A DNA stretch of 64,000 nt. Source: Mycolicibacterium gadium. Its GTDB lineage: Bacteria; Actinomycetota; Actinomycetes; Mycobacteriales; Mycobacteriaceae. The notes beneath the pieces were generated by a model. It was not told the origin of the DNA and did no database searches. It saw only the letters and a program-made list of their open reading frames with translations. Position numbers and translations under genes: made by a program. The DNA is taken from contig NZ_AP022608.1 of the NCBI RefSeq assembly GCF_010728925.1, positions 682,001 to 746,000 on the forward strand. Direction: 5' to 3'. Positions 1 to 64,000 of the stretch are shown one piece after another; positions within the stretch are counted from its first letter, which is position 1; every line of letters starts with the position of its first letter.

Positions 1-7
1 CTCCTCG

Positions 8-331
8 CTATTGCCCGGCTTGGAGCAGAGGCAGCTTGTCGGGGCAGTACAGGCGCAAACCAGCTCCGAGGAACTGCCACGCTTGCTCGGTGGTGGTGTC
101 CTTCACCAATTGATCGTGGACGAACTTGGCCGACTCGGCCGCGGTGGTGTCTACGCCTTTGTTCAACCGCTTGCACGTGATCTTGGCGATCCAGGCGTTG
201 TAGTCCTTCTGCCCGTAGATGCCGTAGATGTGCAGCTCGTTGGTGAAATCGGTGTCCACGTCGGCGTGCGCGGGCGACGCGAGCACCAATGCTGCTGCGA
301 CGGCACCGATTCCGGCTAACAAACGCTTCAC
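8..331 (-). CDS. DUF732-type small secreted protein
   Basis: A 107-residue protein with an N-terminal signal peptide ([23 protein letters not shown], cleavage expected after AHA), followed by a short mature domain with two cysteines. The mature part resembles the mycobacterial DUF732 family: an early acidic stretch, a G-I-Y-G segment and a C-terminal LRLYCP. The GTG start at 331 is chosen because it overlaps the mmpL stop codon (GTGA) and has a GGAGG-type ribosome site just upstream; the frame stays open further upstream but that stretch lacks a signal-peptide-like start. It is the last gene of the mmpS-mmpL operon. Function is unknown; export across the inner membrane is the only role supported. 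Confidence 0.8.
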
Positions 332-3237
332 TGCTGTCCTCCCTCCGGGCCTACCTGTGCCATCTGCTGTGGCGGTTTGGGCCACGGCGACGGTACCGGT
401 CGTGCTCGCACTCGTTGTGGCCACCAGAACCACTTGCCCATCAATGCCGCGATGGACGGTGTCATGAACGACCGGATCACCAGGGTATCGAACAACAGGC
501 CCAGTCCGATGGTGGTTCCGACTTGTCCGATGACTGTGAGTTCGCTGACCGCCATTGACATCATGGTGAAAGCAAACACCAGGCCAGCCGACGTGACGAC
601 CGATCCACTGCCGCCCATCGCCCGGATGATGCCGGTGTTGATGCCGGCATGAAGCTCTTCCTTGAGCCTGGATACCAGCAGCAGGTTGTAGTCGGCGCCG
701 ACCGCCAACAGGATGATCACCGACATCGCCAGCACCATCCAGTGCAGCTCGATGCCGATCAAGTGCTGCCAGATCAGCACCGAGAGCCCGAACGAGGCGC
801 CCAGCGAGATCACCACCGTGCCGACGATGACGGCGGCGGCGACCACGCTTCGGGTGATGATCAACATGATCACGAAGATGAGGCCGAGCGACGCGATGGC
901 CGCGATCATCAAGTCGAAAAGGCTGCCGTCGGACATGTCCTTGAACACCGCCGCAGTGCCGGCCAGGTAGACCGTCGACCCCTCCAACGGAGTGCCCTTG
1001 ATCGCTTCCTTGGCCGCCTGTTTGATCGCATCGATCCGCTCGATGCCCTCCGGCGTCATCGGGTCGCCGTCGTGGGCGACGATGAACCGCACCGACTTGC
1101 CGTCGGGGGAGATGAAGTTCTCCATGCCCTTCTTGAATTCGGCGTTGTCGAAGACCTCCGGCGGAAGATAGAACGAGTCGTCGTTCATCGAAGCGTCGAA
1201 CGCCTCGCCCATCGCCGACGAGTTGTCCTGCATCGCCGCCATCTGATCCTGCATGCCCTTCTGGGTGGCATACATCGTCAGCATCATGCTGCGCATGGTC
1301 TTCATCGTGTCGATCATCGGCGGCATCAACGTGACCATCTGCGGCATCAACTGATCCAGGCGCTCCATATCGGGGATCAGCTCTTGGATGTCTTTGGTCA
1401 TCGTGTCGATGCCGTCAAGGGTGTCGAAGATCGACCGCAGCGCCCAACATATCGGGATGTTGAAGCACTTCGGCTCCCAGTAGAAGTAGTTGCGAAGCGG
1501 CCGGAAGAAGTCGTCAAAGTTCGCGATGTTGTCCCGCAGTTCCGCCACATCGACTGTCATGCTCTTCATCTTCGTCACCATGGAGTGTGTCGTTGCCGCC
1601 ATCTCCTTGGTGAGGGCGGACATCCTCTCCATCGTCGCGATCGTCTTATTCATTTCATCGGCCTGGACGAGCATGTCCGCCATGCGGTCCTGAAGGTACT
1701 TCTGGTTCATCTGCTGGGTGGTGCCCTGCATGCTGATCTGGAACGGGATCGACGTGTGTTCGATCGGCTTACCGTCGGGCCGGGTGATCGCCTGAACCCG
1801 CGAAATGCCAGGTACCCGGAACACCGCCTTGGCGATCTTGTCGATCACGAGGAAGTCGGCGGAATTGCGCAGATCGTGGTCGCTCTCGATCATCAGCAGC
1901 TCGGGGTTCATCCGGGCCTGCGAGAAGTGCCGGTCGGCCGCCGCGTAGCCCTCGTTCGCGGGCAGGTCCGCAGGCAGGTAATTGCGGTCGTTGTAGTTGG
2001 TGCGGTACCCGGGCAGGGTCAACAGCCCGATCAGCGACAGGGCGATCGTCGCCACGAGGATCGGGCCGGGCCACCGCACGACGGCAGCGCCGATCTTGCG
2101 CCATCCGCGCACCCTCAGCGCGCGCTTGGGATCGAGCGTCGTGCCGAACCGGCCCGCCACGGTGATGATCGCGGCGCTGAGTGTCAGTGCGGCCAGGACC
2201 CCAACCGTCATACCGATCGCCAATGGCACACCCAGCGACTGGAAGTACGGCAGCCTGGTGAAGCTCAGACAGAAGGTGGCACCGGCGATGGTCATGCCGG
2301 AGCCCAGCACCACGTGGGCTGTGCCGTGGTACATCGTGTAAAAGGCCTGCTCTTTGTCCTCGCCGGCCGCGCGGGCCTCCTGATATCGGCCTATCAGGAA
2401 GATCGCGTAGTCGGTACCGGCGGCTATCGCCAGCGTCACCAGCAGGTTGGTCGCGAAGGTCGAGAGCCCGATGATCTCGTGGTAGCCGAGGAAGGCCACC
2501 ACACCGCGAGCGGCCGACAGCTGCAGCACCACCATGACCAGCGTCAAGAGCACGGTGACGATCGATCGGTAGACCAGCAACAGCATCACGATGATGACCG
2601 TGAACGTGACGGCCTCGATCATGCGCATGCTGCGGTCGCCGGCGATGTGCTGGTCGGCGGCCAGCGCGGCCGGGCCGGTGACGAACGCCTTGACGCCCGG
2701 TGGTGGCTGCATGCCGTCGACGATGTCCTGCACGGCCTCGACCGACTCGTTGGCCAGCGCCTCGCCCTGGTTACCCGCGAGGTAGACCTGGACGTAGGCG
2801 GCCATGCCGTCGTTGCTCTGTGCGCCGGCGGCGGTCAGCGGATCGCTCCAGAAGTCCTGAACGCTCTGCACATGCTTCTTGTCGGCTTCGAGCCTCTTGA
2901 TCATCTCGCCGTAGAAGGCGCGCGTGTCCTCACCGAGGGGTTTGTCGCCCTCCAGCACGATCATCGCCGAGCTGTCGGAGTTGAACTCCTCGAACACCGC
3001 CCCGACGCGCTTCATCGCGATCATCGACGGCGCGGAATCCGGGCTCATCGAGATCGCTCGCATCTGGCCGACCGTTTCCAGCTGCGGCACGACCACATTC
3101 AGCACGGCGATGACGGCGATCCAGCCCAGGATGATCGGGATGGCGAGGGCGCGGATCATCCGCGGGATGAACGGCCTCGCAGCGTGATTGGAACGTCGGA
3201 ACGCGTCGGTCGGGGTTTCGTTCGTGGGCGCGCTCAT
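328..3237 (-). CDS. mmpL: MmpL family RND transporter
   Basis: A 969-residue inner-membrane transporter of the mycobacterial MmpL branch of the RND superfamily, which export lipids, siderophores or drugs using the proton gradient. TM1 lies near residues 30-50, a first periplasmic domain at about 55-200, TM2-6 at about 205-370, a second long Met-rich periplasmic region at about 430-740, and the last TM block at 750-930. The proton-relay Asp-Tyr pairs of the family are present: GTDY at D276/Y277 and GADY at D849/Y850. Its ATG overlaps the mmpS stop by 4 bases (ATGA), so the two are translationally coupled. The nearby TetR gene is a candidate regulator. The transported compound cannot be inferred. 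Confidence 0.95.
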
Positions 3238-3662
3238 GCGGACTTAACAAAGCAGAAGGTTTGTGCGTTCAAGCCGTTCGACGTTCTTTCGTCTTTGATC
3301 TCGTCATCGACGGTGATACGGCACGTGATCGAGGACCCGTCGCCCTGGGCGACGATGTTCGGGGCTGCCGACGGGGCGGTGGTCTGCAGCGTCAGTGACC
3401 ACGGCAGCCCGGCGCCGTCGATGCGCTGAGGTTTGGCGTCCAGATCCAAGTAGTTGATGTCCGCGTATGAGCCGGTACCGAAGATCTCGTACTTCACGAC
3501 CTTGGGGTCGAAGGGCTCAGGATCGTCGGCGAAGACCTTCGGGGTGACGATGATGCCGTCAGCGCCGAAGAAGGTGCGGATGCGGTGGACGGTGAACCCT
3601 GCGACGGCCACGACGATCACGATGACAATCGGGATCCAGATTTTCTTGGCGAGGCCGATCAT
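3234..3662 (-). CDS. mmpS: MmpS family membrane accessory protein
   Basis: A 142-residue protein with one N-terminal membrane helix (about residues 8-24, [15 protein letters not shown]) and a beta-rich periplasmic domain with a pair of C-terminal cysteines, the usual MmpS layout and length. MmpS proteins act as periplasmic partners of the adjacent MmpL. The ATG at 3662 ([11 protein letters not shown]) was chosen over an upstream in-frame codon because it gives the normal MmpS N-terminus directly before the membrane helix and is preceded by a G-rich stretch (TCGGGGGCGATCGGC). About 165 bases separate it from the upstream tetR gene on the same strand; these hold no other gene. Confidence 0.88.
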
Positions 3663-3827
3663 GCCGATCGCCCCCGACCCGTGCCACCCATATATGCGCC
3701 CTCTAGTTTCGTATCCGTCGCTGTGAATCAGATGTGCGTAACTTAGCCCGTATAAGTTCTCACCCGGCACAGGTTATCTCAAGTTTTTGTGCTGCTGCCC
3801 ACCACCGTCTGGACGGTGTGACTCCCG

Positions 3828-4424
3828 TCACATTGATGGCAGTTCGAACCGCTCCAGATACCGCTCGATGAAGGCTTCGGCTTGGTCGTGACCTCGGGTG
3901 ATGCCGAGCCCGCGTTCCAGCAACACGATCCGCGCCAGGCTGGTGACGATCATAGACATCACCACCGGCGGAAAGGCCCCCATGTCGACGCCGTGGGCGC
4001 GCATCGCCAGCGTGACCGCGCTTTCCTCCACGTCGCCGAATCGCTGGGCATAGGCCGCGATCTCGCTTCTGATCTCCTTGCGGTGATTGGCCAGCCCCAT
4101 GAACTCCATGAACAGCCGTGCCCCGTGGGTGCTGTTCAGGCGCCACAGTGCGTGCAGGGGCTCGTCATCGGCGAGGGCCTGGCGCTGGCGCTCGAGATTG
4201 GTCTCGGCGCCGTCACGCAGTACGGCGAGAAACAGATCGTCCATGCTCGGGAAGTAGTAGTGCACCAGTGCGGGCTTGACGCCGGCCTTGGCCGCCACCC
4301 GCCGCGACGTCGCCGCAGCGTAGCCCTCCTCGATCATGACTTGGGCAGTCGCCTTGATAAGGGCATCGCGAGTCGCCGACGTGCGTCCACCCCTTGACCG
4401 CTCACCTGTGGTGCTGCTAGACAT
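3828..4424 (-). CDS. TetR/AcrR family transcriptional regulator
   Basis: A 198-residue one-component regulator. Residues about 18-65 form the TetR N-terminal DNA-binding domain, with the recognition helix around TSRRVAAKAGVKPALVHYYF; the remainder is an all-helical ligand-binding domain. It is divergent from the SDR-P450 pair and lies upstream of mmpS-mmpL on the same strand. A perfect 20-bp palindrome starts 15 bases before its ATG. A TAnnnT -10-like element (TAGACT) stands 6 bases before the ATG, so the transcript may be leaderless, with the palindrome covering the promoter. Autorepression and control of the divergent SDR-P450 genes are the likely roles; control of mmpS-mmpL is possible. 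Confidence 0.9.
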   Translation of the reverse strand: MSSSTTGERSRGGRTSATRDALIKATAQVMIEEGYAAATSRRVAAKAGVKPALVHYYFPSMDDLFLAVLRDGAETNLERQRQALADDEPLHALWRLNSTHGARLFMEFMGLANHRKEIRSEIAAYAQRFGDVEESAVTLAMRAHGVDMGAFPPVVMSMIVTSLARIVLLERGLGITRGHDQAEAFIERYLERFELPSM

Positions 4425-4438
4425 GGCCGCAGTCTAGA

Positions 4439-4458
4439 TGTTGGGCGATCGCCCAACA
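4439..4458. promoter_or_regulatory. Perfect 20-bp palindrome, probable TetR operator
   Basis: The sequence TGTTGGGCGATCGCCCAACA is a perfect inverted repeat between the divergent tetR and SDR genes, ending 43 bases before the SDR start and starting 15 bases before the TetR start. Size and position fit an operator for the adjacent TetR protein. A partial repeat of one arm (CGCCCAACGATCG) follows at about 4474-4486, which may be a second weaker site. No T-run is present and it lies upstream of both genes, so it is not a terminator. Confidence 0.75.
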
Positions 4459-4501
4459 AGTTATCCACAGAGGGTTCGCCCAACGATCGAGGAGCGTCTG
4501 G

Positions 4502-5335
4502 ATGGCTGGTCGACTCATAGGCAAGGTCGCGTTCATCACCGGTGCGGCGCGCGGCCAGGGCCGCAGCCACGCGGTACGGCTGGCCCAGGAGGGCGCCGAC
4601 ATCATCGCGATCGACATCTGCCGGGGCTTCGACGATTCGACAGCGCCGGCCGCCACGCCCGAGGACCTCGCCGAGACCGCGGACATGGTGAAGAATCTGG
4701 ACCGTCGCATCGTGACCGCCGAGGTGGACGTCCGCGACTACGACGCGCTGAAGGCCGCCCTCGACAGCGGCGTCGAACAACTCGGCGGGCTCGACATCGT
4801 CGTCGCCAACGCCGGCATCGGCACCACCGGCGTCAAGTTGCACAAGATGCGCGAGGACATCTGGGACGAGACCATCGACATCAACCTCGGGGGAGTGTGG
4901 AAGACGGTCAAGGCCGCGGTGCCGCACCTCCTCGCCCGCGGCAGCGGCTCGATCATCATCACCAGTTCGGTCGGCGGCACGAAGGCCTACCCTCAGGTCG
5001 GCCACTACATCGCCGCCAAACACGGGGTCGTCGGCCTGATGCGGACTTTCGCAGTCGAACTGGGCGCCAAGAACATTCGCGTCAACACCGTGCACCCGAC
5101 CCATGTGTGCACGCCGCTCCTGATGAACGAGCCCACCTACAAACTGTTTCGGCCCGACCTGGAAAACCCGGGCCCCGACGACCTGGCGCCGATCTGCCAG
5201 TCGTTCCACTTCCTGCCGATCCCGTGGGTCGAGCCCGTCGACATCAGCAATGCGGTGCTGTTCCTGGCCTCCGACGAAGCTCGCTACATCACCGGCGTCA
5301 CCCTGCCCGTCGACGCCGGCAGCCTTCTGAAATAA
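4502..5335 (+). CDS. SDR oxidoreductase, mycofactocin-dependent type
   Basis: A 277-residue short-chain dehydrogenase. The nucleotide-binding motif TGAARGQG is at residues 13-20 and is followed by RSHA, the extended signature typical of mycofactocin-associated SDRs, which keep their NAD tightly bound and pass electrons to mycofactocin. NAG is at 103-105, the catalytic serine at 155/156, and YxxxK at Y169/K173. A GAGGAG ribosome site lies 8 bases before the ATG. The P450 gene begins 10 bases downstream, so the two probably form an operon that oxidises an alcohol made by, or fed to, the P450. The TetR operator upstream is the likely control point. The substrate is unknown. Confidence 0.9.
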   Translation: MAGRLIGKVAFITGAARGQGRSHAVRLAQEGADIIAIDICRGFDDSTAPAATPEDLAETADMVKNLDRRIVTAEVDVRDYDALKAALDSGVEQLGGLDIVVANAGIGTTGVKLHKMREDIWDETIDINLGGVWKTVKAAVPHLLARGSGSIIITSSVGGTKAYPQVGHYIAAKHGVVGLMRTFAVELGAKNIRVNTVHPTHVCTPLLMNEPTYKLFRPDLENPGPDDLAPICQSFHFLPIPWVEPVDISNAVLFLASDEARYITGVTLPVDAGSLLK

Positions 5336-5345
5336 GGGAATTGAC

Positions 5346-6545
5346 GTGAGAACCGCTGATGACACCAAGGTGTACTACGACCCCTACGACGTCGGCATCG
5401 TGGCGAGCCCGTATCCGACGTATTCGCGGCTGCGCGAGGAGGCGCCGCTCTATTACAACGAGCGCTACGACTTCTGGGCGCTGTCGCGTTACGTCGACGT
5501 CGAGAAATCCCTGAACAACTGGGAAACGTTCTCCAATCAGCGCAGCGACATCCTCGAACTGGTGAAGTCGGATTTCGACATGCCCAAGGGCGTGATGATG
5601 TTCGAAGACCCGCCGATCCACACCATGCTGCGCGGCTTGATGTCGCGGGTCTTCACGCCGCGGCGAATGGCCGAGATCGAAGATCAGATTCGCAACTACT
5701 GCATCAATTGCCTTGACCCCCTTGTCGGTTCCGAGAGCTTCGACATCGTGGCCGAACTCGCCGCGATGATGCCGATGCGGGTGATCGGGATGCTGCTGGG
5801 CATCCCCGAATCCGACCAGGTCGGCTTCCGGGACCGCAACGACGCCAACCTACGGACCAAGCCGGGTGCGCCGATGAAGGTCGCCAAGGCCGACGCCATC
5901 GCCGACGGCAGGATGTACGCCGACTACGTCGAGTGGCGTTCGAAGAACCCTTCCGACGATCTGATGACGGCGCTGCTCAACGTCGAGTTCACCGACGAGG
6001 ACGGGGTGACGCGCAAGCTGCATCGCAAGGAGGTGTTGCACTACACCCAGGTGGTCGCGGGCGCGGGCAACGAGACGACCGGCAGGCTCATCGGCTGGCT
6101 GGCCAAGGTGCTGGCCGAACATCCGGATCAGCGCCGCGAGATCGCGGCTGACCGCTCGCTGCTGATCCCCGCGATCGACGAGACACTGCGCTTCGAGCCG
6201 ACGGGACCGCACGTAGCCCGTTACATGGCAAAGGATTTCGAGGCCTACGGACAAACGGTGCCCGCCGGCAGTGCGATGCTGCTGCTCTTCGGCGCCGCCA
6301 ATCGCGATCCGGAGCGCTACGAGAATCCCGATACCTTCGACATCCACCGCAGCGGTTCGCATCTGACATTCGGTAAGGGTCTGCACTACTGCCTGGGCGC
6401 CAACCTGGCCCGGCTCGAGGGACGTGTCGCGCTCGACGAGCTGCTCAACCGGTGGCCGGAGTGGGACATCGACTACGAAACCGCGCAGCTCGCACCGACA
6501 TCGACCGTTCGCGGCTGGGAAAAGCTGCGGATCGTCGTGGGCTGA
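5346..6545 (+). CDS. Cytochrome P450
   Basis: A 399-residue soluble bacterial P450. The I-helix oxygen-binding motif AGNETT is at 240-245, the K-helix ExxR at E279/R282, and the heme loop TFGKGLHYCLG places the axial cysteine at C349. It starts with GTG, 10 bases after the SDR stop codon, and is likely co-transcribed with it. P450s of this type hydroxylate lipophilic substrates using electrons from a ferredoxin and reductase; none is encoded next to it. Family assignment below P450 level is not attempted. Confidence 0.95.
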   Translation: MRTADDTKVYYDPYDVGIVASPYPTYSRLREEAPLYYNERYDFWALSRYVDVEKSLNNWETFSNQRSDILELVKSDFDMPKGVMMFEDPPIHTMLRGLMSRVFTPRRMAEIEDQIRNYCINCLDPLVGSESFDIVAELAAMMPMRVIGMLLGIPESDQVGFRDRNDANLRTKPGAPMKVAKADAIADGRMYADYVEWRSKNPSDDLMTALLNVEFTDEDGVTRKLHRKEVLHYTQVVAGAGNETTGRLIGWLAKVLAEHPDQRREIAADRSLLIPAIDETLRFEPTGPHVARYMAKDFEAYGQTVPAGSAMLLLFGAANRDPERYENPDTFDIHRSGSHLTFGKGLHYCLGANLARLEGRVALDELLNRWPEWDIDYETAQLAPTSTVRGWEKLRIVVG

Positions 6546-6590
6546 GCGGAACTGCTTTCGGTTTGAAAGCGCCGAAATCGGGCAAAGCTG

Positions 6591-6818
6591 ATGAGCATGT
6601 CAAAGCTAATTCGTCCGGCAATCGTCGCGGCTGTCTGCGCGCCCATTCTCTCGGTCGTTACGGCAGCCTCCGGTGGGGCGCAGCCCCTCAACTGCCCGCC
6701 GGGGCAGTACTGGGATCCAGGTTCGAACACCTGCAAGAACTCGGTGCCGCTCAACTGTGCGCCCGGTCAGTACTGGAACCCGATCACCAACCTTTGCCGT
6801 CCGCTCGGCCAGTACTAA
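6591..6818 (+). CDS. Small secreted protein with tandem Cys-containing repeat
   Basis: A 75-residue protein with a signal peptide of about 30 residues (cleavage probably in the SGGAQP region). The mature part is two copies of one motif: LNCPPGQYWDPGSNTCKN and LNCAPGQYWNPITNLCRP. Each repeat has two cysteines about 13 residues apart and could close its own disulfide loop. An ATG two codons downstream (MSK) is an alternative start. No function can be assigned. The motif recalls small mycobacterial secreted proteins with C-x-PGQYW repeats, but that is only a resemblance. It follows the P450 gene by 45 bases and is followed by a strong hairpin. Confidence 0.75.
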   Translation: MSMSKLIRPAIVAAVCAPILSVVTAASGGAQPLNCPPGQYWDPGSNTCKNSVPLNCAPGQYWNPITNLCRPLGQY

Positions 6819-6828
6819 AACTTGCGAT

Positions 6829-6871
6829 TTGTGCACGTTTAGGAGCGCTCACCGCGCCTAAACGTGCACAA
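6829..6871. terminator. Long-stem hairpin between convergent genes
   Basis: TTGTGCACGTTTAGG (6829-6843) pairs perfectly with 6857-6871, giving a 15-bp stem, and after one mismatch the stem continues with GCG/CGC around a 5-base loop. It lies between the ends of the small secreted protein gene and the convergent FadD gene, where a two-way terminator is expected. There is no T-run, so classic intrinsic termination is not certain. Confidence 0.65.
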
Positions 6872-6879
6872 GTCGCTGT

Positions 6880-8457
6880 CTAGGCGCGCTCGTAGCGGGT
6901 GCCGCGCGGGTCCCGCACCCAGAGTTCGCCGTCACCTGCGGTCGGGCCCTGCGCCGCGAGTTCCCGCTTGAGGACCTTGTGCGTCGCGGTCGTCGGCAGC
7001 TCGCCTGCGATGCGCACATATCGCGGCCAACCCTTGGGCGACAGGTCGGACTGCGCGGCAAGGAAAGCCGCGAAATCCTCGGGGGTCAGCGTCGCGCCGT
7101 CGTTGAGCACGATCGCCGCCATGATCTGGTCGCCGACGCTTTCATCCGGCACCGCATAGACGGCGACCAGGTTGATATCGGGCAATCGGATGAGAATGCG
7201 CTCGATCGGAGCGGCGGCCATGTTCTCACCATCGACGCGTAACCAGTCGCCGCTGCGGCCGGCGAGATAGATCCAGCCGTCGGCGTCCTGGTAGGCCAGG
7301 TCGCCCGACCAGTACATGCCGTGGCGCATGCGCTCGGCGGTCGCATCGTCGGCGTTGTAGTAACCGGTGAAAAAGCCCTGCCCGTCGGTGTTCACGAGTT
7401 CACCGATCGCCTCGTCGGCGTTGATGATTGCACCGTCGGCGTCGAACTGTGCCGTCGGACATTCGGTGACGGTCTCGGAGTTGTAGATCGCCACCCCCGG
7501 AAACCCTTTACCGAGTGAGCCTTTCGGCGTGCCCTCCTCGCGCGTGATGATCACGGCGTTCTCGGTGGAGCCGAACCCGTCCCACACCGTGCAGCCGAAG
7601 CGCCGCTGAAACGCTTCGATATCCCGGTCGCTGGCTTCGTTGCCGAACGCGATGCGCAACGTCGTGTCCGCGTCGCCGGGTTGTTCGGGCGTGGCCAGGA
7701 TGTAGGCCAGCGGCTTGCCGACGTAGTTCATGTAGGTGGCGCCGTAGCGGCGGATGTCCTCGACGAAGCTCGACGCCGAGAACTTCGCGGGCGCCATCGC
7801 CGCGCCCCTGGCCAGCGCCACGCCCCAGCCCGCCACCAACGCATTGGAATGGAACAGCGGCATCGACAGGTAGCAGGTGTCGTCCTCGTAGACCTCGAAC
7901 TTCTCGACGAGGGCCTGGCCCGACATCAACACCATGAAATGCGACACTCGTACGGGTTTCGGGTTGCCGCTCGTCCCCGACGTGAAGATCAACATGTAGG
8001 TGTCCATCGGTTCGACCTCGCGGAAGGGCGTGAGGTCACCGGCGGACTCGAGCATCCGCGCCCAGTCGTCGGTCGAGGTGTCGAGGACCTGCACTCCGTC
8101 GAGGTCGAGACCGTCGAGTAAGGGCCGATGTTCGGCATCGGTCACCACGATCTGACAGTCGGCGCGCCGGATGTCGGCCGCCAGCGCATCGCCTCGCCTT
8201 GTCGAGTTGATGCCGCACAGCACATAGCCGCCGATGCCCGCGGCAGCCATCTGGTTCAGGAATTCCGGGCTGTTGCCCATCAGGACGCCGACGTGCAGTG
8301 GGCGGTCGTAGTCGGCGATGGCGAGCAGCGCGGCGGCGCGGGCCGACGCGTCGCTCAGATGTTCACGCCAGGTCCACGTGGCGTCGCCGTACTTCACCGC
8401 AACGGAGTCCGACGTCGCGCGTTCGCGAAGTAATTGCTGGATGGTCTCGCTTGGCAT
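6880..8457 (-). CDS. Long-chain acyl-CoA synthetase (FadD type)
   Basis: A 525-residue AMP-forming ligase that activates a carboxylic acid as acyl-AMP and then acyl-CoA. The P-loop-like motif FTSGTSGNPKP, a central GFGSTEN, SGDLAYQDADGWIYLAGR with a following DWLRVDGEN, and the C-terminal catalytic lysine motif ATHKVLKREL are all present. Overall it resembles the mycobacterial FadD1/FadD17 group. The ATG at 8457 (MPSETIQQLLRER) was chosen because it gives the normal N-terminus; a TTG eight codons upstream would overlap the divergent amidohydrolase start. It shares a very short intergenic region with that amidohydrolase, and no copy of the island motif is found there. Confidence 0.9.
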   Translation of the reverse strand: MPSETIQQLLRERATSDSVAVKYGDATWTWREHLSDASARAAALLAIADYDRPLHVGVLMGNSPEFLNQMAAAGIGGYVLCGINSTRRGDALAADIRRADCQIVVTDAEHRPLLDGLDLDGVQVLDTSTDDWARMLESAGDLTPFREVEPMDTYMLIFTSGTSGNPKPVRVSHFMVLMSGQALVEKFEVYEDDTCYLSMPLFHSNALVAGWGVALARGAAMAPAKFSASSFVEDIRRYGATYMNYVGKPLAYILATPEQPGDADTTLRIAFGNEASDRDIEAFQRRFGCTVWDGFGSTENAVIITREEGTPKGSLGKGFPGVAIYNSETVTECPTAQFDADGAIINADEAIGELVNTDGQGFFTGYYNADDATAERMRHGMYWSGDLAYQDADGWIYLAGRSGDWLRVDGENMAAAPIERILIRLPDINLVAVYAVPDESVGDQIMAAIVLNDGATLTPEDFAAFLAAQSDLSPKGWPRYVRIAGELPTTATHKVLKRELAAQGPTAGDGELWVRDPRGTRYERA

Positions 8458-8480
8458 GGTGGTAGTTCTAGCATCCACCA

Positions 8481-9545
8481 ATGAGGATCATTGACGCCGA
8501 CGGTCACGTCGCCGAGGGAGCATCGCTTGCGGTCGAGGCGATGCGGCGCTGGCCCGAACTCATCGTGCCCAGAGAAGACGGACGAGCCCTCGTCATCGAG
8601 GGCCGCAACTACCCGGAGTCCGACGGTCCGGGCGCCGGCTGTCCCCGGGAACACGGTCTGTCGACGGCGCCGGGCATCGACTACTCATCTCCTGAAGGCG
8701 TGCTCGGAGACGCCGACCGAGACCAGATCGACACGATGGTGCTGTACCCGAGCCTGGGACTGTGCGTGCCGACGCTGGAAGACCCCGAGTTCGCCGCGGG
8801 TTTCGCGCGGCTGTACAACCAGTGGATCGCCGACTACTGCCGCTCGTCGGGCGGGCGGTTGCGCGGAATCGCGGTGACCCCGATCGAACACGGCGCTGTG
8901 GCGGTCGACGTGATGCGTGAGGCCAAGGACCTCGGACTCGTCGCGAGCCACGTCCCGCCGGCGCTGAAGACACGCAACCTCGACCATCCCGACCTCGATC
9001 CGTTCTATGCCGCCGCCGTCGAACTCGACATGCCCCTGGGCATCCACGGCGCCCCGGGCATGCATTTGCCGAAAGTGGGCGTCGACCGGTTCACCAACTA
9101 CATCCAGGTGCACTGTGTGAGCTTCCCGTTCGACCAGATGACGGCGATGACCGCGCTCATCTCCGGTGGCGTCTTCGACAGGCATCCCGACCTGCGGGTC
9201 GCGTTTCTCGAAGCCGGGGTGGGATGGGTGCCGTTCTTCATCGACCGGCTGCACGAACACTTCGAGAAGCGCGGCCATTGGATCGACGGCGGCTGGCAGC
9301 GCGACCCGGGAGAGTACCTGCGCGCGGGGAATATCTGGACGACGTGCGAGCCCGAGGAGCCGATCCTGCCCGGCGTCATCGATGTACTCGGCGACGACTT
9401 CATCATGTTCGCCAGCGACTATCCCCACTGGGATGGTGAATGGCCGCACAGCACAGAGCATTTGAGAAGTCGGCCGGATATCGGCGAGGACTCCCGCGCG
9501 AAGATCGGCGGGCTGAATGCCCAGCGGTTCTACTCCCTGAACTGA
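8481..9545 (+). CDS. Amidohydrolase family protein (ACMSD-like TIM barrel)
   Basis: A 354-residue member of the amidohydrolase-2 family, metal-dependent hydrolases or decarboxylases. Visible landmarks are the N-terminal IIDADGHV segment (metal-site strand 1), MPLGIHGAPG (strand-5 histidine), FLEAGVGW, and FASDYPHWDGEWP near the C-terminus with the conserved metal-binding aspartate. It is divergent from the FadD gene. Two further relatives occur in the island at 25143 and 26192. In catabolic clusters such proteins are linked to ring-opening hydrolysis or decarboxylation of ring-fission products. The reaction here is unknown. Confidence 0.85.
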   Translation: MRIIDADGHVAEGASLAVEAMRRWPELIVPREDGRALVIEGRNYPESDGPGAGCPREHGLSTAPGIDYSSPEGVLGDADRDQIDTMVLYPSLGLCVPTLEDPEFAAGFARLYNQWIADYCRSSGGRLRGIAVTPIEHGAVAVDVMREAKDLGLVASHVPPALKTRNLDHPDLDPFYAAAVELDMPLGIHGAPGMHLPKVGVDRFTNYIQVHCVSFPFDQMTAMTALISGGVFDRHPDLRVAFLEAGVGWVPFFIDRLHEHFEKRGHWIDGGWQRDPGEYLRAGNIWTTCEPEEPILPGVIDVLGDDFIMFASDYPHWDGEWPHSTEHLRSRPDIGEDSRAKIGGLNAQRFYSLN

Positions 9546-9591
9546 GGCGCGGCGGTCTCAACTCCGTTGCCGTGCGCTCCGGCCCGTCTTG

Positions 9592-9609
9592 CTATTTTTG
9601 CTAAGATAG
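9592..9609. promoter_or_regulatory. Island motif copy A (CTAT...ATAG element)
   Basis: CTATTTTTGCTAAGATAG stands 36 bases before the start of the Rieske oxygenase gene. The ends are inverted (CTAT/ATAG) and the inner bases are partly symmetric (TT-GC-AA). The same AT-rich 18-base pattern recurs at 17070, 24744, 32614, 39722 and 42245, always before operon starts in this island. It is probably an operator or an operator overlapping the promoter. Confidence 0.6.
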
Positions 9610-9644
9610 GAAAACTGTCCGCGGGGGCGTGATGGGGTGAGTGC

Positions 9645-11006
9645 ATGACCGATGTGGAGTGGACACCGCTGCCGGTGCCGTGGGCGGTGCGCAGCGTGGA
9701 CCGCATCCCCAAACAGCGGTATTTCGACCCGGACTTCTATGCGCTGGAGACGGAGTTGTTCTGGCCGAGGGTCTGGCAGATGGCGTGCCGCCTCGAAGAG
9801 GTCCCCAAGCCGGGCGATTTCGTCGAGTACGAGATCCTCGACCAGTCGATCATCGTCGTTCGCGTCGACGACAGCACCGTGCGTGCCTACTACAACGCGT
9901 GTCGACACCGCGGCATGAAGCTCATCGAGGGTAGCGGGACCCGTCGCAGCTTCGTCTGTCCGTTCCACGGGTGGTGCTGGGGACTCGACGGCAATAACAC
10001 CTTCGTGTTGCGCTCCGAAATGTTCGACGACGCCAACCTCGACGCCGATGATCTCGCACTGACGCCGGTGCGATGCGAGCTGTGGGGCGGATGCGCGTGG
10101 ATCAATCTCGACGACGATGCGCCCCCGCTGCGTGACTGCATCGAGCCGTTCGGGTCCCGCCACGACGAATTCAAGGTGGAGGCGCTACGCACCGAGTGGT
10201 GGAAATCCTGCCTGCTACCCGTGAATTGGAAGCTGGCCACGGCGGCCTTCATGGAGGGCTACCACGTCCCCCAAACGCACCCGCAGCTGTTGCCGTCGGC
10301 GTACAGCCCGGATTCGTCGTCGGTACATCCGGTGGTGCAGGCGAGCCTGTATTTCATGCGAACGCTGGGGTCCGGCATGGGCGGTATGACGCACGAGAAC
10401 GACATCCGCATTGCCGAAGGCCTGCAACACATGTCGCTCCCGGACGATCCCGCCGAAGCGATGGCGACCTGGCGCGGCGCGGTCAATGATGCGGTCACCA
10501 GTTGGCACAGGGCGCGCGACTGCGATTTTCCCGACCTCAACGATCTGGAGCGGCGACGCGTCATCGACCCGATCGGGTTCTGCTTCCCGCACTACTTCAT
10601 CCTTCCCCAGTACAGCAGCGCGTCGTCGTATCGCATTCGTCCCCTAGGGCCGGAGGAGACGCTGTTCGAGGTCTGGTCGCTCACCCGCTACCCGAACGAT
10701 CGAGCGCCCGGTAAGCCCGCCGCGCCGCAACCGCTGGCTCCCGACGATCCGAGCTGGCCGATGATTCCGGCCCAGGACTTCTCGAACCTGCCTCGGCAGC
10801 AGAAGGGGCTGCACGCCAAGGGATTCGAGTACATGCGGCTGTCCGACCAGATCGAGGGCCTGATCTCGAACTTCGAGCGAGTCATCGATGGCTTCATCGC
10901 CGGCCTGCCGTACGACCAGCTGGTGCCCGCCATACAGCGCACCAATACGACGATCGACGTGCCCGTCGCCGAGCTCGGGCTGTCGGAGAAGGTTCGCGCA
11001 TGGTGA
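9645..11006 (+). CDS. Rieske non-heme iron ring-hydroxylating oxygenase, alpha subunit
   Basis: A 453-residue oxygenase. The Rieske [2Fe-2S] ligands are C86/H88 and C105/H108 (CRHRG and CPFHGW). The catalytic domain has NWKLATAAFMEGYHVPQTH, giving iron ligands H207 and H212; the residue that is usually the bridging aspartate is E204. No small beta subunit is encoded beside it, so it is probably an alpha-only enzyme. The downstream flavoprotein overlaps it by 7 bases, so the two are translated together. Electron donors would have to come from elsewhere, for example the Rieske ferredoxin at 24790. The substrate is unknown. Confidence 0.92.
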   Translation: MTDVEWTPLPVPWAVRSVDRIPKQRYFDPDFYALETELFWPRVWQMACRLEEVPKPGDFVEYEILDQSIIVVRVDDSTVRAYYNACRHRGMKLIEGSGTRRSFVCPFHGWCWGLDGNNTFVLRSEMFDDANLDADDLALTPVRCELWGGCAWINLDDDAPPLRDCIEPFGSRHDEFKVEALRTEWWKSCLLPVNWKLATAAFMEGYHVPQTHPQLLPSAYSPDSSSVHPVVQASLYFMRTLGSGMGGMTHENDIRIAEGLQHMSLPDDPAEAMATWRGAVNDAVTSWHRARDCDFPDLNDLERRRVIDPIGFCFPHYFILPQYSSASSYRIRPLGPEETLFEVWSLTRYPNDRAPGKPAAPQPLAPDDPSWPMIPAQDFSNLPRQQKGLHAKGFEYMRLSDQIEGLISNFERVIDGFIAGLPYDQLVPAIQRTNTTIDVPVAELGLSEKVRAW

Positions 11007-12685
11007 ATTGGGACGCGTCCGTCGACTTACTGATAGCGGGGAGTGGCGGTGGCGGAATGGTCGCTGCCCTGGCCGCGCTCGATGCGGGGATCGAACCGCT
11101 GGTGGTCGAAAAGCAGAGTCTCGTCGGCGGATCGACCGGAATGTCGGGCGGCATGGTGTGGCTGCCCGACAACCCGCTGATGCGTGCATGCGGAATTGCC
11201 GACTCCCACGAGGACGGCATGGCCTATTTCGATGACGTGGTCGGCGATATCGGGGAGGCGTCGTCGGTCGCGCGCCGTGAGACATTCCTGACCGCCGGTA
11301 GCGCGATGATCAACCTGCTTGTCGACAACGGTGTCCGGCTGGTGCGGTGCCCCGGTTGGAGCGATTACTACCCGAACCACAAGGGTGGCAACGCCGCCGG
11401 GCGCTCGGTTGAGGGCATCCCGTATGACGCAGCGCAGCTCGGGGATTGGAGTGACAAGATCCAGCCGTCGATGGCCAAGAACTACGGGTTCGTGATCAAG
11501 ACCAACGAGTTGCGCGCGGTGCAGTACTTCAACCGTTCGTCCCGGGCGTTTGGGATCGCGATGCGAGTGTTCCTGCGCACCAGGGCGGCCCGCCTCCGAA
11601 ACCGTGAAATCCTGACCAACGGTGCGTCGCTGATCGGGCAGATCCTGAAGGCGCTGATGAACTTCGACGGTAAGCCGTCAGTGGGAGTAAGCGGCCAGCC
11701 ACCGATTTGGACCGACACCGCCATGGACGACCTCATCGTCGAAGACGGGCGGGTGGTCGGCGCGCGCGTGACGCGCGACGGCACGACGATGAACATCCAG
11801 GCGCGCAAGGGGGTGCTGCTCGCCGCCGGCGGGTTCAGCCGCAACGCCGACATGCGCCGCCGATACAGCGGCGACCAGCCCAACGAGGGCAAGTGGTCGA
11901 TCGCCAACGCCGGCGACACCGGGGAGGTACTGCAGACGGCAATGGCGCTGGGTGCGAAGACGGACCTGCTCGACGAAGCATGGTGGCTACCTATGGTCTT
12001 CATTCAGGATCCCGGGGCGGCGTCGCTGGGATCTGGACGGCAGCGGCCCGGCGCCATCTACGTCGACGGCACCGGCAAGCGGTTCTGCAACGAGTCGAAC
12101 TCCTACGTCGAAGTCGGCAAGGCGATGTACGCGAACAAGGCGGTGCCCTGCTGGCAGGTGTTCGACGAGGGCTACGTCCGGCGCTACGTGTCGGGGGCGA
12201 ATCCGCTGAAGAAGCGCAGCCTGTCGGAGTCCCTGATCGAACAGGGCGCGGTCAAGCGCGCCTCAACGATCGCCGATCTGGCACGGCAAATGGATGTGCC
12301 TGCCGACGCGTTGGAGCAGACGGTCAAGCGGTTCAACGAATTCGCCGCCAAGGGCCTTGACCCCGACTTCGGACGTGGGCAGTCGGCCTACAACATCTGC
12401 CTCGGCGATCCGGGTTACAAGCCGAACGCCGCGGTCGGACCGCTCGACACAGCGCCGTACTACGCGACCAGGGTGTTCCCCGCCGACGTCGGGACGTGCG
12501 GGGGAGTGATCACCAACGAGCACGCCCAGGTGTTGGACGAGCAGGACCAGGTGATCGAAGGTCTCTACGCGACAGGCAATATCACCGCGACGGTGATGGG
12601 CCGGAACTATCTGGGCGCAGGCGGCAGCATCGCCAACACGATGATCTTCGGGTATGTCGCCGCCCGCCACGCCGCCGGTCAGTAG
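11000..12685 (+). CDS. FAD-dependent dehydrogenase related to 3-ketosteroid delta-1-dehydrogenase
   Basis: A 561-residue flavoprotein of the fumarate reductase/KstD superfamily. The FAD-binding loop GSGGGGMVAALAALDAG is at about residues 14-30, followed by VVEK and the GGSTGMSGGMVWLP segment typical of KstD-like enzymes. The C-terminal NYLGAGGSIANTMIFG matches the second FAD-contact region, with a tyrosine where KstD has its catalytic one. KstD proteins introduce a 1,2 double bond into a 3-keto ring. That identity is suggestive rather than proven, because the family is broad. Coupling to the Rieske oxygenase points to sequential attack on one ring. Confidence 0.85.
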   Translation: MVNWDASVDLLIAGSGGGGMVAALAALDAGIEPLVVEKQSLVGGSTGMSGGMVWLPDNPLMRACGIADSHEDGMAYFDDVVGDIGEASSVARRETFLTAGSAMINLLVDNGVRLVRCPGWSDYYPNHKGGNAAGRSVEGIPYDAAQLGDWSDKIQPSMAKNYGFVIKTNELRAVQYFNRSSRAFGIAMRVFLRTRAARLRNREILTNGASLIGQILKALMNFDGKPSVGVSGQPPIWTDTAMDDLIVEDGRVVGARVTRDGTTMNIQARKGVLLAAGGFSRNADMRRRYSGDQPNEGKWSIANAGDTGEVLQTAMALGAKTDLLDEAWWLPMVFIQDPGAASLGSGRQRPGAIYVDGTGKRFCNESNSYVEVGKAMYANKAVPCWQVFDEGYVRRYVSGANPLKKRSLSESLIEQGAVKRASTIADLARQMDVPADALEQTVKRFNEFAAKGLDPDFGRGQSAYNICLGDPGYKPNAAVGPLDTAPYYATRVFPADVGTCGGVITNEHAQVLDEQDQVIEGLYATGNITATVMGRNYLGAGGSIANTMIFGYVAARHAAGQ

Positions 12686-12696
12686 TTACCGCCGAG

Positions 12697-12746
12697 CAGA
12701 CGCAAACCTGCCCATTTTCGACGGGAAAAGGGCAGGTTTACGTCTG
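12697..12746. terminator. 17-bp-stem hairpin between convergent genes
   Basis: CAGACGCAAACCTGCCC (12697-12713) pairs with 12730-12746, with a single G-T wobble; the loop itself contains a short TTTTC/GAAAA pairing. It lies between the ends of the KstD-like gene and the convergent enoyl-CoA hydratase gene. A bidirectional terminator is the simplest reading; there is no T-run. Confidence 0.65.
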
Positions 12747-12762
12747 TTCGCGAGAAGAAGTT

Positions 12763-13584
12763 TCACGTCTGCTCCTCGATGAAATCCCTTGGCTTCTTGC
12801 CGGATTCGATCAACAAACGCCGTCGTTCCTGAACGTCGGTGGCCGCGCCGACCATGTTCGTCAGGATGTGGCTCACCTGAAGATGCACCCGCATACCCAT
12901 CAGCTCGTAGGCCCGCTTGACGTTGTTCTTCACCGCCATTGACGTGGTCAGCGGAATCTGGCCGATCTTGCGGGCCATCTCCTCGACGGTGTCCTCGAGC
13001 TGATCGCGGGGCACCACCTTGTTCAGCAAGCCCCACTCCAGAGCCTCCTGCGCGGACAGCGTGGGCGCCAGCAGCAGCCAGTCCATGGTGCGATGCCAGT
13101 TCATCAGCAGCCACGGCTCGATCATCGTGTGGCCACCGGGCTCGCCGAGGCTCTGCGCGAGCGGCATCTGGAAGTACGCATCCTCGGATGCGACGCAGAA
13201 ATCGGTGAGCAGGCCGAGATAAATGCCGCCGCCCATGCAGTAGCCGTGGATCTGCGAGATCGTCGGCTTCGGGAACTCCCACAGGTACAGCGTCGGCCAG
13301 AGGAACAAGTCGGCGGTGCCCTTGTAGAGATCTTCGAACGTGTCCCCGAAATCGGGGTAGGGATTCTCGTCCGGACCCCACCGTGCGACGTGCCCGCCGC
13401 AGAACCCCTTGCCGTTGGCCTTCAGGATGACGACCTTGATGTCCTTGTCGCGGTCGGCCTCCCGCAGGCAGGCGTCGACCTCCTGCACGAGCTGCGCGTC
13501 CTTGGTGTTGGCCTTGTCCGGGCGGTTGAGAATGATCCGCGCGATCGGCGGCTCACGTTCGTAGATGACCGCTTCGAGCTTCAT
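12763..13584 (-). CDS. Enoyl-CoA hydratase/isomerase (crotonase family)
   Basis: A 273-residue crotonase. The CoA and oxyanion-hole region reads ILKANGKGFCGGH, followed by PTISQIHGYCMGGGIYLGLLTDFCVASEDA and a loop GEPGGHTMIEPWLLMNW where canonical hydratases carry a catalytic glutamate. The protein is clearly paralogous to the product at 19931, with several shared blocks, so the island carries two copies of this uncommon crotonase type. It is the last gene of a four-gene minus-strand operon (FadE, FadE, CaiB, this gene). AGGAG lies 8 bases before the ATG. It could hydrate an enoyl-CoA or open a ring hydrolytically; the sequence does not decide. Confidence 0.9.
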   Translation of the reverse strand: MKLEAVIYEREPPIARIILNRPDKANTKDAQLVQEVDACLREADRDKDIKVVILKANGKGFCGGHVARWGPDENPYPDFGDTFEDLYKGTADLFLWPTLYLWEFPKPTISQIHGYCMGGGIYLGLLTDFCVASEDAYFQMPLAQSLGEPGGHTMIEPWLLMNWHRTMDWLLLAPTLSAQEALEWGLLNKVVPRDQLEDTVEEMARKIGQIPLTTSMAVKNNVKRAYELMGMRVHLQVSHILTNMVGAATDVQERRRLLIESGKKPRDFIEEQT

Positions 13585-13593
13585 TGGCGTCTC

Positions 13594-14814
13594 CTAGAGA
13601 ATCGCTCCGCTGTCCTTGGCCGCCGAGATGTCGTCCCAGTCGAGGTCGAGCTCCAACAGGATCTCCTCGGTGTGCTGTCCATGTTCGGGAGCCCGCGCCC
13701 CCTGCGGCGGGGTTTCGTTGAATTGCACTGGCGCGGCGACGATCTGATACTCGTTGCCTTGGTCATCCACGTTGGCGACGACGTAGCCGTTCGGCCTGAC
13801 CTGCGGATCGTTGAGTGTCTCCTTCGGCGTGGCCAACGCGGCCCACACACCGGGTTCGTCGGCGAGCACCTTGCGCCAGTGGTCCAGATCCTCGCTGGCC
13901 AGACGGTCTCCGACGAGCGCGCAAGCCTCGGTGGCGTTGGCGATCAGATTGCTGGACGGGACGAAGCGTTCGTCGGTGGCGAGTTCCGGCAGGCCGATCC
14001 GCTCACAGAACCCCGCCCAGAACCGGTCCGGTTGTAGGAAGACCATCTGGATCCACCGGCCGTCACGGGTCTTGTAACGGTTGACGAGCGGGTTGATCGC
14101 CAGGCCGGGTGGCGCGCCGGGGATGCCGTCGATGTCGAAGAGGTCGGCGACCGAGATCGACGGCGCGATGGTCCACATCGCCTGCGCGAGCAGAGACGAG
14201 TCGACAATGCTCGGTTCTCCGGTGCGCTCGCGATGGAACAGCGCGGCACACACACCCCCGGCGAGCGTGATCCCACCTTGCAGATCACCGAACCCGGGCC
14301 CCTGCACCGCGGGCGTCTCCGTGCCGAACGGCGTCATGGTGTACGACACCCCGCCGCGGGATAGGTAGGTGGCCGCGTCGAAACCGCCTTTGTCACGATC
14401 GGGTCCGCGTACTCCGGTTCCGGTGCCGCGAGCGATGATGATGTCTGGATTGAACGAGCGGATGTCATCGACGGTCAGCCGGGCCCGCTCCAGCGCCCCG
14501 GGCAGCCAATTGGTGAGGAAGACGTCCGCGGTGGCCAGTAGGCGTCCGAAGTACTCGCGGCCGGTGTCGGACTTGATGTCGACGGCGATGCTGCGCTTGC
14601 CCCGGTTGCCGATCTCGAGGATGAAATCGATGTGCGCCCTGGCGTTCTCCTTCGTGAATCCACCGATGACCAGTGCCCGACCCGGATCGCCCGCCTTGAC
14701 GTCCTCGACCTTGATGACGTCGGCGCCCCAGTCGGCGAGCGCCGCGCCGGCCGAGGGAACGTATGTCCACGAAGCCAATTCGACGACACGCACACCACTG
14801 AGAACTCCGGTCAC
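13594..14814 (-). CDS. CaiB/BaiF family (class III) CoA transferase
   Basis: A 406-residue class III CoA transferase, which moves CoA between carboxylic acids through a covalent aspartyl-CoA. The N-terminal LSGVRVVELASWTYVPSAG and GADVIKVED motifs are typical, and the catalytic aspartate is probably in GPGFGDLQGGITLAGG. The GTG start at 14814 overlaps the upstream FadE stop (GTGA) and has AAAGGAG 9 bases before it, so longer upstream extensions are rejected. It likely activates or recycles CoA for an acid intermediate of the pathway. Confidence 0.9.
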   Translation of the reverse strand: MTGVLSGVRVVELASWTYVPSAGAALADWGADVIKVEDVKAGDPGRALVIGGFTKENARAHIDFILEIGNRGKRSIAVDIKSDTGREYFGRLLATADVFLTNWLPGALERARLTVDDIRSFNPDIIIARGTGTGVRGPDRDKGGFDAATYLSRGGVSYTMTPFGTETPAVQGPGFGDLQGGITLAGGVCAALFHRERTGEPSIVDSSLLAQAMWTIAPSISVADLFDIDGIPGAPPGLAINPLVNRYKTRDGRWIQMVFLQPDRFWAGFCERIGLPELATDERFVPSSNLIANATEACALVGDRLASEDLDHWRKVLADEPGVWAALATPKETLNDPQVRPNGYVVANVDDQGNEYQIVAAPVQFNETPPQGARAPEHGQHTEEILLELDLDWDDISAAKDSGAIL

Positions 14815-15884
14815 ACCAACTCCTTTCCAACTTCCTCGAGATACCGGTCCGGTGCACCGAGGAATCCGCTCCACCCCAACAGTCGCTTCAGATAAAGGTG
14901 CGCGTCGTGCTCCCACGTGAAGCCGATACCGCCGAACACCTGAATCGCCGTATCGCCGACCGCGGTCAGCCGGCCGGCGAACGCCTTGGCGCGCAGGGCG
15001 GCCAGATGGTGCTCCGCGGGATCGGCCGCATCGGCGGCCCACAACGCGTGGATGACTCCGCTACGCGCGAGTTCGGTCGCCTCGTACATGTCGACGCACA
15101 GATGCTGGACGGCTTGAAAGCTTCCGATCGGCTGATCGAATTGCTTTCGCACCTTGGCGTATTCGATGGCGAGGTTCATCACGGTGGTCGCCGCACCGAG
15201 CGCGTCGGCGGCGTATGCGATCACGACGTCGTCGATGACCGCCCGCAGCACGTCCGCGGGCACGGACGCGAGCCGCCGGGCGCACGTGCCGTCGAACGTG
15301 ACGTCCGCCAGCACGCGGGTCGGGTCGACGTGCACGCACGACGCCATCGTTATGCTCTCGGACGAGGTGTCGACCGAGTACAACCCGATGCCGTCGGGTT
15401 CGTCGGCGAACACCAGGATGACGTCGGCATCGTTGGCGTCCGGCAGGCCGGTGACGCTGCCGTGCAGTCTGGGGCCGTCTATCGCTGCCGGGCGGGGACC
15501 GACCAGCGGCCCGATGGTCGTGACGGTGGAACCGTCCGCGATGCCGGCGAGCAATACGGCCGCATTCCCGTCGGCACCGGTCCGCACCAGGGCTCGCGTC
15601 GACGCAACGGCGGTGGAAATCCACGGACCCGGGTACAACGCGGCCCCCAGTTCCTCGGCGACCACCCCGGCCTCGACCATCGTCATGCCCGCGCCGTCGC
15701 GCTCCTCGGGGACCAGCAAGCCCGTCACGCCCATCGCCGCCAGCCCACGCCAGACCCCATCCGCTCCGGTGACCTCGTCGCCGAGCATCGGTCGGACATA
15801 TGTTGCCAGGCTTGCCTTTTCGGCCAGATAGCGCCGCAGGGTGTCCCGTAGGGCGGTCTGCTCGTCGGTGAGTTCGAGATTCAT
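14811..15884 (-). CDS. Acyl-CoA dehydrogenase (FadE), second subunit
   Basis: A 357-residue acyl-CoA dehydrogenase with the helical N-terminal domain, a shortened middle domain and the C-terminal FAD domain (RKQFDQPIGSFQAVQH and QVFGGIGFTWEHDAHLYLKR). The ATG at 15884 overlaps the stop of the neighbouring FadE (ATGA). In mycobacterial steroid degradation, adjacent co-translated FadE genes form alpha2-beta2 heterotetramers in which only one subunit has a full FAD site and base; this pair fits that pattern. It is part of the operon FadE-FadE-CaiB-crotonase. Confidence 0.9.
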   Translation of the reverse strand: MNLELTDEQTALRDTLRRYLAEKASLATYVRPMLGDEVTGADGVWRGLAAMGVTGLLVPEERDGAGMTMVEAGVVAEELGAALYPGPWISTAVASTRALVRTGADGNAAVLLAGIADGSTVTTIGPLVGPRPAAIDGPRLHGSVTGLPDANDADVILVFADEPDGIGLYSVDTSSESITMASCVHVDPTRVLADVTFDGTCARRLASVPADVLRAVIDDVVIAYAADALGAATTVMNLAIEYAKVRKQFDQPIGSFQAVQHLCVDMYEATELARSGVIHALWAADAADPAEHHLAALRAKAFAGRLTAVGDTAIQVFGGIGFTWEHDAHLYLKRLLGWSGFLGAPDRYLEEVGKELV

Positions 15885-17038
15885 CGCCTTGGCAGCCCCA
15901 ACACGCGGGTCGCGGTGATGCCCTTGTTGATCTGGGTCGTCCCACCTGCGATGGTCAACGAGCGCGACGAGAGTCGACGGTCCATCCATCGGCCGCCGCT
16001 GCCGAGCGGCCCGAACACGTCGAACGCCAGCTCGGCGAGGTCCTGCCCCAGTTCGGCCCACACACTCTTTGCCAGGCTGGCCGAGCCGAGTGCATCGCCG
16101 CCGTGCAACATCGCCGATATCGAGCGCTTGCACAACAACTCGAGGTACTTGATGCGGACCGCGACGTCGCCGAGCCGGCATAGCGTCGCGCTGTTGTCGA
16201 GCGCCGGCTTGCCGTCGACGACGTGTTCGGCGAGGTCGGCGACGAGGTCGGCAAGTTGCATCTCCATCTGTGCGTACAGCCTCGCCGCACCTGCCCGCTC
16301 GTGGCTCAGGGTCGTCGTGGCGACCTGCCATCCCGCGTTGAGCGGGCCGAGCAGGGCGTTGGCGGGCACGCGGACGTCGGTGAAGAACACCTCGGCGAAA
16401 TCGGCGGCACCGTTGATGGTCACCAGGGGCCGGACCTCGATACCGGGCGATTTCATGTCGACAATGAGGCAGGAGATGCCCTTGTGCTTCGAAGCGTCCG
16501 GATCGGTGCGCACGTACAGCTGACACCAGTCGGCCCGGTGGCCCAGCGAGGTCCAGATCTTCTGGCCGTTGACGACGAAATCGTCACCGTCACGCGTGGC
16601 GCGGGTGCGCAGCGACGCCAAATCGGATCCCGCTTCGGGCTCGGACATGCCCTGACACCAGATGTCGTCGGCGCGCATCATTCTGGGGAGGAACCGGCGC
16701 ATCTGGTCTTCGCTGCCGTATTGCATGATCGCGGGCGCGATGTTGTTCATGCCGATCACGTTGAGCGGCATGGGTGCTCGCGCTCGCGTGGTTTCCTCGG
16801 CATAGACCAGTTGCTCGAGCACCGTCGCTCCACGGCCGCCGTACTCCTGCGGCCAGGAGACCGCGCCCCAGCCCGCATCGGCGAGGGTCGCATCCCACCT
16901 CCGAAGCGTCTCGAAGGCCTGCGGATCGCGCCCGCGATGCCGGTCGGCGCTCTTCACCTCGTCGGTCAGGTTGGCGGATAACCATGTCCGCAACTCCTTG
17001 CGGAAGGGCTCTACCTCCGCTGGATATGAGAAGTCCAC
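15881..17038 (-). CDS. Acyl-CoA dehydrogenase (FadE), first subunit
   Basis: A 385-residue acyl-CoA dehydrogenase. N-terminal PQEYGGRGATVLEQLVYAEE, middle-domain WCQGMSEPEAGSDLASLRTRA and NGQKIWTS, and C-terminal SLTIAGGTTQINKGITATRVLG with the terminal RVLGLPR are all family landmarks. GTG start at 17038. It heads a minus-strand operon whose promoter region holds island motif copy B. Together with the next gene it probably forms a heteromeric FadE acting on a bulky or ring-bearing acyl-CoA. Confidence 0.92.
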   Translation of the reverse strand: MDFSYPAEVEPFRKELRTWLSANLTDEVKSADRHRGRDPQAFETLRRWDATLADAGWGAVSWPQEYGGRGATVLEQLVYAEETTRARAPMPLNVIGMNNIAPAIMQYGSEDQMRRFLPRMMRADDIWCQGMSEPEAGSDLASLRTRATRDGDDFVVNGQKIWTSLGHRADWCQLYVRTDPDASKHKGISCLIVDMKSPGIEVRPLVTINGAADFAEVFFTDVRVPANALLGPLNAGWQVATTTLSHERAGAARLYAQMEMQLADLVADLAEHVVDGKPALDNSATLCRLGDVAVRIKYLELLCKRSISAMLHGGDALGSASLAKSVWAELGQDLAELAFDVFGPLGSGGRWMDRRLSSRSLTIAGGTTQINKGITATRVLGLPRR

Positions 17039-17069
17039 GGCGTCCTCTTGGCGCTGATTGGTTTCTTTA

Positions 17070-17087
17070 TAATTTTAGGTAGTATAG
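17070..17087. promoter_or_regulatory. Island motif copy B
   Basis: TAATTTTAGGTAGTATAG lies in the divergent promoter between the FadE operon (minus) and the E1/lipoyl operon (plus). It matches copy A at 12 of 18 positions, including ATTTT and the terminal ATAG, and sits within a longer AT-rich patch with a TATAAT hexamer at 17067-17072. It is the weakest of the six main copies. Confidence 0.45.
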
Positions 17088-17350
<263 letters not shown>

Positions 17351-17368
17351 GAGAGGGGAGCAGCACAG

Positions 17369-17689
17369 GTGCCCAGAGGGATCATGTACGTCGAGACGAT
17401 GCCGGCGTCGCCGGATCGTGAAGCCGAGTACCACAAGTGGTACAACGACACACATCTGGCGCAGATCCTCTCGGTGGACGGCATCGTGTCGGCGCGCAGG
17501 TTCGCGCCCAACGACGGCGACGGCCCCTTCATCGCGATCTACGAGCTCGACTGCGACGACCTCGACGCCGCCGTGCAGCGTCTCGGAGAACTCGGCGCCA
17601 CCGGGACCATGACGGGATTGGACAACCTCGCCATGGATCCGAAGCCGATTCCCAAGGTGTACCGCGAGATCGGGTCGCTGGGCCCGTGA
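17369..17689 (+). CDS. Small dimeric alpha/beta-barrel protein (EthD/DUF4286-like)
   Basis: A 106-residue protein whose YVETMPASPDREAEYHKWYNDTHLAQILSV opening is typical of the dimeric ferredoxin-like alpha/beta-barrel families (EthD, DUF4286 and related monooxygenase-like folds). The YHKWYNDTH segment is the usual signature region. It starts at GTG with GGAGAGGGGAGC upstream; an ATG five codons later is possible. It is coupled by GTGA overlap to the E1 alpha gene. Members of these families occur in catabolic clusters but mostly lack a defined reaction. Confidence 0.75.
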   Translation: MPRGIMYVETMPASPDREAEYHKWYNDTHLAQILSVDGIVSARRFAPNDGDGPFIAIYELDCDDLDAAVQRLGELGATGTMTGLDNLAMDPKPIPKVYREIGSLGP

Positions 17690-18666
17690 CTCATTCAGCA
17701 GATGTGCAGCGCCGCATCTATGCGCTGATGGTGCTGATGAAGGCCGCCGACGACAGGCTTTCCAAGGGCATCGGCACCGGGGAGTTCATGTGCGTGTACT
17801 GGCCGTCGCGCGGCCAGGAGGCCATCGCGGCCGCCATGGGTGTCGCGCTGCGTGAGGACGATCAGCTGGTGACGACCTACCGCGGGCTGCACGACCTGAT
17901 CGGCAAAGGCGTTCCGCTGGAAGAAATCTACGGCGAGATGATGGGGCGAACCGTCGGGGCGGGCCGCGGTAAGGGCGGCACGATGCACATCGCGAAACCC
18001 GACAAGGGCGTGATGCTGTCCACGGGCATTGTCGGGGCCGGTCCACCGGTTGCGGTCGGGCTGGCGATGGCGGCGAAACGCAAAGGCATCGACCGCGTCA
18101 CGGCCGTGAGCTTCGGAGACGGGGCGACGAACACCGGATCGTTCCACGAGGCCGCGAACATGGCGGCCCTGTGGGACCTGCCGGTGGTGTTCGTGTGCCA
18201 GAACAACCTTTACGCGGAGATGACGCCCACGCACGACACGATGAAGCTCGGCCGTGTCGCCGACCGTGCCGCGGGATACGGGATGCCCGGTATTCAGGTG
18301 GACGGCAATGACCCGCTCGCCGTGCTGGATGTGCTCGCCGAAGCGATCGGCAAGGCACGCAACGGCGATGGTCCCACCTTCGTCGAGTGTGTGACATTCC
18401 GCTTCCGCGGCCACTACTTCGGCGACCGGATGCCTTACATCCCCAAGGATCAGTTGTCCGCGGCGATGGAGGCCGATCCGGTGCCGCGGTTCCGGAAACA
18501 CTTGGTAGACAACGGCATCTGCTCCGACGACGAGCTCAGCGGTATCGACGAGGGCGCCCTCATCAAGGTCGAGCAGGCGCTCGAGACGGTGATCGCTGCC
18601 GAGGCGCCGTCGATCGACGAACTCGACCGCGACGTGTACGCGTCCCCGATCCGCTATCCCGTCTGA
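17686..18666 (+). CDS. Thiamine-dependent 2-oxo acid dehydrogenase E1 component, alpha subunit
   Basis: A 326-residue E1 alpha of the acetoin/pyruvate/branched-chain dehydrogenase type. The thiamine diphosphate motif runs from GDG at about 144-146 to QNN at about 172-174, and YRGLHD lies near residue 65. The GTG start overlaps the upstream stop by GTGA; longer upstream readings are shadow frame. It is followed by the E1 beta gene and a free lipoyl protein. E1 decarboxylates a 2-oxo acid (or cleaves acetoin) and transfers the acyl group to lipoyl-lysine. The 2-oxo substrate is unknown. Confidence 0.9.
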   Translation: MTHSADVQRRIYALMVLMKAADDRLSKGIGTGEFMCVYWPSRGQEAIAAAMGVALREDDQLVTTYRGLHDLIGKGVPLEEIYGEMMGRTVGAGRGKGGTMHIAKPDKGVMLSTGIVGAGPPVAVGLAMAAKRKGIDRVTAVSFGDGATNTGSFHEAANMAALWDLPVVFVCQNNLYAEMTPTHDTMKLGRVADRAAGYGMPGIQVDGNDPLAVLDVLAEAIGKARNGDGPTFVECVTFRFRGHYFGDRMPYIPKDQLSAAMEADPVPRFRKHLVDNGICSDDELSGIDEGALIKVEQALETVIAAEAPSIDELDRDVYASPIRYPV

Positions 18667-18677
18667 GGTAGGCGCCA

Positions 18678-19676
18678 ATGGACGAGAAGGAAATGACGAT
18701 GCGCGAGGCGCTCAACCTCGCGCTGGACCAGGCGATGGCGGCCGACGACCGGGTGTTCCTGCTCGGCGAGGACATCGCCGATCCGGGGGCTTCGGGCCCG
18801 ACGGCCGGACTCTCGACGAAGTACGGACACGACCGCGTCCTCGACACCCCGATATCGGAGGCGGCCATCGTCGGCGCGGCGATCGGCGCCGCGATCGACG
18901 GACTGCTGCCGGTCGCCGAGATCATGATCATGGACTTCATCGGCATCGCCGCGGACCAGCTGATCAACAACGCCGCCAAACTGCGGTTCATGACGGCGGG
19001 GCGAACGACGGCGCCGATCACCGTGCGCACCCAGGTGTACGGCGGGCTGGCCACCGGCGCAACGCATTCGCAGACCCTGGAAGCCTGGTTCATGCACATA
19101 CCCGGCATGAAGGTCATCGTCCCGTCGACCCCGCGCGACGGTAAGGGTCTGCTGACATCTGCAATCTTCGATCCAGATCCGTGCCTGTTCGTCGAAACGA
19201 TCCGCCTGCAGAGTCAGAAGGGCTCCGTACCAACAGATCCTGGCTTCGCCATTCCGCTCGGCCAGGCCGATGTCAAGCGGCCCGGATCCGACGTCACGCT
19301 CATCAGCTACGGCCGCAGCGTGCTCGAATGTCTGACCGCCGCCCAACAGTTGCAGGGCCAGGGCGTGAACGCCGAGGTCGTCGACCTGCGGACCTTGGTG
19401 CCACTGGATGTCGAGACCATCGTCGATTCGGTGCGGCGCACCCGCCGCGCGGTGGTCGTGCACGACGCCGTTCAGTTCGCGGGACCGGGTGCGGAGATCG
19501 TCGCCACCCTGCAAGCCGAATGCTTCGGCGAACTCACCGCCCCGATCGAGCGTGTCGGCGCACGGTTCGTTCCCACGCCGGCGGCGGCGGCGCTGGAGGC
19601 GCAGATCTTTCCGTCGGCAGCACGGATCGTCGACGCCGCGCAGCAAACACTGGCCACCGCGGGCGCGCATGGCTGA
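18678..19676 (+). CDS. Thiamine-dependent 2-oxo acid dehydrogenase E1 component, beta subunit
   Basis: A 332-residue E1 beta. MTMREALNLALDQAMAADDRVFLLGED at the N-terminus, then DTPISEAAIVGAAIGAAIDG and IADQLINNAAKLRFM-type segments, and the C-terminal transketolase domain (VEVVDLRTLVPLDVETIVDSV-like) are all typical. GAGG lies upstream of the ATG, 11 bases after the E1 alpha stop. It pairs with E1 alpha as an alpha2-beta2 enzyme. Confidence 0.92.
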   Translation: MDEKEMTMREALNLALDQAMAADDRVFLLGEDIADPGASGPTAGLSTKYGHDRVLDTPISEAAIVGAAIGAAIDGLLPVAEIMIMDFIGIAADQLINNAAKLRFMTAGRTTAPITVRTQVYGGLATGATHSQTLEAWFMHIPGMKVIVPSTPRDGKGLLTSAIFDPDPCLFVETIRLQSQKGSVPTDPGFAIPLGQADVKRPGSDVTLISYGRSVLECLTAAQQLQGQGVNAEVVDLRTLVPLDVETIVDSVRRTRRAVVVHDAVQFAGPGAEIVATLQAECFGELTAPIERVGARFVPTPAAAALEAQIFPSAARIVDAAQQTLATAGAHG

Positions 19677-19908
19677 GTTCGTCATTCGCATCCCCCGCAC
19701 GTCGGTTGCGGTGTCCGAAGCGGAGCTGACCGAGCTGCTGGTCGACGACGGCGAGCACGTGCAGGAAGGTGCCCCACTCTTCACGGTGGCCACCGAGAAG
19801 GTGGAACAGGAGATCGAAGCGGGCGCATCGGGCACGGTCAACTGGACCGGCGAGATAGGGACCATCTACGACATCGGCGCTGAAATCGGCGTCATCACGT
19901 CATCGTGA
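19669..19908 (+). CDS. Stand-alone lipoyl carrier protein
   Basis: A 79-residue protein that is a single biotinyl/lipoyl domain. The acceptor lysine is K44 in VATEKVEQEI, in the beta-turn position expected for lipoylation. It overlaps the E1 beta gene by 8 bases. No peripheral-subunit-binding region and no acyltransferase catalytic core follow it, so it is not a full E2; after its stop the next gene is a crotonase. It most likely receives the acyl group from the E1 pair and passes it to an acyltransferase encoded elsewhere, or works as a mobile lipoyl carrier like glycine-cleavage H protein. Confidence 0.88.
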   Translation: MAEFVIRIPRTSVAVSEAELTELLVDDGEHVQEGAPLFTVATEKVEQEIEAGASGTVNWTGEIGTIYDIGAEIGVITSS

Positions 19909-19930
19909 ACCACAGAAAGGTTGTTCTTCC

Positions 19931-20797
19931 ATGGACGTCAACGAGACTCGCGAACGGATCATCTTCGAAAAGAAGGGTCCCATCGCGTCCATCACCTTGA
20001 ACTGGCCCGAGAAGGCCAATGCGCAGGACCAGAAGCAGGTCGAGGAGATCGACGATGCGCTTCGGGACGCCGACCGCGATTACGACATCAAGGTTCTGAT
20101 CCTGAAGGCCAACGGCAAGGGTTTCTGCTCGGGGCACGCCATCGGCAACAACGCCGTCGACTACCCGGAGTTCGTCGAGGGCTTCAAGGCCACCGGTATG
20201 CCGTGGAAACCCCAGACCGACTTGTTCGTCAAGCCGATCCTGAATCTGTGGGAGTTCTCCAAGCCCACCATCTCTGCGATCCACGGGTACTGCGTCGGTG
20301 GCGGCACCCACTACGGGCTGACCACCGATATCGCCATCGCTTCCGAGGACGCCTACTTCTCGTATCCACCGCTGCAGGGGTTCGGGATGCCGTCGGGTGA
20401 ATGCTCGATCGAGCCATGGGTTTTCATGAACTGGCGGCGTGCCTCCTACTACCTCTACACCGCCGAAACGGTCGACGCGAACAAGGCACTCGAGTACGGC
20501 CTCATCAACGAGGTCGTCAAGCGGGAAGATCTGGACGCGCGCGTGGAGGCCATCGCCCGTCACATCGCCCAGGCACCGCTCACCACGTTGCTGGCCACCA
20601 AGGCCAACATCAAGCGGGCGTGGGAGATGATGGGCATGCGGGTGCACTGGCAGAGTTCCAACGACCTCGTCGCGCTCGCGTCGGTCAGTAGGGACGTCCA
20701 GGAACTCATCCAGCGGGTTTTCGCGGACAAGATTCTGCCTTCGGAGATGGCCGAGCGTCAGGCGGCCGCATCCAAGAACGGCGACGCCGCCACCTAA
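19931..20797 (+). CDS. Enoyl-CoA hydratase/isomerase (crotonase family), paralogue of the 12763 gene
   Basis: A 288-residue crotonase with ILKANGKGFCSGHAIG (CoA/oxyanion site), PTISAIHGYCVGGGTHYGLTTDIAIASEDAYF and SGECSIEPWVFMNW in the active-site loop. It shares many blocks with the crotonase at 12763-13584 (both have a GKGFC(S/G)GH core, an EPWxxMNW loop and MGMRVH near the C-terminus), so they arose by duplication. It lies between the lipoyl protein and a CoA ligase in a plus-strand operon. The two copies sit in two operons sharing one divergent promoter region and may act on successive or alternative intermediates. Confidence 0.9.
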   Translation: MDVNETRERIIFEKKGPIASITLNWPEKANAQDQKQVEEIDDALRDADRDYDIKVLILKANGKGFCSGHAIGNNAVDYPEFVEGFKATGMPWKPQTDLFVKPILNLWEFSKPTISAIHGYCVGGGTHYGLTTDIAIASEDAYFSYPPLQGFGMPSGECSIEPWVFMNWRRASYYLYTAETVDANKALEYGLINEVVKREDLDARVEAIARHIAQAPLTTLLATKANIKRAWEMMGMRVHWQSSNDLVALASVSRDVQELIQRVFADKILPSEMAERQAAASKNGDAAT

Positions 20798-20806
20798 GGG
20801 TGTCCG

Positions 20807-22342
20807 TTGAACATCTCTGACCATGCGACGGAGGCCGCGGACTCACCGGCCGTGATCGTCGCAGATGGTGAAACCATCACCTACGGCGACCTCTACTCGG
20901 GTAGCCGGCGGGTGGCCGCCCTGCTGCACGAGGCCGGGTTGCGGCCGGGCGACGGCGTCGCCCTGGTACTGCCGAACCGTCCGGAGTTCTTCGAGATCGC
21001 CTGGGGCTGCCAGCTTTCCGGGCTCTACTACAGCGCGGTCAACACGCACTTCACCTCGGACGAGGTCGCCTACGTGATCGACGACTCCGAGGCCAAGGCG
21101 GTATTCATCGACGAGTCGATGCCTGAGCTGGCGGCCCACATTCTGGAGACAAACCCGGGCGTCGTGGCGCACATCAGCGTGGGTGCCGCGCTGCCGGGCT
21201 GGACGGCCTACGGCGCGGCGCTGGCATCGGCAGGCGACGCGCCGCCGATCAGCGACGGTACCGAGATGCTCTACTCCTCGGGAACCACGGGGCGGCCCAA
21301 GGCCGTTCGCCGCCCTCTGCCGACCGACGGCCAGGGGTCGTGGGCGCAGAAGGTCCTCGAGTACTCGCTCGGCCAGCGCTACGACATGACCTCGTCCAGC
21401 GTCTACCTCTCACCGGCACCGCTGTATCACGCGGCGGGCATCAACTACACGATGGCGGTGCACCGGGTGGGCGCCGCCTCGATCCTGATGCGAAAGTTCG
21501 ACGCCGAGGCCGTACTGCGGCACATCGAGACGTACCGCGTCACGCATGCGCAGTTCGTGCCGACGATGTTCGTGCGGATGCTCAAGCTGCCCGAAGAGGT
21601 CCGTGCCGCCTACGACATGTCGAGCCTGCGTTGCGTCATCCATGCCGCCGCGCCGTGCCCGGTGGACGTCAAGTACAAGATGATGGAGTGGTTCGGGCCG
21701 ATCATCCACGAGTACTACGGGGGCACAGAAGGATTCGCGGGCACCGGGATCGGTCCCGAGGACTGGCTAGCGCACCCGGGTTCGGTGGGCAAGCCCATCA
21801 CCCCCGTGCATGTGCTGGATGCCGACGGGATCGAAGTTCCCGTCGGCACCGCCGGGGAACTCTACTTCGAGGGGGGACCGGCGTTCGAATACTTCAAGGA
21901 CCCGGCCAAGACCGCCTCGGTGTCCAACGACCGCGGCTGGCGATCACTTGGCGATATGGGGTTCGTCGACGAGGACGGCTACCTCTATCTCACCGACCGG
22001 TCGACGTTCATGATCGTGTCCGGTGGGGTGAACATCTACCCGCAGGAGGTGGAGAACCTCCTCGTGATGCACCCCAAGCTCGTCGACGCCGCGGTGTTCG
22101 GCGTCCCGAACGACGAGTTCGGCGAGGAGGTGAAGGCGGTTGTGCAACCGATCGGTGGCGTCGACGCGGGACCCGCACTCGAAGCGGAATTGATCGATTA
22201 CTGCCGTAGCAACCTGGCGACCTACAAGTGCCCTCGCACCATCGAATTCGACCCGGAACTGCCGCGCGATCCCAACGGAAAGCTCTACAAGCGGCGTATC
22301 CGCGACCGCTACTGGCAGGGCCGCACGTCACGTATCGTGTGA
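20807..22342 (+). CDS. AMP-dependent acyl-CoA synthetase
   Basis: A 511-residue ligase with YSSGTTGRPKAV (ATP-binding), IHEYYGGTEGFAGTG, YLYLTDRSTFMIVSGGVNIYPQEVE and the C-terminal RDPNGKLYKRRIR with the catalytic lysine. TTG start with AAGGG upstream, 9 bases after the crotonase stop. It is the last gene of the plus-strand operon starting at 17121 and converges on the alcohol dehydrogenase gene. It activates an acid by CoA; the pocket cannot be read. Confidence 0.9.
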   Translation: MNISDHATEAADSPAVIVADGETITYGDLYSGSRRVAALLHEAGLRPGDGVALVLPNRPEFFEIAWGCQLSGLYYSAVNTHFTSDEVAYVIDDSEAKAVFIDESMPELAAHILETNPGVVAHISVGAALPGWTAYGAALASAGDAPPISDGTEMLYSSGTTGRPKAVRRPLPTDGQGSWAQKVLEYSLGQRYDMTSSSVYLSPAPLYHAAGINYTMAVHRVGAASILMRKFDAEAVLRHIETYRVTHAQFVPTMFVRMLKLPEEVRAAYDMSSLRCVIHAAAPCPVDVKYKMMEWFGPIIHEYYGGTEGFAGTGIGPEDWLAHPGSVGKPITPVHVLDADGIEVPVGTAGELYFEGGPAFEYFKDPAKTASVSNDRGWRSLGDMGFVDEDGYLYLTDRSTFMIVSGGVNIYPQEVENLLVMHPKLVDAAVFGVPNDEFGEEVKAVVQPIGGVDAGPALEAELIDYCRSNLATYKCPRTIEFDPELPRDPNGKLYKRRIRDRYWQGRTSRIV

Positions 22343-22343
22343 C

Positions 22344-23501
22344 TCAATCCAGGCTGAAATCGATGATGCCGCGCACGATCTCGCCGTTGAGCTGGTCGCG
22401 GTAGCCGTCGTTGATCTCGTCGAGCCGGTAGCGCCGGGTGATCATCTCGTCGAGTTGCAGCTGCCCCGATTCGTAGAGCTTGATGAAGCGGGGCACGTCC
22501 ACCCGGGGATTGCATGATCCGTACACGGTGCCGACGAGGTTCTTGTTCCACAGGATGAACTCCTGCAGGTTGATTCCGATGGAACTCGTGAGCTGCCTGG
22601 TCATTCCGGTCAGCACGCAGGTTCCACCCTTGCGCGTCAGGCTCAGCGCGGGCTGTACATCGTCCTCGGTGATCAGCGATGGGGAGACGATGACGCTGTC
22701 GGCCATCACGCCGGCGGTCAGATCGCGAACCAGATCGGCGGCTTCCTCGGTGGACGCCACGCTGTGTGTCGCGCCGAACCCTAGTGCTGATTTCTGTTTG
22801 AACTCGACCGGATCGACGGCGATGATCTGGGCGGCGCCGTTGATGCGCGCGCCCTGGATGGCTCCGGTGCCGATACCGCCGACCCCGATCACGACGACGG
22901 TGTCGCCGGTGCGCACCTTCGCGCGGTTCTCCGCGGAGCCGTAACCGGTGGGCACTCCGCAGGACAGCAGCGCCATCGGTAGCAGCGGCAGGTGCGGGTC
23001 GATCTTGACGATCGAATCCGGTGACACCACAGTGTGTTTCGAGAACGCACCGACCTTGGAGAGATGGCCCAGATTGCGGCCGTCGGAGGTGTGATGGCGG
23101 AACGTGCCGTCGGTGGGCATGCCGGGAATCATCACCTGGGCGCCCATATCGCAGATGTACTCCATCCCGGAGTTGCACCACCGGCAGCGGCCGCACACTG
23201 CGACGAAGGACGTCACGACGTGGTCGCCCGGCTTGAACTCGGTGACGCCTTCGCCGACTTCGAGGACCACGCCTGCGCCCTCGTGGCCGCCGATCAACGG
23301 GAACATCGACGGCAGCCCGTAGGACTGCATCACCTCGTTGGACGCGGACATGTCGCCGTTGCGGATGTGCTCGTCGGAGTGGCACAGCCCGGCTGCCGCC
23401 ATTTCGAGGAGCACCTCACCGGCCTTCGGCGGGTCGAGCTCGAACTCCTCGACCGACCACTGCTGGCCCATGTCGTGCAGGATCGCTGCGCGAGTCCTCA
23501 T
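22344..23501 (-). CDS. Zinc-dependent alcohol dehydrogenase, NDMA-dependent type
   Basis: A 385-residue medium-chain dehydrogenase. AAAGLCHSDEH carries the catalytic-zinc cysteine, GGHEGAGVV the glutamate region, and CGRCRWCNSGMEYIC the structural-zinc cysteines; VIGVGGIGTGAIQGA is the NAD-binding motif. The wording of these blocks matches the nicotinoprotein group that needs an artificial acceptor (NDMA) in vitro and uses mycofactocin in vivo. The ATG overlaps the P450 stop (ATGA), so it is the second gene of a P450-dehydrogenase operon and probably oxidises the alcohol made by that P450. Confidence 0.9.
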   Translation of the reverse strand: MRTRAAILHDMGQQWSVEEFELDPPKAGEVLLEMAAAGLCHSDEHIRNGDMSASNEVMQSYGLPSMFPLIGGHEGAGVVLEVGEGVTEFKPGDHVVTSFVAVCGRCRWCNSGMEYICDMGAQVMIPGMPTDGTFRHHTSDGRNLGHLSKVGAFSKHTVVSPDSIVKIDPHLPLLPMALLSCGVPTGYGSAENRAKVRTGDTVVVIGVGGIGTGAIQGARINGAAQIIAVDPVEFKQKSALGFGATHSVASTEEAADLVRDLTAGVMADSVIVSPSLITEDDVQPALSLTRKGGTCVLTGMTRQLTSSIGINLQEFILWNKNLVGTVYGSCNPRVDVPRFIKLYESGQLQLDEMITRRYRLDEINDGYRDQLNGEIVRGIIDFSLD

Positions 23502-24706
23502 GCGACCGGTCGGAACGTGACAGGCAGATGCTTGGGCGAGCGGAACGGCATGCCGACAATCTTCGTATCGTCGTCTTCGATTAGTTGGAAATCGGTCAAA
23601 CGGTCGAAAAGACTCGTCAACATCGCCTTCGTTTCGACCCTGGCCAGGTGCATCCCGAGGCAGCTGTGAATGCCGCCGGCGAACGAGATATGAGCCCGAC
23701 GCGGACGGTGGATGTCGAACACATCGGGGTGCTCCCACCGCTTGTCGTCACGATTGGCCGCGCCCATGCACAAGGTGATCGACGCGCCCTCCGGGATCGT
23801 CATGCCGTGCATCTCGACATCACGGGTGGTGTTGCGCGCCACCAGCACGAGCGGGGTCTCGAAGCGGATCCCTTCCTCGATCGCGGCCGGGATGAGACTG
23901 CGATCCCGCTGCAGCGCCTCGAGTTGGTCCGGATGGGTCAGCAACAGTTGCAGCAGATTCCCTGAGGATCGGTAGGTGGTCTCGAGTCCAGCGGGCAGCA
24001 GCAGGCGCAGGAACGAGATGATCGCCTCATCGGTGAGCTTCTCCCCGTCGATCTCCGCGGCGACGAGGTCGCCGATGACGTCGTCGGTCGGTTGGCTTCG
24101 CCGTTGATCCACCTGCTGCTGGAAATAGGTACCCAGTTCGACCGACGCCGTCAGCCCCGCTTCGATGTCCTCGGTGATCGAGATCAGATCCAGCGACAGC
24201 TTCCGGAAGAAATCCAGATCCTCCTGCGGCAGCCCGAGCAGCGCGGCAGTGACCCTGGTGGGGAACTCGAACGTCACCGCCTTGACGAGATCGACCTGGC
24301 CGTCGTCGGCGAACTCGTCGACCAGCTGATCACAGATCGGGTCGATCACCTCGGGTTCCCACTTGGAGAGCGAACTCTGCTTGAAAGCCTTGCTCACCAG
24401 GCTGCGATGGTCGTGATGCTGCTTGCCCGCCATGCCGAGGATCGTCGGCCCGAACACCAACCCGATCGTCTGGTTGTACATCTCGGAGGCGAACACCGTG
24501 TCTTCGCGAAAGGCAGTGAAGACGCTGTCGAAGTCGAACAACGTCCAGTTCTCCGGGTTCTTCAGCTCCTCGGGCATCAGGTCGCTCTCCATGAGCGCCC
24601 CGCGCCACACCGGCGACGTCTTACGCATGTGCTCGAAGTAGGGGTAGGGATCGTTCACCAAATCGGGGGCGGTCGGCTGATCATGCGAATCCGTGCTGGT
24701 CGTCAC
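23498..24706 (-). CDS. Cytochrome P450
   Basis: A 402-residue P450. The I-helix motif is PAGLETT and the heme loop SFAGGIHSCLG puts the axial cysteine near C349. The GTG at 24706 (VTTSTDSHDQP) is preferred because GGAGG sits 5 bases upstream; in-frame ATGs further up lack this. Island motif copy C begins 37 bases before the start. It is divergent from a Rieske ferredoxin gene, a plausible electron donor, and is co-translated with an alcohol dehydrogenase. Confidence 0.93.
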   Translation of the reverse strand: MTTSTDSHDQPTAPDLVNDPYPYFEHMRKTSPVWRGALMESDLMPEELKNPENWTLFDFDSVFTAFREDTVFASEMYNQTIGLVFGPTILGMAGKQHHDHRSLVSKAFKQSSLSKWEPEVIDPICDQLVDEFADDGQVDLVKAVTFEFPTRVTAALLGLPQEDLDFFRKLSLDLISITEDIEAGLTASVELGTYFQQQVDQRRSQPTDDVIGDLVAAEIDGEKLTDEAIISFLRLLLPAGLETTYRSSGNLLQLLLTHPDQLEALQRDRSLIPAAIEEGIRFETPLVLVARNTTRDVEMHGMTIPEGASITLCMGAANRDDKRWEHPDVFDIHRPRRAHISFAGGIHSCLGMHLARVETKAMLTSLFDRLTDFQLIEDDDTKIVGMPFRSPKHLPVTFRPVA

Positions 24707-24743
24707 ACATGCCTCCCGGGCAAGCATTAGCAAGTCGTTCGCT

Positions 24744-24761
24744 CTATCTTTACTATTTTAG
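24744..24761. promoter_or_regulatory. Island motif copy C
   Basis: CTATCTTTACTATTTTAG lies in the divergent promoter between the P450 and the Rieske ferredoxin. It differs from copy D (read on the minus strand) at only one base, although the surrounding DNA is unrelated, and this is the strongest pairwise evidence that the motif is functional. Confidence 0.65.
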
Positions 24762-24789
24762 TATTCTAGGTCAAGGGAGAGGAGGTCCT

Positions 24790-25146
24790 ATGCAGCGCCG
24801 ACCGGTGTGTGCGGTCGAAGACCTGCCTCCGGGAACGATGAAGCTAGTTCAGGCCGGAAAGTTCGGCGTGGGGGTCTACAACATCGACGGGTCGCTCTAC
24901 GCGATCGCGAACTACTGCTCCCATGAGGGCGCACCGCTGTGTCTGGGCTACGTCAGGGGCACCACCGAGTACGACCCGGCGATGCCCGACCAGATCCGCC
25001 ATGTACGTGAAGGCCAGATCGCGCGTTGCCCCTGGCATCAATGGGAGTTCGACATCACCACGGGAGAATGCCTCGCCGATCCCAAGAAGCGAGTGCGCAC
25101 GTACGAGGTGGACGTCGCGGACGGACAGGTGTATCTCACGGCATGA
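24790..25146 (+). CDS. Rieske-type [2Fe-2S] ferredoxin
   Basis: A 118-residue Rieske ferredoxin with ligands C43/H45 (CSHEG) and C80/H83 (CPWHQW). The stretch between the two pairs is about 35 residues, longer than the roughly 16-20 in most Rieske ferredoxins, and holds an extra acidic segment (RGTTEYDPAMPDQIRHV). GGAGG is 5 bases upstream of the ATG. It is coupled by ATGA to the first amidohydrolase and is divergent from the P450. It could supply electrons to the island oxygenases; no dedicated reductase is seen in the island. Confidence 0.88.
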   Translation: MQRRPVCAVEDLPPGTMKLVQAGKFGVGVYNIDGSLYAIANYCSHEGAPLCLGYVRGTTEYDPAMPDQIRHVREGQIARCPWHQWEFDITTGECLADPKKRVRTYEVDVADGQVYLTA

Positions 25147-26195
25147 CGATCATCGACGCGAATGTGCAGCCGCATTTCCGGTTCAACTCCGAGATCCGGC
25201 GGTATCTGTCGGCGCCGCACAAGCTGCGCGCTATCCCCGACGTGGAGCAGCAGTGGTACCAGGCGCCGGGCGGGGACTACCGCCAGGATCTCTACGGCGA
25301 CGGCTATCCAGGATCGGATCCAGATACCGTGGCGCATCATCTCTTTGACGGCACCGGCGTTGCGTTCGCGATTCTCAATCCGCTGACGCGCGGCAACATC
25401 GCCGATTATCTGCTGAACAGCCGGATCTGCGCGGCGGTCAACGACTGGCTGCTCGACCGCTGGCTGGATCCGGACACGTCGAACCGGTTCCGCGGCACGA
25501 TCCGGGTCAACCCCGAAGACGTCAGGGGAGCGGTCGCCGAGATCGAGCGACTGGCCGGCCACCCGAAGATGGTTCAGGTCGGCGTCCCGATGCAGTCGCG
25601 TGAGCCCTACGGCAAACCGATGTTCGAGCCGATCTGGGAGGCCGCCGCCGCACACGGGCTGCCGGTGGCCGTACACATCAACGGCGGCAACGGTGTTGAC
25701 CATGCGCCGACGTTCGCCGGTCATGCCTACACCTATCCTGGCTATGCCGCATTCATGCCGCTGAACTCGTTCGTCCACCTGGCGACGCTGATCGTCGAGG
25801 GCATGTTCGGTCGACACCCCGATCTGCGATTCGTCTTCGCCGATGGCGGCTACGACATTCTCACGCCGCTCATGTGGCGCCTCGACACGTTCTGGATGTC
25901 GATGCGGGATCAAACTCCGTGGGTGAACCGGTTTCCCAGCGAGTACCTGCGCGACCATGTGCGATTCTGTTCGTCGGCGCTGGACGGGCCGACGGACGAG
26001 AGCCAGGCCGAGCAGTGGATGGACTTCACCGACAAGGCCGACCTGCTGATGTACGGGTCGAGCTACCCACACTGGTCCGCCGTCGGCCCCGACGCCGCCG
26101 TCGTGGGTCTCAACGATGTGCAACGGGAGAAAGTGCTGTGGCGCAATGCAAGTGACCTCTACGGGGTCGTCTCAGTCGAAGGGAGCCTGACATGA
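25143..26195 (+). CDS. Amidohydrolase-family protein with altered metal site
   Basis: A 350-residue amidohydrolase-2 homologue of the same group as the 8481 and 26192 products. The barrel landmarks are present (LPVAVHINGG, FVFADGGYDI) but two key positions differ. The N-terminal motif reads DANVQPHF where the neighbour has DTDVHP, so histidine becomes glutamine. The C-terminal motif reads YGSSYPHW where both relatives have SDYPHW or TDYPHW, so the metal-binding aspartate becomes serine. It may be a non-catalytic partner or have a changed chemistry. It starts at an ATG overlapping the ferredoxin stop and itself overlaps the next amidohydrolase by ATGA, implying 1:1 translation with the intact relative. 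Confidence 0.85.
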   Translation: MTIIDANVQPHFRFNSEIRRYLSAPHKLRAIPDVEQQWYQAPGGDYRQDLYGDGYPGSDPDTVAHHLFDGTGVAFAILNPLTRGNIADYLLNSRICAAVNDWLLDRWLDPDTSNRFRGTIRVNPEDVRGAVAEIERLAGHPKMVQVGVPMQSREPYGKPMFEPIWEAAAAHGLPVAVHINGGNGVDHAPTFAGHAYTYPGYAAFMPLNSFVHLATLIVEGMFGRHPDLRFVFADGGYDILTPLMWRLDTFWMSMRDQTPWVNRFPSEYLRDHVRFCSSALDGPTDESQAEQWMDFTDKADLLMYGSSYPHWSAVGPDAAVVGLNDVQREKVLWRNASDLYGVVSVEGSLT

Positions 26196-27334
26196 CGACT
26201 GTCGAGGACGTCCAGGACAAGACCGCCGCACGTGACATTGCGGTGACGATCGTCGATACGGATGTCCATCCGCTGCCGGTGTCGGCCGACGTGCTGAAGT
26301 CGTATGCGCCCGCGGAGTGGAAAAACAAGCTGTGGCCGTCGGGTAATGCGGTCTCGCCGGTGCCGCATTTCTATGACACGCCGGACTCGTACAAGACGAA
26401 CTCACTGCGGGTTGACGCCAGCCCGCCGGGCGGCGGTGTCGCCGGCAGTGATCCGGATTTCGCAGCCAAGCAACTGCTGGTCGATGCCGGCGTGAGTATC
26501 GCTGTGCTGGAACCGATGTGCGACGCGCAGCTGCCGCAGGCTGAAGACGTCCTCAAGGCCACCCACAACGACTGGCTCGCCGACGTGTGGCTGGGCGGGG
26601 CCAACTGGCACGGCCGTTGGCGGGGCGCGATCAGCGTCACCGCCCAGGATCCGGTAGCGGCGGCACGTGAGATCGAGCGGTGGGCCGGGCATCCGTACAT
26701 GGCCGAAGTGCTCATGACGCCGCAGACCCGCGGGATCCCGTTCGGTAGCCCGCACTTCGATCCGATGTATGCGGCGGCGGCACGCCATGGTCTTCCCGTC
26801 GCGACCCACCTCATGGGGCAGACACCGTTCGAGTTGATTCCGATCTACCCGGTCGGCAACCCGGCGCACTGGCACGACTTCTTCGCGTCCTGGCCGCTCC
26901 TGTATGTGTCGCATCTGATGAGCCTGGTGTTCGACGGCGCCTTCGACCGTCATCCCGATTTGCGGGTGGTGTTCGTCGAGGGTGGCTTCACGTGGGCGCT
27001 GCCCGCGATGTGGCGGATGGACCGAATCTGGGAGCAGCGCAAGGCCGATCTGCCGCAGGTGCGTCGTAAGCCTTCCGACTACGTCCGCGAGCACGTGCGG
27101 TTCACGACCCAGCCACTCGAGGAGGTCGACCTCGGCGAGTACCGCAAGTACCTCGAGATGATGGATCTCGGCGACAACATCATGTTCTCCACGGACTATC
27201 CGCACTGGAGCTACGACTCGCCGGACTGGGCGATCAGGCGGTTCCCGGCGGACCAGCGTGAGCGGATCATGCGCGGTAACGCCACGGCGCTCTACGGCTT
27301 GCCCGCCACCGTCAAGGCGTTGCCTGGCGAGTGA
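26192..27334 (+). CDS. Amidohydrolase family protein (intact metal site)
   Basis: A 380-residue amidohydrolase-2 protein. It keeps VDTDVHPLP at the N-terminus, LPVATHLMGQ in the middle, FVEGGFTWALPAMWRMD, and FSTDYPHWSYDSPD with the conserved aspartate near the C-terminus. It is translationally coupled to the degenerate relative upstream, so the two probably form a complex. It ends at a convergent gene pair with a hairpin covering both stop codons. Likely a hydrolase or decarboxylase of a ring-cleavage product; not proven. Confidence 0.87.
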   Translation: MTTVEDVQDKTAARDIAVTIVDTDVHPLPVSADVLKSYAPAEWKNKLWPSGNAVSPVPHFYDTPDSYKTNSLRVDASPPGGGVAGSDPDFAAKQLLVDAGVSIAVLEPMCDAQLPQAEDVLKATHNDWLADVWLGGANWHGRWRGAISVTAQDPVAAAREIERWAGHPYMAEVLMTPQTRGIPFGSPHFDPMYAAAARHGLPVATHLMGQTPFELIPIYPVGNPAHWHDFFASWPLLYVSHLMSLVFDGAFDRHPDLRVVFVEGGFTWALPAMWRMDRIWEQRKADLPQVRRKPSDYVREHVRFTTQPLEEVDLGEYRKYLEMMDLGDNIMFSTDYPHWSYDSPDWAIRRFPADQRERIMRGNATALYGLPATVKALPGE

Positions 27335-27384
27335 TCTCGGTGCGCTGGCGATCGCTGAGCGGTCGTATGCGCACCGAAATCACT
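27330..27384. terminator. 16-bp-stem hairpin covering convergent stop codons
   Basis: AGTGATCTCGGTGCGC (27330-27345) pairs with 27369-27384 with one mismatch, around a 23-base loop. The arms contain or touch the stop codons of the amidohydrolase (plus) and the SDR (minus). A shared two-way terminator is the likely role; no T-run is seen. Confidence 0.6.
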
Positions 27385-28096
27385 GTTTGGCGGTGCGTCG
27401 CTCGGCTTCCAGCGGGACCACGGGCTCGCGGGCGTGCGGCCCGCGGGTGATTGCGTGCAAACGGATTTCGGGCAGGTCGACCGATGGGTCGAGGGTGTCC
27501 AGCCAGGCCACGGCGTCGGCGACATCGGCGGCGCGGATCGCGTACATCTCGAACGGCACTTCCTGCAGCATCTCGGTCTCGACGGGCCCGGGGGTGACGA
27601 TGTGTACGTTGATGCCGTCGCGGTCGACCTCGCGCGCCAGCGCGCCCGCGAACGCGTTCATGCCGGCCTTCGACGCCGAATACGCCGTCCGCGCCATCAT
27701 CGGTTCGTGGGCGGCCGATGACGAGATGAACACGAAGCGTGAGCCCCGCCGCATCTTCGGCAGCGCCGCCGACGTGACCACGAAACACGAGTCGAGGTTC
27801 GCCGACATCGTCGCGCGCCACTGATCGAAAGTCTGCTTGCGAGCATAGGTTCCGCCGAGAATTCCCGCCGCATGCACGACGAGATCGATCTCGTCGAGCG
27901 CGTCCACTGCGGCGGCGAACGTCTCGGGCTGCGCCGCGTCGGCGACGGCGTAGCGCGCACCGATGGCCGCGGCCGCGGCGCGCAGGGGCTCTTCGCGCCT
28001 GGCAGTCAGGACGACGTCGTAGCCGAGCTCGACGAGCTTGCGCCCGCACGCGTTTCCGATTCCACCGCTGCCGCCGGTCACCAAGGCACTACGCAC
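27380..28096 (-). CDS. Short-chain dehydrogenase/reductase
   Basis: A 238-residue classical SDR: TGGSGGIG cofactor loop at residues 7-14, a VVHAAGI equivalent of NAG, SSSAAHEP with the catalytic serine and YSASKAG with Tyr/Lys. It lacks the GQGRSHA extension of the mycofactocin-type SDRs, so it probably uses free NAD(P). GTG start at 28096, 9 bases after the GntR stop, so the two form an operon. It could act as a 3-hydroxyacyl-CoA or alcohol dehydrogenase of the pathway. Confidence 0.88.
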   Translation of the reverse strand: MRSALVTGGSGGIGNACGRKLVELGYDVVLTARREEPLRAAAAAIGARYAVADAAQPETFAAAVDALDEIDLVVHAAGILGGTYARKQTFDQWRATMSANLDSCFVVTSAALPKMRRGSRFVFISSSAAHEPMMARTAYSASKAGMNAFAGALAREVDRDGINVHIVTPGPVETEMLQEVPFEMYAIRAADVADAVAWLDTLDPSVDLPEIRLHAITRGPHAREPVVPLEAERRTAKQ

Positions 28097-28105
28097 GCGG
28101 GTCTC

Positions 28106-28915
28106 TCAGAGCTTGCGTCGGGCCAGTGCCTGCGGCGACAGCGCCACGATCCGCTGCTCGGGATCGACGGCGCTGAAGTAGGTCTGGGTGTCGGCGATGT
28201 GACGTGCTGACAACTTGCGGGCACGCTCGCCGTCGCCGGCTTCGATGGCGTCGGAGATCTTGTTGTGAATCGACATTGCGATGCGGCGTTGACTGATCGA
28301 CGGGTATTCGCCGCGCGCCGTGGTCTCTTGGGCCCACCAGTTCAGGTGACCGGTCCACAGTGTCTCCAGGCTCCCCACGACGGCGATCATCGTGTGGTTG
28401 CCGCAGCCGCGGACGACCTCGTCGTGGAACTGCCCACCGATCTCGGTGAACTGCGGTCCGTCCTCGATACGCTCGGCCATCAGCGCGTTGATCTCTTTGA
28501 GCTTCGGAACGAGCTCGTCGCCGCGGTCGGGACGCCGCGCCGCCAGCGCCGCGCACATGGGCTCGAGTTCCTGCAGTGCAGCGCCCAGGTCGGAGAGGGG
28601 AACGGTGTCGCTCTGCAGCAGGAGTCCGAGCATGTAGGCCGCGCTGGCCTTGGCGGGCGCGTGCACGACGGCACCGCCCCGGTTGCCGCGGCGCACCGAC
28701 ACCAGACCCTCGGTTTCGAGGATCCGCAAGGCTTCCCGCAACGACACCAGGCTCACCCTGAACTGCTCGACGAGTACCTCCTGGCGGGGCAGCAAGTCAC
28801 CGTCGGCGAGTTCGCCGTCGATGATCTGCCTGCGGAGCTCGTCGGCGACGATCTCGGCCGTCCGCCGCGATCCCAACCGGCGGCGGGCCTCGGGGCCAAT
28901 TCCCAGCGTGGTCAT
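28106..28915 (-). CDS. GntR family regulator, FadR/FCD subfamily
   Basis: A 269-residue regulator. The winged helix lies at about residues 20-90 (LRRQIIDGELADGDLLPRQE, then LREALRILETEGLVSVRRG), followed by an all-helical FCD ligand-binding domain with GGQFHDEVVRGCGNHTM and a late H-IADTQTYF. FCD regulators usually respond to organic acids or acyl-CoAs. It is the only DNA-binding regulator inside the island, divergent from the tandem CoA transferase gene, and thus a candidate local controller; its own upstream region does not contain a good copy of the shared 18-bp motif. Confidence 0.9.
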   Translation of the reverse strand: MTTLGIGPEARRRLGSRRTAEIVADELRRQIIDGELADGDLLPRQEVLVEQFRVSLVSLREALRILETEGLVSVRRGNRGGAVVHAPAKASAAYMLGLLLQSDTVPLSDLGAALQELEPMCAALAARRPDRGDELVPKLKEINALMAERIEDGPQFTEIGGQFHDEVVRGCGNHTMIAVVGSLETLWTGHLNWWAQETTARGEYPSISQRRIAMSIHNKISDAIEAGDGERARKLSARHIADTQTYFSAVDPEQRIVALSPQALARRKL

Positions 28916-28973
28916 ATCGCCGATAATGCTAACAGTGAAACGTCCGCTACCTGGGGTGTACGCAATCGCTATC

Positions 28974-28998
28974 TGACAAAAGTTACTAATATGACAAA
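28974..28998. promoter_or_regulatory. Direct repeat TGACAAA in the GntR/CaiB divergent promoter
   Basis: TGACAAA occurs at 28974-28980 and again at 28992-28998, 18 bases apart, with TTACTAATA between. The spacing of nearly two helical turns on one face suits a dimeric or paired regulator site. The inner TTACTAATATG loosely resembles the second half of the island motif (about 10 of 18 matches). It may be a GntR site or a diverged island motif. Confidence 0.35.
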
Positions 28999-29021
28999 GA
29001 AACCAGGGAGGCCTTCAGCGG

Positions 29022-31328
29022 GTGAGTGACGTCGAAGATGTAGCACCTACGCCGCTGCATGATCTGCGCGTCGTCGAGGTCAGCGATCGTATCGCGGGTG
29101 CGTATTGCGGGAAGTTGATGGCCGACGCGGGGGCCGACGTCATCAAGGTGGAACCGGCCGGCGGTGACCCGCTGCGCCGTTTCACCGCGTCGGGTTCCGT
29201 GCCGCACGACGGTGCGGACGCGCCGCTGTTCGCGTACCTGAACGCCGGGAAGCGCAGCGTGACAGGCATTTCCGAGGAGCTGCTGACCGGCGCGGACATC
29301 GTGATCGTCACGGGAACCAGGGCCGCGGCGACCGCGCAGGGGATCGACCCGAAGCGCCTGCTCGAAAAGTCGCCCGGCCTCGTCATCGTCACCATCTCCG
29401 ACTTCGGCTGGACGGGTCCATGGGCCGAACGCCCCGCAACGGAGTTCACCTTGCAGGCCGACTCCGGGCTCACCGGGTTTCGCGGCGATCCCGCGGGCCC
29501 ACCGATCTCCGTCGGCGGCGACCTGGGGGAGTACCAGGGCGGGGTGTGGGCAGCCTACGGCGCACTGGCCGCTCGCCGCGGGGTCAGCCGAGGAGGTCGC
29601 GGCGCGCACCTCGACATGTCGATGCTCGAGGCGATCACGCTGATGCAGAGCGGCGAGTGGCTGCATTCGCAACTGCTGAACGCCCCGCACGTCCGGCGCT
29701 CGGTCGAAGTCCCGTCGATCGAACCGGCGAAAGACGGTTTCGTCGGCATCAGCATGGTGACGGGGCAGCAGTGGCTGGACTTCGCGGCGATGGTGGACTG
29801 CCCGGAGTTCACCGAGGTGCCCCAGCTGCAATTCCAGATCGGGCGATGGGATTACCGCGATTGGATCCGCGAGCGCATCGACCCTTGGATGCGTGAGCGC
29901 ACCGTCGCCGAGATCGTCGAACTGGGGCAACTGTTCAGGTTGCCGCTCGCCGCGCTGGGAAACGGCGCCACCGTCCGCGAGATGGATCACCTGCGGGAGC
30001 GCGGTGTGTACGTCGAGAACCCGGCCGGGTTTGCGCAACCGCGTCCGCCGTGGTTGATGTCCGTCGCCGCACCGTCGCCGATCCGGACCGCACCCGGGGT
30101 CGGCGACTCGGACAACGAACCTCTTTGGGAACCAAGGCGATCAACACCTGACGCGACGGCGGGTCGCCCCCTGGCCGGTGTGCGGGTCATCGACTTCACC
30201 GCGTTCTGGGCTGGACCATCGGCGACGCATTCGCTGGCGGCGTTCGGGGCCGAGGTGATCAAGATCGAGTCGATCCAGCGGCCCGACGGCATCCGCTACT
30301 CCGGCGGGATGCGCAAGGACGTCGACGACTGGTGGGAGTACGGCTGGGTCTTTCACGCCATGAACACGAACAAGCGGTCGGTCACCCTCGATCTGCAGTC
30401 CGAGGCCGGACTCGGTCTGATCAAATCGTTGATCGCGCAGGCCGATGTGGTGATCGAGAACTTCTCACCGCGAGTGATGGATCAATTCGGGCTCGGCGCA
30501 GACGCGTTGCTCGAACTGAACCCGCGGCTGGTGATGGTGCGTATGCCGGCTTTCGGGCTGACCGGGCCGTGGCGCGACAGGGTGGGCTTCGCGCCCACCA
30601 TGGAGCAGATCGCGGGCCTCGCCTGGGTGACCGGCATGCCGGACGGACTCCCAGTCGCCCCGCGTGGCGCCTGCGATCCGCTGGCGGGGACGCACGCGGC
30701 GTTCGCGCTCGTGGCGGCACTCGAGTTCACCGAACGCACCGGTCGCGGTCAACTTGTCGAGGTGCCGATGGTCGAGAGTGTGCTCAACGTGACCGCCGTG
30801 CAGCCCATGGAATTCGAGATGTTCGGGACGATCCTGGAGCGGCGCGGCAACAAGGGGCACCACCCCGGCGAGATGCAGGACATCTACCGGTGCGCGGGCG
30901 ACGACAGCTGGATTGCCATGACCGTTCGCACCGATGCCGAACGGGACGCGCTCGCCGCGTTGATGAACGGTCAGGGCGACCCCGCGCCATGGCTCGCCAC
31001 GCAGGACGCCGTGGCCGTCGTCGAGCGGCTGGTCGCGGCCGGCATTCCTGCGGCCGTGGTGATTTCGCCGTCCGTGGTGATCGACAACCCGCAGCTGGTA
31101 CACCGCGGCTTCTTCGAGCCGCTCACCCATCCGAGCACCGGACCCGGTCTGTACCCGTGTCCGCCGTTCGCTCGGCTCGACGGCATGGACGCCTGGCTGT
31201 ACCGTCCGCCCCCACGGCTGGGCCAGCACAACAGCGAGGTGCTGACAGGCCTGTGCGCGCAGACGGACGAGGATCTGAAACGCCTTGCGGCCGAGGGCGT
31301 CATCGGCACCAGACCGAAAGGGCTCTGA
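29022..31328 (+). CDS. Tandem (fused) CaiB/BaiF class III CoA transferase
   Basis: A 768-residue protein made of two complete class III CoA-transferase domains. Domain 1 (about 8-365) starts LHDLRVVEVSDRIAGAYCGK with GADVIKVEPAGGDPLR; domain 2 (about 380-765) starts LAGVRVIDFTAFWAGPSATH with GAEVIKIESIQRPDG. Class III enzymes are interlocked dimers, so the fusion would act as a built-in heterodimer. By alignment to the family, domain 2 has the catalytic aspartate in RGACDPLAGTHAAF, whereas domain 1 reads GGDLGEYQGGVWAAYG, with glutamate at the matching place. GTG start with GGGAGG upstream; divergent from gntR. Confidence 0.9.
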   Translation: MSDVEDVAPTPLHDLRVVEVSDRIAGAYCGKLMADAGADVIKVEPAGGDPLRRFTASGSVPHDGADAPLFAYLNAGKRSVTGISEELLTGADIVIVTGTRAAATAQGIDPKRLLEKSPGLVIVTISDFGWTGPWAERPATEFTLQADSGLTGFRGDPAGPPISVGGDLGEYQGGVWAAYGALAARRGVSRGGRGAHLDMSMLEAITLMQSGEWLHSQLLNAPHVRRSVEVPSIEPAKDGFVGISMVTGQQWLDFAAMVDCPEFTEVPQLQFQIGRWDYRDWIRERIDPWMRERTVAEIVELGQLFRLPLAALGNGATVREMDHLRERGVYVENPAGFAQPRPPWLMSVAAPSPIRTAPGVGDSDNEPLWEPRRSTPDATAGRPLAGVRVIDFTAFWAGPSATHSLAAFGAEVIKIESIQRPDGIRYSGGMRKDVDDWWEYGWVFHAMNTNKRSVTLDLQSEAGLGLIKSLIAQADVVIENFSPRVMDQFGLGADALLELNPRLVMVRMPAFGLTGPWRDRVGFAPTMEQIAGLAWVTGMPDGLPVAPRGACDPLAGTHAAFALVAALEFTERTGRGQLVEVPMVESVLNVTAVQPMEFEMFGTILERRGNKGHHPGEMQDIYRCAGDDSWIAMTVRTDAERDALAALMNGQGDPAPWLATQDAVAVVERLVAAGIPAAVVISPSVVIDNPQLVHRGFFEPLTHPSTGPGLYPCPPFARLDGMDAWLYRPPPRLGQHNSEVLTGLCAQTDEDLKRLAAEGVIGTRPKGL

Positions 31329-31331
31329 CTC

Positions 31332-32576
31332 TCAGCGGGGCGTCAGCGATATCGTCATCGCGTCGAAGATCGACATGTTGTTGGCCAGGGTCGGGTAGGT
31401 GACCTTGGGGGCGCCGAGCCTGATGTCGTCGGCGCGCAGGAGCAACTCGTCGAGCGCTGCGCGGATCTCGGCGCGTGCGAGCATGGCGCCGAGGCAGTGG
31501 TGCGGCCCGCCGCCCCCGAAGGTGACGTGGGGATTATCGGTGCGGCCGATGTCGAACGCGAAAGGGTCGGCGAACACCTCGTCATCCCGGTTGGCCGAGC
31601 GCAGCATCGACACCACGCGCTCGCCCCGGGGAATGGTGATGCCGTCCATCTCCACGTCCACCTTCGTGGTGCGGGTCCAGAACGCGACGGGTGACGACCA
31701 CCGCAAGACCTCTTCGACCGCGCGCCCGCGGATCGACTCGTCGTCGCGATAGCGCTGTATCTCAACGGGATTGGCCACAAAGGCCTGAAGTCCGGCGGCC
31801 AGCGCGTTCTTCGTCGTGTCACTGCCCGCCAGGGTGAGGACGAAGAAGAAGATCTCGAGTTCGTTCGCCGGGATGGACAACTCTTCGCCGCTCTCGTCGG
31901 TGACCACCGCGGTGGTCAGCGTGCTCCAGATGTCGTCGGTGGGGTTGCGCCGCTTCTCCGCGGTGAGTTCGAGGGCATAGGTGAAGATCTCCCCGAACAG
32001 CGCCATGTGCTCCTGCTGCTCGGTAGTCGTCTCGCTCCCGTCCGCGCCGGCCTTGAGGATGCGATCGAGCGTGTCGAAGATGCGGGGCCGGTCCTCGTCG
32101 GGGATCCCCACGATGTCGCCGATCACCGACATCGGCAGCACGTCGGCGACGTCGGTGATCCAGTCGCCGCCGCCGGATTCGAGTAACCCGTCGACCATCG
32201 CGGCGGCGCGGCGCCGAATGCCGTCCTCGAGCTTTCCGATGGCCTTGGGGGTGAACGCGTGCGACATCACCCGACGGCGCTTGGTGAGCACGGGCGGATC
32301 CATGGTGATGACATTCGGAAACGACCCGATGGGACCAATTCCCTGAATCAGGGGTCCGTCGGCTGCGGTGAAACTGTCGGTATCCCGGTGGATGCGCTGC
32401 GCGTGGCGATGCTTGGTCGTCATCCAGAAGTCGCGTTTGACCGTGCTGGCGACGCCGTCGGTCAGCTCGTGGTGGAAGATCGGCATCTCACGACGGAATT
32501 CGGTGAACAAGTCGTCGGGAAAACCGTTCTGCCACAGTGCCGAATTCGACAGATCGACCGGGGTGGTCGTGGGCAT
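31332..32576 (-). CDS. Cytochrome P450
   Basis: A 414-residue P450. LTLAGSDTTKN is the I-helix motif, and TFGGGGPHHCLGAMLAR puts the axial cysteine near C361; the HHCLGxxLAR wording is common in mycobacterial CYPs acting on sterol- or fatty-acid-like substrates, but no family is assigned. The ATG at 32576 has GAGGAG upstream, and island motif copy D lies 35 bases further up. It is divergent from a KshA-like oxygenase and converges, with only 3 bases between stop codons, on the tandem CoA transferase gene. Confidence 0.93.
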   Translation of the reverse strand: MPTTTPVDLSNSALWQNGFPDDLFTEFRREMPIFHHELTDGVASTVKRDFWMTTKHRHAQRIHRDTDSFTAADGPLIQGIGPIGSFPNVITMDPPVLTKRRRVMSHAFTPKAIGKLEDGIRRRAAAMVDGLLESGGGDWITDVADVLPMSVIGDIVGIPDEDRPRIFDTLDRILKAGADGSETTTEQQEHMALFGEIFTYALELTAEKRRNPTDDIWSTLTTAVVTDESGEELSIPANELEIFFFVLTLAGSDTTKNALAAGLQAFVANPVEIQRYRDDESIRGRAVEEVLRWSSPVAFWTRTTKVDVEMDGITIPRGERVVSMLRSANRDDEVFADPFAFDIGRTDNPHVTFGGGGPHHCLGAMLARAEIRAALDELLLRADDIRLGAPKVTYPTLANNMSIFDAMTISLTPR

Positions 32577-32610
32577 GCCTTCTCCTCGCGTCGCCGTCCT
32601 TGACCTAGAA

Positions 32611-32634
32611 TGCCTAAAATAGTAAAAATAGGCA
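32611..32634. promoter_or_regulatory. Island motif copy D, extended inverted repeat
   Basis: On the minus strand the core reads CTATTTTTACTATTTTAG (plus-strand 32614-32631). Here the flanks add symmetry: TGCCTA at 32611-32616 and TAGGCA at 32629-32634 form a perfect 6-bp inverted repeat around 12 bases. It lies in the divergent promoter of the P450 and the KshA-like oxygenase. Confidence 0.68.
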
Positions 32635-32686
32635 ACGGGCAGGTTTGACGACCTGCGGTTATCGTGCGCTCGGATGGAGATACGGC

Positions 32687-33820
32687 ATGACGGCAGGGTC
32701 TTTTCAACAAGAAGAAGTTCACGACCCGCAGATCGATCCATCTGAACGCGAGTTCGGCCCGAGTGGGATCAGCCTCTCGACGTACCGCTTTCCGACGGGT
32801 TGGTTCATCGTCGGCTTCGCCTCGGATCTGAAACCCGGTCAGGTCAAGCGCGCGCACTACTTCGGCGAGGAACTGGTGATGTTCCGCACCAAGTCCGGCA
32901 AGGTGAACGTGCTCGACGCCTACTGTCTGCACCTCGGAGCGAACATGGGCGTCGGCGGCACCGTCGAGGGTGAGCACATCGTCTGCCCGTGGCACGGCTG
33001 GGAGTGGCGCGGTGACGGCACCAACGCACTGATCCCGTACAGCAAGATCGGCTGCAAGCAGAACGTGAGGATCAAGTCCTATCCCACCCAGGAGTGGTAC
33101 GGCTTCATCGTCGTATGGCACGAGCGTCACGGCCGCGCCCCCTACTGGCAGCCACCGGTGCTGCCCGAACTCGAAACCGACGAGTACTACCCGCTGCACC
33201 CACATTCGCGGATGCTCAATCGGGTCAAGGTGCACGCGCAGATGATCATCGAGAACGCGGCCGATCCGTATCACGTGCAGTTCGTGCACAAGGCCGACAG
33301 CGCCGCCAACACCACGTCGTTCGACGCCAACGGCTACCACCTGCATGCGACGGTGACCGCGAATTTCGGCGGCGGACGCCCGTCGACGTGGCTCACCCCC
33401 GACGGGCCCGTCGACGCCAACATCATCTACGACAACTACTCGCTGGGCCTCGGCATCGTGCGCTTTCCGAAGGAGCTGGTCGCGACCATCGAGGTCACGG
33501 GTCAGACACCGGTCGACGAGGACTACACCGATTACTTCTACACCCAGGCCTCGGTGCGAGAGCCCGGCGACACCGGCGACAAGCCGGCTGGCCGCGCGGC
33601 GAAATTCCTTGCGCTGCAACAGGAGGTCATCAAGCAGGACTTCTTCACCTGGGAGAACATGAAGTACCTCGAGAAGCCCAACCTGGCACCGGAGGAGGCG
33701 CGCGACTACGCGGCGTTGCGGCGGTGGGCGCACCGGTTCTATCCGGGTGAAGAGCCATCGCCGATCGACTTCGGGTACACCGTCGACGGTGAGCCCGATC
33801 CGGCGGCAGCGGGGGCGTGA
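32687..33820 (+). CDS. Rieske oxygenase, KshA-like
   Basis: A 377-residue Rieske oxygenase resembling the oxygenase subunit of 3-ketosteroid 9-alpha-hydroxylase (KshA) in length and layout. Rieske ligands C80/H82 and C100/H103 (CLHLG, CPWHGWEWRGDG). Mononuclear iron site in ENAADPYHVQFVH, with D193, H196 and H201. The ATG at 32687 is preferred (GGAGATACGGC upstream). No KshB-type reductase is seen in the island. The KshA/KstD combination points to a ring-hydroxylation step on a steroid-like or other alicyclic ketone, but the substrate could differ. Confidence 0.88.
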   Translation: MTAGSFQQEEVHDPQIDPSEREFGPSGISLSTYRFPTGWFIVGFASDLKPGQVKRAHYFGEELVMFRTKSGKVNVLDAYCLHLGANMGVGGTVEGEHIVCPWHGWEWRGDGTNALIPYSKIGCKQNVRIKSYPTQEWYGFIVVWHERHGRAPYWQPPVLPELETDEYYPLHPHSRMLNRVKVHAQMIIENAADPYHVQFVHKADSAANTTSFDANGYHLHATVTANFGGGRPSTWLTPDGPVDANIIYDNYSLGLGIVRFPKELVATIEVTGQTPVDEDYTDYFYTQASVREPGDTGDKPAGRAAKFLALQQEVIKQDFFTWENMKYLEKPNLAPEEARDYAALRRWAHRFYPGEEPSPIDFGYTVDGEPDPAAAGA

Positions 33821-35421
33821 TGCCCCGTGGCCGGGACGCCACGCTGAACCCCGCGGCCTTCGGCGTTGAGTGCTTCAGCGTCCCTGAGGTGCTCGACCGT
33901 CGTGCAGATCAGTACGGCGACCAGGTGATGATGTCGATCGCCGGAAGCCCGGTCTCGTTCGCGCAGATGCGCGACCGTTCGTGCGCGGCCGCCCACGTCC
34001 TCTACGACCTCGGGGTCAGGCGCGGCGAGACGGTGGCGCTGTTCACCGGGACATGTCCGGAGTGGGTGTACTTCTGGCTGGGCGCCGCCCGCGTCGGCGC
34101 GATCTCCGCCGCGGTGAACGCCGCCAGCAAGGGCGAGTTCCTCGCGCGCGCACTGAACCTTTCCCGGGCCGCGGTGGTAATCGTCGACGCTGACCGCCGG
34201 GATCGACTGACCCAGGTCGCGGACGACGTAGTCACCCTGAGATCGGTTCTCGTGCAGGGTTGTTCGCTCACCGAGGCGCTGGCGGCCGCACCGGTGACGG
34301 CGCCCGACGTCGACCCCGTCGGACCGGACGAGATCGGTGCGCTCTTCTTCACCTCCGGTACCACCGGACCGTCGAAGGCCGTCGCCACCACCTGGGGATA
34401 CCTGTTCACGGCGGCGGCGACCGTCGCATCGTCGTGGGAACTGCGGCAGGGCGACACACTGTGGACCGCGATGCCGCTGTTCCATCTCAGCGCGGCGCCC
34501 ACCGTGCTGGCGCCCATGCTCGTCGGCGGCACCAGCGTGCTGGCCGCGGCCTTTCACCCCGGCCAAGTCTGGGATGAGATACGGGATTGCGGTGCAGTGG
34601 GTTTCGCGGGCGCGGGCGCGATGGTGTCGATGCTCACGCGCCTGCCCCCGGAGGCGCGAGACGCCGAGCTCGGCATTCGCTTCATCTCGGCGGCGCCGAT
34701 CACCGCCGACATGTACCACGCTATCGAGGAACGCTACCGCTGCCGCATCGTGACGATGTACGGCATGACCGAAGCGTTCCCGATCGCCTACAAGGGCGTT
34801 TCCGATGATGGCGAACCGGGTACTTCTGGTCGGGTCAACCCGGCGTTCGAGGTGCGAATCATCGACGGTCAGGGGCGACCAGTGCCCACCGGTACGGTCG
34901 GCGAGATCGCCTGCCGAGCGCGGGTGACACATGCGATGAGCGAGGGGTATGTGTCGTCGGCGCCCGGCAGTACCGGTTTGAGCGTCGATCCGCACCCGGA
35001 GTGGTTACGTACCGGTGATCTGGGCTCGCTGGACGACGATGGCAACCTCACCTATGTGGATCGCGCCAAGGATTCGTTGCGCCGCCGCGGCGAAAACGTG
35101 TCGTCCGTCGAGGTCGAACAGACCGTGATGGGCCACCCGGCCGTGGCCGAGGCGGCGGCGGTCGCGATACCGAGTGACCTCGGCGAGGACGACATCCTGG
35201 TGGTCGTGACGTTGCGCGACGGTGCGACAGTGGATTTCACCGAACTCTTGGACTTCTGTTCGGCGCGCATGCCGTACTTCTGCGTGCCGCGCTACCTCGA
35301 GACGGTCGAGGAGATTCCCAAGAACGTCATCGGACGCGTCCGCAAGGATGTGCTCCGCAGGAGGGGACTGGGCCCTGGCGCCTGGGACCGTGAAGCGCAC
35401 GGCTACGTGCTCACCCGGTAG
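33817..35421 (+). CDS. AMP-dependent acyl-CoA synthetase
   Basis: A 534-residue ligase with FFTSGTTGPSKAV, TMYGMTEAFPIAYKG, WLRTGDLGSLDDDGNLTYVDRAKDSLRRRGENVSS and a C-terminal IPKNVIGRVRKDVLRRRG. In most relatives the penultimate motif is G-K, with lysine needed for adenylation; here arginine follows the glycine, with a lysine three residues on. GTG start overlaps the KshA-like stop by GTGA. It is the second gene of a five-gene operon. CoA ligation of a pathway acid is likely. Confidence 0.88.
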   Translation: MMPRGRDATLNPAAFGVECFSVPEVLDRRADQYGDQVMMSIAGSPVSFAQMRDRSCAAAHVLYDLGVRRGETVALFTGTCPEWVYFWLGAARVGAISAAVNAASKGEFLARALNLSRAAVVIVDADRRDRLTQVADDVVTLRSVLVQGCSLTEALAAAPVTAPDVDPVGPDEIGALFFTSGTTGPSKAVATTWGYLFTAAATVASSWELRQGDTLWTAMPLFHLSAAPTVLAPMLVGGTSVLAAAFHPGQVWDEIRDCGAVGFAGAGAMVSMLTRLPPEARDAELGIRFISAAPITADMYHAIEERYRCRIVTMYGMTEAFPIAYKGVSDDGEPGTSGRVNPAFEVRIIDGQGRPVPTGTVGEIACRARVTHAMSEGYVSSAPGSTGLSVDPHPEWLRTGDLGSLDDDGNLTYVDRAKDSLRRRGENVSSVEVEQTVMGHPAVAEAAAVAIPSDLGEDDILVVVTLRDGATVDFTELLDFCSARMPYFCVPRYLETVEEIPKNVIGRVRKDVLRRRGLGPGAWDREAHGYVLTR

Positions 35422-35429
35422 GAGATGAA

Positions 35430-35843
35430 ATGTCGTTGACATACCAACAGCAGTTCGTGATGGACGGACTCGCGGGACGCGCAGCCATCCTCAACCTGGA
35501 CGCACGCCACAACCGGCTGTACTCGGACGGCGATCTCGTCGGCTGGATCACGACATTCCGTCACGCGGGCGCCACGTACGTGCGGGCGGGGGAGGCGTTC
35601 ACCGACCTGCGCAAGGCGTTCGACGGCGGAGGCGGGGCGCGGCTGGTGACCGTGGACCACGAGATCAACGTAGATGGGGTCGACGCGACCCAGCAATGTG
35701 TGGCATTGCTGCTGCGCGACAACCGACTTCAGGCCTCCGGAACCTTCACCGACCGGCTCATCTACGAGCGCGGCGGCTGGTACTTCACGTCACGCGAACT
35801 CGATTGGGATCACGTGCCGCACGAAAGTGCGCTACCCGTGTGA
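35430..35843 (+). CDS. SnoaL/NTF2-like protein
   Basis: A 137-residue cone-fold (NTF2-like) protein: helical start (AILNLDARHNRLYSDGDLVGWITTFRHAGATYVRAGEAF) and a C-terminal sheet ending with YERGGWYFTSRELDWDHV. Such proteins include SnoaL cyclases, ketosteroid isomerase-like enzymes and beta subunits of ring-hydroxylating dioxygenases. Its neighbour is a KshA-like oxygenase, which normally has no beta subunit, so a separate isomerase or dehydratase-type role is more likely. GGAG upstream; coupled by GTGA to the next gene. Confidence 0.75.
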   Translation: MSLTYQQQFVMDGLAGRAAILNLDARHNRLYSDGDLVGWITTFRHAGATYVRAGEAFTDLRKAFDGGGGARLVTVDHEINVDGVDATQQCVALLLRDNRLQASGTFTDRLIYERGGWYFTSRELDWDHVPHESALPV

Positions 35844-36370
35844 ACGACGGCATTCGGTACGAGTTCGCGTACGGCACCTACGAGGACGCCCTGCGCATGG
35901 TCGGCATCCGGACGGAGCCGAGATACGCCGGGACGGCGGTCAGCGGCGCGCGCATTCAGCAATTCGCCTCGATGGTGCATGATCCGAACCCCGCCTACTG
36001 GGACGCCGACTTCGCCCGCGAGGTGTGGGGCGGTCTGCTCGCGCCGCCGGCATTGCTGATGGGCTGGCTGATCCCGCCCCCGTGGTTGCCGACCGGCGAG
36101 CCACCGCGGCCGTCGATCGCGATCCGCGTGCCCCTGCCCGGAACCACATTCATCAACGCGTCCAACGAAGTCGAGTTTCCCACGACCATCCTCGAAGGAG
36201 ATCGCCTGCACGTCGTCGAGGAGGTCGTCTCGGTGTCGCCGGAGAAGACCACGCGTGTCGGCACCGGACATTTCGTGCAGACCTGTGATCGGTTCCACCG
36301 CGCCGACGGGGCGTTGGTCGCCATCAACCGAAACACGTTGTTCCGGTTCACCCCGGCGGTAACGTCATGA
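35840..36370 (+). CDS. MaoC/hotdog-fold dehydratase, FAS1-like N-terminal type
   Basis: A 176-residue hotdog-fold protein of the MaoC-like (FAS1-like dehydratase) group. QQFASMVHDPNPAYWDADFARE is the usual substrate-loop signature. GTG start overlaps the SnoaL stop. It is coupled by ATGA to a second MaoC-like gene; heterodimeric enoyl-CoA hydratases built from two short hotdog proteins are known in actinobacterial steroid side-chain degradation (ChsH type) and in mycolate synthesis (HadAB/HadBC). This pair probably hydrates an enoyl-CoA of the pathway. Confidence 0.8.
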   Translation: MNDGIRYEFAYGTYEDALRMVGIRTEPRYAGTAVSGARIQQFASMVHDPNPAYWDADFAREVWGGLLAPPALLMGWLIPPPWLPTGEPPRPSIAIRVPLPGTTFINASNEVEFPTTILEGDRLHVVEEVVSVSPEKTTRVGTGHFVQTCDRFHRADGALVAINRNTLFRFTPAVTS

Positions 36371-36807
36371 CACCGTATGGCGGGCTGACGTGGGACGAGA
36401 TCGTCGTGCCGACCGAGCTCGCGGAGGTCGTCGACCCGATCGACTATCAGCGTGTCGTGATGAACCCCGGGGCGACATGGGATTACTTTCCCGGTCATTA
36501 CGACCCGGACTACGCGCGACGGCACGGCCAGCCGACGATTTTCGTCAACACGATGCACACCGCGGGCTTCGTCGATCGGATTGCCACCGGGTGGGCCGGG
36601 CCCTACAGCAGGGTGGTGCGGCGCAAGGTTTCGCTACTGGGCTCGTTCTATGCCGGCGATTCGATGGTCGGCCGCGGCCGGGTGGTGGGCAAGCGCGTCG
36701 AATCCACGGGTGACGTGCACCGACAGCTCGTCGACCTCGAGATCGCGGTCTACAACCAGCGCGACGAATTATGTTGTCCCGCAGAGGTCACCCTCGAGAT
36801 CAGCTAG
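36367..36807 (+). CDS. MaoC-like enoyl-CoA hydratase subunit
   Basis: A 146-residue hotdog protein. DYFPGHYDPDYARRHGQP is the likely catalytic loop, followed by the central helix NTMHTAGFVDRIATGW and a C-terminal strand VDLEIAVYNQRDELCCPAEVTLEI typical of these hydratases. The ATG overlaps the partner gene stop. It is the last gene of the KshA-like operon; 18 bases downstream the IS30-type element begins. Confidence 0.82.
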   Translation: MTPYGGLTWDEIVVPTELAEVVDPIDYQRVVMNPGATWDYFPGHYDPDYARRHGQPTIFVNTMHTAGFVDRIATGWAGPYSRVVRRKVSLLGSFYAGDSMVGRGRVVGKRVESTGDVHRQLVDLEIAVYNQRDELCCPAEVTLEIS

Positions 36808-36825
36808 CTTTATGTCGCTCCTTCA

Positions 36826-36853
36826 TTGCCGAATGTTGGGTTATTACACGCTT
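36826..36853 (+). repeat. Left terminal inverted repeat of the IS30-type element
   Basis: Begins TTGCCGAATGTTGGG and ends ACACGCTT. It matches the reverse complement of 38202-38229 at 22 of 28 positions, with both outer (TTGCCGA) and inner (CACGCTT) blocks perfect. Confidence 0.75.
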
Positions 36854-36897
36854 TTCGGGCCTTGGGGTCTAGGGGTCGATGCAACAGTCTCTGATTC

Positions 36898-38188
36898 GTG
36901 TGGAGGCGTGTTGCGTTGTCTGTTTTGACTTTGAGCTCTGTTGTTCGTCAGTTCTGGAGGCATGTCAGTGATGGCCATACTGTCGAGGAGGCAAGCTGGG
37001 CTGTCGGCGTGTCGAGGCGCACGGGATTTCGCTGGTTCCGCGACGCTGGCGGGGTGAAACCACGATCGGTAGTGCCCAGCTCATCGGGCCTGAAGCCGCG
37101 GATGACGCTGCAGGATCGGATTCAGATCGAAATCGGCGTGGCGACCAATGAGTCGCTGCGTGCGATTGGTAGCCGGCTGTTACCTCCTCGGCCGGCGTCG
37201 ACAATCAAACGCGAAATCGATAACAACGGCCGACATACCGTCGATCACCCGGACCGCAACTCAGGGTATCGGCGAAAGCATGCGTTCGGGGCACGCCAGA
37301 GTACGCAGCGCCGCGGGGCTACTGCGCGCTGACGGCGCAGGCATACTCTGATCGGCGGGCGCGTCGCCCGAAAGCGGGCAAGCTGGCTGTTAGCGAGAAG
37401 CTGCACGATGAAGTGCAGGCCCGGCTGCTCGACGAGCACAGTCCCAAGCAGATCGCCAAGCGGTTGGTGCTGGATTTTCCCGACGATGTGGAGATGCGGG
37501 TGTCGCACGAAACCATCTACACCTCGATTTATGTCCAGGGCAAAGGCAGTCTGCGTCGCGAACTGCATACCTGTCTGCGCACCGGGCGAGCGTTGCGTAA
37601 GCCCCAGCGCCGCCCCGATGAACGCCGTGGTCGCATCCGCGACATGGTCAACATCAGTGAGCGTCCACCCGAGGTTGAAGACCGCAGGTGCCCGGGCATT
37701 GGGAGGGCGATCTGATCCTGGGCAGTACTGCCTCGGGTTCAGCGATTGGCACCGTGGTCGAACGGATGACCCGGTTTGTGATGCTGCTGCATCTGCCCGA
37801 CGATCACACCGCGGTGGCCGTGCAGGAAGCGATCGTGGCGAAAATGGCGCAACTGCCGTTGATCCTGCGCAAAACACTGACCTGGGATCAGGGCAGCGAG
37901 ATGGCCAACCATGCGGCGATCGCCCAAGCCGCCGAGCTCAATATTTACTTCTGCGATCCGCACTCCCCGTGGCAGCGCGGCACCAATGAGAACACCAACG
38001 GCCTACTGCGCCAATACTTTGCCAAAGGCACCGACCTATCGGTCTTTCCGGCCGATTACCTCGACTACGTCGCGACCAAACTCAACCGCCGGCCCCGCGA
38101 AACCTTGAGCTGGAAAACACCCGCCGAAGCCCTCGACGAACTACTGTCCAACCCGTCCAAACCACCCGCTGTTGCATCTACCGCTTGA
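36898..38188 (+). pseudogene. IS30 family transposase, two frameshifts
   Basis: Three successive frames together give a full IS30-type transposase of about 430 codons. The first part carries the helix-turn-helix (TVEEASWAVGVSRRTGFRW) and ends in a stop at 37330-37332; the second starts near 37318 (ALTAQAYSDRRARRPKAGKL and on) and ends just after 37700; the third starts near 37688 (VPGHWEGDLI). The DDE residues are all in the last part: GHWEGDL, TWDQGSE and HSPWQRGTNENTNG. The shifts lie near 37318 and 37690 and look like single-base losses or gains; no slippery sequence is seen. The transposase is probably inactive unless the shifts are sequencing errors. Confidence 0.85.
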
Positions 38189-38201
38189 AACCGCCGGCGT
38201 G

Positions 38202-38229
38202 AAGCGTGGCACAACACGACACTCGGCAA
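38202..38229 (-). repeat. Right terminal inverted repeat of the IS30-type element
   Basis: On the minus strand begins TTGCCGAGTGTCGTG and ends CCACGCTT; partner of 36826-36853. Confidence 0.75.
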
Positions 38230-38234
38230 AAGAG

Positions 38235-39692
38235 TTAGGCGAGATCGGGCAGCTTGCTCGCGCTCACCGTCGACTGCAACTCGACGTACTCCGACAGTCC
38301 CTCGGATCCGAATTCGCGGCCGATCCCTGACTGCTTGAATCCGCCGAACGGCGCGGTCGTGTCGAGCGTGTACATGTTGATGCCGTACGTACCCGTCCGG
38401 ACTTCCGCTGCGATCTCCAGACCACGGGTCACGTCCGCCGTCCAGACGGAGCCGGCCAGCCCGTAGTCGGTGTCGTTGGCGATCCGCACGGCGTCGGCCT
38501 CGTCGCGGTACTTCAGTACGGTCAACACCGGACCGAAGATCTCCTCCCGCGCGATCGTCATATCGTTGGTCGCGTCGGCGAACAGCGTCGGCTGGACGTA
38601 CCAGCCGCGGTCATAGGGTTTGTCCTTGCCGCCCAGGATCATTCGCGCACCCTCATCGAGCCCCGCCTGGATGTAACCCTGCACCTTCTGCTGTTGGCGC
38701 TGCGCAACCAGCGGTCCGATGTCGGTGGCGTCGTCGGCGGGGTCGCCCACCTGCAGGCCGGTCATCATGCCGGCGAGCGCGTCGACGACCTCGTCGTGCT
38801 TGCGCTCGCTCACCAGAATCCGGGTCTGCGCGACGCAGGCCTGCCCGTTGTTCATCAGGCTGGCCATCTTCAGATGCTTGACCGTGTGGTCGATGTCCGC
38901 GTCGTCGAGAATGATGGCGGCCGACTTGCCACCCAGTTCGAGGCTAACCCGCTTGAGTTGTTCGCCGCACAGGGCGGCGATGTGCCTGCCCGTCGCCGAC
39001 GATCCGGTGAACGAGATCTTGTCGACGCCGGGGTGACGGACCAGAGTTTCGCCGGTCTCCCTACCGCCCGGGACGATCGACACGACACCTTCGGGCAGAT
39101 CGATCTCCTCCAGCATCTCGGCCAACCACATGGCGTCCAAAGGCGTTTCGGGGGCGGGCTTGACCACGACCGTGCAACCCGCGATCAGCGCCGGGATCAT
39201 CTTCGGCATGATCAGGAACTGCGGCACGTTCCACGGCACGATCGCACCGACCACACCCACGGGAGCACGCCGTACGTGCACATCGCCGAACAATCCCGGG
39301 CGTCGCTCGACCCACGGAAACTCCTTGGCCGTCGCCATGTTGAGGTGCATCTGGGCGAGAGCACCGGCGCCCTGCCCCAGCCTGCTGAAGCTCTTGGGTG
39401 AGCCCATCTCCGCGGTGATCAGGTCGGCGATCGCGTCGGTCTCGGCCATGTAAATGGCGGCGAGCTTCTCGATCTTCTCCATGCGTTCGCCGACACTGAG
39501 TCGGGGCCACGGTCCCTCGTCGAACGCGGTTCTGGCGGCGGCGACCGCCTTGTCGACGTCCGCGGGGGCCGCTTCCGGGGTCTCGCCGATCGATTGCTCG
39601 GTGTGTGGGGAGATCACGGAGAGTCGCTGATCCGTCGACGGTGTCAGCCAGCGGCCGCCGATGAAGAGCTTGTCGTAGTTGAGGGATCGCAT
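38235..39692 (-). CDS. NAD(P)-dependent aldehyde dehydrogenase
   Basis: A 485-residue aldehyde dehydrogenase. VGAIVPWNVPQFLIMPKMIPALIAG (cofactor region), SFTGSSATGR, the general base in LELGGKS, the catalytic cysteine in NNGQACVAQTR, and EEIFGPVL are present. The ATG at 39692 (MRSLNYDKLFIGG) is the normal family start. Island motif copy E lies 30 bases upstream in the promoter shared with the CrtC/AttH-like gene. It probably oxidises an aldehyde made by the island alcohol dehydrogenase to an acid for CoA ligation. Confidence 0.93.
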   Translation of the reverse strand: MRSLNYDKLFIGGRWLTPSTDQRLSVISPHTEQSIGETPEAAPADVDKAVAAARTAFDEGPWPRLSVGERMEKIEKLAAIYMAETDAIADLITAEMGSPKSFSRLGQGAGALAQMHLNMATAKEFPWVERRPGLFGDVHVRRAPVGVVGAIVPWNVPQFLIMPKMIPALIAGCTVVVKPAPETPLDAMWLAEMLEEIDLPEGVVSIVPGGRETGETLVRHPGVDKISFTGSSATGRHIAALCGEQLKRVSLELGGKSAAIILDDADIDHTVKHLKMASLMNNGQACVAQTRILVSERKHDEVVDALAGMMTGLQVGDPADDATDIGPLVAQRQQQKVQGYIQAGLDEGARMILGGKDKPYDRGWYVQPTLFADATNDMTIAREEIFGPVLTVLKYRDEADAVRIANDTDYGLAGSVWTADVTRGLEIAAEVRTGTYGINMYTLDTTAPFGGFKQSGIGREFGSEGLSEYVELQSTVSASKLPDLA

Positions 39693-39721
39693 GTCGCCGC
39701 CTGTCCTACCGCCTAAAGTTG

Positions 39722-39739
39722 CTATTAATATAAACATAG
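39722..39739. promoter_or_regulatory. Island motif copy E
   Basis: CTATTAATATAAACATAG, with perfect CTAT/ATAG ends, lies between the divergent aldehyde dehydrogenase and CrtC/AttH-like genes. Like copy A it is preceded by TTG (TTGCTAT). Confidence 0.6.
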
Positions 39740-39756
39740 TGAAAAAGGCAGGGCCC

Positions 39757-41082
39757 GTGAACCACCCGCAATCAGACGATTGGCGCCGATACCCGTTCGC
39801 GCTGGTACCGGAGGACCGTCAGCTCGATTTCCCGGCCGCTGAGGCCAACCACCCGCAGTGCGAGTCCGACACGTGGTTTCTGGCAGGCGAACTGACCGGT
39901 CGGAGCGGCCGCGGCTACGCGTTCCTGTCGATCTTCAACAAGAACCGCCCTGGGCTCGGGGATATCGTCGCCGACTTCTACACGTTAGCGCTGTTCGATC
40001 TCGACGCAGGCACCTACGGCACGTACACCGACTACGACATGCCGCCCGCGAACATGGAACCCGGGGCCGTCCCCAAAATGACCTTCGTCGACGAATGCCT
40101 CGACATCAGCTATGACAGCGGGGCCGGTCGCGCGGTCTGGCGTACCTGTCGCGACGACAACGGCGACCTGGTGCCCTACACCTATGACGTGACGCTCGTC
40201 GGCACCGATGCGGCCGGTGCCCAGATGAGGGTGGACCTGCATGTGACCCCGACGCGGGCGCCGGTGCCGCTGGGCGCCGCGGAGTTCGGCGGCAGGATCG
40301 AATGTTTCGGCCAGGCCGACACCTACTCCTATCTGCAGACGGGCCTGACGATGACGGGAACGCTGACGTGGGGTTCGTCGAGCGAGCCGGTCAGCGGCAC
40401 CGCGGGCCACGTCGACCGGCAGTGGTTCCCGCTGATCGCCAACAGCGGTGGTGCGGACGGCGATGTCCGCTGGCGCGCCCACGAGTGGCGCACGATCAAT
40501 CTCGACAACGGCGTGGACATGAGCATCTGGCGACAGTTCGATCGAACCGATCGCAATTCGCTGCAACCCTTTTCGGGCGCCACCACCAGCTCGCCGGAGC
40601 CCGGCGTCGACCCCGAGTTCGCCGACGACATCGAGGTGTCCATCGAGAGCTACGTCCGCTGGCCCGAAGCGGTTCGGACTTTGTACAAGCCCCCGGCGAA
40701 GGCCAGATATCTGCCGGACCGGCACCGACTGACGTCGCGCAAGCTCGATCTGGACCTGACCGGTGAGCCGATGGTGCCGGCGCCGGGACACGGCCTGCCC
40801 CTGGAATACATGGAGGGCCCGTTCCACTATCGCGGGACGTTTCGCGGTGAGCCGGTGAGTGGGTTCGCCTTCTACGAAAGGTCTTTGGCGCTCTACCGCG
40901 ACTGGGAACTGGTCGATGTCCTCGCCAGCGCCGTGGGTGAGGAGCGCGTGACGGCACTGCGCACGCTGGTCGAGGACGGCCGACGTGACGAAGCCGTGGC
41001 ACACCTGCGCGACGAGATCCTCCCGTCGGGAGCCGGGATCACCGAGCTTGTCGACGATCTGATCGTGGCGCTGTCTCGCTGA
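39757..41082 (+). CDS. CrtC/AttH-like lipocalin-type protein
   Basis: A 441-residue protein with a two-part beta-rich pattern resembling the AttH/CrtC (hydroxyneurosporene synthase-like) domain: FLAGELTGRSGRGYAFLSIFNKNR near the N-terminus and GTLTWGSSSEPVSGTAGHVDRQWFP in the middle, where the H-x-x-x-QW motif matches the hydratase/isomerase signature region. No signal peptide. Two GTG starts are possible (39739 and 39757); the second is chosen because AGGCAGGG precedes it. Its 3' end overlaps the convergent Rieske gene by 44 bases. Hydration or isomerisation of a double bond in a hydrophobic, terpene-like substrate is possible, but the function is not established. Confidence 0.7.
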   Translation: MNHPQSDDWRRYPFALVPEDRQLDFPAAEANHPQCESDTWFLAGELTGRSGRGYAFLSIFNKNRPGLGDIVADFYTLALFDLDAGTYGTYTDYDMPPANMEPGAVPKMTFVDECLDISYDSGAGRAVWRTCRDDNGDLVPYTYDVTLVGTDAAGAQMRVDLHVTPTRAPVPLGAAEFGGRIECFGQADTYSYLQTGLTMTGTLTWGSSSEPVSGTAGHVDRQWFPLIANSGGADGDVRWRAHEWRTINLDNGVDMSIWRQFDRTDRNSLQPFSGATTSSPEPGVDPEFADDIEVSIESYVRWPEAVRTLYKPPAKARYLPDRHRLTSRKLDLDLTGEPMVPAPGHGLPLEYMEGPFHYRGTFRGEPVSGFAFYERSLALYRDWELVDVLASAVGEERVTALRTLVEDGRRDEAVAHLRDEILPSGAGITELVDDLIVALSR

Positions 41083-42208
41083 TCGCCTCGGCCCACATCG
41101 TGTGGCGGTGCTGCAGACCGGGCTCATTGCGACCGAAGACCAGGTGCTCGCGCACTCCTGACTCGAGGTTGGCCTGCAGTCCCGCGACGAGCGCGTAGTC
41201 CTCGTCGCGGACAGTCGAATGCGCGTAATCGAATACCGCAGCCGCGCCCGCGGCCGTCGATTCGTCCGACAGATCCAGCGGCGTCGAGTTCTGGTGCACG
41301 GTGATCGAACGGCCCGGCACATCGCTGGGATAGACGCGGAACAGCTCGCCGTTGGCCACGGTGCACGAGATGACGATGTTGGGATGCAAAGCGTAGATGA
41401 CGACCATCGCCTGCAGCGGCTCCCACTGTTCCTCGGGGAGTTCGTCGAGGTCGAGAATACCGTTGAGCGGGAACACAAGTCGGTGATGAGGCCCGAACGA
41501 GTCGAAGACTGTGCAGTTGCTGCGGGCGATCGTCGCGAACGTCGTCTTGTGCACCGTGGCGAAGTGGTAGTTCTCGGCGAAGGTGTCGATGGCCAGCTTC
41601 CAATTGATCGGGCAGTCCAGCACCTTCTCACCCAACGGCGACCAGCGGCCGATGCCCCACGAGTCCAGTTCCTCGGCCAGCGGTCCGAGGAACGCGGGAA
41701 TGTCCAGTGTGGCGTCGCGATCCAGCGAGACCCACAGGAAACCTGCACATTCGGCGGCCGGTAATTCGGTCAAACGTGCTGTGCCCGATGATGTTTCGGG
41801 AAATCCCTCCTTGCCTGGTACACCGGCTAGATTGCCACTGAGATCGTAGCTCCACGAGTGATAGGGGCAGGCGAGCCGGCGGGCGGCTCCGCATCCGTCG
41901 GTGATGCGCGACTGCCGGTGCAGACACACGTTCTCGAATGCGCGTACCACCGAGTCGGCAGCACGGGTCAGCAGAATGGACCGGCCCATCACCGTCTTGG
42001 TGCAATACGTGCCGGGCCGGGGGAGTTCTGAGACGTAGCCGACCAGCTGGGGGCTTGCCATCAACATCGCCACATCTCGGGCATGGCGCTCTGCCGACGT
42101 GTACGTCTCGGCGGCGACGGTGCTCTCCGTGGGCATGAGGTCGGTGGTCTTGTCCCGCGCGAGCTTCACTGCGCGGCGAGTGAGATCGATCAACTGGTCG
42201 CGGTCCAT
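41039..42208 (-). CDS. Rieske ring-hydroxylating oxygenase, alpha subunit
   Basis: A 389-residue Rieske oxygenase. Ligands C95/H97 (CLHRQS) and C114/H117 (CPYHSWSYDL). The catalytic site is NWKLAIDTFAENYHFATVH, again with glutamate where many relatives have the bridging aspartate. The second of two nearby ATGs (42208) is chosen because AGGA is properly spaced only for it. Island motif copy F begins 37 bases upstream. It stands alone, with no beta subunit or reductase beside it. Confidence 0.9.
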   Translation of the reverse strand: MDRDQLIDLTRRAVKLARDKTTDLMPTESTVAAETYTSAERHARDVAMLMASPQLVGYVSELPRPGTYCTKTVMGRSILLTRAADSVVRAFENVCLHRQSRITDGCGAARRLACPYHSWSYDLSGNLAGVPGKEGFPETSSGTARLTELPAAECAGFLWVSLDRDATLDIPAFLGPLAEELDSWGIGRWSPLGEKVLDCPINWKLAIDTFAENYHFATVHKTTFATIARSNCTVFDSFGPHHRLVFPLNGILDLDELPEEQWEPLQAMVVIYALHPNIVISCTVANGELFRVYPSDVPGRSITVHQNSTPLDLSDESTAAGAAAVFDYAHSTVRDEDYALVAGLQANLESGVREHLVFGRNEPGLQHRHTMWAEAISETAPRSDRRQAR

Positions 42209-42244
42209 CACCATTCCTGCGTCGTCGCCTGGTGGACTATCTGC

Positions 42245-42262
42245 CTATTTTTATAATGATAG
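42245..42262. promoter_or_regulatory. Island motif copy F
   Basis: CTATTTTTATAATGATAG lies between the divergent Rieske oxygenase and antigen 85-like genes. It contains TATAAT, a good -10 hexamer, so an overlapping promoter is likely. Its flank TGCCTAT matches that of copy D. Confidence 0.62.
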
Positions 42263-43312
<1,050 letters not shown>

Positions 43313-43344
43313 GTTGCCGCGATGGACTCGGACGGTAGGTGACC

Positions 43345-43788
43345 ATGCGCGCAGAGCGGATCCTGTCCGAGGACATACCTGCGCCGCCTGACGACGTGCG
43401 GGCGTTCTACATCGACCTCGACAACATCAAGACCGTCCATCCGCTCGTCGTCTCGGTGCACAGGACCGGGCGAACGGAACTGGTCGACGGCTACTGCCAG
43501 AGTTACCGCGTCAAAGACCGAATCCCGTTTGGTCCATTGACCCTGCCGACGAGCTACACCGCCCACCTCAGAGTCGCGTCAGTCGGACCGGTGATCACTC
43601 AGGCACGCCAGTTCCCCCGCGTCCGCCTGTACGGGGTGGTGTCCTTCGAACCCCTCGACATCGGAACCAGGCTCGTCGAGCGCCTGACGATCGACGCGCC
43701 GCGACTCCTCCACGCGACGACGCTCCGCGAAGCGGTCAAGGCGCACACCAAGATGCTGGCGGGCATTCGCCGGCACTTCGGTGGTTAG
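43345..43788 (+). CDS. SRPBCC (START-like) domain protein
   Basis: A 147-residue protein with the SRPBCC pattern: PPDDVRAFYIDLDNIKTVHPLV near the start, central strands, and a C-terminal helix LREAVKAHTKMLAGIRRHFGG. Members bind hydrophobic ligands. The ATG at 43345 is chosen (AGG five bases upstream); a GTG two codons earlier is possible. Its stop overlaps by 4 bases the end of the convergent gene at 43785. The ligand is unknown. Confidence 0.72.
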   Translation: MRAERILSEDIPAPPDDVRAFYIDLDNIKTVHPLVVSVHRTGRTELVDGYCQSYRVKDRIPFGPLTLPTSYTAHLRVASVGPVITQARQFPRVRLYGVVSFEPLDIGTRLVERLTIDAPRLLHATTLREAVKAHTKMLAGIRRHFGG

Positions 43789-44207
43789 GCGTCCTCCGCC
43801 GGACCCGGCTCGCCGGCATCCGCCGGGGATTCGGATGCGTCCAGCACACTGACCGCGATGCCGTAGGGCAGAAAGCGCACCTTGCGGGTGGGGTCGGTGT
43901 TGTTCTTGTTCGCGCGTAGCGCATCCAGTTCGGACGGATACACCTGCTCGATATGGGCGCCGCCGTCGCTGTCAACGGTGTAGATCGCCCAAACCCCGTC
44001 GCCGGTCTCGCCGGTGGTCTCCGGCTCCCGTTTCGGACGCGAATAGCGGGTGAACTCGTCGACCAAATTGGCCCAACCTGCGCGTTCGCCGGAGGTACTG
44101 AGGAACCTGCCCACACCGTCCAAGGCGTCACGCAGCCCTTCACCCGCCTCGCGGACGACGCGGTCGAACTCCTCGGGGTCGATCCCGAACGGCCCGTTCC
44201 TGCTCAT
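43785..44207 (-). CDS. Conserved actinobacterial protein, unknown function
   Basis: A 140-residue soluble acidic protein. The middle block VWAIYTVDSDGGAHIEQVYPSELDALRANKNNTDPTRKVRFLPYGIAVSVLD looks like a single conserved domain of a type found widely in mycobacteria; N-terminal about 50 residues are helical (FDRVVREAGEGLRDALDGVGRF). A strong AGGAGG lies upstream of the ATG. No catalytic motif recognised. Confidence 0.75.
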   Translation of the reverse strand: MSRNGPFGIDPEEFDRVVREAGEGLRDALDGVGRFLSTSGERAGWANLVDEFTRYSRPKREPETTGETGDGVWAIYTVDSDGGAHIEQVYPSELDALRANKNNTDPTRKVRFLPYGIAVSVLDASESPADAGEPGPAEDA

Positions 44208-44311
44208 AGCGGTTCCTCCTCACGCCCGTGCGCTCCGGCACGGCGTATTCCCAGTGTGCCTGCAGGTGGCGAAGTAGTCGACTAGGGCCGACACGGGTGG
44301 TAGGCAACGGT

Positions 44312-45118
44312 ATGGCTTTCACACGCTCGGACGTGCTGGCGACCGCCGAGCGGTCGCCGGCGGCAGCCGGTGCCCGCGACAAGAACGAGTGGGTGGGCCT
44401 GTTCACCGCCGACGGACGAGTTGAAGATCCGGTTGGCTCGCAGCCCCACCAGGGCCTGGGCGCGATCGGAGCATTCTTCGACACGTTCATCGGGCCCCGC
44501 CACATCACCTACCGCCCTGACGCGGACATCGTCACCGGCTCGACGGTCCTCCGCGACGGCGAACTCGATATTGCGATGGGACCGGTGCAGTTGCACGTGC
44601 CGGTCTACATCCGCTACGACGTACGCGAGGGCGGTGACGGGCTGAAAATTGCTGCACTGTCGGCCTTTTGGGAGCTGCCGGCCATGGTCGGTCAGTTCAT
44701 GCGTGCCGGGTTCGGCGGCCTTCCCGCCGGTCTGCAACTGTCGAGGGCCCTGCTCGTGAATCAGGGCGTCGTCGGAGTCCTCGGCTACCTGGGAGGTCTG
44801 CGGGGGACCGGTCCGCAGGGCAAGCGGCGGATACAGGAATTCCTCGACGACGCACGCGCGGGCGACGAGGTCGCGGTGCGCCGTTGGCTCGGCAAGGGAG
44901 CACGCGTGACGAGCGGTGACGACCTCCCGTTGACGACCGCGGAACTGCTGTCGCGCATTGCAGCCGCGCGCCCCCGCAAGATGATCGCCTCCGGGTACAG
45001 CGTGGTCGTGGGGTTGGACCGGGACGGGCGCCGTGACGTGCTCATCGTCGAGGTGACCGCCAAACCATTCGCCATCCGCAGAATCCGGTACTTCACCGAG
45101 GACCCCGTCGACGGCTGA
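44312..45118 (+). CDS. SnoaL/ketosteroid isomerase-like protein
   Basis: A 268-residue protein. The N-terminal half (about 1-130) is an NTF2/SnoaL-like domain (WVGLFTADGRVEDPVGSQPHQGLGAIGAFFDTFIG, RHITYRPDADIVTG). The C-terminal half, after a hydrophobic linker, may be a second partial cone fold (EFLDDARAGDEVAVRRWLGKGARVT). The ATG at 44312 is the natural start. It stands alone between unrelated genes; function unknown. Confidence 0.75.
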   Translation: MAFTRSDVLATAERSPAAAGARDKNEWVGLFTADGRVEDPVGSQPHQGLGAIGAFFDTFIGPRHITYRPDADIVTGSTVLRDGELDIAMGPVQLHVPVYIRYDVREGGDGLKIAALSAFWELPAMVGQFMRAGFGGLPAGLQLSRALLVNQGVVGVLGYLGGLRGTGPQGKRRIQEFLDDARAGDEVAVRRWLGKGARVTSGDDLPLTTAELLSRIAAARPRKMIASGYSVVVGLDRDGRRDVLIVEVTAKPFAIRRIRYFTEDPVDG

Positions 45119-45187
45119 GCTGGTTTCACCCTGCGGAGGTCGGGCCGAACACCGTTTGAGCACGTCGACGCCGGGTAACCGCAGCGC

Positions 45188-45367
45188 ATGAGCCCACGAG
45201 ACGACAACAAGTCCGAATCCGACGTCGACAACGACGACCACGTCGCCGGGTCGCGCGCGGGAAAGGACGGCGCAGACGACGGCGCTTATGTCGGTCAGAC
45301 GGCCTCCGACGACGCGCTGGATGTGGGGGAGACGGGAGCCGAAGCGCGTAGCGAAGCGGAGCGCTAG
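45188..45367 (+). CDS. Small acidic protein, unknown
   Basis: A 59-codon reading frame, MSPRDDNKSESDVDNDD onward, very rich in Asp and Glu and ending GETGAEARSEAER. Mycobacterial genomes contain short acidic proteins with a similar AYVGxTAxDD...ETGAEAR ending, which supports this being real, but the ribosome site is weak. It occupies most of an otherwise empty 310-base gap. Confidence 0.45.
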   Translation: MSPRDDNKSESDVDNDDHVAGSRAGKDGADDGAYVGQTASDDALDVGETGAEARSEAER

Positions 45368-45428
45368 CAGCGGTGTTGTCTCGATTCGGTCGCGTTGGCC
45401 GCGGTGCGAATACCGGACGTGAGACGGT

Positions 45429-46001
45429 ATGAGCACCATGCCCGTCGACGATGAGATGACCTACGAGGAATTCGGTCGCCAGTTCTTCGAGATCGCCGTG
45501 ACCGAAGCGCGCGTCGGCGGTGCGATCGCCGCCATCGCCGGCGACGAATTCGAGATGGGCCCAATGGCCCAGGGGCCCGGCAAGGTCGCCAAGGTGACGG
45601 CGAAAGTCAGGATTCAGGAGCCCCGCCTGACCCGCGACGTCGGCGACCAGATCACTTTCGCCATCCGGATCCCGATCGAGATCGACCTGGTTGTCGACCT
45701 GCGGATCGACAAGCCCAAGTTCATGGTTTTCGGCGAGATCGCCCTGCGTGCGACCGCGCGTGCTGCGGCACCGCTGCTGTTGATCCTCGACGTGGAAAAA
45801 CCCCGGGCGTCCGACATCTCGATCCACGTGACGTCCAAGTCGCTGCGCGGGGAGCTGGTGCGGATACTCGGGGGGATCGACGCAGAGATCCGGCGATTCA
45901 TCGCGGCACACGTCGCAGGGGAGATCGACAGCCCGGCCTCGGAGAAGGCCAAGATCATCGACGTCGCGGACAGCATCGACGGCGCCTGGTCGAGCATGTG
46001 A
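45429..46001 (+). CDS. Conserved hypothetical protein
   Basis: A 190-residue soluble protein of no recognised family. It has a helical N-terminus (MTYEEFGRQFFEIAVTEARVGGAIAAIAG), a beta-rich middle with long amphipathic strands (ITFAIRIPIEIDLVVDLRIDKPKFMVFGEIALRATA), and a helical end (RRFIAAHVAGEI). The pattern suggests a lipid-binding or membrane-associated beta fold, which is speculative. A second ATG three codons in is possible. Confidence 0.7.
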   Translation: MSTMPVDDEMTYEEFGRQFFEIAVTEARVGGAIAAIAGDEFEMGPMAQGPGKVAKVTAKVRIQEPRLTRDVGDQITFAIRIPIEIDLVVDLRIDKPKFMVFGEIALRATARAAAPLLLILDVEKPRASDISIHVTSKSLRGELVRILGGIDAEIRRFIAAHVAGEIDSPASEKAKIIDVADSIDGAWSSM

Positions 46002-46026
46002 CGTTCGGGCCACGTACGCTCGCCCC

Positions 46027-46404
46027 GTGCATCGCAGACTCGCCACCACCTTCGCCCTGTCCACGGGATTACTCACCGCCGCCGTCGTCGCGGCCTCTCC
46101 GGCCCAGACCGAACCGGTCGACGGCGCGTTCGTGGCGGCACTGGCCGAGGCCGGTGTCACCGCGGTGGATCCGGCCAGCGCCGCGGCGCTCGGCCAGCAG
46201 GTCTGCCCGATGCTCGCAGATCCCGGTCAGACCGCCGCCGACGTGACCAGCAAGGTGGCCGAGGCGGGCGGAATGTCGCTCGGGCCGGCGACCATGTTCA
46301 CCGGCGTCGCGATCTCCATGTTCTGCCCGGCGATGATGTCGTCGATCGGAACTCCGGGCTCGCTCGATTCACTGCCGATCCCACTGTCGATTCTGGGGCT
46401 CTAG
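46027..46404 (+). CDS. DUF732-like secreted protein
   Basis: A 125-residue protein with a signal peptide (MHRRLATTFALSTGLLTAAVVAASPAQT) and a mature domain VDGAFVAALAEAGVTAVDP with two cysteines (QQVCPML, SMFCPAMM), the usual DUF732 arrangement. GTG start. It ends directly next to the convergent hydrolase gene. Function unknown. Confidence 0.8.
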   Translation: MHRRLATTFALSTGLLTAAVVAASPAQTEPVDGAFVAALAEAGVTAVDPASAAALGQQVCPMLADPGQTAADVTSKVAEAGGMSLGPATMFTGVAISMFCPAMMSSIGTPGSLDSLPIPLSILGL

Positions 46405-47175
46405 CTAGGCGGGCACGCTCTCGAGCCGCGGACGTTTGGGGCCGCGGCCGTCGCCGGCCGGTCTGCCGCGAACGTGGTACCAAAGCCAAGGCATCAGCAT
46501 GTTCTGCGTCCACAACATCTGTGACACCGCTTGCGACCGCAGCGACGGACGCTGTACGGGACCGTCGACCAGCGCCCAGTCGTGGTTGCTGCCGGGCAGC
46601 TCCAGCGCTTCGGCGGCCGCGGCGGCGAACAGCTCGTGCCCCTTGGCCGAGCCGTGTACCCGGTCCGGACTCCACGTGTCCGGCATCGTCATCGACGGCG
46701 CATCGTAGAGGTCGACGAGTCTGAACCCATGCCGCACTGCGGCTTTGCGGATATCGTCGTTGATCTGGTGCACGCGTGCGGCGATCACCCGTCCGATCGG
46801 CAAGATCTTTGCGATGTCCGGGAACGTGGTCGTCACGACGGTCGCGCCCGACGCGGCAAGCTGTGTGTACAGGTCGTCCAGCTCGGCGAGCGCAGTGCCG
46901 AAATACGGGCCGGGGCGCGTCACATCGTTCATCCCGATACACACCGAGATCAGATCAGGCTGCAGCGCCAGCGCCGCTGGCAGCTGCTCGTCGAGCAGGT
47001 CCCTGATCCGCCGCCCGCGGATGGCGAGGTTGGCATAGGTCACACCGGGGTGATGGGAGTCGAGGATCGTGGCGAGACGATCGGCGAAGCCGACCAGGCC
47101 GCTGGCGTCATCACCGTCCCACAGCCCCTCGGTTTGGCTGTCGCCGATCGCGACATATCGGGAGTACCCGGGCAC
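46405..47175 (-). CDS. SGNH/GDSL family hydrolase
   Basis: A 256-residue esterase/lipase-type hydrolase. Block I GDSQTEG gives the nucleophilic serine, VCIGMNDV is block III (Gly-x-Asn), and SPDRVHGSAKGH holds the catalytic Asp-His pair. No signal peptide, so it acts in the cytoplasm. It follows the ankyrin-type gene on the same strand by 9 bases. Substrate unknown. Confidence 0.88.
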   Translation of the reverse strand: MPGYSRYVAIGDSQTEGLWDGDDASGLVGFADRLATILDSHHPGVTYANLAIRGRRIRDLLDEQLPAALALQPDLISVCIGMNDVTRPGPYFGTALAELDDLYTQLAASGATVVTTTFPDIAKILPIGRVIAARVHQINDDIRKAAVRHGFRLVDLYDAPSMTMPDTWSPDRVHGSAKGHELFAAAAAEALELPGSNHDWALVDGPVQRPSLRSQAVSQMLWTQNMLMPWLWYHVRGRPAGDGRGPKRPRLESVPA

Positions 47176-47184
47176 ACCGGAACT

Positions 47185-48130
47185 CTAGCGGCGAAGTGCC
47201 GTCTCGACCTCCGACGCCCCGGCCTGCGCCGCGAGTTCGCGGTGTCGCTGCGACACCGCGGCCCCACCGGCGCGGAGCAGGCCGACCATGTCGGCGACGG
47301 CGGCGGCCCGGTACGCGTTGAACGTGGCGCCGACGGCCCACCACGCCAGCAGCGCGTCCAGGCCACGTGCCGGATCGGCACCGAGCTCGACCATCGCGGC
47401 CACGGTGGTGGGCAGAACCTTGCGTGCCGCGAGTTCGATCGGCTGCATCCCGCTCGGCAACGGCGCGTTGATCGACGCGCCCGCACGCGTCAATGCGCGC
47501 ACGATCTCCGGGTTGACGGTGTCGGCCGCGTCGTTGAGCACGTGCAGCGGGGTGGCCCCCTCGGAATCGACGAGGCCCGGATCGACACCGTGCGCGAGGG
47601 CGTGGTAGCGCCACGGTGCGACCGCATCGCACGACCTCATGGAGAATCGTGGTGAATTTGTCACCCCGAGCGGACAATTCGATACGGCGGCCGGGATCGG
47701 CATCGGCGTCGATGAGGGCAACCGAGATGCCGGAGGCGAGTGAGCGCAGCGAGTACCACAGGGGGGTCGCTCCGCACGGGTCGACGGGGTCGGGATCCGC
47801 ACCCATGGCCAGGAGTTCGATGACCCTGGTGTCACCGCGATGCGCGCGCTCGAACAGGTCCAGGTCGCTGCTCGCCAGTGGTTCGGTCCACGCGGGGCGA
47901 CCCGCCCCGAGCGCGTCGAGCACCGTCAGCGCGCCGGCACGTCGGGAACCGAGGTCGAACCACGGCCACGGCCCCATTCCTTTGAGGACGAAATCGCGCT
48001 CCGCGATGCGGTGTTCCTCGGTGATGGTCCTGCCGAAATCCTCGTACGCCGAGGCGAACGTCAGATGGTCGCCGTCGAGCGACACCGTGACCTCCACGGG
48101 CCCTTCTCGGTAGCGAGCGATTTCGGTCAC
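47185..48130 (-). pseudogene. Ankyrin-repeat-type protein with one frameshift
   Basis: Two frames join to one protein of about 315 residues. The first (GTG at 48130) gives an N-terminal domain and an ankyrin-like helix pair (DTRVIELLAMGADPDPVDPCGATPLWYSL), then FTTILHEVVRCG. The second continues VAPWRYHALAHGVDPGLVDSEGATPLHVLND, then NPEIVRALTRAGASINAPLPSGMQPIELAARK, typical ankyrin repeats. The shift falls between about 47617 and 47640. No slippery signal is visible. It is either a true frameshift mutation or a sequencing error. Confidence 0.7.
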
Positions 48131-48156
48131 AAGAAACGCATTGTCGCAAAATAAGC

Positions 48157-48182
48157 GAGGGGCACCCGATGGGATGCCCCTC
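48157..48182 (-). terminator. Intrinsic terminator of the small secreted protein gene
   Basis: On the minus strand, GAGGGGCA and TGCCCCTC form an 8-bp stem, extended by a GGG/CCC pair around one bulged base and a 3-base loop; the run that follows is GCTTATTTTGCG. It lies 15 bases after the stop of the gene at 48198. It is the only hairpin in the window with a T-rich tail. Confidence 0.75.
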
Positions 48183-48197
48183 CTGGTGTTCTACGGG

Positions 48198-48505
48198 TTA
48201 CTTCACGTCGACGTAGACGATGTTGTCTTCCACCGTGGAGTAGTTGGTGTTGCTACCGTAAACCGCTTGACCTGCGTTGATGTGGGTATAGGTTTGGCCC
48301 TGGCGAACCGCGACGACCTCGGCCCGATCCAGCGGGGTGTTTCCGAGACGGTTCACGATCACCGTGTAACCCTGCGACCGCAACTGACCGATGGTCTGTA
48401 CGGCTTGTCCGAGCCGCTGGGTGCGGCTGCGGCCGGGGCGGCCATTCCGATGATCGCGGCGGCGAACCCGCCGACGACTGCGGTGGCATATCCAATCCTG
48501 TTCAC
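48198..48505 (-). pseudogene. Small secreted mycobacterial protein, one frameshift
   Basis: Translation from GTG 48505 gives a clean signal peptide (MNRIGYATAVVGGFAAAIIGMAAPAAAAPSG). The body of the protein then continues in another frame from about 48407: AVQTIGQLRSQGYTVIVNRLGNTPLDRAEVVAVRQGQTY...VYVDVK, a pattern known from short mycobacterial exported proteins. A single-base shift in the TCGGACAAGCC stretch separates the two. AAGAAGG lies before the start and an intrinsic terminator follows, so the transcription unit looks intact. The shift may be real or an error. Confidence 0.72.
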
Positions 48506-48647
48506 GACACTGCCTTCTTTCTTGCTCTCCGAGTTACTCAGGTGAACTCTGAATGCTTAAACCGGCGGTTCAGCGTGTTAATTCCGCTGGCAGAATTTGA
48601 TCCGTGGTTGGCAGAATCGCCTATGCGTCAACGGCATTGACGAGTAG

Positions 48648-49466
48648 CTAGAGAAGGCGCGTCAATCTCGTGAGGTTGAGCGGTACCCCGGCAACGCTGA
48701 GCTGACCGAGAATGTCCTCCAGTCGCGAGCGCGGCATATCCATCTGCCATTCCGACACCGACGCCGACAGGCACACCGCATCGGGGGCGAAGCGGATGCC
48801 GGTGAGCCGCAAGCCGTGCGGCAGCTCGGGCAGGTGCACCGGATAGGCCGGTGTCTTGGCCGGCAGCGCCACCCGAGAACGCCGGACGACGAGGACACGC
48901 GGACGAAGCCACAGTGTCGAACCGTCGAGGCGCGCGTCGATCTCGAGGTGTCCCAGCATCGGGCGGCGGGCCATTCGCAGCCGCGCGATGCCGTCGCTGC
49001 CGACCTCACCGGACAGCCGCGGTGCCGCCCAGCGGAACAGATCGTGCAGGGCCGATGTGGGGACCTCGAGCGTCAGGTCGACAGGAGCGGCCACCATGAC
49101 CGGCGGCGCGGTAGGCCGCATGTGCACGTTGTGCAGCACCGCCGTCGCATTGTCGAACGTCTGGTCCCCCCAGCGGATGTCGCGCACAGCGACGCGGACG
49201 TCGTTGAGTTGTCCCACCGCGAGGCCGCGGACGTCGAGTCGGGAGTCGAATTCCGTGACCGTCACCGTGAGCACGCCGTCGTCGAGTCGCAGCGCGAGCC
49301 GGCGGCCCACCACCAGCCTGCGCACCGTCGTGAACAGCGTCCGGTACGCCATCGCCGCGCCACTGGTGACCGGGCCCGTCGCTGCCGACGACCACAGTGA
49401 CGTCAGCATGTCGATCGGCCTGAACGGATCGAACCGGCGCAGGGGACCCGTCATGTCAACAAGCAT
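48648..49466 (-). CDS. DUF2993-like lipid-binding protein (tentative)
   Basis: A 272-residue protein with alternating hydrophobic beta-strand pattern (LALRLDDGVLTVTVTEFDSRLDVRGLAVGQLNDVRVAVRDIRW) resembling the DUF2993/LmeA type of mycobacterial proteins, which have a lipid-binding tubular fold. No clear signal peptide. Two close ATGs are possible (49466 and 49454). Gaps on either side hold no other gene. Family assignment is tentative. Confidence 0.65.
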   Translation of the reverse strand: MLVDMTGPLRRFDPFRPIDMLTSLWSSAATGPVTSGAAMAYRTLFTTVRRLVVGRRLALRLDDGVLTVTVTEFDSRLDVRGLAVGQLNDVRVAVRDIRWGDQTFDNATAVLHNVHMRPTAPPVMVAAPVDLTLEVPTSALHDLFRWAAPRLSGEVGSDGIARLRMARRPMLGHLEIDARLDGSTLWLRPRVLVVRRSRVALPAKTPAYPVHLPELPHGLRLTGIRFAPDAVCLSASVSEWQMDMPRSRLEDILGQLSVAGVPLNLTRLTRLL

Positions 49467-49564
49467 CCGCTATCCGTGCTGCGAAATGAAAGGGACTCTG
49501 GACGAATCATGAGCGGCAACAGGGGTACTAGGCACTGCGACCTCGTTCCGTAAGGTGGGAATCA

Positions 49565-50878
49565 ATGACTTCTGTGGTGATTGTCGGCAGTGGATTCACC
49601 GGCTTCGAATGCGCCCGTCAGCTAGCGCGCAAGATGCGCAAACAAGCCGGGGCCTCGGTCGACATCACGATCATCTCGCCAGTCGACTACATGCTCTACA
49701 CGCCACTGCTACCCGACGTGGCAGGTGGACTCGTCGATGCGCGGTTCGTCGCCATACCGCTCGCCAACGCGCTGCGCGGCGTGCAGGCGATCCGGGGCAG
49801 GGTCGACGAAGTCGACTTCGAGGGACGGACGGTGACGTTCACCGACCCCGAGGAGCGCGTGCGCAGCCTGGCGTGGGACCGGTTGGTGCTGACGCCGGGC
49901 TCGGTCACCCGGCTGTTCGACATCCCGGGGCTGGCCGAGCACGCGCGCGGTCTCAAGTCGACGGCAGAGGCGCTGTATTTGCGCGACCACGTGCTGGAAC
50001 AACTGGAACTGGCCGACGTCGACGACGACGCCGGCCGGGCCGAGGCGCGACGCACGGTCGTGGTGGTCGGTGCGTCGTACTCGGGTACCGAGCTGGCCGT
50101 ACAGCTGCGAGCTCTTGCCGATTCGGCCGCGAAACAGATGGGGTTCGACCCGTCCGCGGTGAAGTTCGTCCTGCTGGACCTGGCCGAGCAGGTCATGCCC
50201 GAAGTCGGCGAGAAGCTCGGCGCGGCGGCGCAGCGGGTGCTCAGAGCACGCGGCATCGACGTGCGGCTCGGTGTCACGCTCTCCGAAGTCCACGCCGAAC
50301 ACGTTGTGCTCAGTGACGACTCGCTGATCCGCACCCACACCGTCGCATGGGTGACCGGAGTGACCGGTGCGCCGTTGATCGAGAAGCTCGGACTACCGAC
50401 CGAGCGTGGTCGCCTGAAGGTCACCACTGAACTGCAGGTTCCCGGCCACCCCGACGTGTTCGGGGCGGGCGATGCGGCAGCGGTCCCGGACGTCACGCAG
50501 CCAGGCAAGATCACCCCGCCGACCGCGCAGCATGCCACTCGGCAGGGAAAAGCGTTGGCCCGCAACGTGGCAGCGAGTCTGGGTTATGGGAAAGCGAAGC
50601 CATACAAGCATCGCAACATGGGCCTGGTGGTCGACCTCGGACCGCGCTACGCCGTCGCCAACCCACTCAACGTGCAACTGTCCGGCTTCCCGGCCAAGGT
50701 GGTGACCCGCGTCTACCACATCTACGCGATCCCGCGATTTGTCAATCGGTGGGCGGTATCGCTGGCCTATCTGACGGATGTGTTCTTCGACAGGTCCGTC
50801 GTGTCCTTCGGGCTCTCGACGCAGGAGGATGCGCGGTTCTCCTCCAGCGAGGGCATCCCGATGCCCAAACCGGACTGA
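49565..50878 (+). CDS. FAD-dependent pyridine nucleotide-disulfide-type oxidoreductase, Ndh-2-like
   Basis: A 437-residue flavoprotein. The first dinucleotide fold starts VVIVGSGFTGFECARQLA; YMLYTPLLPDVAGG is typical of type II NADH dehydrogenases; the second NAD-binding fold is VVVVGASYSGTELAVQL; and PGHPDVFGAGDAAAV binds FAD. A hydrophobic C-terminal segment (RWAVSLAYLTDVFFDRSVV) suggests membrane association, as in Ndh-2 enzymes. It probably oxidises NAD(P)H and passes electrons to quinone; other acceptors are possible. AAGGTGG lies upstream of the ATG. Confidence 0.88.
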   Translation: MTSVVIVGSGFTGFECARQLARKMRKQAGASVDITIISPVDYMLYTPLLPDVAGGLVDARFVAIPLANALRGVQAIRGRVDEVDFEGRTVTFTDPEERVRSLAWDRLVLTPGSVTRLFDIPGLAEHARGLKSTAEALYLRDHVLEQLELADVDDDAGRAEARRTVVVVGASYSGTELAVQLRALADSAAKQMGFDPSAVKFVLLDLAEQVMPEVGEKLGAAAQRVLRARGIDVRLGVTLSEVHAEHVVLSDDSLIRTHTVAWVTGVTGAPLIEKLGLPTERGRLKVTTELQVPGHPDVFGAGDAAAVPDVTQPGKITPPTAQHATRQGKALARNVAASLGYGKAKPYKHRNMGLVVDLGPRYAVANPLNVQLSGFPAKVVTRVYHIYAIPRFVNRWAVSLAYLTDVFFDRSVVSFGLSTQEDARFSSSEGIPMPKPD

Positions 50879-50911
50879 TTGGAATCGCCCGGAGCGGGAA
50901 CGTTAACCGGT

Positions 50912-51103
50912 ATGGCTACATATCGCGTTTTGAACCCCAAGGGTGACGTTGTCGACACGAAGGACATCGAGAGCGCCGACGACGCACACGCGTGGTTCGT
51001 CGACCAGAAGGCCGAGCCGGAACTCGGATGGCGCATGGAGGTCAAGTCCGATGACGGTGACTGGGCGTTCTTCGACAGCAGCGAGGGAGACCGCAAATAC
51101 TGA
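50912..51103 (+). CDS. Small conserved protein (63 residues)
   Basis: A 63-residue acidic protein, MATYRVLNPKGDVVDTKDIE, ending WAFFDSSEGDRKY. The repeated strand-turn pattern looks like a small beta fold. The ATG at 50912 is chosen as the first natural start; a longer upstream reading is unlikely. Conserved small mycobacterial proteins of this type have no known function. Confidence 0.6.
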   Translation: MATYRVLNPKGDVVDTKDIESADDAHAWFVDQKAEPELGWRMEVKSDDGDWAFFDSSEGDRKY

Positions 51104-51132
51104 CTGGCGCGAGTACTCACTAGGCTTGAGCG

Positions 51133-51624
51133 GTGCCCAAACTCAGTGCGGGGCTGCTGCTCTACCGCGTCGTCGACGGTGAACTCGAAGTACTTATCGG
51201 CCATCCCGGCGGGCCCTTCTGGGTGCACAAGGACGACGGTGCATGGTCGATACCCAAGGGGGAGTACACCGAGGACGAAGACCCGTGGGCGGTCGCGCAG
51301 CGGGAGTTCTCCGAGGAGCTGGGCAAACGGGCACCCGAAGGCCCGCGCATCGACCTTCAGCCGGTGAAACAGCCCAGCGGCAAGGTGATCACCGCGTTCG
51401 CCGTCCGCGGCGACCTCGAGCTGGAAGGCACCTTCTCCAACACCTTTGAACTCGAGTGGCCAAAGGGTTCGGGCAAGGTCAGGGAGTTTCCCGAAATCGA
51501 CCGGGTGGGTTGGTTTCCCGTGGCGCAGGCTCGGTCGAAGCTGCTGAAGGGTCAGCGGCCGCTGCTCGACCGTCTGGTTTCGGTGCTCGAAGGCGACGAA
51601 CCGGCCGCGTCTCGATCGCGTTGA
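51133..51624 (+). CDS. Nudix hydrolase
   Basis: A 163-residue Nudix protein. The Nudix box reads GEYTEDEDPWAVAQREFSEELG, with the REFSEE metal-binding core. It begins SAGLLLYRVVDGELEVLIGHPGGPFW. The GTG start is 6 bases after a TAnnnT element (TAGGCT), so a leaderless mRNA is likely. Its last 146 bases overlap the convergent SnoaL-like gene. The nucleotide-type substrate is unknown. Confidence 0.88.
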   Translation: MPKLSAGLLLYRVVDGELEVLIGHPGGPFWVHKDDGAWSIPKGEYTEDEDPWAVAQREFSEELGKRAPEGPRIDLQPVKQPSGKVITAFAVRGDLELEGTFSNTFELEWPKGSGKVREFPEIDRVGWFPVAQARSKLLKGQRPLLDRLVSVLEGDEPAASRSR

Positions 51625-52039
51625 TGGTCAACGCGCGGCCGTGAATTCGCCACCCGGCCGGCGTCCGAAGGTATTCGTCGTCATAGCGCAGATGCCATAC
51701 CAGGTCGGTGATTTGATCTCCCGCGACCGTCCAGTGGTGCGCGATGCAGGTGATCCGGCCCAGCGCGTAGTCGGCGCGGTCGCCGGGCGCGTACACCTCG
51801 CCGACAATCGCGTGCTCGGTGCGGGTCACGGCGGCTAGCGCCGCCATCGCGGACCGCACACCGTCGCGGCCATGGTGGCTGCGTACCGCCTCTAACGAGC
51901 GGGGTGGATCAGGTAGCCGCAGTTCGGCTGTGCGCGTGAATAATTCGACCACGTCATCGAAGCGTCGGTCGTCCACGGCCGATGCGTAGAGATGCACCAG
52001 GTCGGCGAGCGCGAGTCGGTCGGCAGTGGTCAGGCTCAT
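51479..52039 (-). CDS. SnoaL-like domain protein
   Basis: A 186-residue protein with an NTF2/SnoaL-like domain at about 1-135 ([66 protein letters not shown]). The C-terminal 50 residues are low complexity and read antisense through the end of the Nudix gene. The ATG at 52039 overlaps the kinase stop (ATGA), so it is co-translated with the kinase. Function unknown. Confidence 0.75.
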
Positions 52040-53478
52040 GGCAGCGGAGGCAGACCGTTGCTCTCCCGGATATCCATCCGGCATTCACGACGGGTCTGGC
52101 CGGTCTGTTGCATGCACAGTCGCACCGGGTTCTCCTCGGCGTATGGAAGCGGTTCCTCGGTCGGCTCGGTGGTGACCGTGGGACTCGGTACGTCGCCCTC
52201 GGTGAGTGACCAGACGGAGTCGCCGGTGGGCTGCAGGGTCGAGCAGTACGCAGTGGAGCCGTCGGCCGTCGTGGCAGTGCTGCCGACGGGGGAGCAGTTC
52301 GCGCCGACGACCGCGGGTGCAGGCGTGATCGTGGCTGTGGTGGTCGGCGTCGGGGACGGCGGCGTTGTCGGGGTTGACGACGGCGGCTCCGGCGGTGGGG
52401 ACAGTGGCGTGGACGTCGGCCTGGCGAGCGTCGGTGAGGTGGTGGTCGCAGCGGATGCCGGTCGATCTTCGTTGTCGGCACGCCCGGCCTCGAACACAGC
52501 CACCACGATCGCTGCGAGCAGCAGCACCGCCAGGATGGCCGGGACGACGATTCCGGCGCGCATGAGGGATCGTCGGGGCGCTTTCGCGGGCGTCGGCACC
52601 GGGGCGGCGAGGCTGGTGCCCACATCCGCCGGTGTGTTCGACCCGAGCTGATGGGCGAGCGCTCGCGCGAAATCGGCGCAACGCTCGAAACGGTCGGCCG
52701 GGGATTTCGCCAGTGCCTTGGCGAGCACCGGATCCAGCCCGGCCAGCTCCGGGCGCTGATCGCCGATCGCGGGCGGCGTCGCCGACAGGTGCTGGCTGAT
52801 GACGACTGCGGGATTCGAATGCTGGAACGGTGGCCTACCGCTCAGCAGGTGAAACGCGGTGGCTGCCAACGCATATTGGTCGGCCCGGCCATCGAGCCGC
52901 TCACCCATCAATTGCTCGGGGGCGGCGTAGGACACGGTGCCGACCGTCATGTTGGTCGCCGTCAAGCCGCTGATGTCGTTGGTCCAGCGGGCGATTCCGA
53001 AGTCCGCCAGCAGAATTCGTTGATCGCTGGCCTCGGGATTGGCGAGCAGGATGTTGGCGGGTTTCACGTCGCGGTGCAGCAGGTTGCGCTGATGGGCGTA
53101 GTCGAGAGCCTCGGCCACGGCGGAGATGATCTCGGCGACTTCGCCTCTGGACATCCCGTCGGGATAGCTCTGACGCAGCAGGCATGCCGCATCGGTGCCC
53201 TCGACATAGTCCATCGAGATCCAGAGCTGGCCTTGGAACTCGCCGCGGTCGTGCACGCCCACGATGCGTGGATGCCATAGCGTGGCCGCGATGTCGGCCT
53301 CGCGGTCGAACCGTTCCCGGTACTCATGGTCGGCCGACACCGACGCGGGCAGCACCTTCAGCGCGTCGCGGCGCGGCAGCCGCGGATGCTGCGCGAGGTA
53401 GACCTCTCCCATACCGCCCGCGCCGAGGAGTCGCACGATGGTGTAACCGGCGAACATCGCGCCATCGGCCAGCGGCAT
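52036..53478 (-). CDS. Membrane Ser/Thr protein kinase (Pkn type)
   Basis: A 480-residue eukaryotic-like kinase. The glycine loop GAGGMG is at 19-24, the ATP lysine is K41, the catalytic loop HRD is at 135-137 with N at 142, DFG at 159-161, and APE near 186-188. A single transmembrane helix lies at about 308-329. The outer part is a Pro/Thr/Ser-rich linker followed by a short cysteine-containing domain ([18 protein letters not shown], then [14 protein letters not shown]). The architecture matches mycobacterial PknF/PknJ-like sensors. No gene symbol is given. Confidence 0.92.
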
Positions 53479-53500
53479 GGGCGAATAGTACGAGATACCG

Positions 53501-54607
53501 CTAGAGGTCGAGTGTGAGACGGGACCCGTCGGCGGCCCGGGATATGCAGATCAACATCATCCGGTTCTCGTGTTCGGGGTCCGTGAGCAGGGTGTCGCGG
53601 TGGTCGACGGTTCCGTCGAGGACGCGCGTGCGGCACGTCCCGCAGAACCCCTGCTGGCAGGAGTACGGGGCGTCGACATCGACGCGCTTCAGCGCTGCGA
53701 GCAGGGTCTCGTCGGCGGCCACGCGGATCTGTTGGCCGGTCGACGCGACCGTGACGTCGAACTCTTTGCCATCGACCACCGGCGGCGCGGCGAACCGCTC
53801 GAAGTGGAGTTCGACCTTGTCGCGGCCGGCCAGTTCGGACCGGATCGCGGTGAGCATGGGGGCGGGTCCGCACGCGTAGACCGCGGTGCCGTCAGGGCAG
53901 TCGCCGAGCAGATCCGACGCCGACGGCAGCCCGTCGTCATCGTCGGTGTGGATGGTGACCTCGGCGCCAAATTTTGCGACGTCGTCGAGGAACGGCATGC
54001 TGTCGCGGGTGCGTCCGGCGTAGACCATGGACCAGTCGACGCCGAGGCGCCGCGCCACAGCCAGCATCGGCAGGATCGGCGCGATCCCGATACCGCCTGC
54101 GATGAAACGGAATTGCCGCGTCGGCGAACCGTAACCCGGCACCGTCAGGGGGAACGCGTTACGGGGACCCTGCGTCGTCGCGGTCGCACCGACCTCGAGA
54201 GCGTCATGCACCTCGATCGAGCCCCCGCCACCGTCAGGAATCCTGCGTACCGCAATGCGGTACACGTCGGTGCGGTCGGGATCTCCGCACAGCGAGTACT
54301 GGCGCAGCCGTCCGCTGGGTAGGCCGACATCGATATGGGCACCGGGATGCCAACGGGGCAGCGACCCGGCGTCCGCGGCGGCGAACGTCAGTGCCACCAC
54401 GTTCTCGTCGTGTGCCACCGTCTGCCTGTCGACCACGCGCAGCAGTCGCGTGCGGTCGGATGCTTCCGGCAGCCTGACCCGTCGGGTGACTCCGGACAGC
54501 GCATCCATCCCGGAGATGACCGCACCGGCGACGCCCATCATCACGTCACGGCGCCCCGGCCGGAGCGGGTTGGTCGGCAGCTGCCGGTAGCGCTCGCGCA
54601 GCCCCAT
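53501..54607 (-). CDS. Ferredoxin reductase-type oxygenase electron-transfer protein
   Basis: A 368-residue three-domain reductase: an FAD domain (RQYSLCGDP), an NAD domain ([15 protein letters not shown]) and a C-terminal plant-type [2Fe-2S] domain with cysteines C317, C322, C325 and C354 ([10 protein letters not shown] and LICIS). An N-terminal extension ([28 protein letters not shown]) may be membrane-seeking. The ATG overlaps the stop codon of the putative diiron gene (ATGA), so the two are made together and the reductase probably feeds electrons to that enzyme. Confidence 0.9.
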
Positions 54608-55500
54608 CACAGGTGCGCCGCGCGGGCCGCGGGAGAGGAGGCCAAATAGGCGACGGCCTGCGCGGTGGAGCCCATCTCCTCCGGTGAGTACGCGCGCCGG
54701 AAGTAGGTCAGGGTCTGCGAGCCGAACAGCACGCGGAACTTGGGCAGCAGCCCGAGTTCGGAGTCGCGCATCCGCAGCCGCTGCATCTTCCACCACGACA
54801 TGTCGTTCGCGGGATCGGACTTGAACAGGTACCAGGTACCGCGCTGGAAGAACGCGAAGATCGCCGACGCGGACAGTGCCATGGCCTTGATGCGGGCGGG
54901 GTAGCTGTCGTGGAAGTACACCGCCACGTCGTGCGCGACGCTGCGATGCTCGACCTCCTCGCTGCCGTGCCACCGGAACAGGTCGACCATCGTCGGGTCG
55001 GCCCGGTGCTCGTCCCAGGTGGAGTTGAGCGCGAAGTCGCCGAGGACGGCCGTGTAGTGCTCGATGGCGGCGATGATCCAAAGGCGCTCACAGAGGTTGG
55101 TCAGCCGACGCTTCGGATTCGTGGAAGTCGTTGGCGCCAAGACCTTTCCGAACAGATACTCGACCATCTCGAGGATCGGCGCTGGGTCTACGCCGTTGCC
55201 GACGAGGAAGTCGCGGATCACGTCGTCGTGGGCGGCGGCATGCGTGGCTTCCTGGCCGATGAAACCGCGGATGTCCTCGGCGAGCTTGGGATCCTTGACC
55301 AACGGCAGCGCTTCGTTGAACGTCTCGACGAACCAGTGTTCGGCGGAGGGCAGCACGACGTTGAAGAGGTTGATCATGGTGGACGCCACCGGGTGACCGG
55401 GGATCCACTCGAGCGGGACCTCCGCGAGGTCGAACTGCACCTTGCGGGCCTGGATCTGCACCGGTCCCGGGTCGATCTCCGGAGCGGGCAACGCTGCCAT
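54607..55500 (-). CDS. Putative diiron four-helix protein (PF10118-type)
   Basis: A 297-residue protein of the family usually labelled predicted metal-dependent hydrolase. The motif layout is that of a diiron four-helix bundle: Glu in helix 1 (AEHWFVETF, E54 or E59), E84-x-x-H87 (QEATHAAAH), E147 in AIEHYTAV, and E182-x-x-H185 (EEVEHRSVAHD). The ATG at 55500 is preferred because GGAGG is well spaced upstream. It is coupled to a [2Fe-2S] flavin reductase. An oxygen-activating oxygenase or desaturase-like role is more consistent with this context than hydrolysis, but is not shown. Confidence 0.8.
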   Translation of the reverse strand: MAALPAPEIDPGPVQIQARKVQFDLAEVPLEWIPGHPVASTMINLFNVVLPSAEHWFVETFNEALPLVKDPKLAEDIRGFIGQEATHAAAHDDVIRDFLVGNGVDPAPILEMVEYLFGKVLAPTTSTNPKRRLTNLCERLWIIAAIEHYTAVLGDFALNSTWDEHRADPTMVDLFRWHGSEEVEHRSVAHDVAVYFHDSYPARIKAMALSASAIFAFFQRGTWYLFKSDPANDMSWWKMQRLRMRDSELGLLPKFRVLFGSQTLTYFRRAYSPEEMGSTAQAVAYLASSPAARAAHL

Positions 55501-55621
55501 GGCGGACTCCTCCACGAGAAGGTTGTGCACGGGAGCTTACCGGAAGTAGGTGGGAACGCGGGTACTGGGTTTTATCGGTGCATTGCGTTTCAAGCTCGCT
55601 TACACGGTCAATAACACCGCT

Positions 55622-56467
55622 ATGGCGGGCGTCGGCGACCTACTGAACTGGACCCGGAGCCAGGTCGTCTCTCGAGTCCCCAAAGCCGACCTGGATCAAC
55701 GCGACGCCGACTACATCCGCGAGCAGCTACCCGGACTGTGGCTGCTGGCATCGCTGTACTTCCGCGCCGACGTCCGCGGCCTGGACCGGATTCCGGCTGA
55801 CGGCCCCGTGCTCATGGTCGGCAACCACAGCGGCGGCAACCTCCCGCCGGACACGTTCGTCTTCACGCTGGCGTTCTGTTCGTACTTCGGCGTCGAGCGA
55901 CCGTTTTATCAACTCGCCCACAACCTCGTCGTTTCGATGCCGGGACTCGGCTCGTTGCGCAAGTTCGGCACTGTGGCCGCCAACCACGAAAACGCCGAGC
56001 TGGCATTGAAGTCCGGCGCCGCGCTGCTGGTGTACCCCGGCGGTGATTACGAAGTCTTCCGGCCGTCGTGGCAGCGGCACGAGGTGGATTTCGGGGGACG
56101 CAAGGGCTACGTCAAGCTCGCCCGTGAGGCTGGGGTCCCGATCGTGCCGATCGCCAGCGTTGGCGGCCAGGAGGCGGCGCTGTTCCTCGACCGCGGGCAG
56201 TGGCTGGCCAAGCTGCTGATGGTCGACAAGATGGCCCGGTTGAAGAGCGTCCCGATTCTGCTGGCGCCGCCGTGGGGTCTGACGGTCAGCGACATGGTGC
56301 CGCGGTTGCCCCTCCCGACGAAGATCGCGATCGAGGTGCAGGACCCCATCGAGCCCGACGACATCGCCGGCAGCGACGACGACGTCGTGCACGAGAAGGT
56401 GGAGGCCGCGCTGCAGGCCGGGGTGGACCGGCTGGCGGCCGAACGACGATTCCCGGTGCTGGGCTGA
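55622..56467 (+). CDS. PlsC-type acyltransferase
   Basis: A 281-residue glycerolipid-type acyltransferase. GNHSGGNLPPD is the HX4D catalytic motif, LVYPGGDYEVFRPSWQRHEVDFGGRKGYVKLA is the conserved downstream block. The ATG at 55622 is chosen; a GTG at 55550 would add 24 residues and cannot be excluded. The next gene begins in the last base of its stop codon, so they are co-translated. Likely substrate: an acyl group moved to a lysophospholipid or similar alcohol at the inner membrane. Confidence 0.85.
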   Translation: MAGVGDLLNWTRSQVVSRVPKADLDQRDADYIREQLPGLWLLASLYFRADVRGLDRIPADGPVLMVGNHSGGNLPPDTFVFTLAFCSYFGVERPFYQLAHNLVVSMPGLGSLRKFGTVAANHENAELALKSGAALLVYPGGDYEVFRPSWQRHEVDFGGRKGYVKLAREAGVPIVPIASVGGQEAALFLDRGQWLAKLLMVDKMARLKSVPILLAPPWGLTVSDMVPRLPLPTKIAIEVQDPIEPDDIAGSDDDVVHEKVEAALQAGVDRLAAERRFPVLG

Positions 56468-56901
56468 TGAGGGTGCAACGGCAGTGCGTGGTCGACGCCG
56501 ACCGCGAAGCGGTGTGGAAAGTGGTCAGCAACCCCGACTGTTACCCGGAATTCATGGCCAGCCTCGAACGGTGGGAGACCGCCGACGACGAGCCTGCCAG
56601 TCTCGGCGCCCGCTACACCGTGCATTGGAAGGTGGGGTCGGTCCCCATCGGCGGCGTCATCGAGGTCGTCGAGTTCGATCCGCCGCGCGAGTTGTCGTGG
56701 GTGGGGCTCACCGGAGTTTCACAGCGTGGACGGTTCCGGTTGCGCGAAACGGCCGACGGCCGCACCAAAGTCACCTTCCGGCTGGCCTATGAATCAGCGG
56801 GCAACGTCCTCGGGCTGATCGCGGACCGCGTGGCCGCCGGCCAGGTCGGCCGCAACATGGGTGCGACGCTGAAGAACCTGCGTCACATGGTCGAAGGCTA
56901 G
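56467..56901 (+). CDS. SRPBCC (START-like) family protein
   Basis: A 144-residue protein with the family pattern: ADREAVWKVVSNPDCYPEFMASLERWETADDE, then a beta sheet with GSVPIGGVIEVVEFDPPRELSWVGL, and a final helix NMGATLKNLRHMVEG. It shares an operon with the acyltransferase. Such proteins bind lipids or small hydrophobic ligands. Its stop overlaps by 4 bases the end of the convergent secreted protein gene. Confidence 0.82.
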   Translation: MRVQRQCVVDADREAVWKVVSNPDCYPEFMASLERWETADDEPASLGARYTVHWKVGSVPIGGVIEVVEFDPPRELSWVGLTGVSQRGRFRLRETADGRTKVTFRLAYESAGNVLGLIADRVAAGQVGRNMGATLKNLRHMVEG

Positions 56902-57317
56902 GCCGGCGGCGCGGCCGGAGCACCTGCGCCAGGGGCGCCTTGGATCGGCACGACCGGCGTCGGGGTCACGGTGGTGACGCCGTTACCGCCGACCCGGGGA
57001 CCGCCCGCGGGTCCCATCTGCTCGAGCTGGTCGGCTGCTGCCTGGCTGCAGTCGAGCATCAGCAGGATGCGACCGCTCGAGGTGACCTTCTGGCTGTCGA
57101 CGAGGCAGTTGGCCTGGGAGAGCACGCTGCCGAAAGATCCGCCGAAGTAGCCCTTGTAGCCCTGCGACTTCAAGATCTGCAGCGCCTTGTTATAGGGCTC
57201 ACCGACGACGTTCATGTAGTTCGAGCCGCCCGGCTGGGACATGGCGATTCCCGCTCCGACCAGCGCGGCGGAGCCGACTGCGACGAGCCCTCCGCTCAGC
57301 ACAACGAGCTTCTTCAC
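56898..57317 (-). CDS. Secreted mycobacterial protein, unknown
   Basis: A 139-residue exported protein with a signal peptide (VKKLVVLSGGLVAVGSAALVGAGIAMSQP) and a domain VVGEPYNKALQILKSQGYKGYFGGSFGSVLSQANCLVDSQKVT resembling a PASTA-like beta-alpha unit, with two cysteines and a Pro/Ala/Gly-rich tail. The GTG at 57317 is chosen; GGAGA lies 8 bases upstream. Function unknown. Confidence 0.8.
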   Translation of the reverse strand: MKKLVVLSGGLVAVGSAALVGAGIAMSQPGGSNYMNVVGEPYNKALQILKSQGYKGYFGGSFGSVLSQANCLVDSQKVTSSGRILLMLDCSQAAADQLEQMGPAGGPRVGGNGVTTVTPTPVVPIQGAPGAGAPAAPPA

Positions 57318-57416
57318 GTGAAATGTCTCCCTATGTCGATGCGGTGCGAACATATCGCAGACGTGACAAATGTGAAACCGGAGAAGAAGCGCTCCGCGTT
57401 ACATCTGGGGTTACCC

Positions 57417-59543
57417 CTAGGCGTTCACCGCGGCCCGCATGACCTGGCCCAACGCGGCCGCCCGCGGGTCGGCGAAAACGTCCTCGAGCAGCATTTTCCT
57501 GCCGTCCGGGCCCGTCAGCGGCACCCTCCAGTTCGGGTATTCGTCCGTCGTCCCCGGCTGATTCTGGGTGCGCAGGTCGCCGACCGCGTCGGCCAGCGAT
57601 AGCGCCAGCAGCCGCGACCGCGTCCGGCCCAGGTACTTGTAGAGCGCGCTGACCACCTGATCGACGCCGACCTCGTCCAGATCGCCGCTCAACAACCCGA
57701 CCCGACGCAGCTCGTCGAGCCACGCGGCCTGTTGGCGACGATCGGCGGCCAGTTCCTCCTCGGCGGGCCGGGTCAGCAGCCCGAGCTCGTCGCGGAGCCG
57801 GACATGTTCGCCCGCGAGGTAGCCGGGGGTCGGGGGGAGGTCGTGGGTGGTCACCGAGGACAGGCAGAACTCACGCCAGTGCTCGGCCCGCAGCGGCGCG
57901 CCGTCACCGTCTCGGTCGAACTCGAACCACAAGATCGATGTGCCGAACAAGCCGCGCTCGCGCAGATAGTCGCGTACCCAGGGTTCGACAGTGCCCAGGT
58001 CCTCGCCGACGACGACGGCGCCGGCTCGGTGGGCCTCCAGTGCGACGATCCCGATCATCGCCTCGTGGTCGTACCGCACATAGGTGCCCTCGGTCGGCGG
58101 GGCGCCCTTCGGAATCCACCACAGCCGGAACAGTCCGATGATGTGGTCGATCCGCACGCCACCCGCATGCCGAAGCAGCGTGTTGACGAGCGCGCGGAAC
58201 GGCTCGTAGGCCTGGTTCGCGAGTTCGTCGGGTCGCCACGGCGGCTGCGACCAGTCCTGGCCTAGCTGATTGAACTCGTCCGGCGGCGCGCCTGCGGTGA
58301 CGCCCAACGCCAGCACGTCCTGCAGGGCCCATGCATCGGCCCCGTTCGGGTCGACCCCCACGGCAAGGTCATGCATGATGCCCAGCCCCATGCCCGACGC
58401 CACCGACGTCGCTTGCGCCGCGGTCAGCTGATCGTCGAGTTGCCATTGCAGCCAGCGGTGGAAATCGACGGCCGCCGCGTTGTCGGCGGCGAACCGGGCG
58501 ACGGCCGGGCTTTCGGGATGACGCAGCTCCTCGGGCCACTCGTGCCAATCGCCGCCGTGTTTCTCGGCCAGGGCGCACGACGTCGCGAAATCATCGAGGT
58601 TGCGACCCTGCCGCTCGCGGTAGGCCTGGTATGCCAGGTCCCGGCCCGCGGATCGCTGCACACGGTAGACGGCCTCGAGGGCGGCGCGCTTGTACTTCCA
58701 GACGCGGTCACGGTCGATGAGGCGCGACTTGTGTGCGCGCGCCTGCGCATTCGCCCGGGCCTTGACGATGCGGCCCCGGTTCTCGACGTACGCAAACTCG
58801 GGGATCGCCTCCACCCGCAGGTATATCGGGTTGACGAACCGGCGTGAGGTCGGCAGGTAGGGCGACGGCTCCATCGGCGGGGTGGGCGCGGCGGCGTGCA
58901 GCGGGTTGACGAGGACGAAGCCCGCACCGTGCCGAGACGCCGACCATACGGCGAGATCGGTGAGGTCGGTCAAATCACCGATGCCCCAAGAGGTTCGCGA
59001 TCGGACACTGTAGAGCTGGGTGGCCAGCCCCCACGTCCGTCCCGTCGGCGGTTCCAACGATGCGGGGGAGACGACGATCGGTGAACTGATGTCGGACGTT
59101 CCCAGTTGTAGATGCAGTTCGTGATAGCCGAGCGGCAGGTCGGCGGGTAACTCGAAGCTCGCCTCGCCGACCAGTCGGCCACCGAGATCATAAGGGGGCC
59201 GGTTGTTTTCGAGCTGGCGCAAACCCATCCGGACCGACCCGTCCTCGAGCCGGATCCACAACCTCACCGGATCGCCGTGGGTGACGTGCACCCAGAACGA
59301 CGACGTCGACCCGGCGCGGCCGACGATCACCGGCGGCAGCGCGCGAGACCAATGGTCACGATCGTGTTCTGCCAATTCGGCGGTGCGCCGATCGTCGGTG
59401 GCGGCCTGTACGCCGAGGGCGTCGAGCACACCGACCAGTGTGGATTCGGAGACCGTGATGCGCCTTCCGGTCCAGTCTTCGTATTCCGTTGCGACGCCGT
59501 ACCGTCGCGCCAACTCGACGAGCGACTCGGGGAGTTCGGTCAT
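57417..59543 (-). CDS. malQ: 4-alpha-glucanotransferase (amylomaltase)
   Basis: A 708-residue GH77 enzyme, long-form with an N-terminal extra domain (about 1-150) as is usual in actinobacteria. Catalytic-barrel landmarks: SWGIGDLTDL, NPLHAAAPTPPMEPSPYLPTSRRFVNPIYL, GIMHDLAVGVDPNGAD (nucleophile region), ADELANQAYEPF, RIDHIIGLFRLWWIP, VVGEDLGTVEPWVRDYL and TTHDLPPTPGYLAG. It disproportionates maltodextrins in glycogen/maltose metabolism. The ATG at 59543 is the likely start; it follows a lysA-like gene on the same strand. Confidence 0.93.
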   Translation of the reverse strand: MTELPESLVELARRYGVATEYEDWTGRRITVSESTLVGVLDALGVQAATDDRRTAELAEHDRDHWSRALPPVIVGRAGSTSSFWVHVTHGDPVRLWIRLEDGSVRMGLRQLENNRPPYDLGGRLVGEASFELPADLPLGYHELHLQLGTSDISSPIVVSPASLEPPTGRTWGLATQLYSVRSRTSWGIGDLTDLTDLAVWSASRHGAGFVLVNPLHAAAPTPPMEPSPYLPTSRRFVNPIYLRVEAIPEFAYVENRGRIVKARANAQARAHKSRLIDRDRVWKYKRAALEAVYRVQRSAGRDLAYQAYRERQGRNLDDFATSCALAEKHGGDWHEWPEELRHPESPAVARFAADNAAAVDFHRWLQWQLDDQLTAAQATSVASGMGLGIMHDLAVGVDPNGADAWALQDVLALGVTAGAPPDEFNQLGQDWSQPPWRPDELANQAYEPFRALVNTLLRHAGGVRIDHIIGLFRLWWIPKGAPPTEGTYVRYDHEAMIGIVALEAHRAGAVVVGEDLGTVEPWVRDYLRERGLFGTSILWFEFDRDGDGAPLRAEHWREFCLSSVTTHDLPPTPGYLAGEHVRLRDELGLLTRPAEEELAADRRQQAAWLDELRRVGLLSGDLDEVGVDQVVSALYKYLGRTRSRLLALSLADAVGDLRTQNQPGTTDEYPNWRVPLTGPDGRKMLLEDVFADPRAAALGQVMRAAVNA

Positions 59544-59562
59544 GCGACTATCTTGCCCGCAA

Positions 59563-60867
59563 TCAGTCGACGTCACGCATCAGCAGGTCATCCCAGGTGT
59601 CGCGGCGGACCACCAGCCGCGCCGCACCGGCGCGGGTGAACACCACCGGAACCCGGCGGGCGCCGTTGTACTGATTGGACATCGTGTAGCAGTAGGCCCC
59701 GGTGACGGGCACCGCGAGCAGGTCGCCGATCGATGGTTCTTGTAGCGCGACGCCGTCGACCAGTTGGTCGCCCGATTCGCAGTGCCGTCCCACAACGCTG
59801 ACGGTTTCGCCACCACCGACCCGGTTGACGATCGTTGCCTCGAACCGCTGACCGGTGAGTGAGACCTCGAGGTTGTCACCCATGCCGCCGTCCACCGCGA
59901 CGTGCGTGACGACGCCGCGTTTGAGGGTCGTGATGCGGTAGATCGTGCATGCGCTGTTGGCGACCATGCTGCGGCCGGGTTCGACGATGATGCGGCTGCC
60001 CTCCGGTAGCAGCGCCGTCGCCTGAGTCACCATCGCGTCGGCGTAGTCGTCGAGGGTCGGCGGGTGCTCGGCGTAGGTGTAGCGCACGCCAAGCCCACCG
60101 CCCAGGTCGTACACCTCGAAGGTGCCCAGCTTCGCGATGGGCTCGACCGCCTGCGCGAGCTGCTCGACGTTGAGCAGCTGTGAGCCGACATGGGTGTGCA
60201 CGCCGTCGAGGCGCATCTTGGCGCTGCGCTCGATCCGCGCGATCGCGGCACGGGCATCATCGGGCGCCAGGCCGAACTTCGACCCAGCGTGCCCCGTCGC
60301 CTGGGAGGCATGTGTGGCGGCCTCCACGCCCGGGATGACCCGGACCAGGCACGGCTGCTGATGTCCCGTCGGAACGATGCGCTCGAGGCGGTCGATGTCG
60401 TCGAAGTTGTCGACCACCACCAGTCCGATTCCGTGCTTCACAGCCATGCCCAGTTCGTCGTCAGATTTGGCGTTACCGTGCAGCAGAATCCGGGCCGGGT
60501 CGACGCCCGCCTTGAGGGCGGTCCGGATCTCGCCGCCGCCCGCGACGTCGAGGTGCAGACCCTCATGGGCCATCACCCGCTGAACGGCCGTGCACGGGAA
60601 TGACTTCGACGCGAACGCCACGTCGCAGCGCGGCCAGCGACTGCGGAAGGCGCTGAGGTAGTCGCGGGCCCGCTGACGCAACGCGTCTTCGGAGACGACG
60701 ATGGCCGGCGTGCCGAACTGCGCGGCCACGTCGTCGAGGCGGCATCCGCCGACCACGAGGGTCCCGTCGCTGTCGGTGCGGGTGCCCGGCGGGAAGAGGC
60801 CGACCAACGCATCGGCCGCAGCTTTTCTCTGCTCGTCTCGCGAGCGCTCATCGCCGTCCACCGTCAT
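59563..60867 (-). CDS. Diaminopimelate decarboxylase-like protein
   Basis: A 434-residue fold-III PLP decarboxylase. FASKSFPCTAV holds the PLP lysine, GVHTHVGSQL and DLGGGLGVRY are barrel motifs, and GRHCESGDQLV the active-site cysteine region shared by LysA and related decarboxylases. It resembles LysA but stands next to malQ, not in a lysine or threonine operon, so it may be a second LysA or a relative with another substrate. ATG start at 60867. Confidence 0.8.
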   Translation of the reverse strand: MTVDGDERSRDEQRKAAADALVGLFPPGTRTDSDGTLVVGGCRLDDVAAQFGTPAIVVSEDALRQRARDYLSAFRSRWPRCDVAFASKSFPCTAVQRVMAHEGLHLDVAGGGEIRTALKAGVDPARILLHGNAKSDDELGMAVKHGIGLVVVDNFDDIDRLERIVPTGHQQPCLVRVIPGVEAATHASQATGHAGSKFGLAPDDARAAIARIERSAKMRLDGVHTHVGSQLLNVEQLAQAVEPIAKLGTFEVYDLGGGLGVRYTYAEHPPTLDDYADAMVTQATALLPEGSRIIVEPGRSMVANSACTIYRITTLKRGVVTHVAVDGGMGDNLEVSLTGQRFEATIVNRVGGGETVSVVGRHCESGDQLVDGVALQEPSIGDLLAVPVTGAYCYTMSNQYNGARRVPVVFTRAGAARLVVRRDTWDDLLMRDVD

Positions 60868-60939
60868 CGCCTCAGCGTCTCACCCGCATGTGCGCGCGTG
60901 AATGCGGTCGACAAAGTTCGTGAACTCGCCTACGGTATG

Positions 60940-60959
60940 TCTGTAATGATCCTTACAGA
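60940..60959. promoter_or_regulatory. Inverted repeat at the TetR start, probable operator
   Basis: TCTGTAATGATCCTTACAGA has perfect 7-base arms around TGATCC. It covers the likely start codon of the TetR gene and lies 4-10 bases after a TAnnnT element (TACGGT, 60931-60936). Autorepression of a leaderless tetR-SDR transcript is the simplest reading. Confidence 0.65.
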
Positions 60960-61563
60960 TAGAACGTTGACGAAAAAGCAGCAGCAGGGCGAGCAGTCCC
61001 GCGAGCAGATCCTCGACGCGACGGAAAAGCTGATGGCCACACGTGGCTACGCCGCGACGTCCATCAGCGACATCCGCAAGGCCTGCGGCCTGCCGGCGAG
61101 TTCGATCTACTGGCACTTCGGATCCAAGGACGGCGTGCTGGCGGCCGTCATGGAACGCGGCGCCCAGCGGTATTTCGCGGCCATACCCGCCGACGCCACC
61201 GTCGAACGACAGCTGGACGCGGTGGTGCGCCAGCAATCACAGCATCCGGATTTCCTGCGGCTGTTCCTGCTCCTGTCACTGGAGCGCAGCGACGATCCCG
61301 CGGTCGCCGAAGTGGTGCGACGGGTCCGCGACACCGCGATCGCGCGGTTTCGCGACGCGATCGCACAACTGCTTCCCGCCGACATTCCCGACCGCACGGC
61401 GCAGCGCGTCCTGGATGAACTCGCCGCGGTGGCGGTCGCGCTGTCGGACGGGATCTTCCTCGCGGTCCATCTCGAGCCCGAGACCACCGACGTCGACCGG
61501 ATGTACCGGCGGCTGCATCAGACCGTAACCGCCCTGATCCCGACTCTCTTGGAGGAGAAGTGA
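60946..61563 (+). CDS. TetR/AcrR family transcriptional regulator
   Basis: About 205 residues. The TetR DNA-binding domain covers roughly the first 60 residues (REQILDATEKLMATRGYAATSISDIRKACGLPASSIYWHFGSKDGVL). The rest is a helical ligand domain. ATG 60946 is chosen because a TACGGT element lies 9 bases upstream, fitting a leaderless mRNA; a GTG at 60898 or TTG at 60967 are alternatives. It is coupled by GTGA to the SDR gene downstream, which it probably regulates. Confidence 0.88.
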   Translation: MILTDRTLTKKQQQGEQSREQILDATEKLMATRGYAATSISDIRKACGLPASSIYWHFGSKDGVLAAVMERGAQRYFAAIPADATVERQLDAVVRQQSQHPDFLRLFLLLSLERSDDPAVAEVVRRVRDTAIARFRDAIAQLLPADIPDRTAQRVLDELAAVAVALSDGIFLAVHLEPETTDVDRMYRRLHQTVTALIPTLLEEK

Positions 61564-62513
61564 CCGCAACACCGAACAAGACAGCGATCATCACCGGTGC
61601 CAGTGCCGGGCTCGGATTGGAATGCGCGACAGCGCTTCTCGCGAGCGACCCAACCTGGCATGTGGTGTTCGCGGTGCGCGACGTGGCGCGCGGCGCGCAC
61701 GCGGTCGAACAGGCCGGCCACCCGGCGCGGTGCACGGTTCTCGAAATGGACCTCGCGTCGCTGACGTCGGTCCACGCCTTCGCCGAAGACTTCCGCGGCC
61801 GCGGACTGCCGCCGCTGCACGCGATCGTCTGCAACGCCGGCCTTCAGGTCGTGTCGGGCACCGAACACACCGCCGAGGGCGTGGAGATGACTTTCGGAGT
61901 GAACCATCTCGGACACTTCGCCCTGGTGCGGGACCTGCTCGCGGACCTGGCCCACCCGGCGCGCATCGTGGTCGTCGCCAGCGGCACCCACGATCCGGCC
62001 AAGACCACGGGAATGCCCGCACCGCGGTACACCAGGGCCGCCGACCTCGCGCATCCCGCGGATGACGAACCGGTCGACGGCCGCCGCCGGTACACCACGT
62101 CGAAGCTGTGCAACCTGCTGTACGCGTACGAACTCGACCGTCGGCTCGGCTGCGGTGCCAACGGTGTCACGGTCAACGCGTTCGATCCCGGCCTGATGCC
62201 CGGCTCCGGCCTGGCCCGCAATTACTCGGCGATCGGGCGGTGGGCCTGGCGGTACCTGTTTCCACTGCTGCGGGTGCTGCCGAATGTCAACAGCACCAGG
62301 GCCTCGGGCGCGCGCCTGGCGGCGTTGGTCTGCGATCCCCGGTTCGACGACGTCACCGGGTCGTACTTCGAAGGGAAGCGGCCGATCGCATCGTCGACCG
62401 ACTCCTACGACCGTGAGAAGGCGCTCGACCTGTGGGAGACCAGCGAGCAACTACTCGAGCGCACCGATCATCAGGACCAGCCCGGCGAACCCCGCGGTCG
62501 CGCAGCCAAGTAG
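61560..62513 (+). CDS. Short-chain dehydrogenase/reductase, WWOX/retinol dehydrogenase-like
   Basis: A 317-residue SDR. TGASAGLG is the cofactor loop, NAGL the NAG equivalent, GVNHLGHFALV the helix-4 motif, VVVASGTHDP the serine region and YTTSKLCNLLYAYEL the Tyr-Lys motif. GTG start overlaps the TetR stop. Its last 63 bases overlap the convergent DUF202 gene. Substrate unknown. Confidence 0.88.
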   Translation: MTATPNKTAIITGASAGLGLECATALLASDPTWHVVFAVRDVARGAHAVEQAGHPARCTVLEMDLASLTSVHAFAEDFRGRGLPPLHAIVCNAGLQVVSGTEHTAEGVEMTFGVNHLGHFALVRDLLADLAHPARIVVVASGTHDPAKTTGMPAPRYTRAADLAHPADDEPVDGRRRYTTSKLCNLLYAYELDRRLGCGANGVTVNAFDPGLMPGSGLARNYSAIGRWAWRYLFPLLRVLPNVNSTRASGARLAALVCDPRFDDVTGSYFEGKRPIASSTDSYDREKALDLWETSEQLLERTDHQDQPGEPRGRAAK

Positions 62514-62747
62514 GACGATCTCGGCCTTCGGCGCGACCGTGAAACTGTGCGCCCGTCGGCGAGCCAGCCAGACGACAAGGACTGCCAACAAGGCTCCCAC
62601 CACGGGCAGTGCGATCCGCCCGTCGTCCAATGGACCTCGGCCGAACAACGGCAGCGCTCCGGCGACCAGGAAGCTGATCGCGGTTCGCTCCCAGGACAAT
62701 TGGGTGCGTTCGGCCTGTAATCCTGGCTTCTCCGGTTGAGATGGCAT
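62451..62747 (-). CDS. DUF202 membrane protein
   Basis: A 98-residue protein with three predicted membrane helices and the DUF202 opening (GLQAERTQLSWERTAISFLVAG). It forms a pair with the next gene; such pairs of YidH/YidG-like proteins are widespread. The end overlaps the SDR gene. Function unknown. Confidence 0.8.
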   Translation of the reverse strand: MPSQPEKPGLQAERTQLSWERTAISFLVAGALPLFGRGPLDDGRIALPVVGALLAVLVVWLARRRAHSFTVAPKAEIVLLGCATAGFAGLVLMIGALE

Positions 62748-62750
62748 GAT

Positions 62751-63098
62751 TTACGGCTGCACCGCGATGACGACGATCAGTGCGATGGTCAGTACGACGA
62801 TGGCGCCGCCAAGCAGCGCCGGCATCCGGGATCGGGGCAGGTCGCCGCCCTCATGCATGGCGGTCTGCACGGCACGCCAACGCAGCACCGCCAGCACCGC
62901 AAGGACGCCGCCAGATGCGGTCAGCGTCATTCCCAGGCCATGGCGCACTCCGGGGATGGTCAGGGCGGGCACCAGTTGCACGACCGCGACGCCGCCGGCG
63001 ATCAGTGCCAGCGCGGTGCGAATCCACGCGAGGAAGGTGCGCTCGTTGGCGAGCGTGAAGCGATAGTCCAGATCCTCGTGATCGTCGGTCACTGCCAC
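62751..63098 (-). CDS. DUF202 (YidH-like) membrane protein
   Basis: A 115-residue protein with three membrane helices. DYRFTLANERTFLAWIRTALALIAGGVAVVQL is the diagnostic DUF202 opening. GTG start. It lies 3 bases upstream of its relative and is probably co-translated. Function unknown. Confidence 0.85.
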   Translation of the reverse strand: MAVTDDHEDLDYRFTLANERTFLAWIRTALALIAGGVAVVQLVPALTIPGVRHGLGMTLTASGGVLAVLAVLRWRAVQTAMHEGGDLPRSRMPALLGGAIVVLTIALIVVIAVQP

Positions 63099-63141
63099 GA
63101 CCAGTCAGCCTAGAGTCCTGGGGTCGGTAGTGTCGCCGGAC

Positions 63142-64000
63142 ATGGCGCCCGAATCGCTCGACGCCGTTGTGGCGCAGCATCGAAGGGCCAGAGTCGCGGT
63201 CGCGGCGCTGTTCCTGAGCAACGGAGCGTTGTTCGCCAACCTGTTGCCTCGCTACCCGGAGATCAAGACCGACTTGCAGCTGTCCAACACGATGTTCGGG
63301 ATCGCGATCGCGGCGTTCTCAGCGGGCGCGTTGGTGGCAGGCCTCTCCGCGGCGGCGTTGATCCGCAGGTACCGATCGTCGCGCGTGGCAGTCGTCAGCA
63401 CCCTGGGCCTCGCGGGATTCGTTGTCGCTGCAGCCCTGGCAGGAACCCCGCTGATTCTCGCCGCGGCGTTGTTCATGGCGGGAGCGTGCGATGCGGTCAC
63501 CGACGTGGCGCAGAACGCGCACGGGCTGCGGTTGCAGCGCAATTACGGCCGGTCGATCATCAACTCGTTGCATGCGGTCTGGGCGGGGGGAGCCATCATC
63601 GGCGGCGTGATGGGTGCCGGCGCGATCGCGGTGGGCATATCCCGGGCAACGCATTTGGCGATCGCGGCGGTCCTGTTCGGCGGCGTCGTGCTGATCGCCT
63701 ACCCGTACCTGTTGAAGGGGGCCGATCACGGCGACCATCCGGCGCGGCCGGCAGGGCAGGGATCCGGTGCGGGCTTAGCGGTGTGCGGGACACTGGTCGC
63801 GCTCGTCGTGCTCGCCATCGCGGGAGCGACCGTCGAGGATGCGGGAAGTTCCTGGGCAACACTGTATTTGCGTGACAGCCTCGGTGCGCCCGGGGCGGTC
63901 GCGGTGTTCGGCTATGTCGCACTGGTCGGGTTCATGTTCGTCGGCCGGCTGATCGGGGACCGTCTTGTCGACAGGTTCGGCGAACGCGCGGTGGTTCGCG
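63142..64000 (+). CDS. MFS transporter, cut by the window end
   Basis: At least 286 residues of a major facilitator superfamily permease; the frame is open to the last base. Repeated membrane helices start at about residue 17 (VAVAALFLSNGALFANLLPRYPEIK), and RRYRSSRVAV and GRLIGDRLVDRFGERAV mark cytoplasmic loops of the two halves. The N-terminal PRYPEIKTDLQLSNTMFGIAIAAFSAGALVAG resembles the group of sugar/drug permeases near YfkF-like or fucose-type MFS proteins. ATG at 63142. Substrate unknown. Confidence 0.82.
   Translation, partial: MAPESLDAVVAQHRRARVAVAALFLSNGALFANLLPRYPEIKTDLQLSNTMFGIAIAAFSAGALVAGLSAAALIRRYRSSRVAVVSTLGLAGFVVAAALAGTPLILAAALFMAGACDAVTDVAQNAHGLRLQRNYGRSIINSLHAVWAGGAIIGGVMGAGAIAVGISRATHLAIAAVLFGGVVLIAYPYLLKGADHGDHPARPAGQGSGAGLAVCGTLVALVVLAIAGATVEDAGSSWATLYLRDSLGAPGAVAVFGYVALVGFMFVGRLIGDRLVDRFGERAVVR

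Follow-up and report, generated by a model that had tools for sequence, protein, structure and literature searches.

A recurrent CTAT-N10-ATAG element in a Mycolicibacterium gadium catabolic island as the probable operator of a local regulon, with a GntR protein as its likely repressor

What is an AT-rich 18-bp element that recurs at six operon starts of one catabolic island, and which protein might read it? We addressed this question in a stretch of 64,000 nucleotides, hereafter the window (G000:C1:682001-746000), from the 5.96-Mb single-contig genome of Mycolicibacterium gadium. We consider it highly probable that the element serves a local catabolic regulon as its operator, with the GntR protein encoded in the island as the likely repressor; DNA binding, repression and release by a ligand are the parts of this proposal that we infer.

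The core of the element is an 18-bp inverted repeat, CTAT-N10-ATAG, with a consensus of about CTATTTTTRCTAWNWTAG, and in several copies an additional half-site stands 8-9 bp away on one side. All six 18-mers reported in an earlier, sequence-only reading of this DNA are present at the positions it gave, the 32614 copy being on the minus strand, and the copies at 24744 and 32614 indeed differ by a single base (Table 1). A start codon lies 17-37 bp away from each of the six copies, and all of them contain TANNNT on each strand, which is a weak criterion because the pattern fixes just three bases and the DNA is AT-rich. The frame at 17121-17326 begins like an SDR gene but ends after 67 codons and so appears truncated; E1-type dehydrogenase genes follow it.

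Table 1. Operator copies and principal island genes in the window (positions count from its first letter; E values are those of the held-out profile described in the text).
Feature	Position	Strand	Context	Evidence
Operator copy	9592..9609	+	35 bp upstream of Rieske oxygenase gene 9645-11006	Exact CTAT-N10-ATAG; top profile match, E 0.007
Weak operator copy	17070..17087	+	Acyl-CoA dehydrogenase (minus, start 17038) / truncated SDR frame (17121)	Score 18.5
Operator copy	24744..24761	+	Between P450 (minus) and Rieske-type ferredoxin frame (start 24790)	E 0.51
Operator copy	32614..32631	-	37 bp upstream of P450; KshA-like gene (start 32687) opposite	E 0.044
Operator copy	39722..39739	+	Aldehyde dehydrogenase (minus, start 39692) / CrtC-like gene (start 39757)	Exact palindrome; E 2.3 (window alone)
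Operator copy	42245..42262	+	Rieske oxygenase (minus, start 42214) / esterase	Exact palindrome; E 0.85 (window alone)
Diverged element, gntR side	28924..28941	+		CAATATTAACAGTGATAG (<=4 mismatches) in 23/24 gntR promoters of window-like loci
CTAT half-site and diverged 18-bp copy (28977-28994), CaiB side	28969..28994	+		Score 11.1
SDR gene	27380..28096	-	Downstream of gntR	PF00106; in 67/80 loci (best 80 of 167)
GntR/FCD regulator, candidate binder	28106..28915	-		PF00392, 59.5 bits (cut-off 27); PF07729, 66.7 bits (cut-off 24.3)
Tandem CaiB-type CoA-transferase	29022..31328	+		PF02515, two stretches
CYP125-like P450	31332..32576	-		Closest PDB chain CYP125MRCA, 2.7e-87
KshA-like Rieske oxygenase	32687..33820	+		PF19298, PF00355; PDB 4qdc, 5e-32

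The element had been called unlikely by chance, and shuffling bears this out: with up to three mismatches, CTATTTTTACTATNATAG matched four times in the window against 0.00 expected from 100 shuffles. The bare palindrome with up to one mismatch gave a weaker signal (8 matches against 2.66 expected, with 8 reached in one of the 100 shuffles). Over the whole 5.96-Mb genome, exact CTAT-N10-ATAG occurs at four places, three of them inside the window; because the reversed control occurs at 10 places, it is the clustering and not the genome total that is high. CTATTTTTRCTATNWTAG with up to three mismatches was found at five places in the genome, four of them in the window, against one forward and one reverse match for the reversed control.

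Since these search patterns came from the window itself, we built an independent, sequence-only profile from 31 operator sequences at four promoters of slow-growing species. These rows represent 31 of 40 sampled sequences; those omitted were duplicates after trimming or near-duplicates, chosen without a fixed rule. Gaps served to realign two rows that had been cut with a shift of one base; the promoters at 9592 and 24744 lie outside the training set. Searched against the entire genome at E<=10, the held-out profile returned only three matches, all in the window, at 9592, 32614 and 24744, and on the window alone with filters off it also recovered the copies at 42245 and 39722. Even under the latter settings it did not recover the copy at 17070, which we therefore regard as the weakest. 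The genome scan proposed beforehand as a check thus did not find the motif at unrelated promoters. Outside the island, the sole match with three mismatches, CTATTTTTGTAATGACAG (G000:2138980, L087), lies between divergent DUF35-like and thiolase-like frames, named by eye. The fourth exact CTAT-N10-ATAG (G000:1009781, L004) stands directly upstream of a frame that appears GntR-like by eye, near a gluconokinase-like frame; its centre differs, and the match may be due to chance.

Conservation of the element was assessed in loci surrounding the KshA-like gene (best 80 of 167, each with a Mycobacteriaceae title; this sample also underlies the counts out of 80 below), among which the closest fetched relatives of the window were species such as M. 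tusciae and M. neglectum. At the P450/KshA-like promoter, the copy is identical to that of the window in 34 of the 80 loci and has at most three mismatches in 78, with five mismatches in L012 and L026. When up to five mismatches were allowed in the search for this site, the mean information at the 32614 site was 1.85 bits per position versus 0.64 in the flanks for the window-like group, and 1.78 versus 0.43 for the other group; the C group of promoter rows includes one row with five mismatches. The aldehyde dehydrogenase promoter beside CrtC carries exact CTAT-N10-ATAG in 53 of the 62 loci scanned (among the best 80 of 167) and a form one base off in seven; in L010 and L036 of these 62 the repeat is missing from this promoter but present at another position of the locus (17411 and 16558, respectively). 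A copy of the 24744 type stands near the same P450 in 19/80 loci, and the 42245 copy is identical in L005-L007. Slow growers have an extra copy upstream of an acyl-CoA dehydrogenase gene, and in 39 of 40 loci its end lies 7 bp from the ATG (group F, 40 of 42 distinct rows left after removal of A-site rows from truncated loci).

The architecture itself is also specific. CTAT-N10-ATAG occurs 61 times over 1.60 Mb, in 57 of 81 sequences, versus 0-8 occurrences for the other spacers from 4 to 15 and 1-8 for eight control half-sites, and a fixed distance separates the outer CTAT and ATAG while the centre varies. Of 198 congeneric genomes, 87 contain CTATTTTTACTATYTTAR with up to one mismatch and none contains its reversed control. 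The second check set beforehand, the presence of the motif at the same promoters in related islands, therefore also came out in favour of a regulon, with a motif that is rare genome-wide and kept where the islands correspond. A second conserved block follows the operator at the P450/KshA-like promoter in L005-L084, CATTCTAGGTCAAG in the window-like group and CATTGAACGTCAACG in the others, and GTCAA also occurs, with the same spacing, after the 42245 copy.

One promoter, that between gntR and the tandem CaiB gene, had been set aside as an exception with a different repeat. This was mistaken: the window carries diverged copies of the element there, and relatives carry plainer ones. The stronger divergence of the window copies at 28924 and 28977 accounts for the earlier impression. 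On the CaiB side, relatives show the form GCTATTTATA.CATTACTGCTAAAATAGC in one group and GCTATCYG.CAAAAGTTACTAAGATGR in the other; among the 67 loci in which gntR has the expected orientation (among the best 80 of 167), the first form was present in 43 and the second in 22, and neither was found in L016 and L032.

Does the operator travel with the genes or with the island? Homologues of the Rieske gene at 9592 and of the dehydrogenase at 17070 are shared by one set of 11 genomes out of 61, that of M. gadium among them. In G046, the only relative in which the gene arrangement at 17070 was found again, the two homologues stand about 5 kb from each other on a single contig, together with the motif CTATTTTTGCTACTTTAG and an 18-mer identical to that at 17070. 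In the other nine genomes the fetched stretches did not contain the motif, and the dehydrogenase promoters there (L129-L137) share a different element, for example TTGACCAAATATCTGTTCCAACGTAAAGT, which may be the promoter of another regulon. With nine genomes lacking the motif and G046 carrying it, the operator seems to follow island membership, which we take as suggestive.

The sequence-only reading had named the island GntR as a possible regulator, and it emerges as the best candidate. Among the gene families checked, GntR/FCD is the commonest DNA-binding gene of the island (68/80 loci), and all 13 genomes represented by the 12 GntR-less loci and L026 encode, outside the sequence that was fetched, a GntR of 73% identity or more; in G011 it lies just past the edge of that sequence. 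At a presence threshold of E<=1e-100, GntR was found in 93 of the 198 congeneric genomes: 86 have both motif and GntR, one has only the motif, seven have only GntR and 104 have neither. In the motif-only genome, G137, a GntR orthologue is split over two frames (G137:C370:5194-5992) on the same contig as the motif, by an assembly error or as a broken gene. Five of the seven GntR-only genomes have a motif match with two or three mismatches, including G042, where the reversed control also matches; in G170 and G214, where GntR is present, no motif was found at up to three mismatches. The Fisher value of this co-occurrence, 1.9e-46, takes no account of kinship or of linkage among the genes of the island, and we therefore give it no weight. 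Because the island moves as a block among related genomes, co-occurrence alone cannot single out GntR, and the presence of the element at the gntR promoter itself is a further point in its favour.

The GntR stretch VSLVSLREALRILETEGL is identical in all 81 rows of at least 71% identity. A 63%-identical paralogue has GCTAACATAGCAAAAAAG upstream and adjoins frames that look SDR-like and Rieske-like by eye. Upstream of a 49%-identical paralogue in the own genome (L089) stands a perfect-looking palindrome, GAGATAACAAAATTATCTC, perhaps its own operator. An AlphaFold model of the island GntR built from 23 sequences had a mean pLDDT of 60.2 and a pTM of 0.46; the 44 Foldseek matches listed at E<=0.001 are all GntR-type by title, but with TM-scores of about 0.23-0.31 we count the model as weak support. 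The best 120 of 484 homologues carry generic names only. Judged from sequence, the FCD-type GntR of the island is most likely the regulator.

How could such a protein act? An FCD-type GntR might bind the operator as one or more dimers at sites that would overlap or abut the core promoters driving the island operons and gntR. Once bound, it would block RNA polymerase, and binding of a pathway intermediate could release it. Repression by such promoter occlusion appears the most likely mode because the copies lie so close to the start codons. It had been suggested earlier that part of the pattern could be -10 sequence and that promoter and operator may overlap; the overlap is plausible given these distances and TANNNT on both strands, weak as the latter criterion is, but the motif is not merely a -10 element.

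It seems unlikely, by contrast, that GntR binds the operator and activates transcription. The block CATTCTAGGTCAAG or CATTGAACGTCAACG after the P450-promoter site could hold the -10 element and so place the operator near -35, which would speak for activation, but the slow-grower copy upstream of the acyl-CoA dehydrogenase gene is too close to the ATG for an upstream activator, and NanR is a repressor (PMC8012715).

Repression by GntR must also be weighed against the improbable case that the operator belongs to a regulator encoded elsewhere (TetR, MarR, MerR or other), with GntR controlling its own promoter or something else. The 14 bp between the half-site centres are wide for a classical FadR-type dimer, the co-occurrence does not tell island genes apart, and MerR genes lie near 20/81 loci (HTH_31/MLTR genes near 7/81). 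Neither type, however, was found in the window island, MerR is absent from the loci of the closest relatives of the window, and the element sits at the gntR promoter. The TetR gene at 3828-4424, in the flank of the window, follows the motif poorly and was rejected as a general regulator: an orthologue of at least 67% identity is present in 27 of the 87 motif genomes and also in 18 without the motif, two of which (G128 and G221) carry a weaker form of it. The frame at 36898-37332, downstream of the MaoC genes, matches HTH_38 and HTH_23 and may be a transposase remnant; it was likewise rejected, with no match at E<=1e-10 in the 80 loci. That the element is only AT-rich -10 promoter sequence is hardly tenable and refuted as a whole explanation: TANNNT on both strands would fit it, but in a genome with thousands of promoters the pattern scan returned just five places, four of them here, the held-out profile found window sites only, and the CTAT and ATAG spacing stays fixed around a variable centre.

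These results give a catabolic island with a CYP125-like P450, a KshA-like oxygenase and a tandem CaiB protein a candidate regulator and a precise operator; the GntR of this island occurs in 93 of the 198 sampled congeneric genomes. Since the P450 is nearest to CYP125MRCA and the oxygenase nearest to 3-ketosteroid 9alpha-hydroxylase among PDB chains, their sequences suggest a steroid- or terpenoid-like substrate; for the second P450, the PDB search pointed to no specific substrate. The island promoters could act as reporters to find the substrate. Neither the 18-mer nor a GntR regulator of the island was found in the literature covered (full texts, titles and abstract starts, with subscription papers mostly outside this scope). 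If GntR is the binder, a local GntR regulon would here use a non-canonical operator that departs from the consensus published for the FadR subfamily, and the specificity code of GntR proteins would be widened.

Sites in this regulon can be compared as repeats of boxes. The identity of 9-mers as direct repeats was best at an offset of 9 bp for A (32614, 0.77), D (24744, 0.65) and F (slow-grower dehydrogenase, 0.58), whereas the best offsets were 6 and 8 at E (42245) and 12 at G (gntR of slow growers), a site that can be read as the boxes CTATTTATA, CCATTACTG and CTAAAATAG. We tentatively entertain, at somewhat less than even confidence, that cooperative dimers from a GntR clade whose DNA-reading helix has been rebuilt recognise two or three 9-bp CTAT/ATAG boxes, and that genes joining the island acquire the operator, which would follow the place in the genome and not gene descent.

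Among known systems, the sterol regulons of mycobacteria resemble the island in having an operator common to operons for CYP125-like and KshA-like enzymes; their regulators, KstR and KstR2, are TetR proteins with other operators. In an alignment by eye with the E. coli FadR sequence, Arg35 of FadR corresponds to Glu45 and Arg45 to Leu56 of the island GntR, replacements that would fit a changed specificity. The island GntR shares with local catabolic regulons of the FadR subfamily (PMC4494728) the PF00392 and PF07729 domains, divergent promoters that include the regulator's own gene, and an AT-rich palindrome. The difference, which counts only if GntR binds, lies in the operator consensus, CTA/TAG here without the TKGT/ACMA (GT/AC) core; the same source lists NanR and BioR as exceptions to this core. 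The additional half-sites that it describes for the GntR family, at 7-12 nt from the centre of a site, are a partial resemblance to the operator seen here. Another is to NanR, three dimers of which bind three GGTATA boxes cooperatively (PMC8012715), although the 9-bp register is found at some sites only. NanR also gives the best NCBIfam score for the island GntR and is its top Foldseek match, the latter on a poor model (pLDDT 60, TM about 0.25). The box sequence differs, however, and with 82.4 bits the island GntR falls below the NanR equivalent-protein cut-off of 260.
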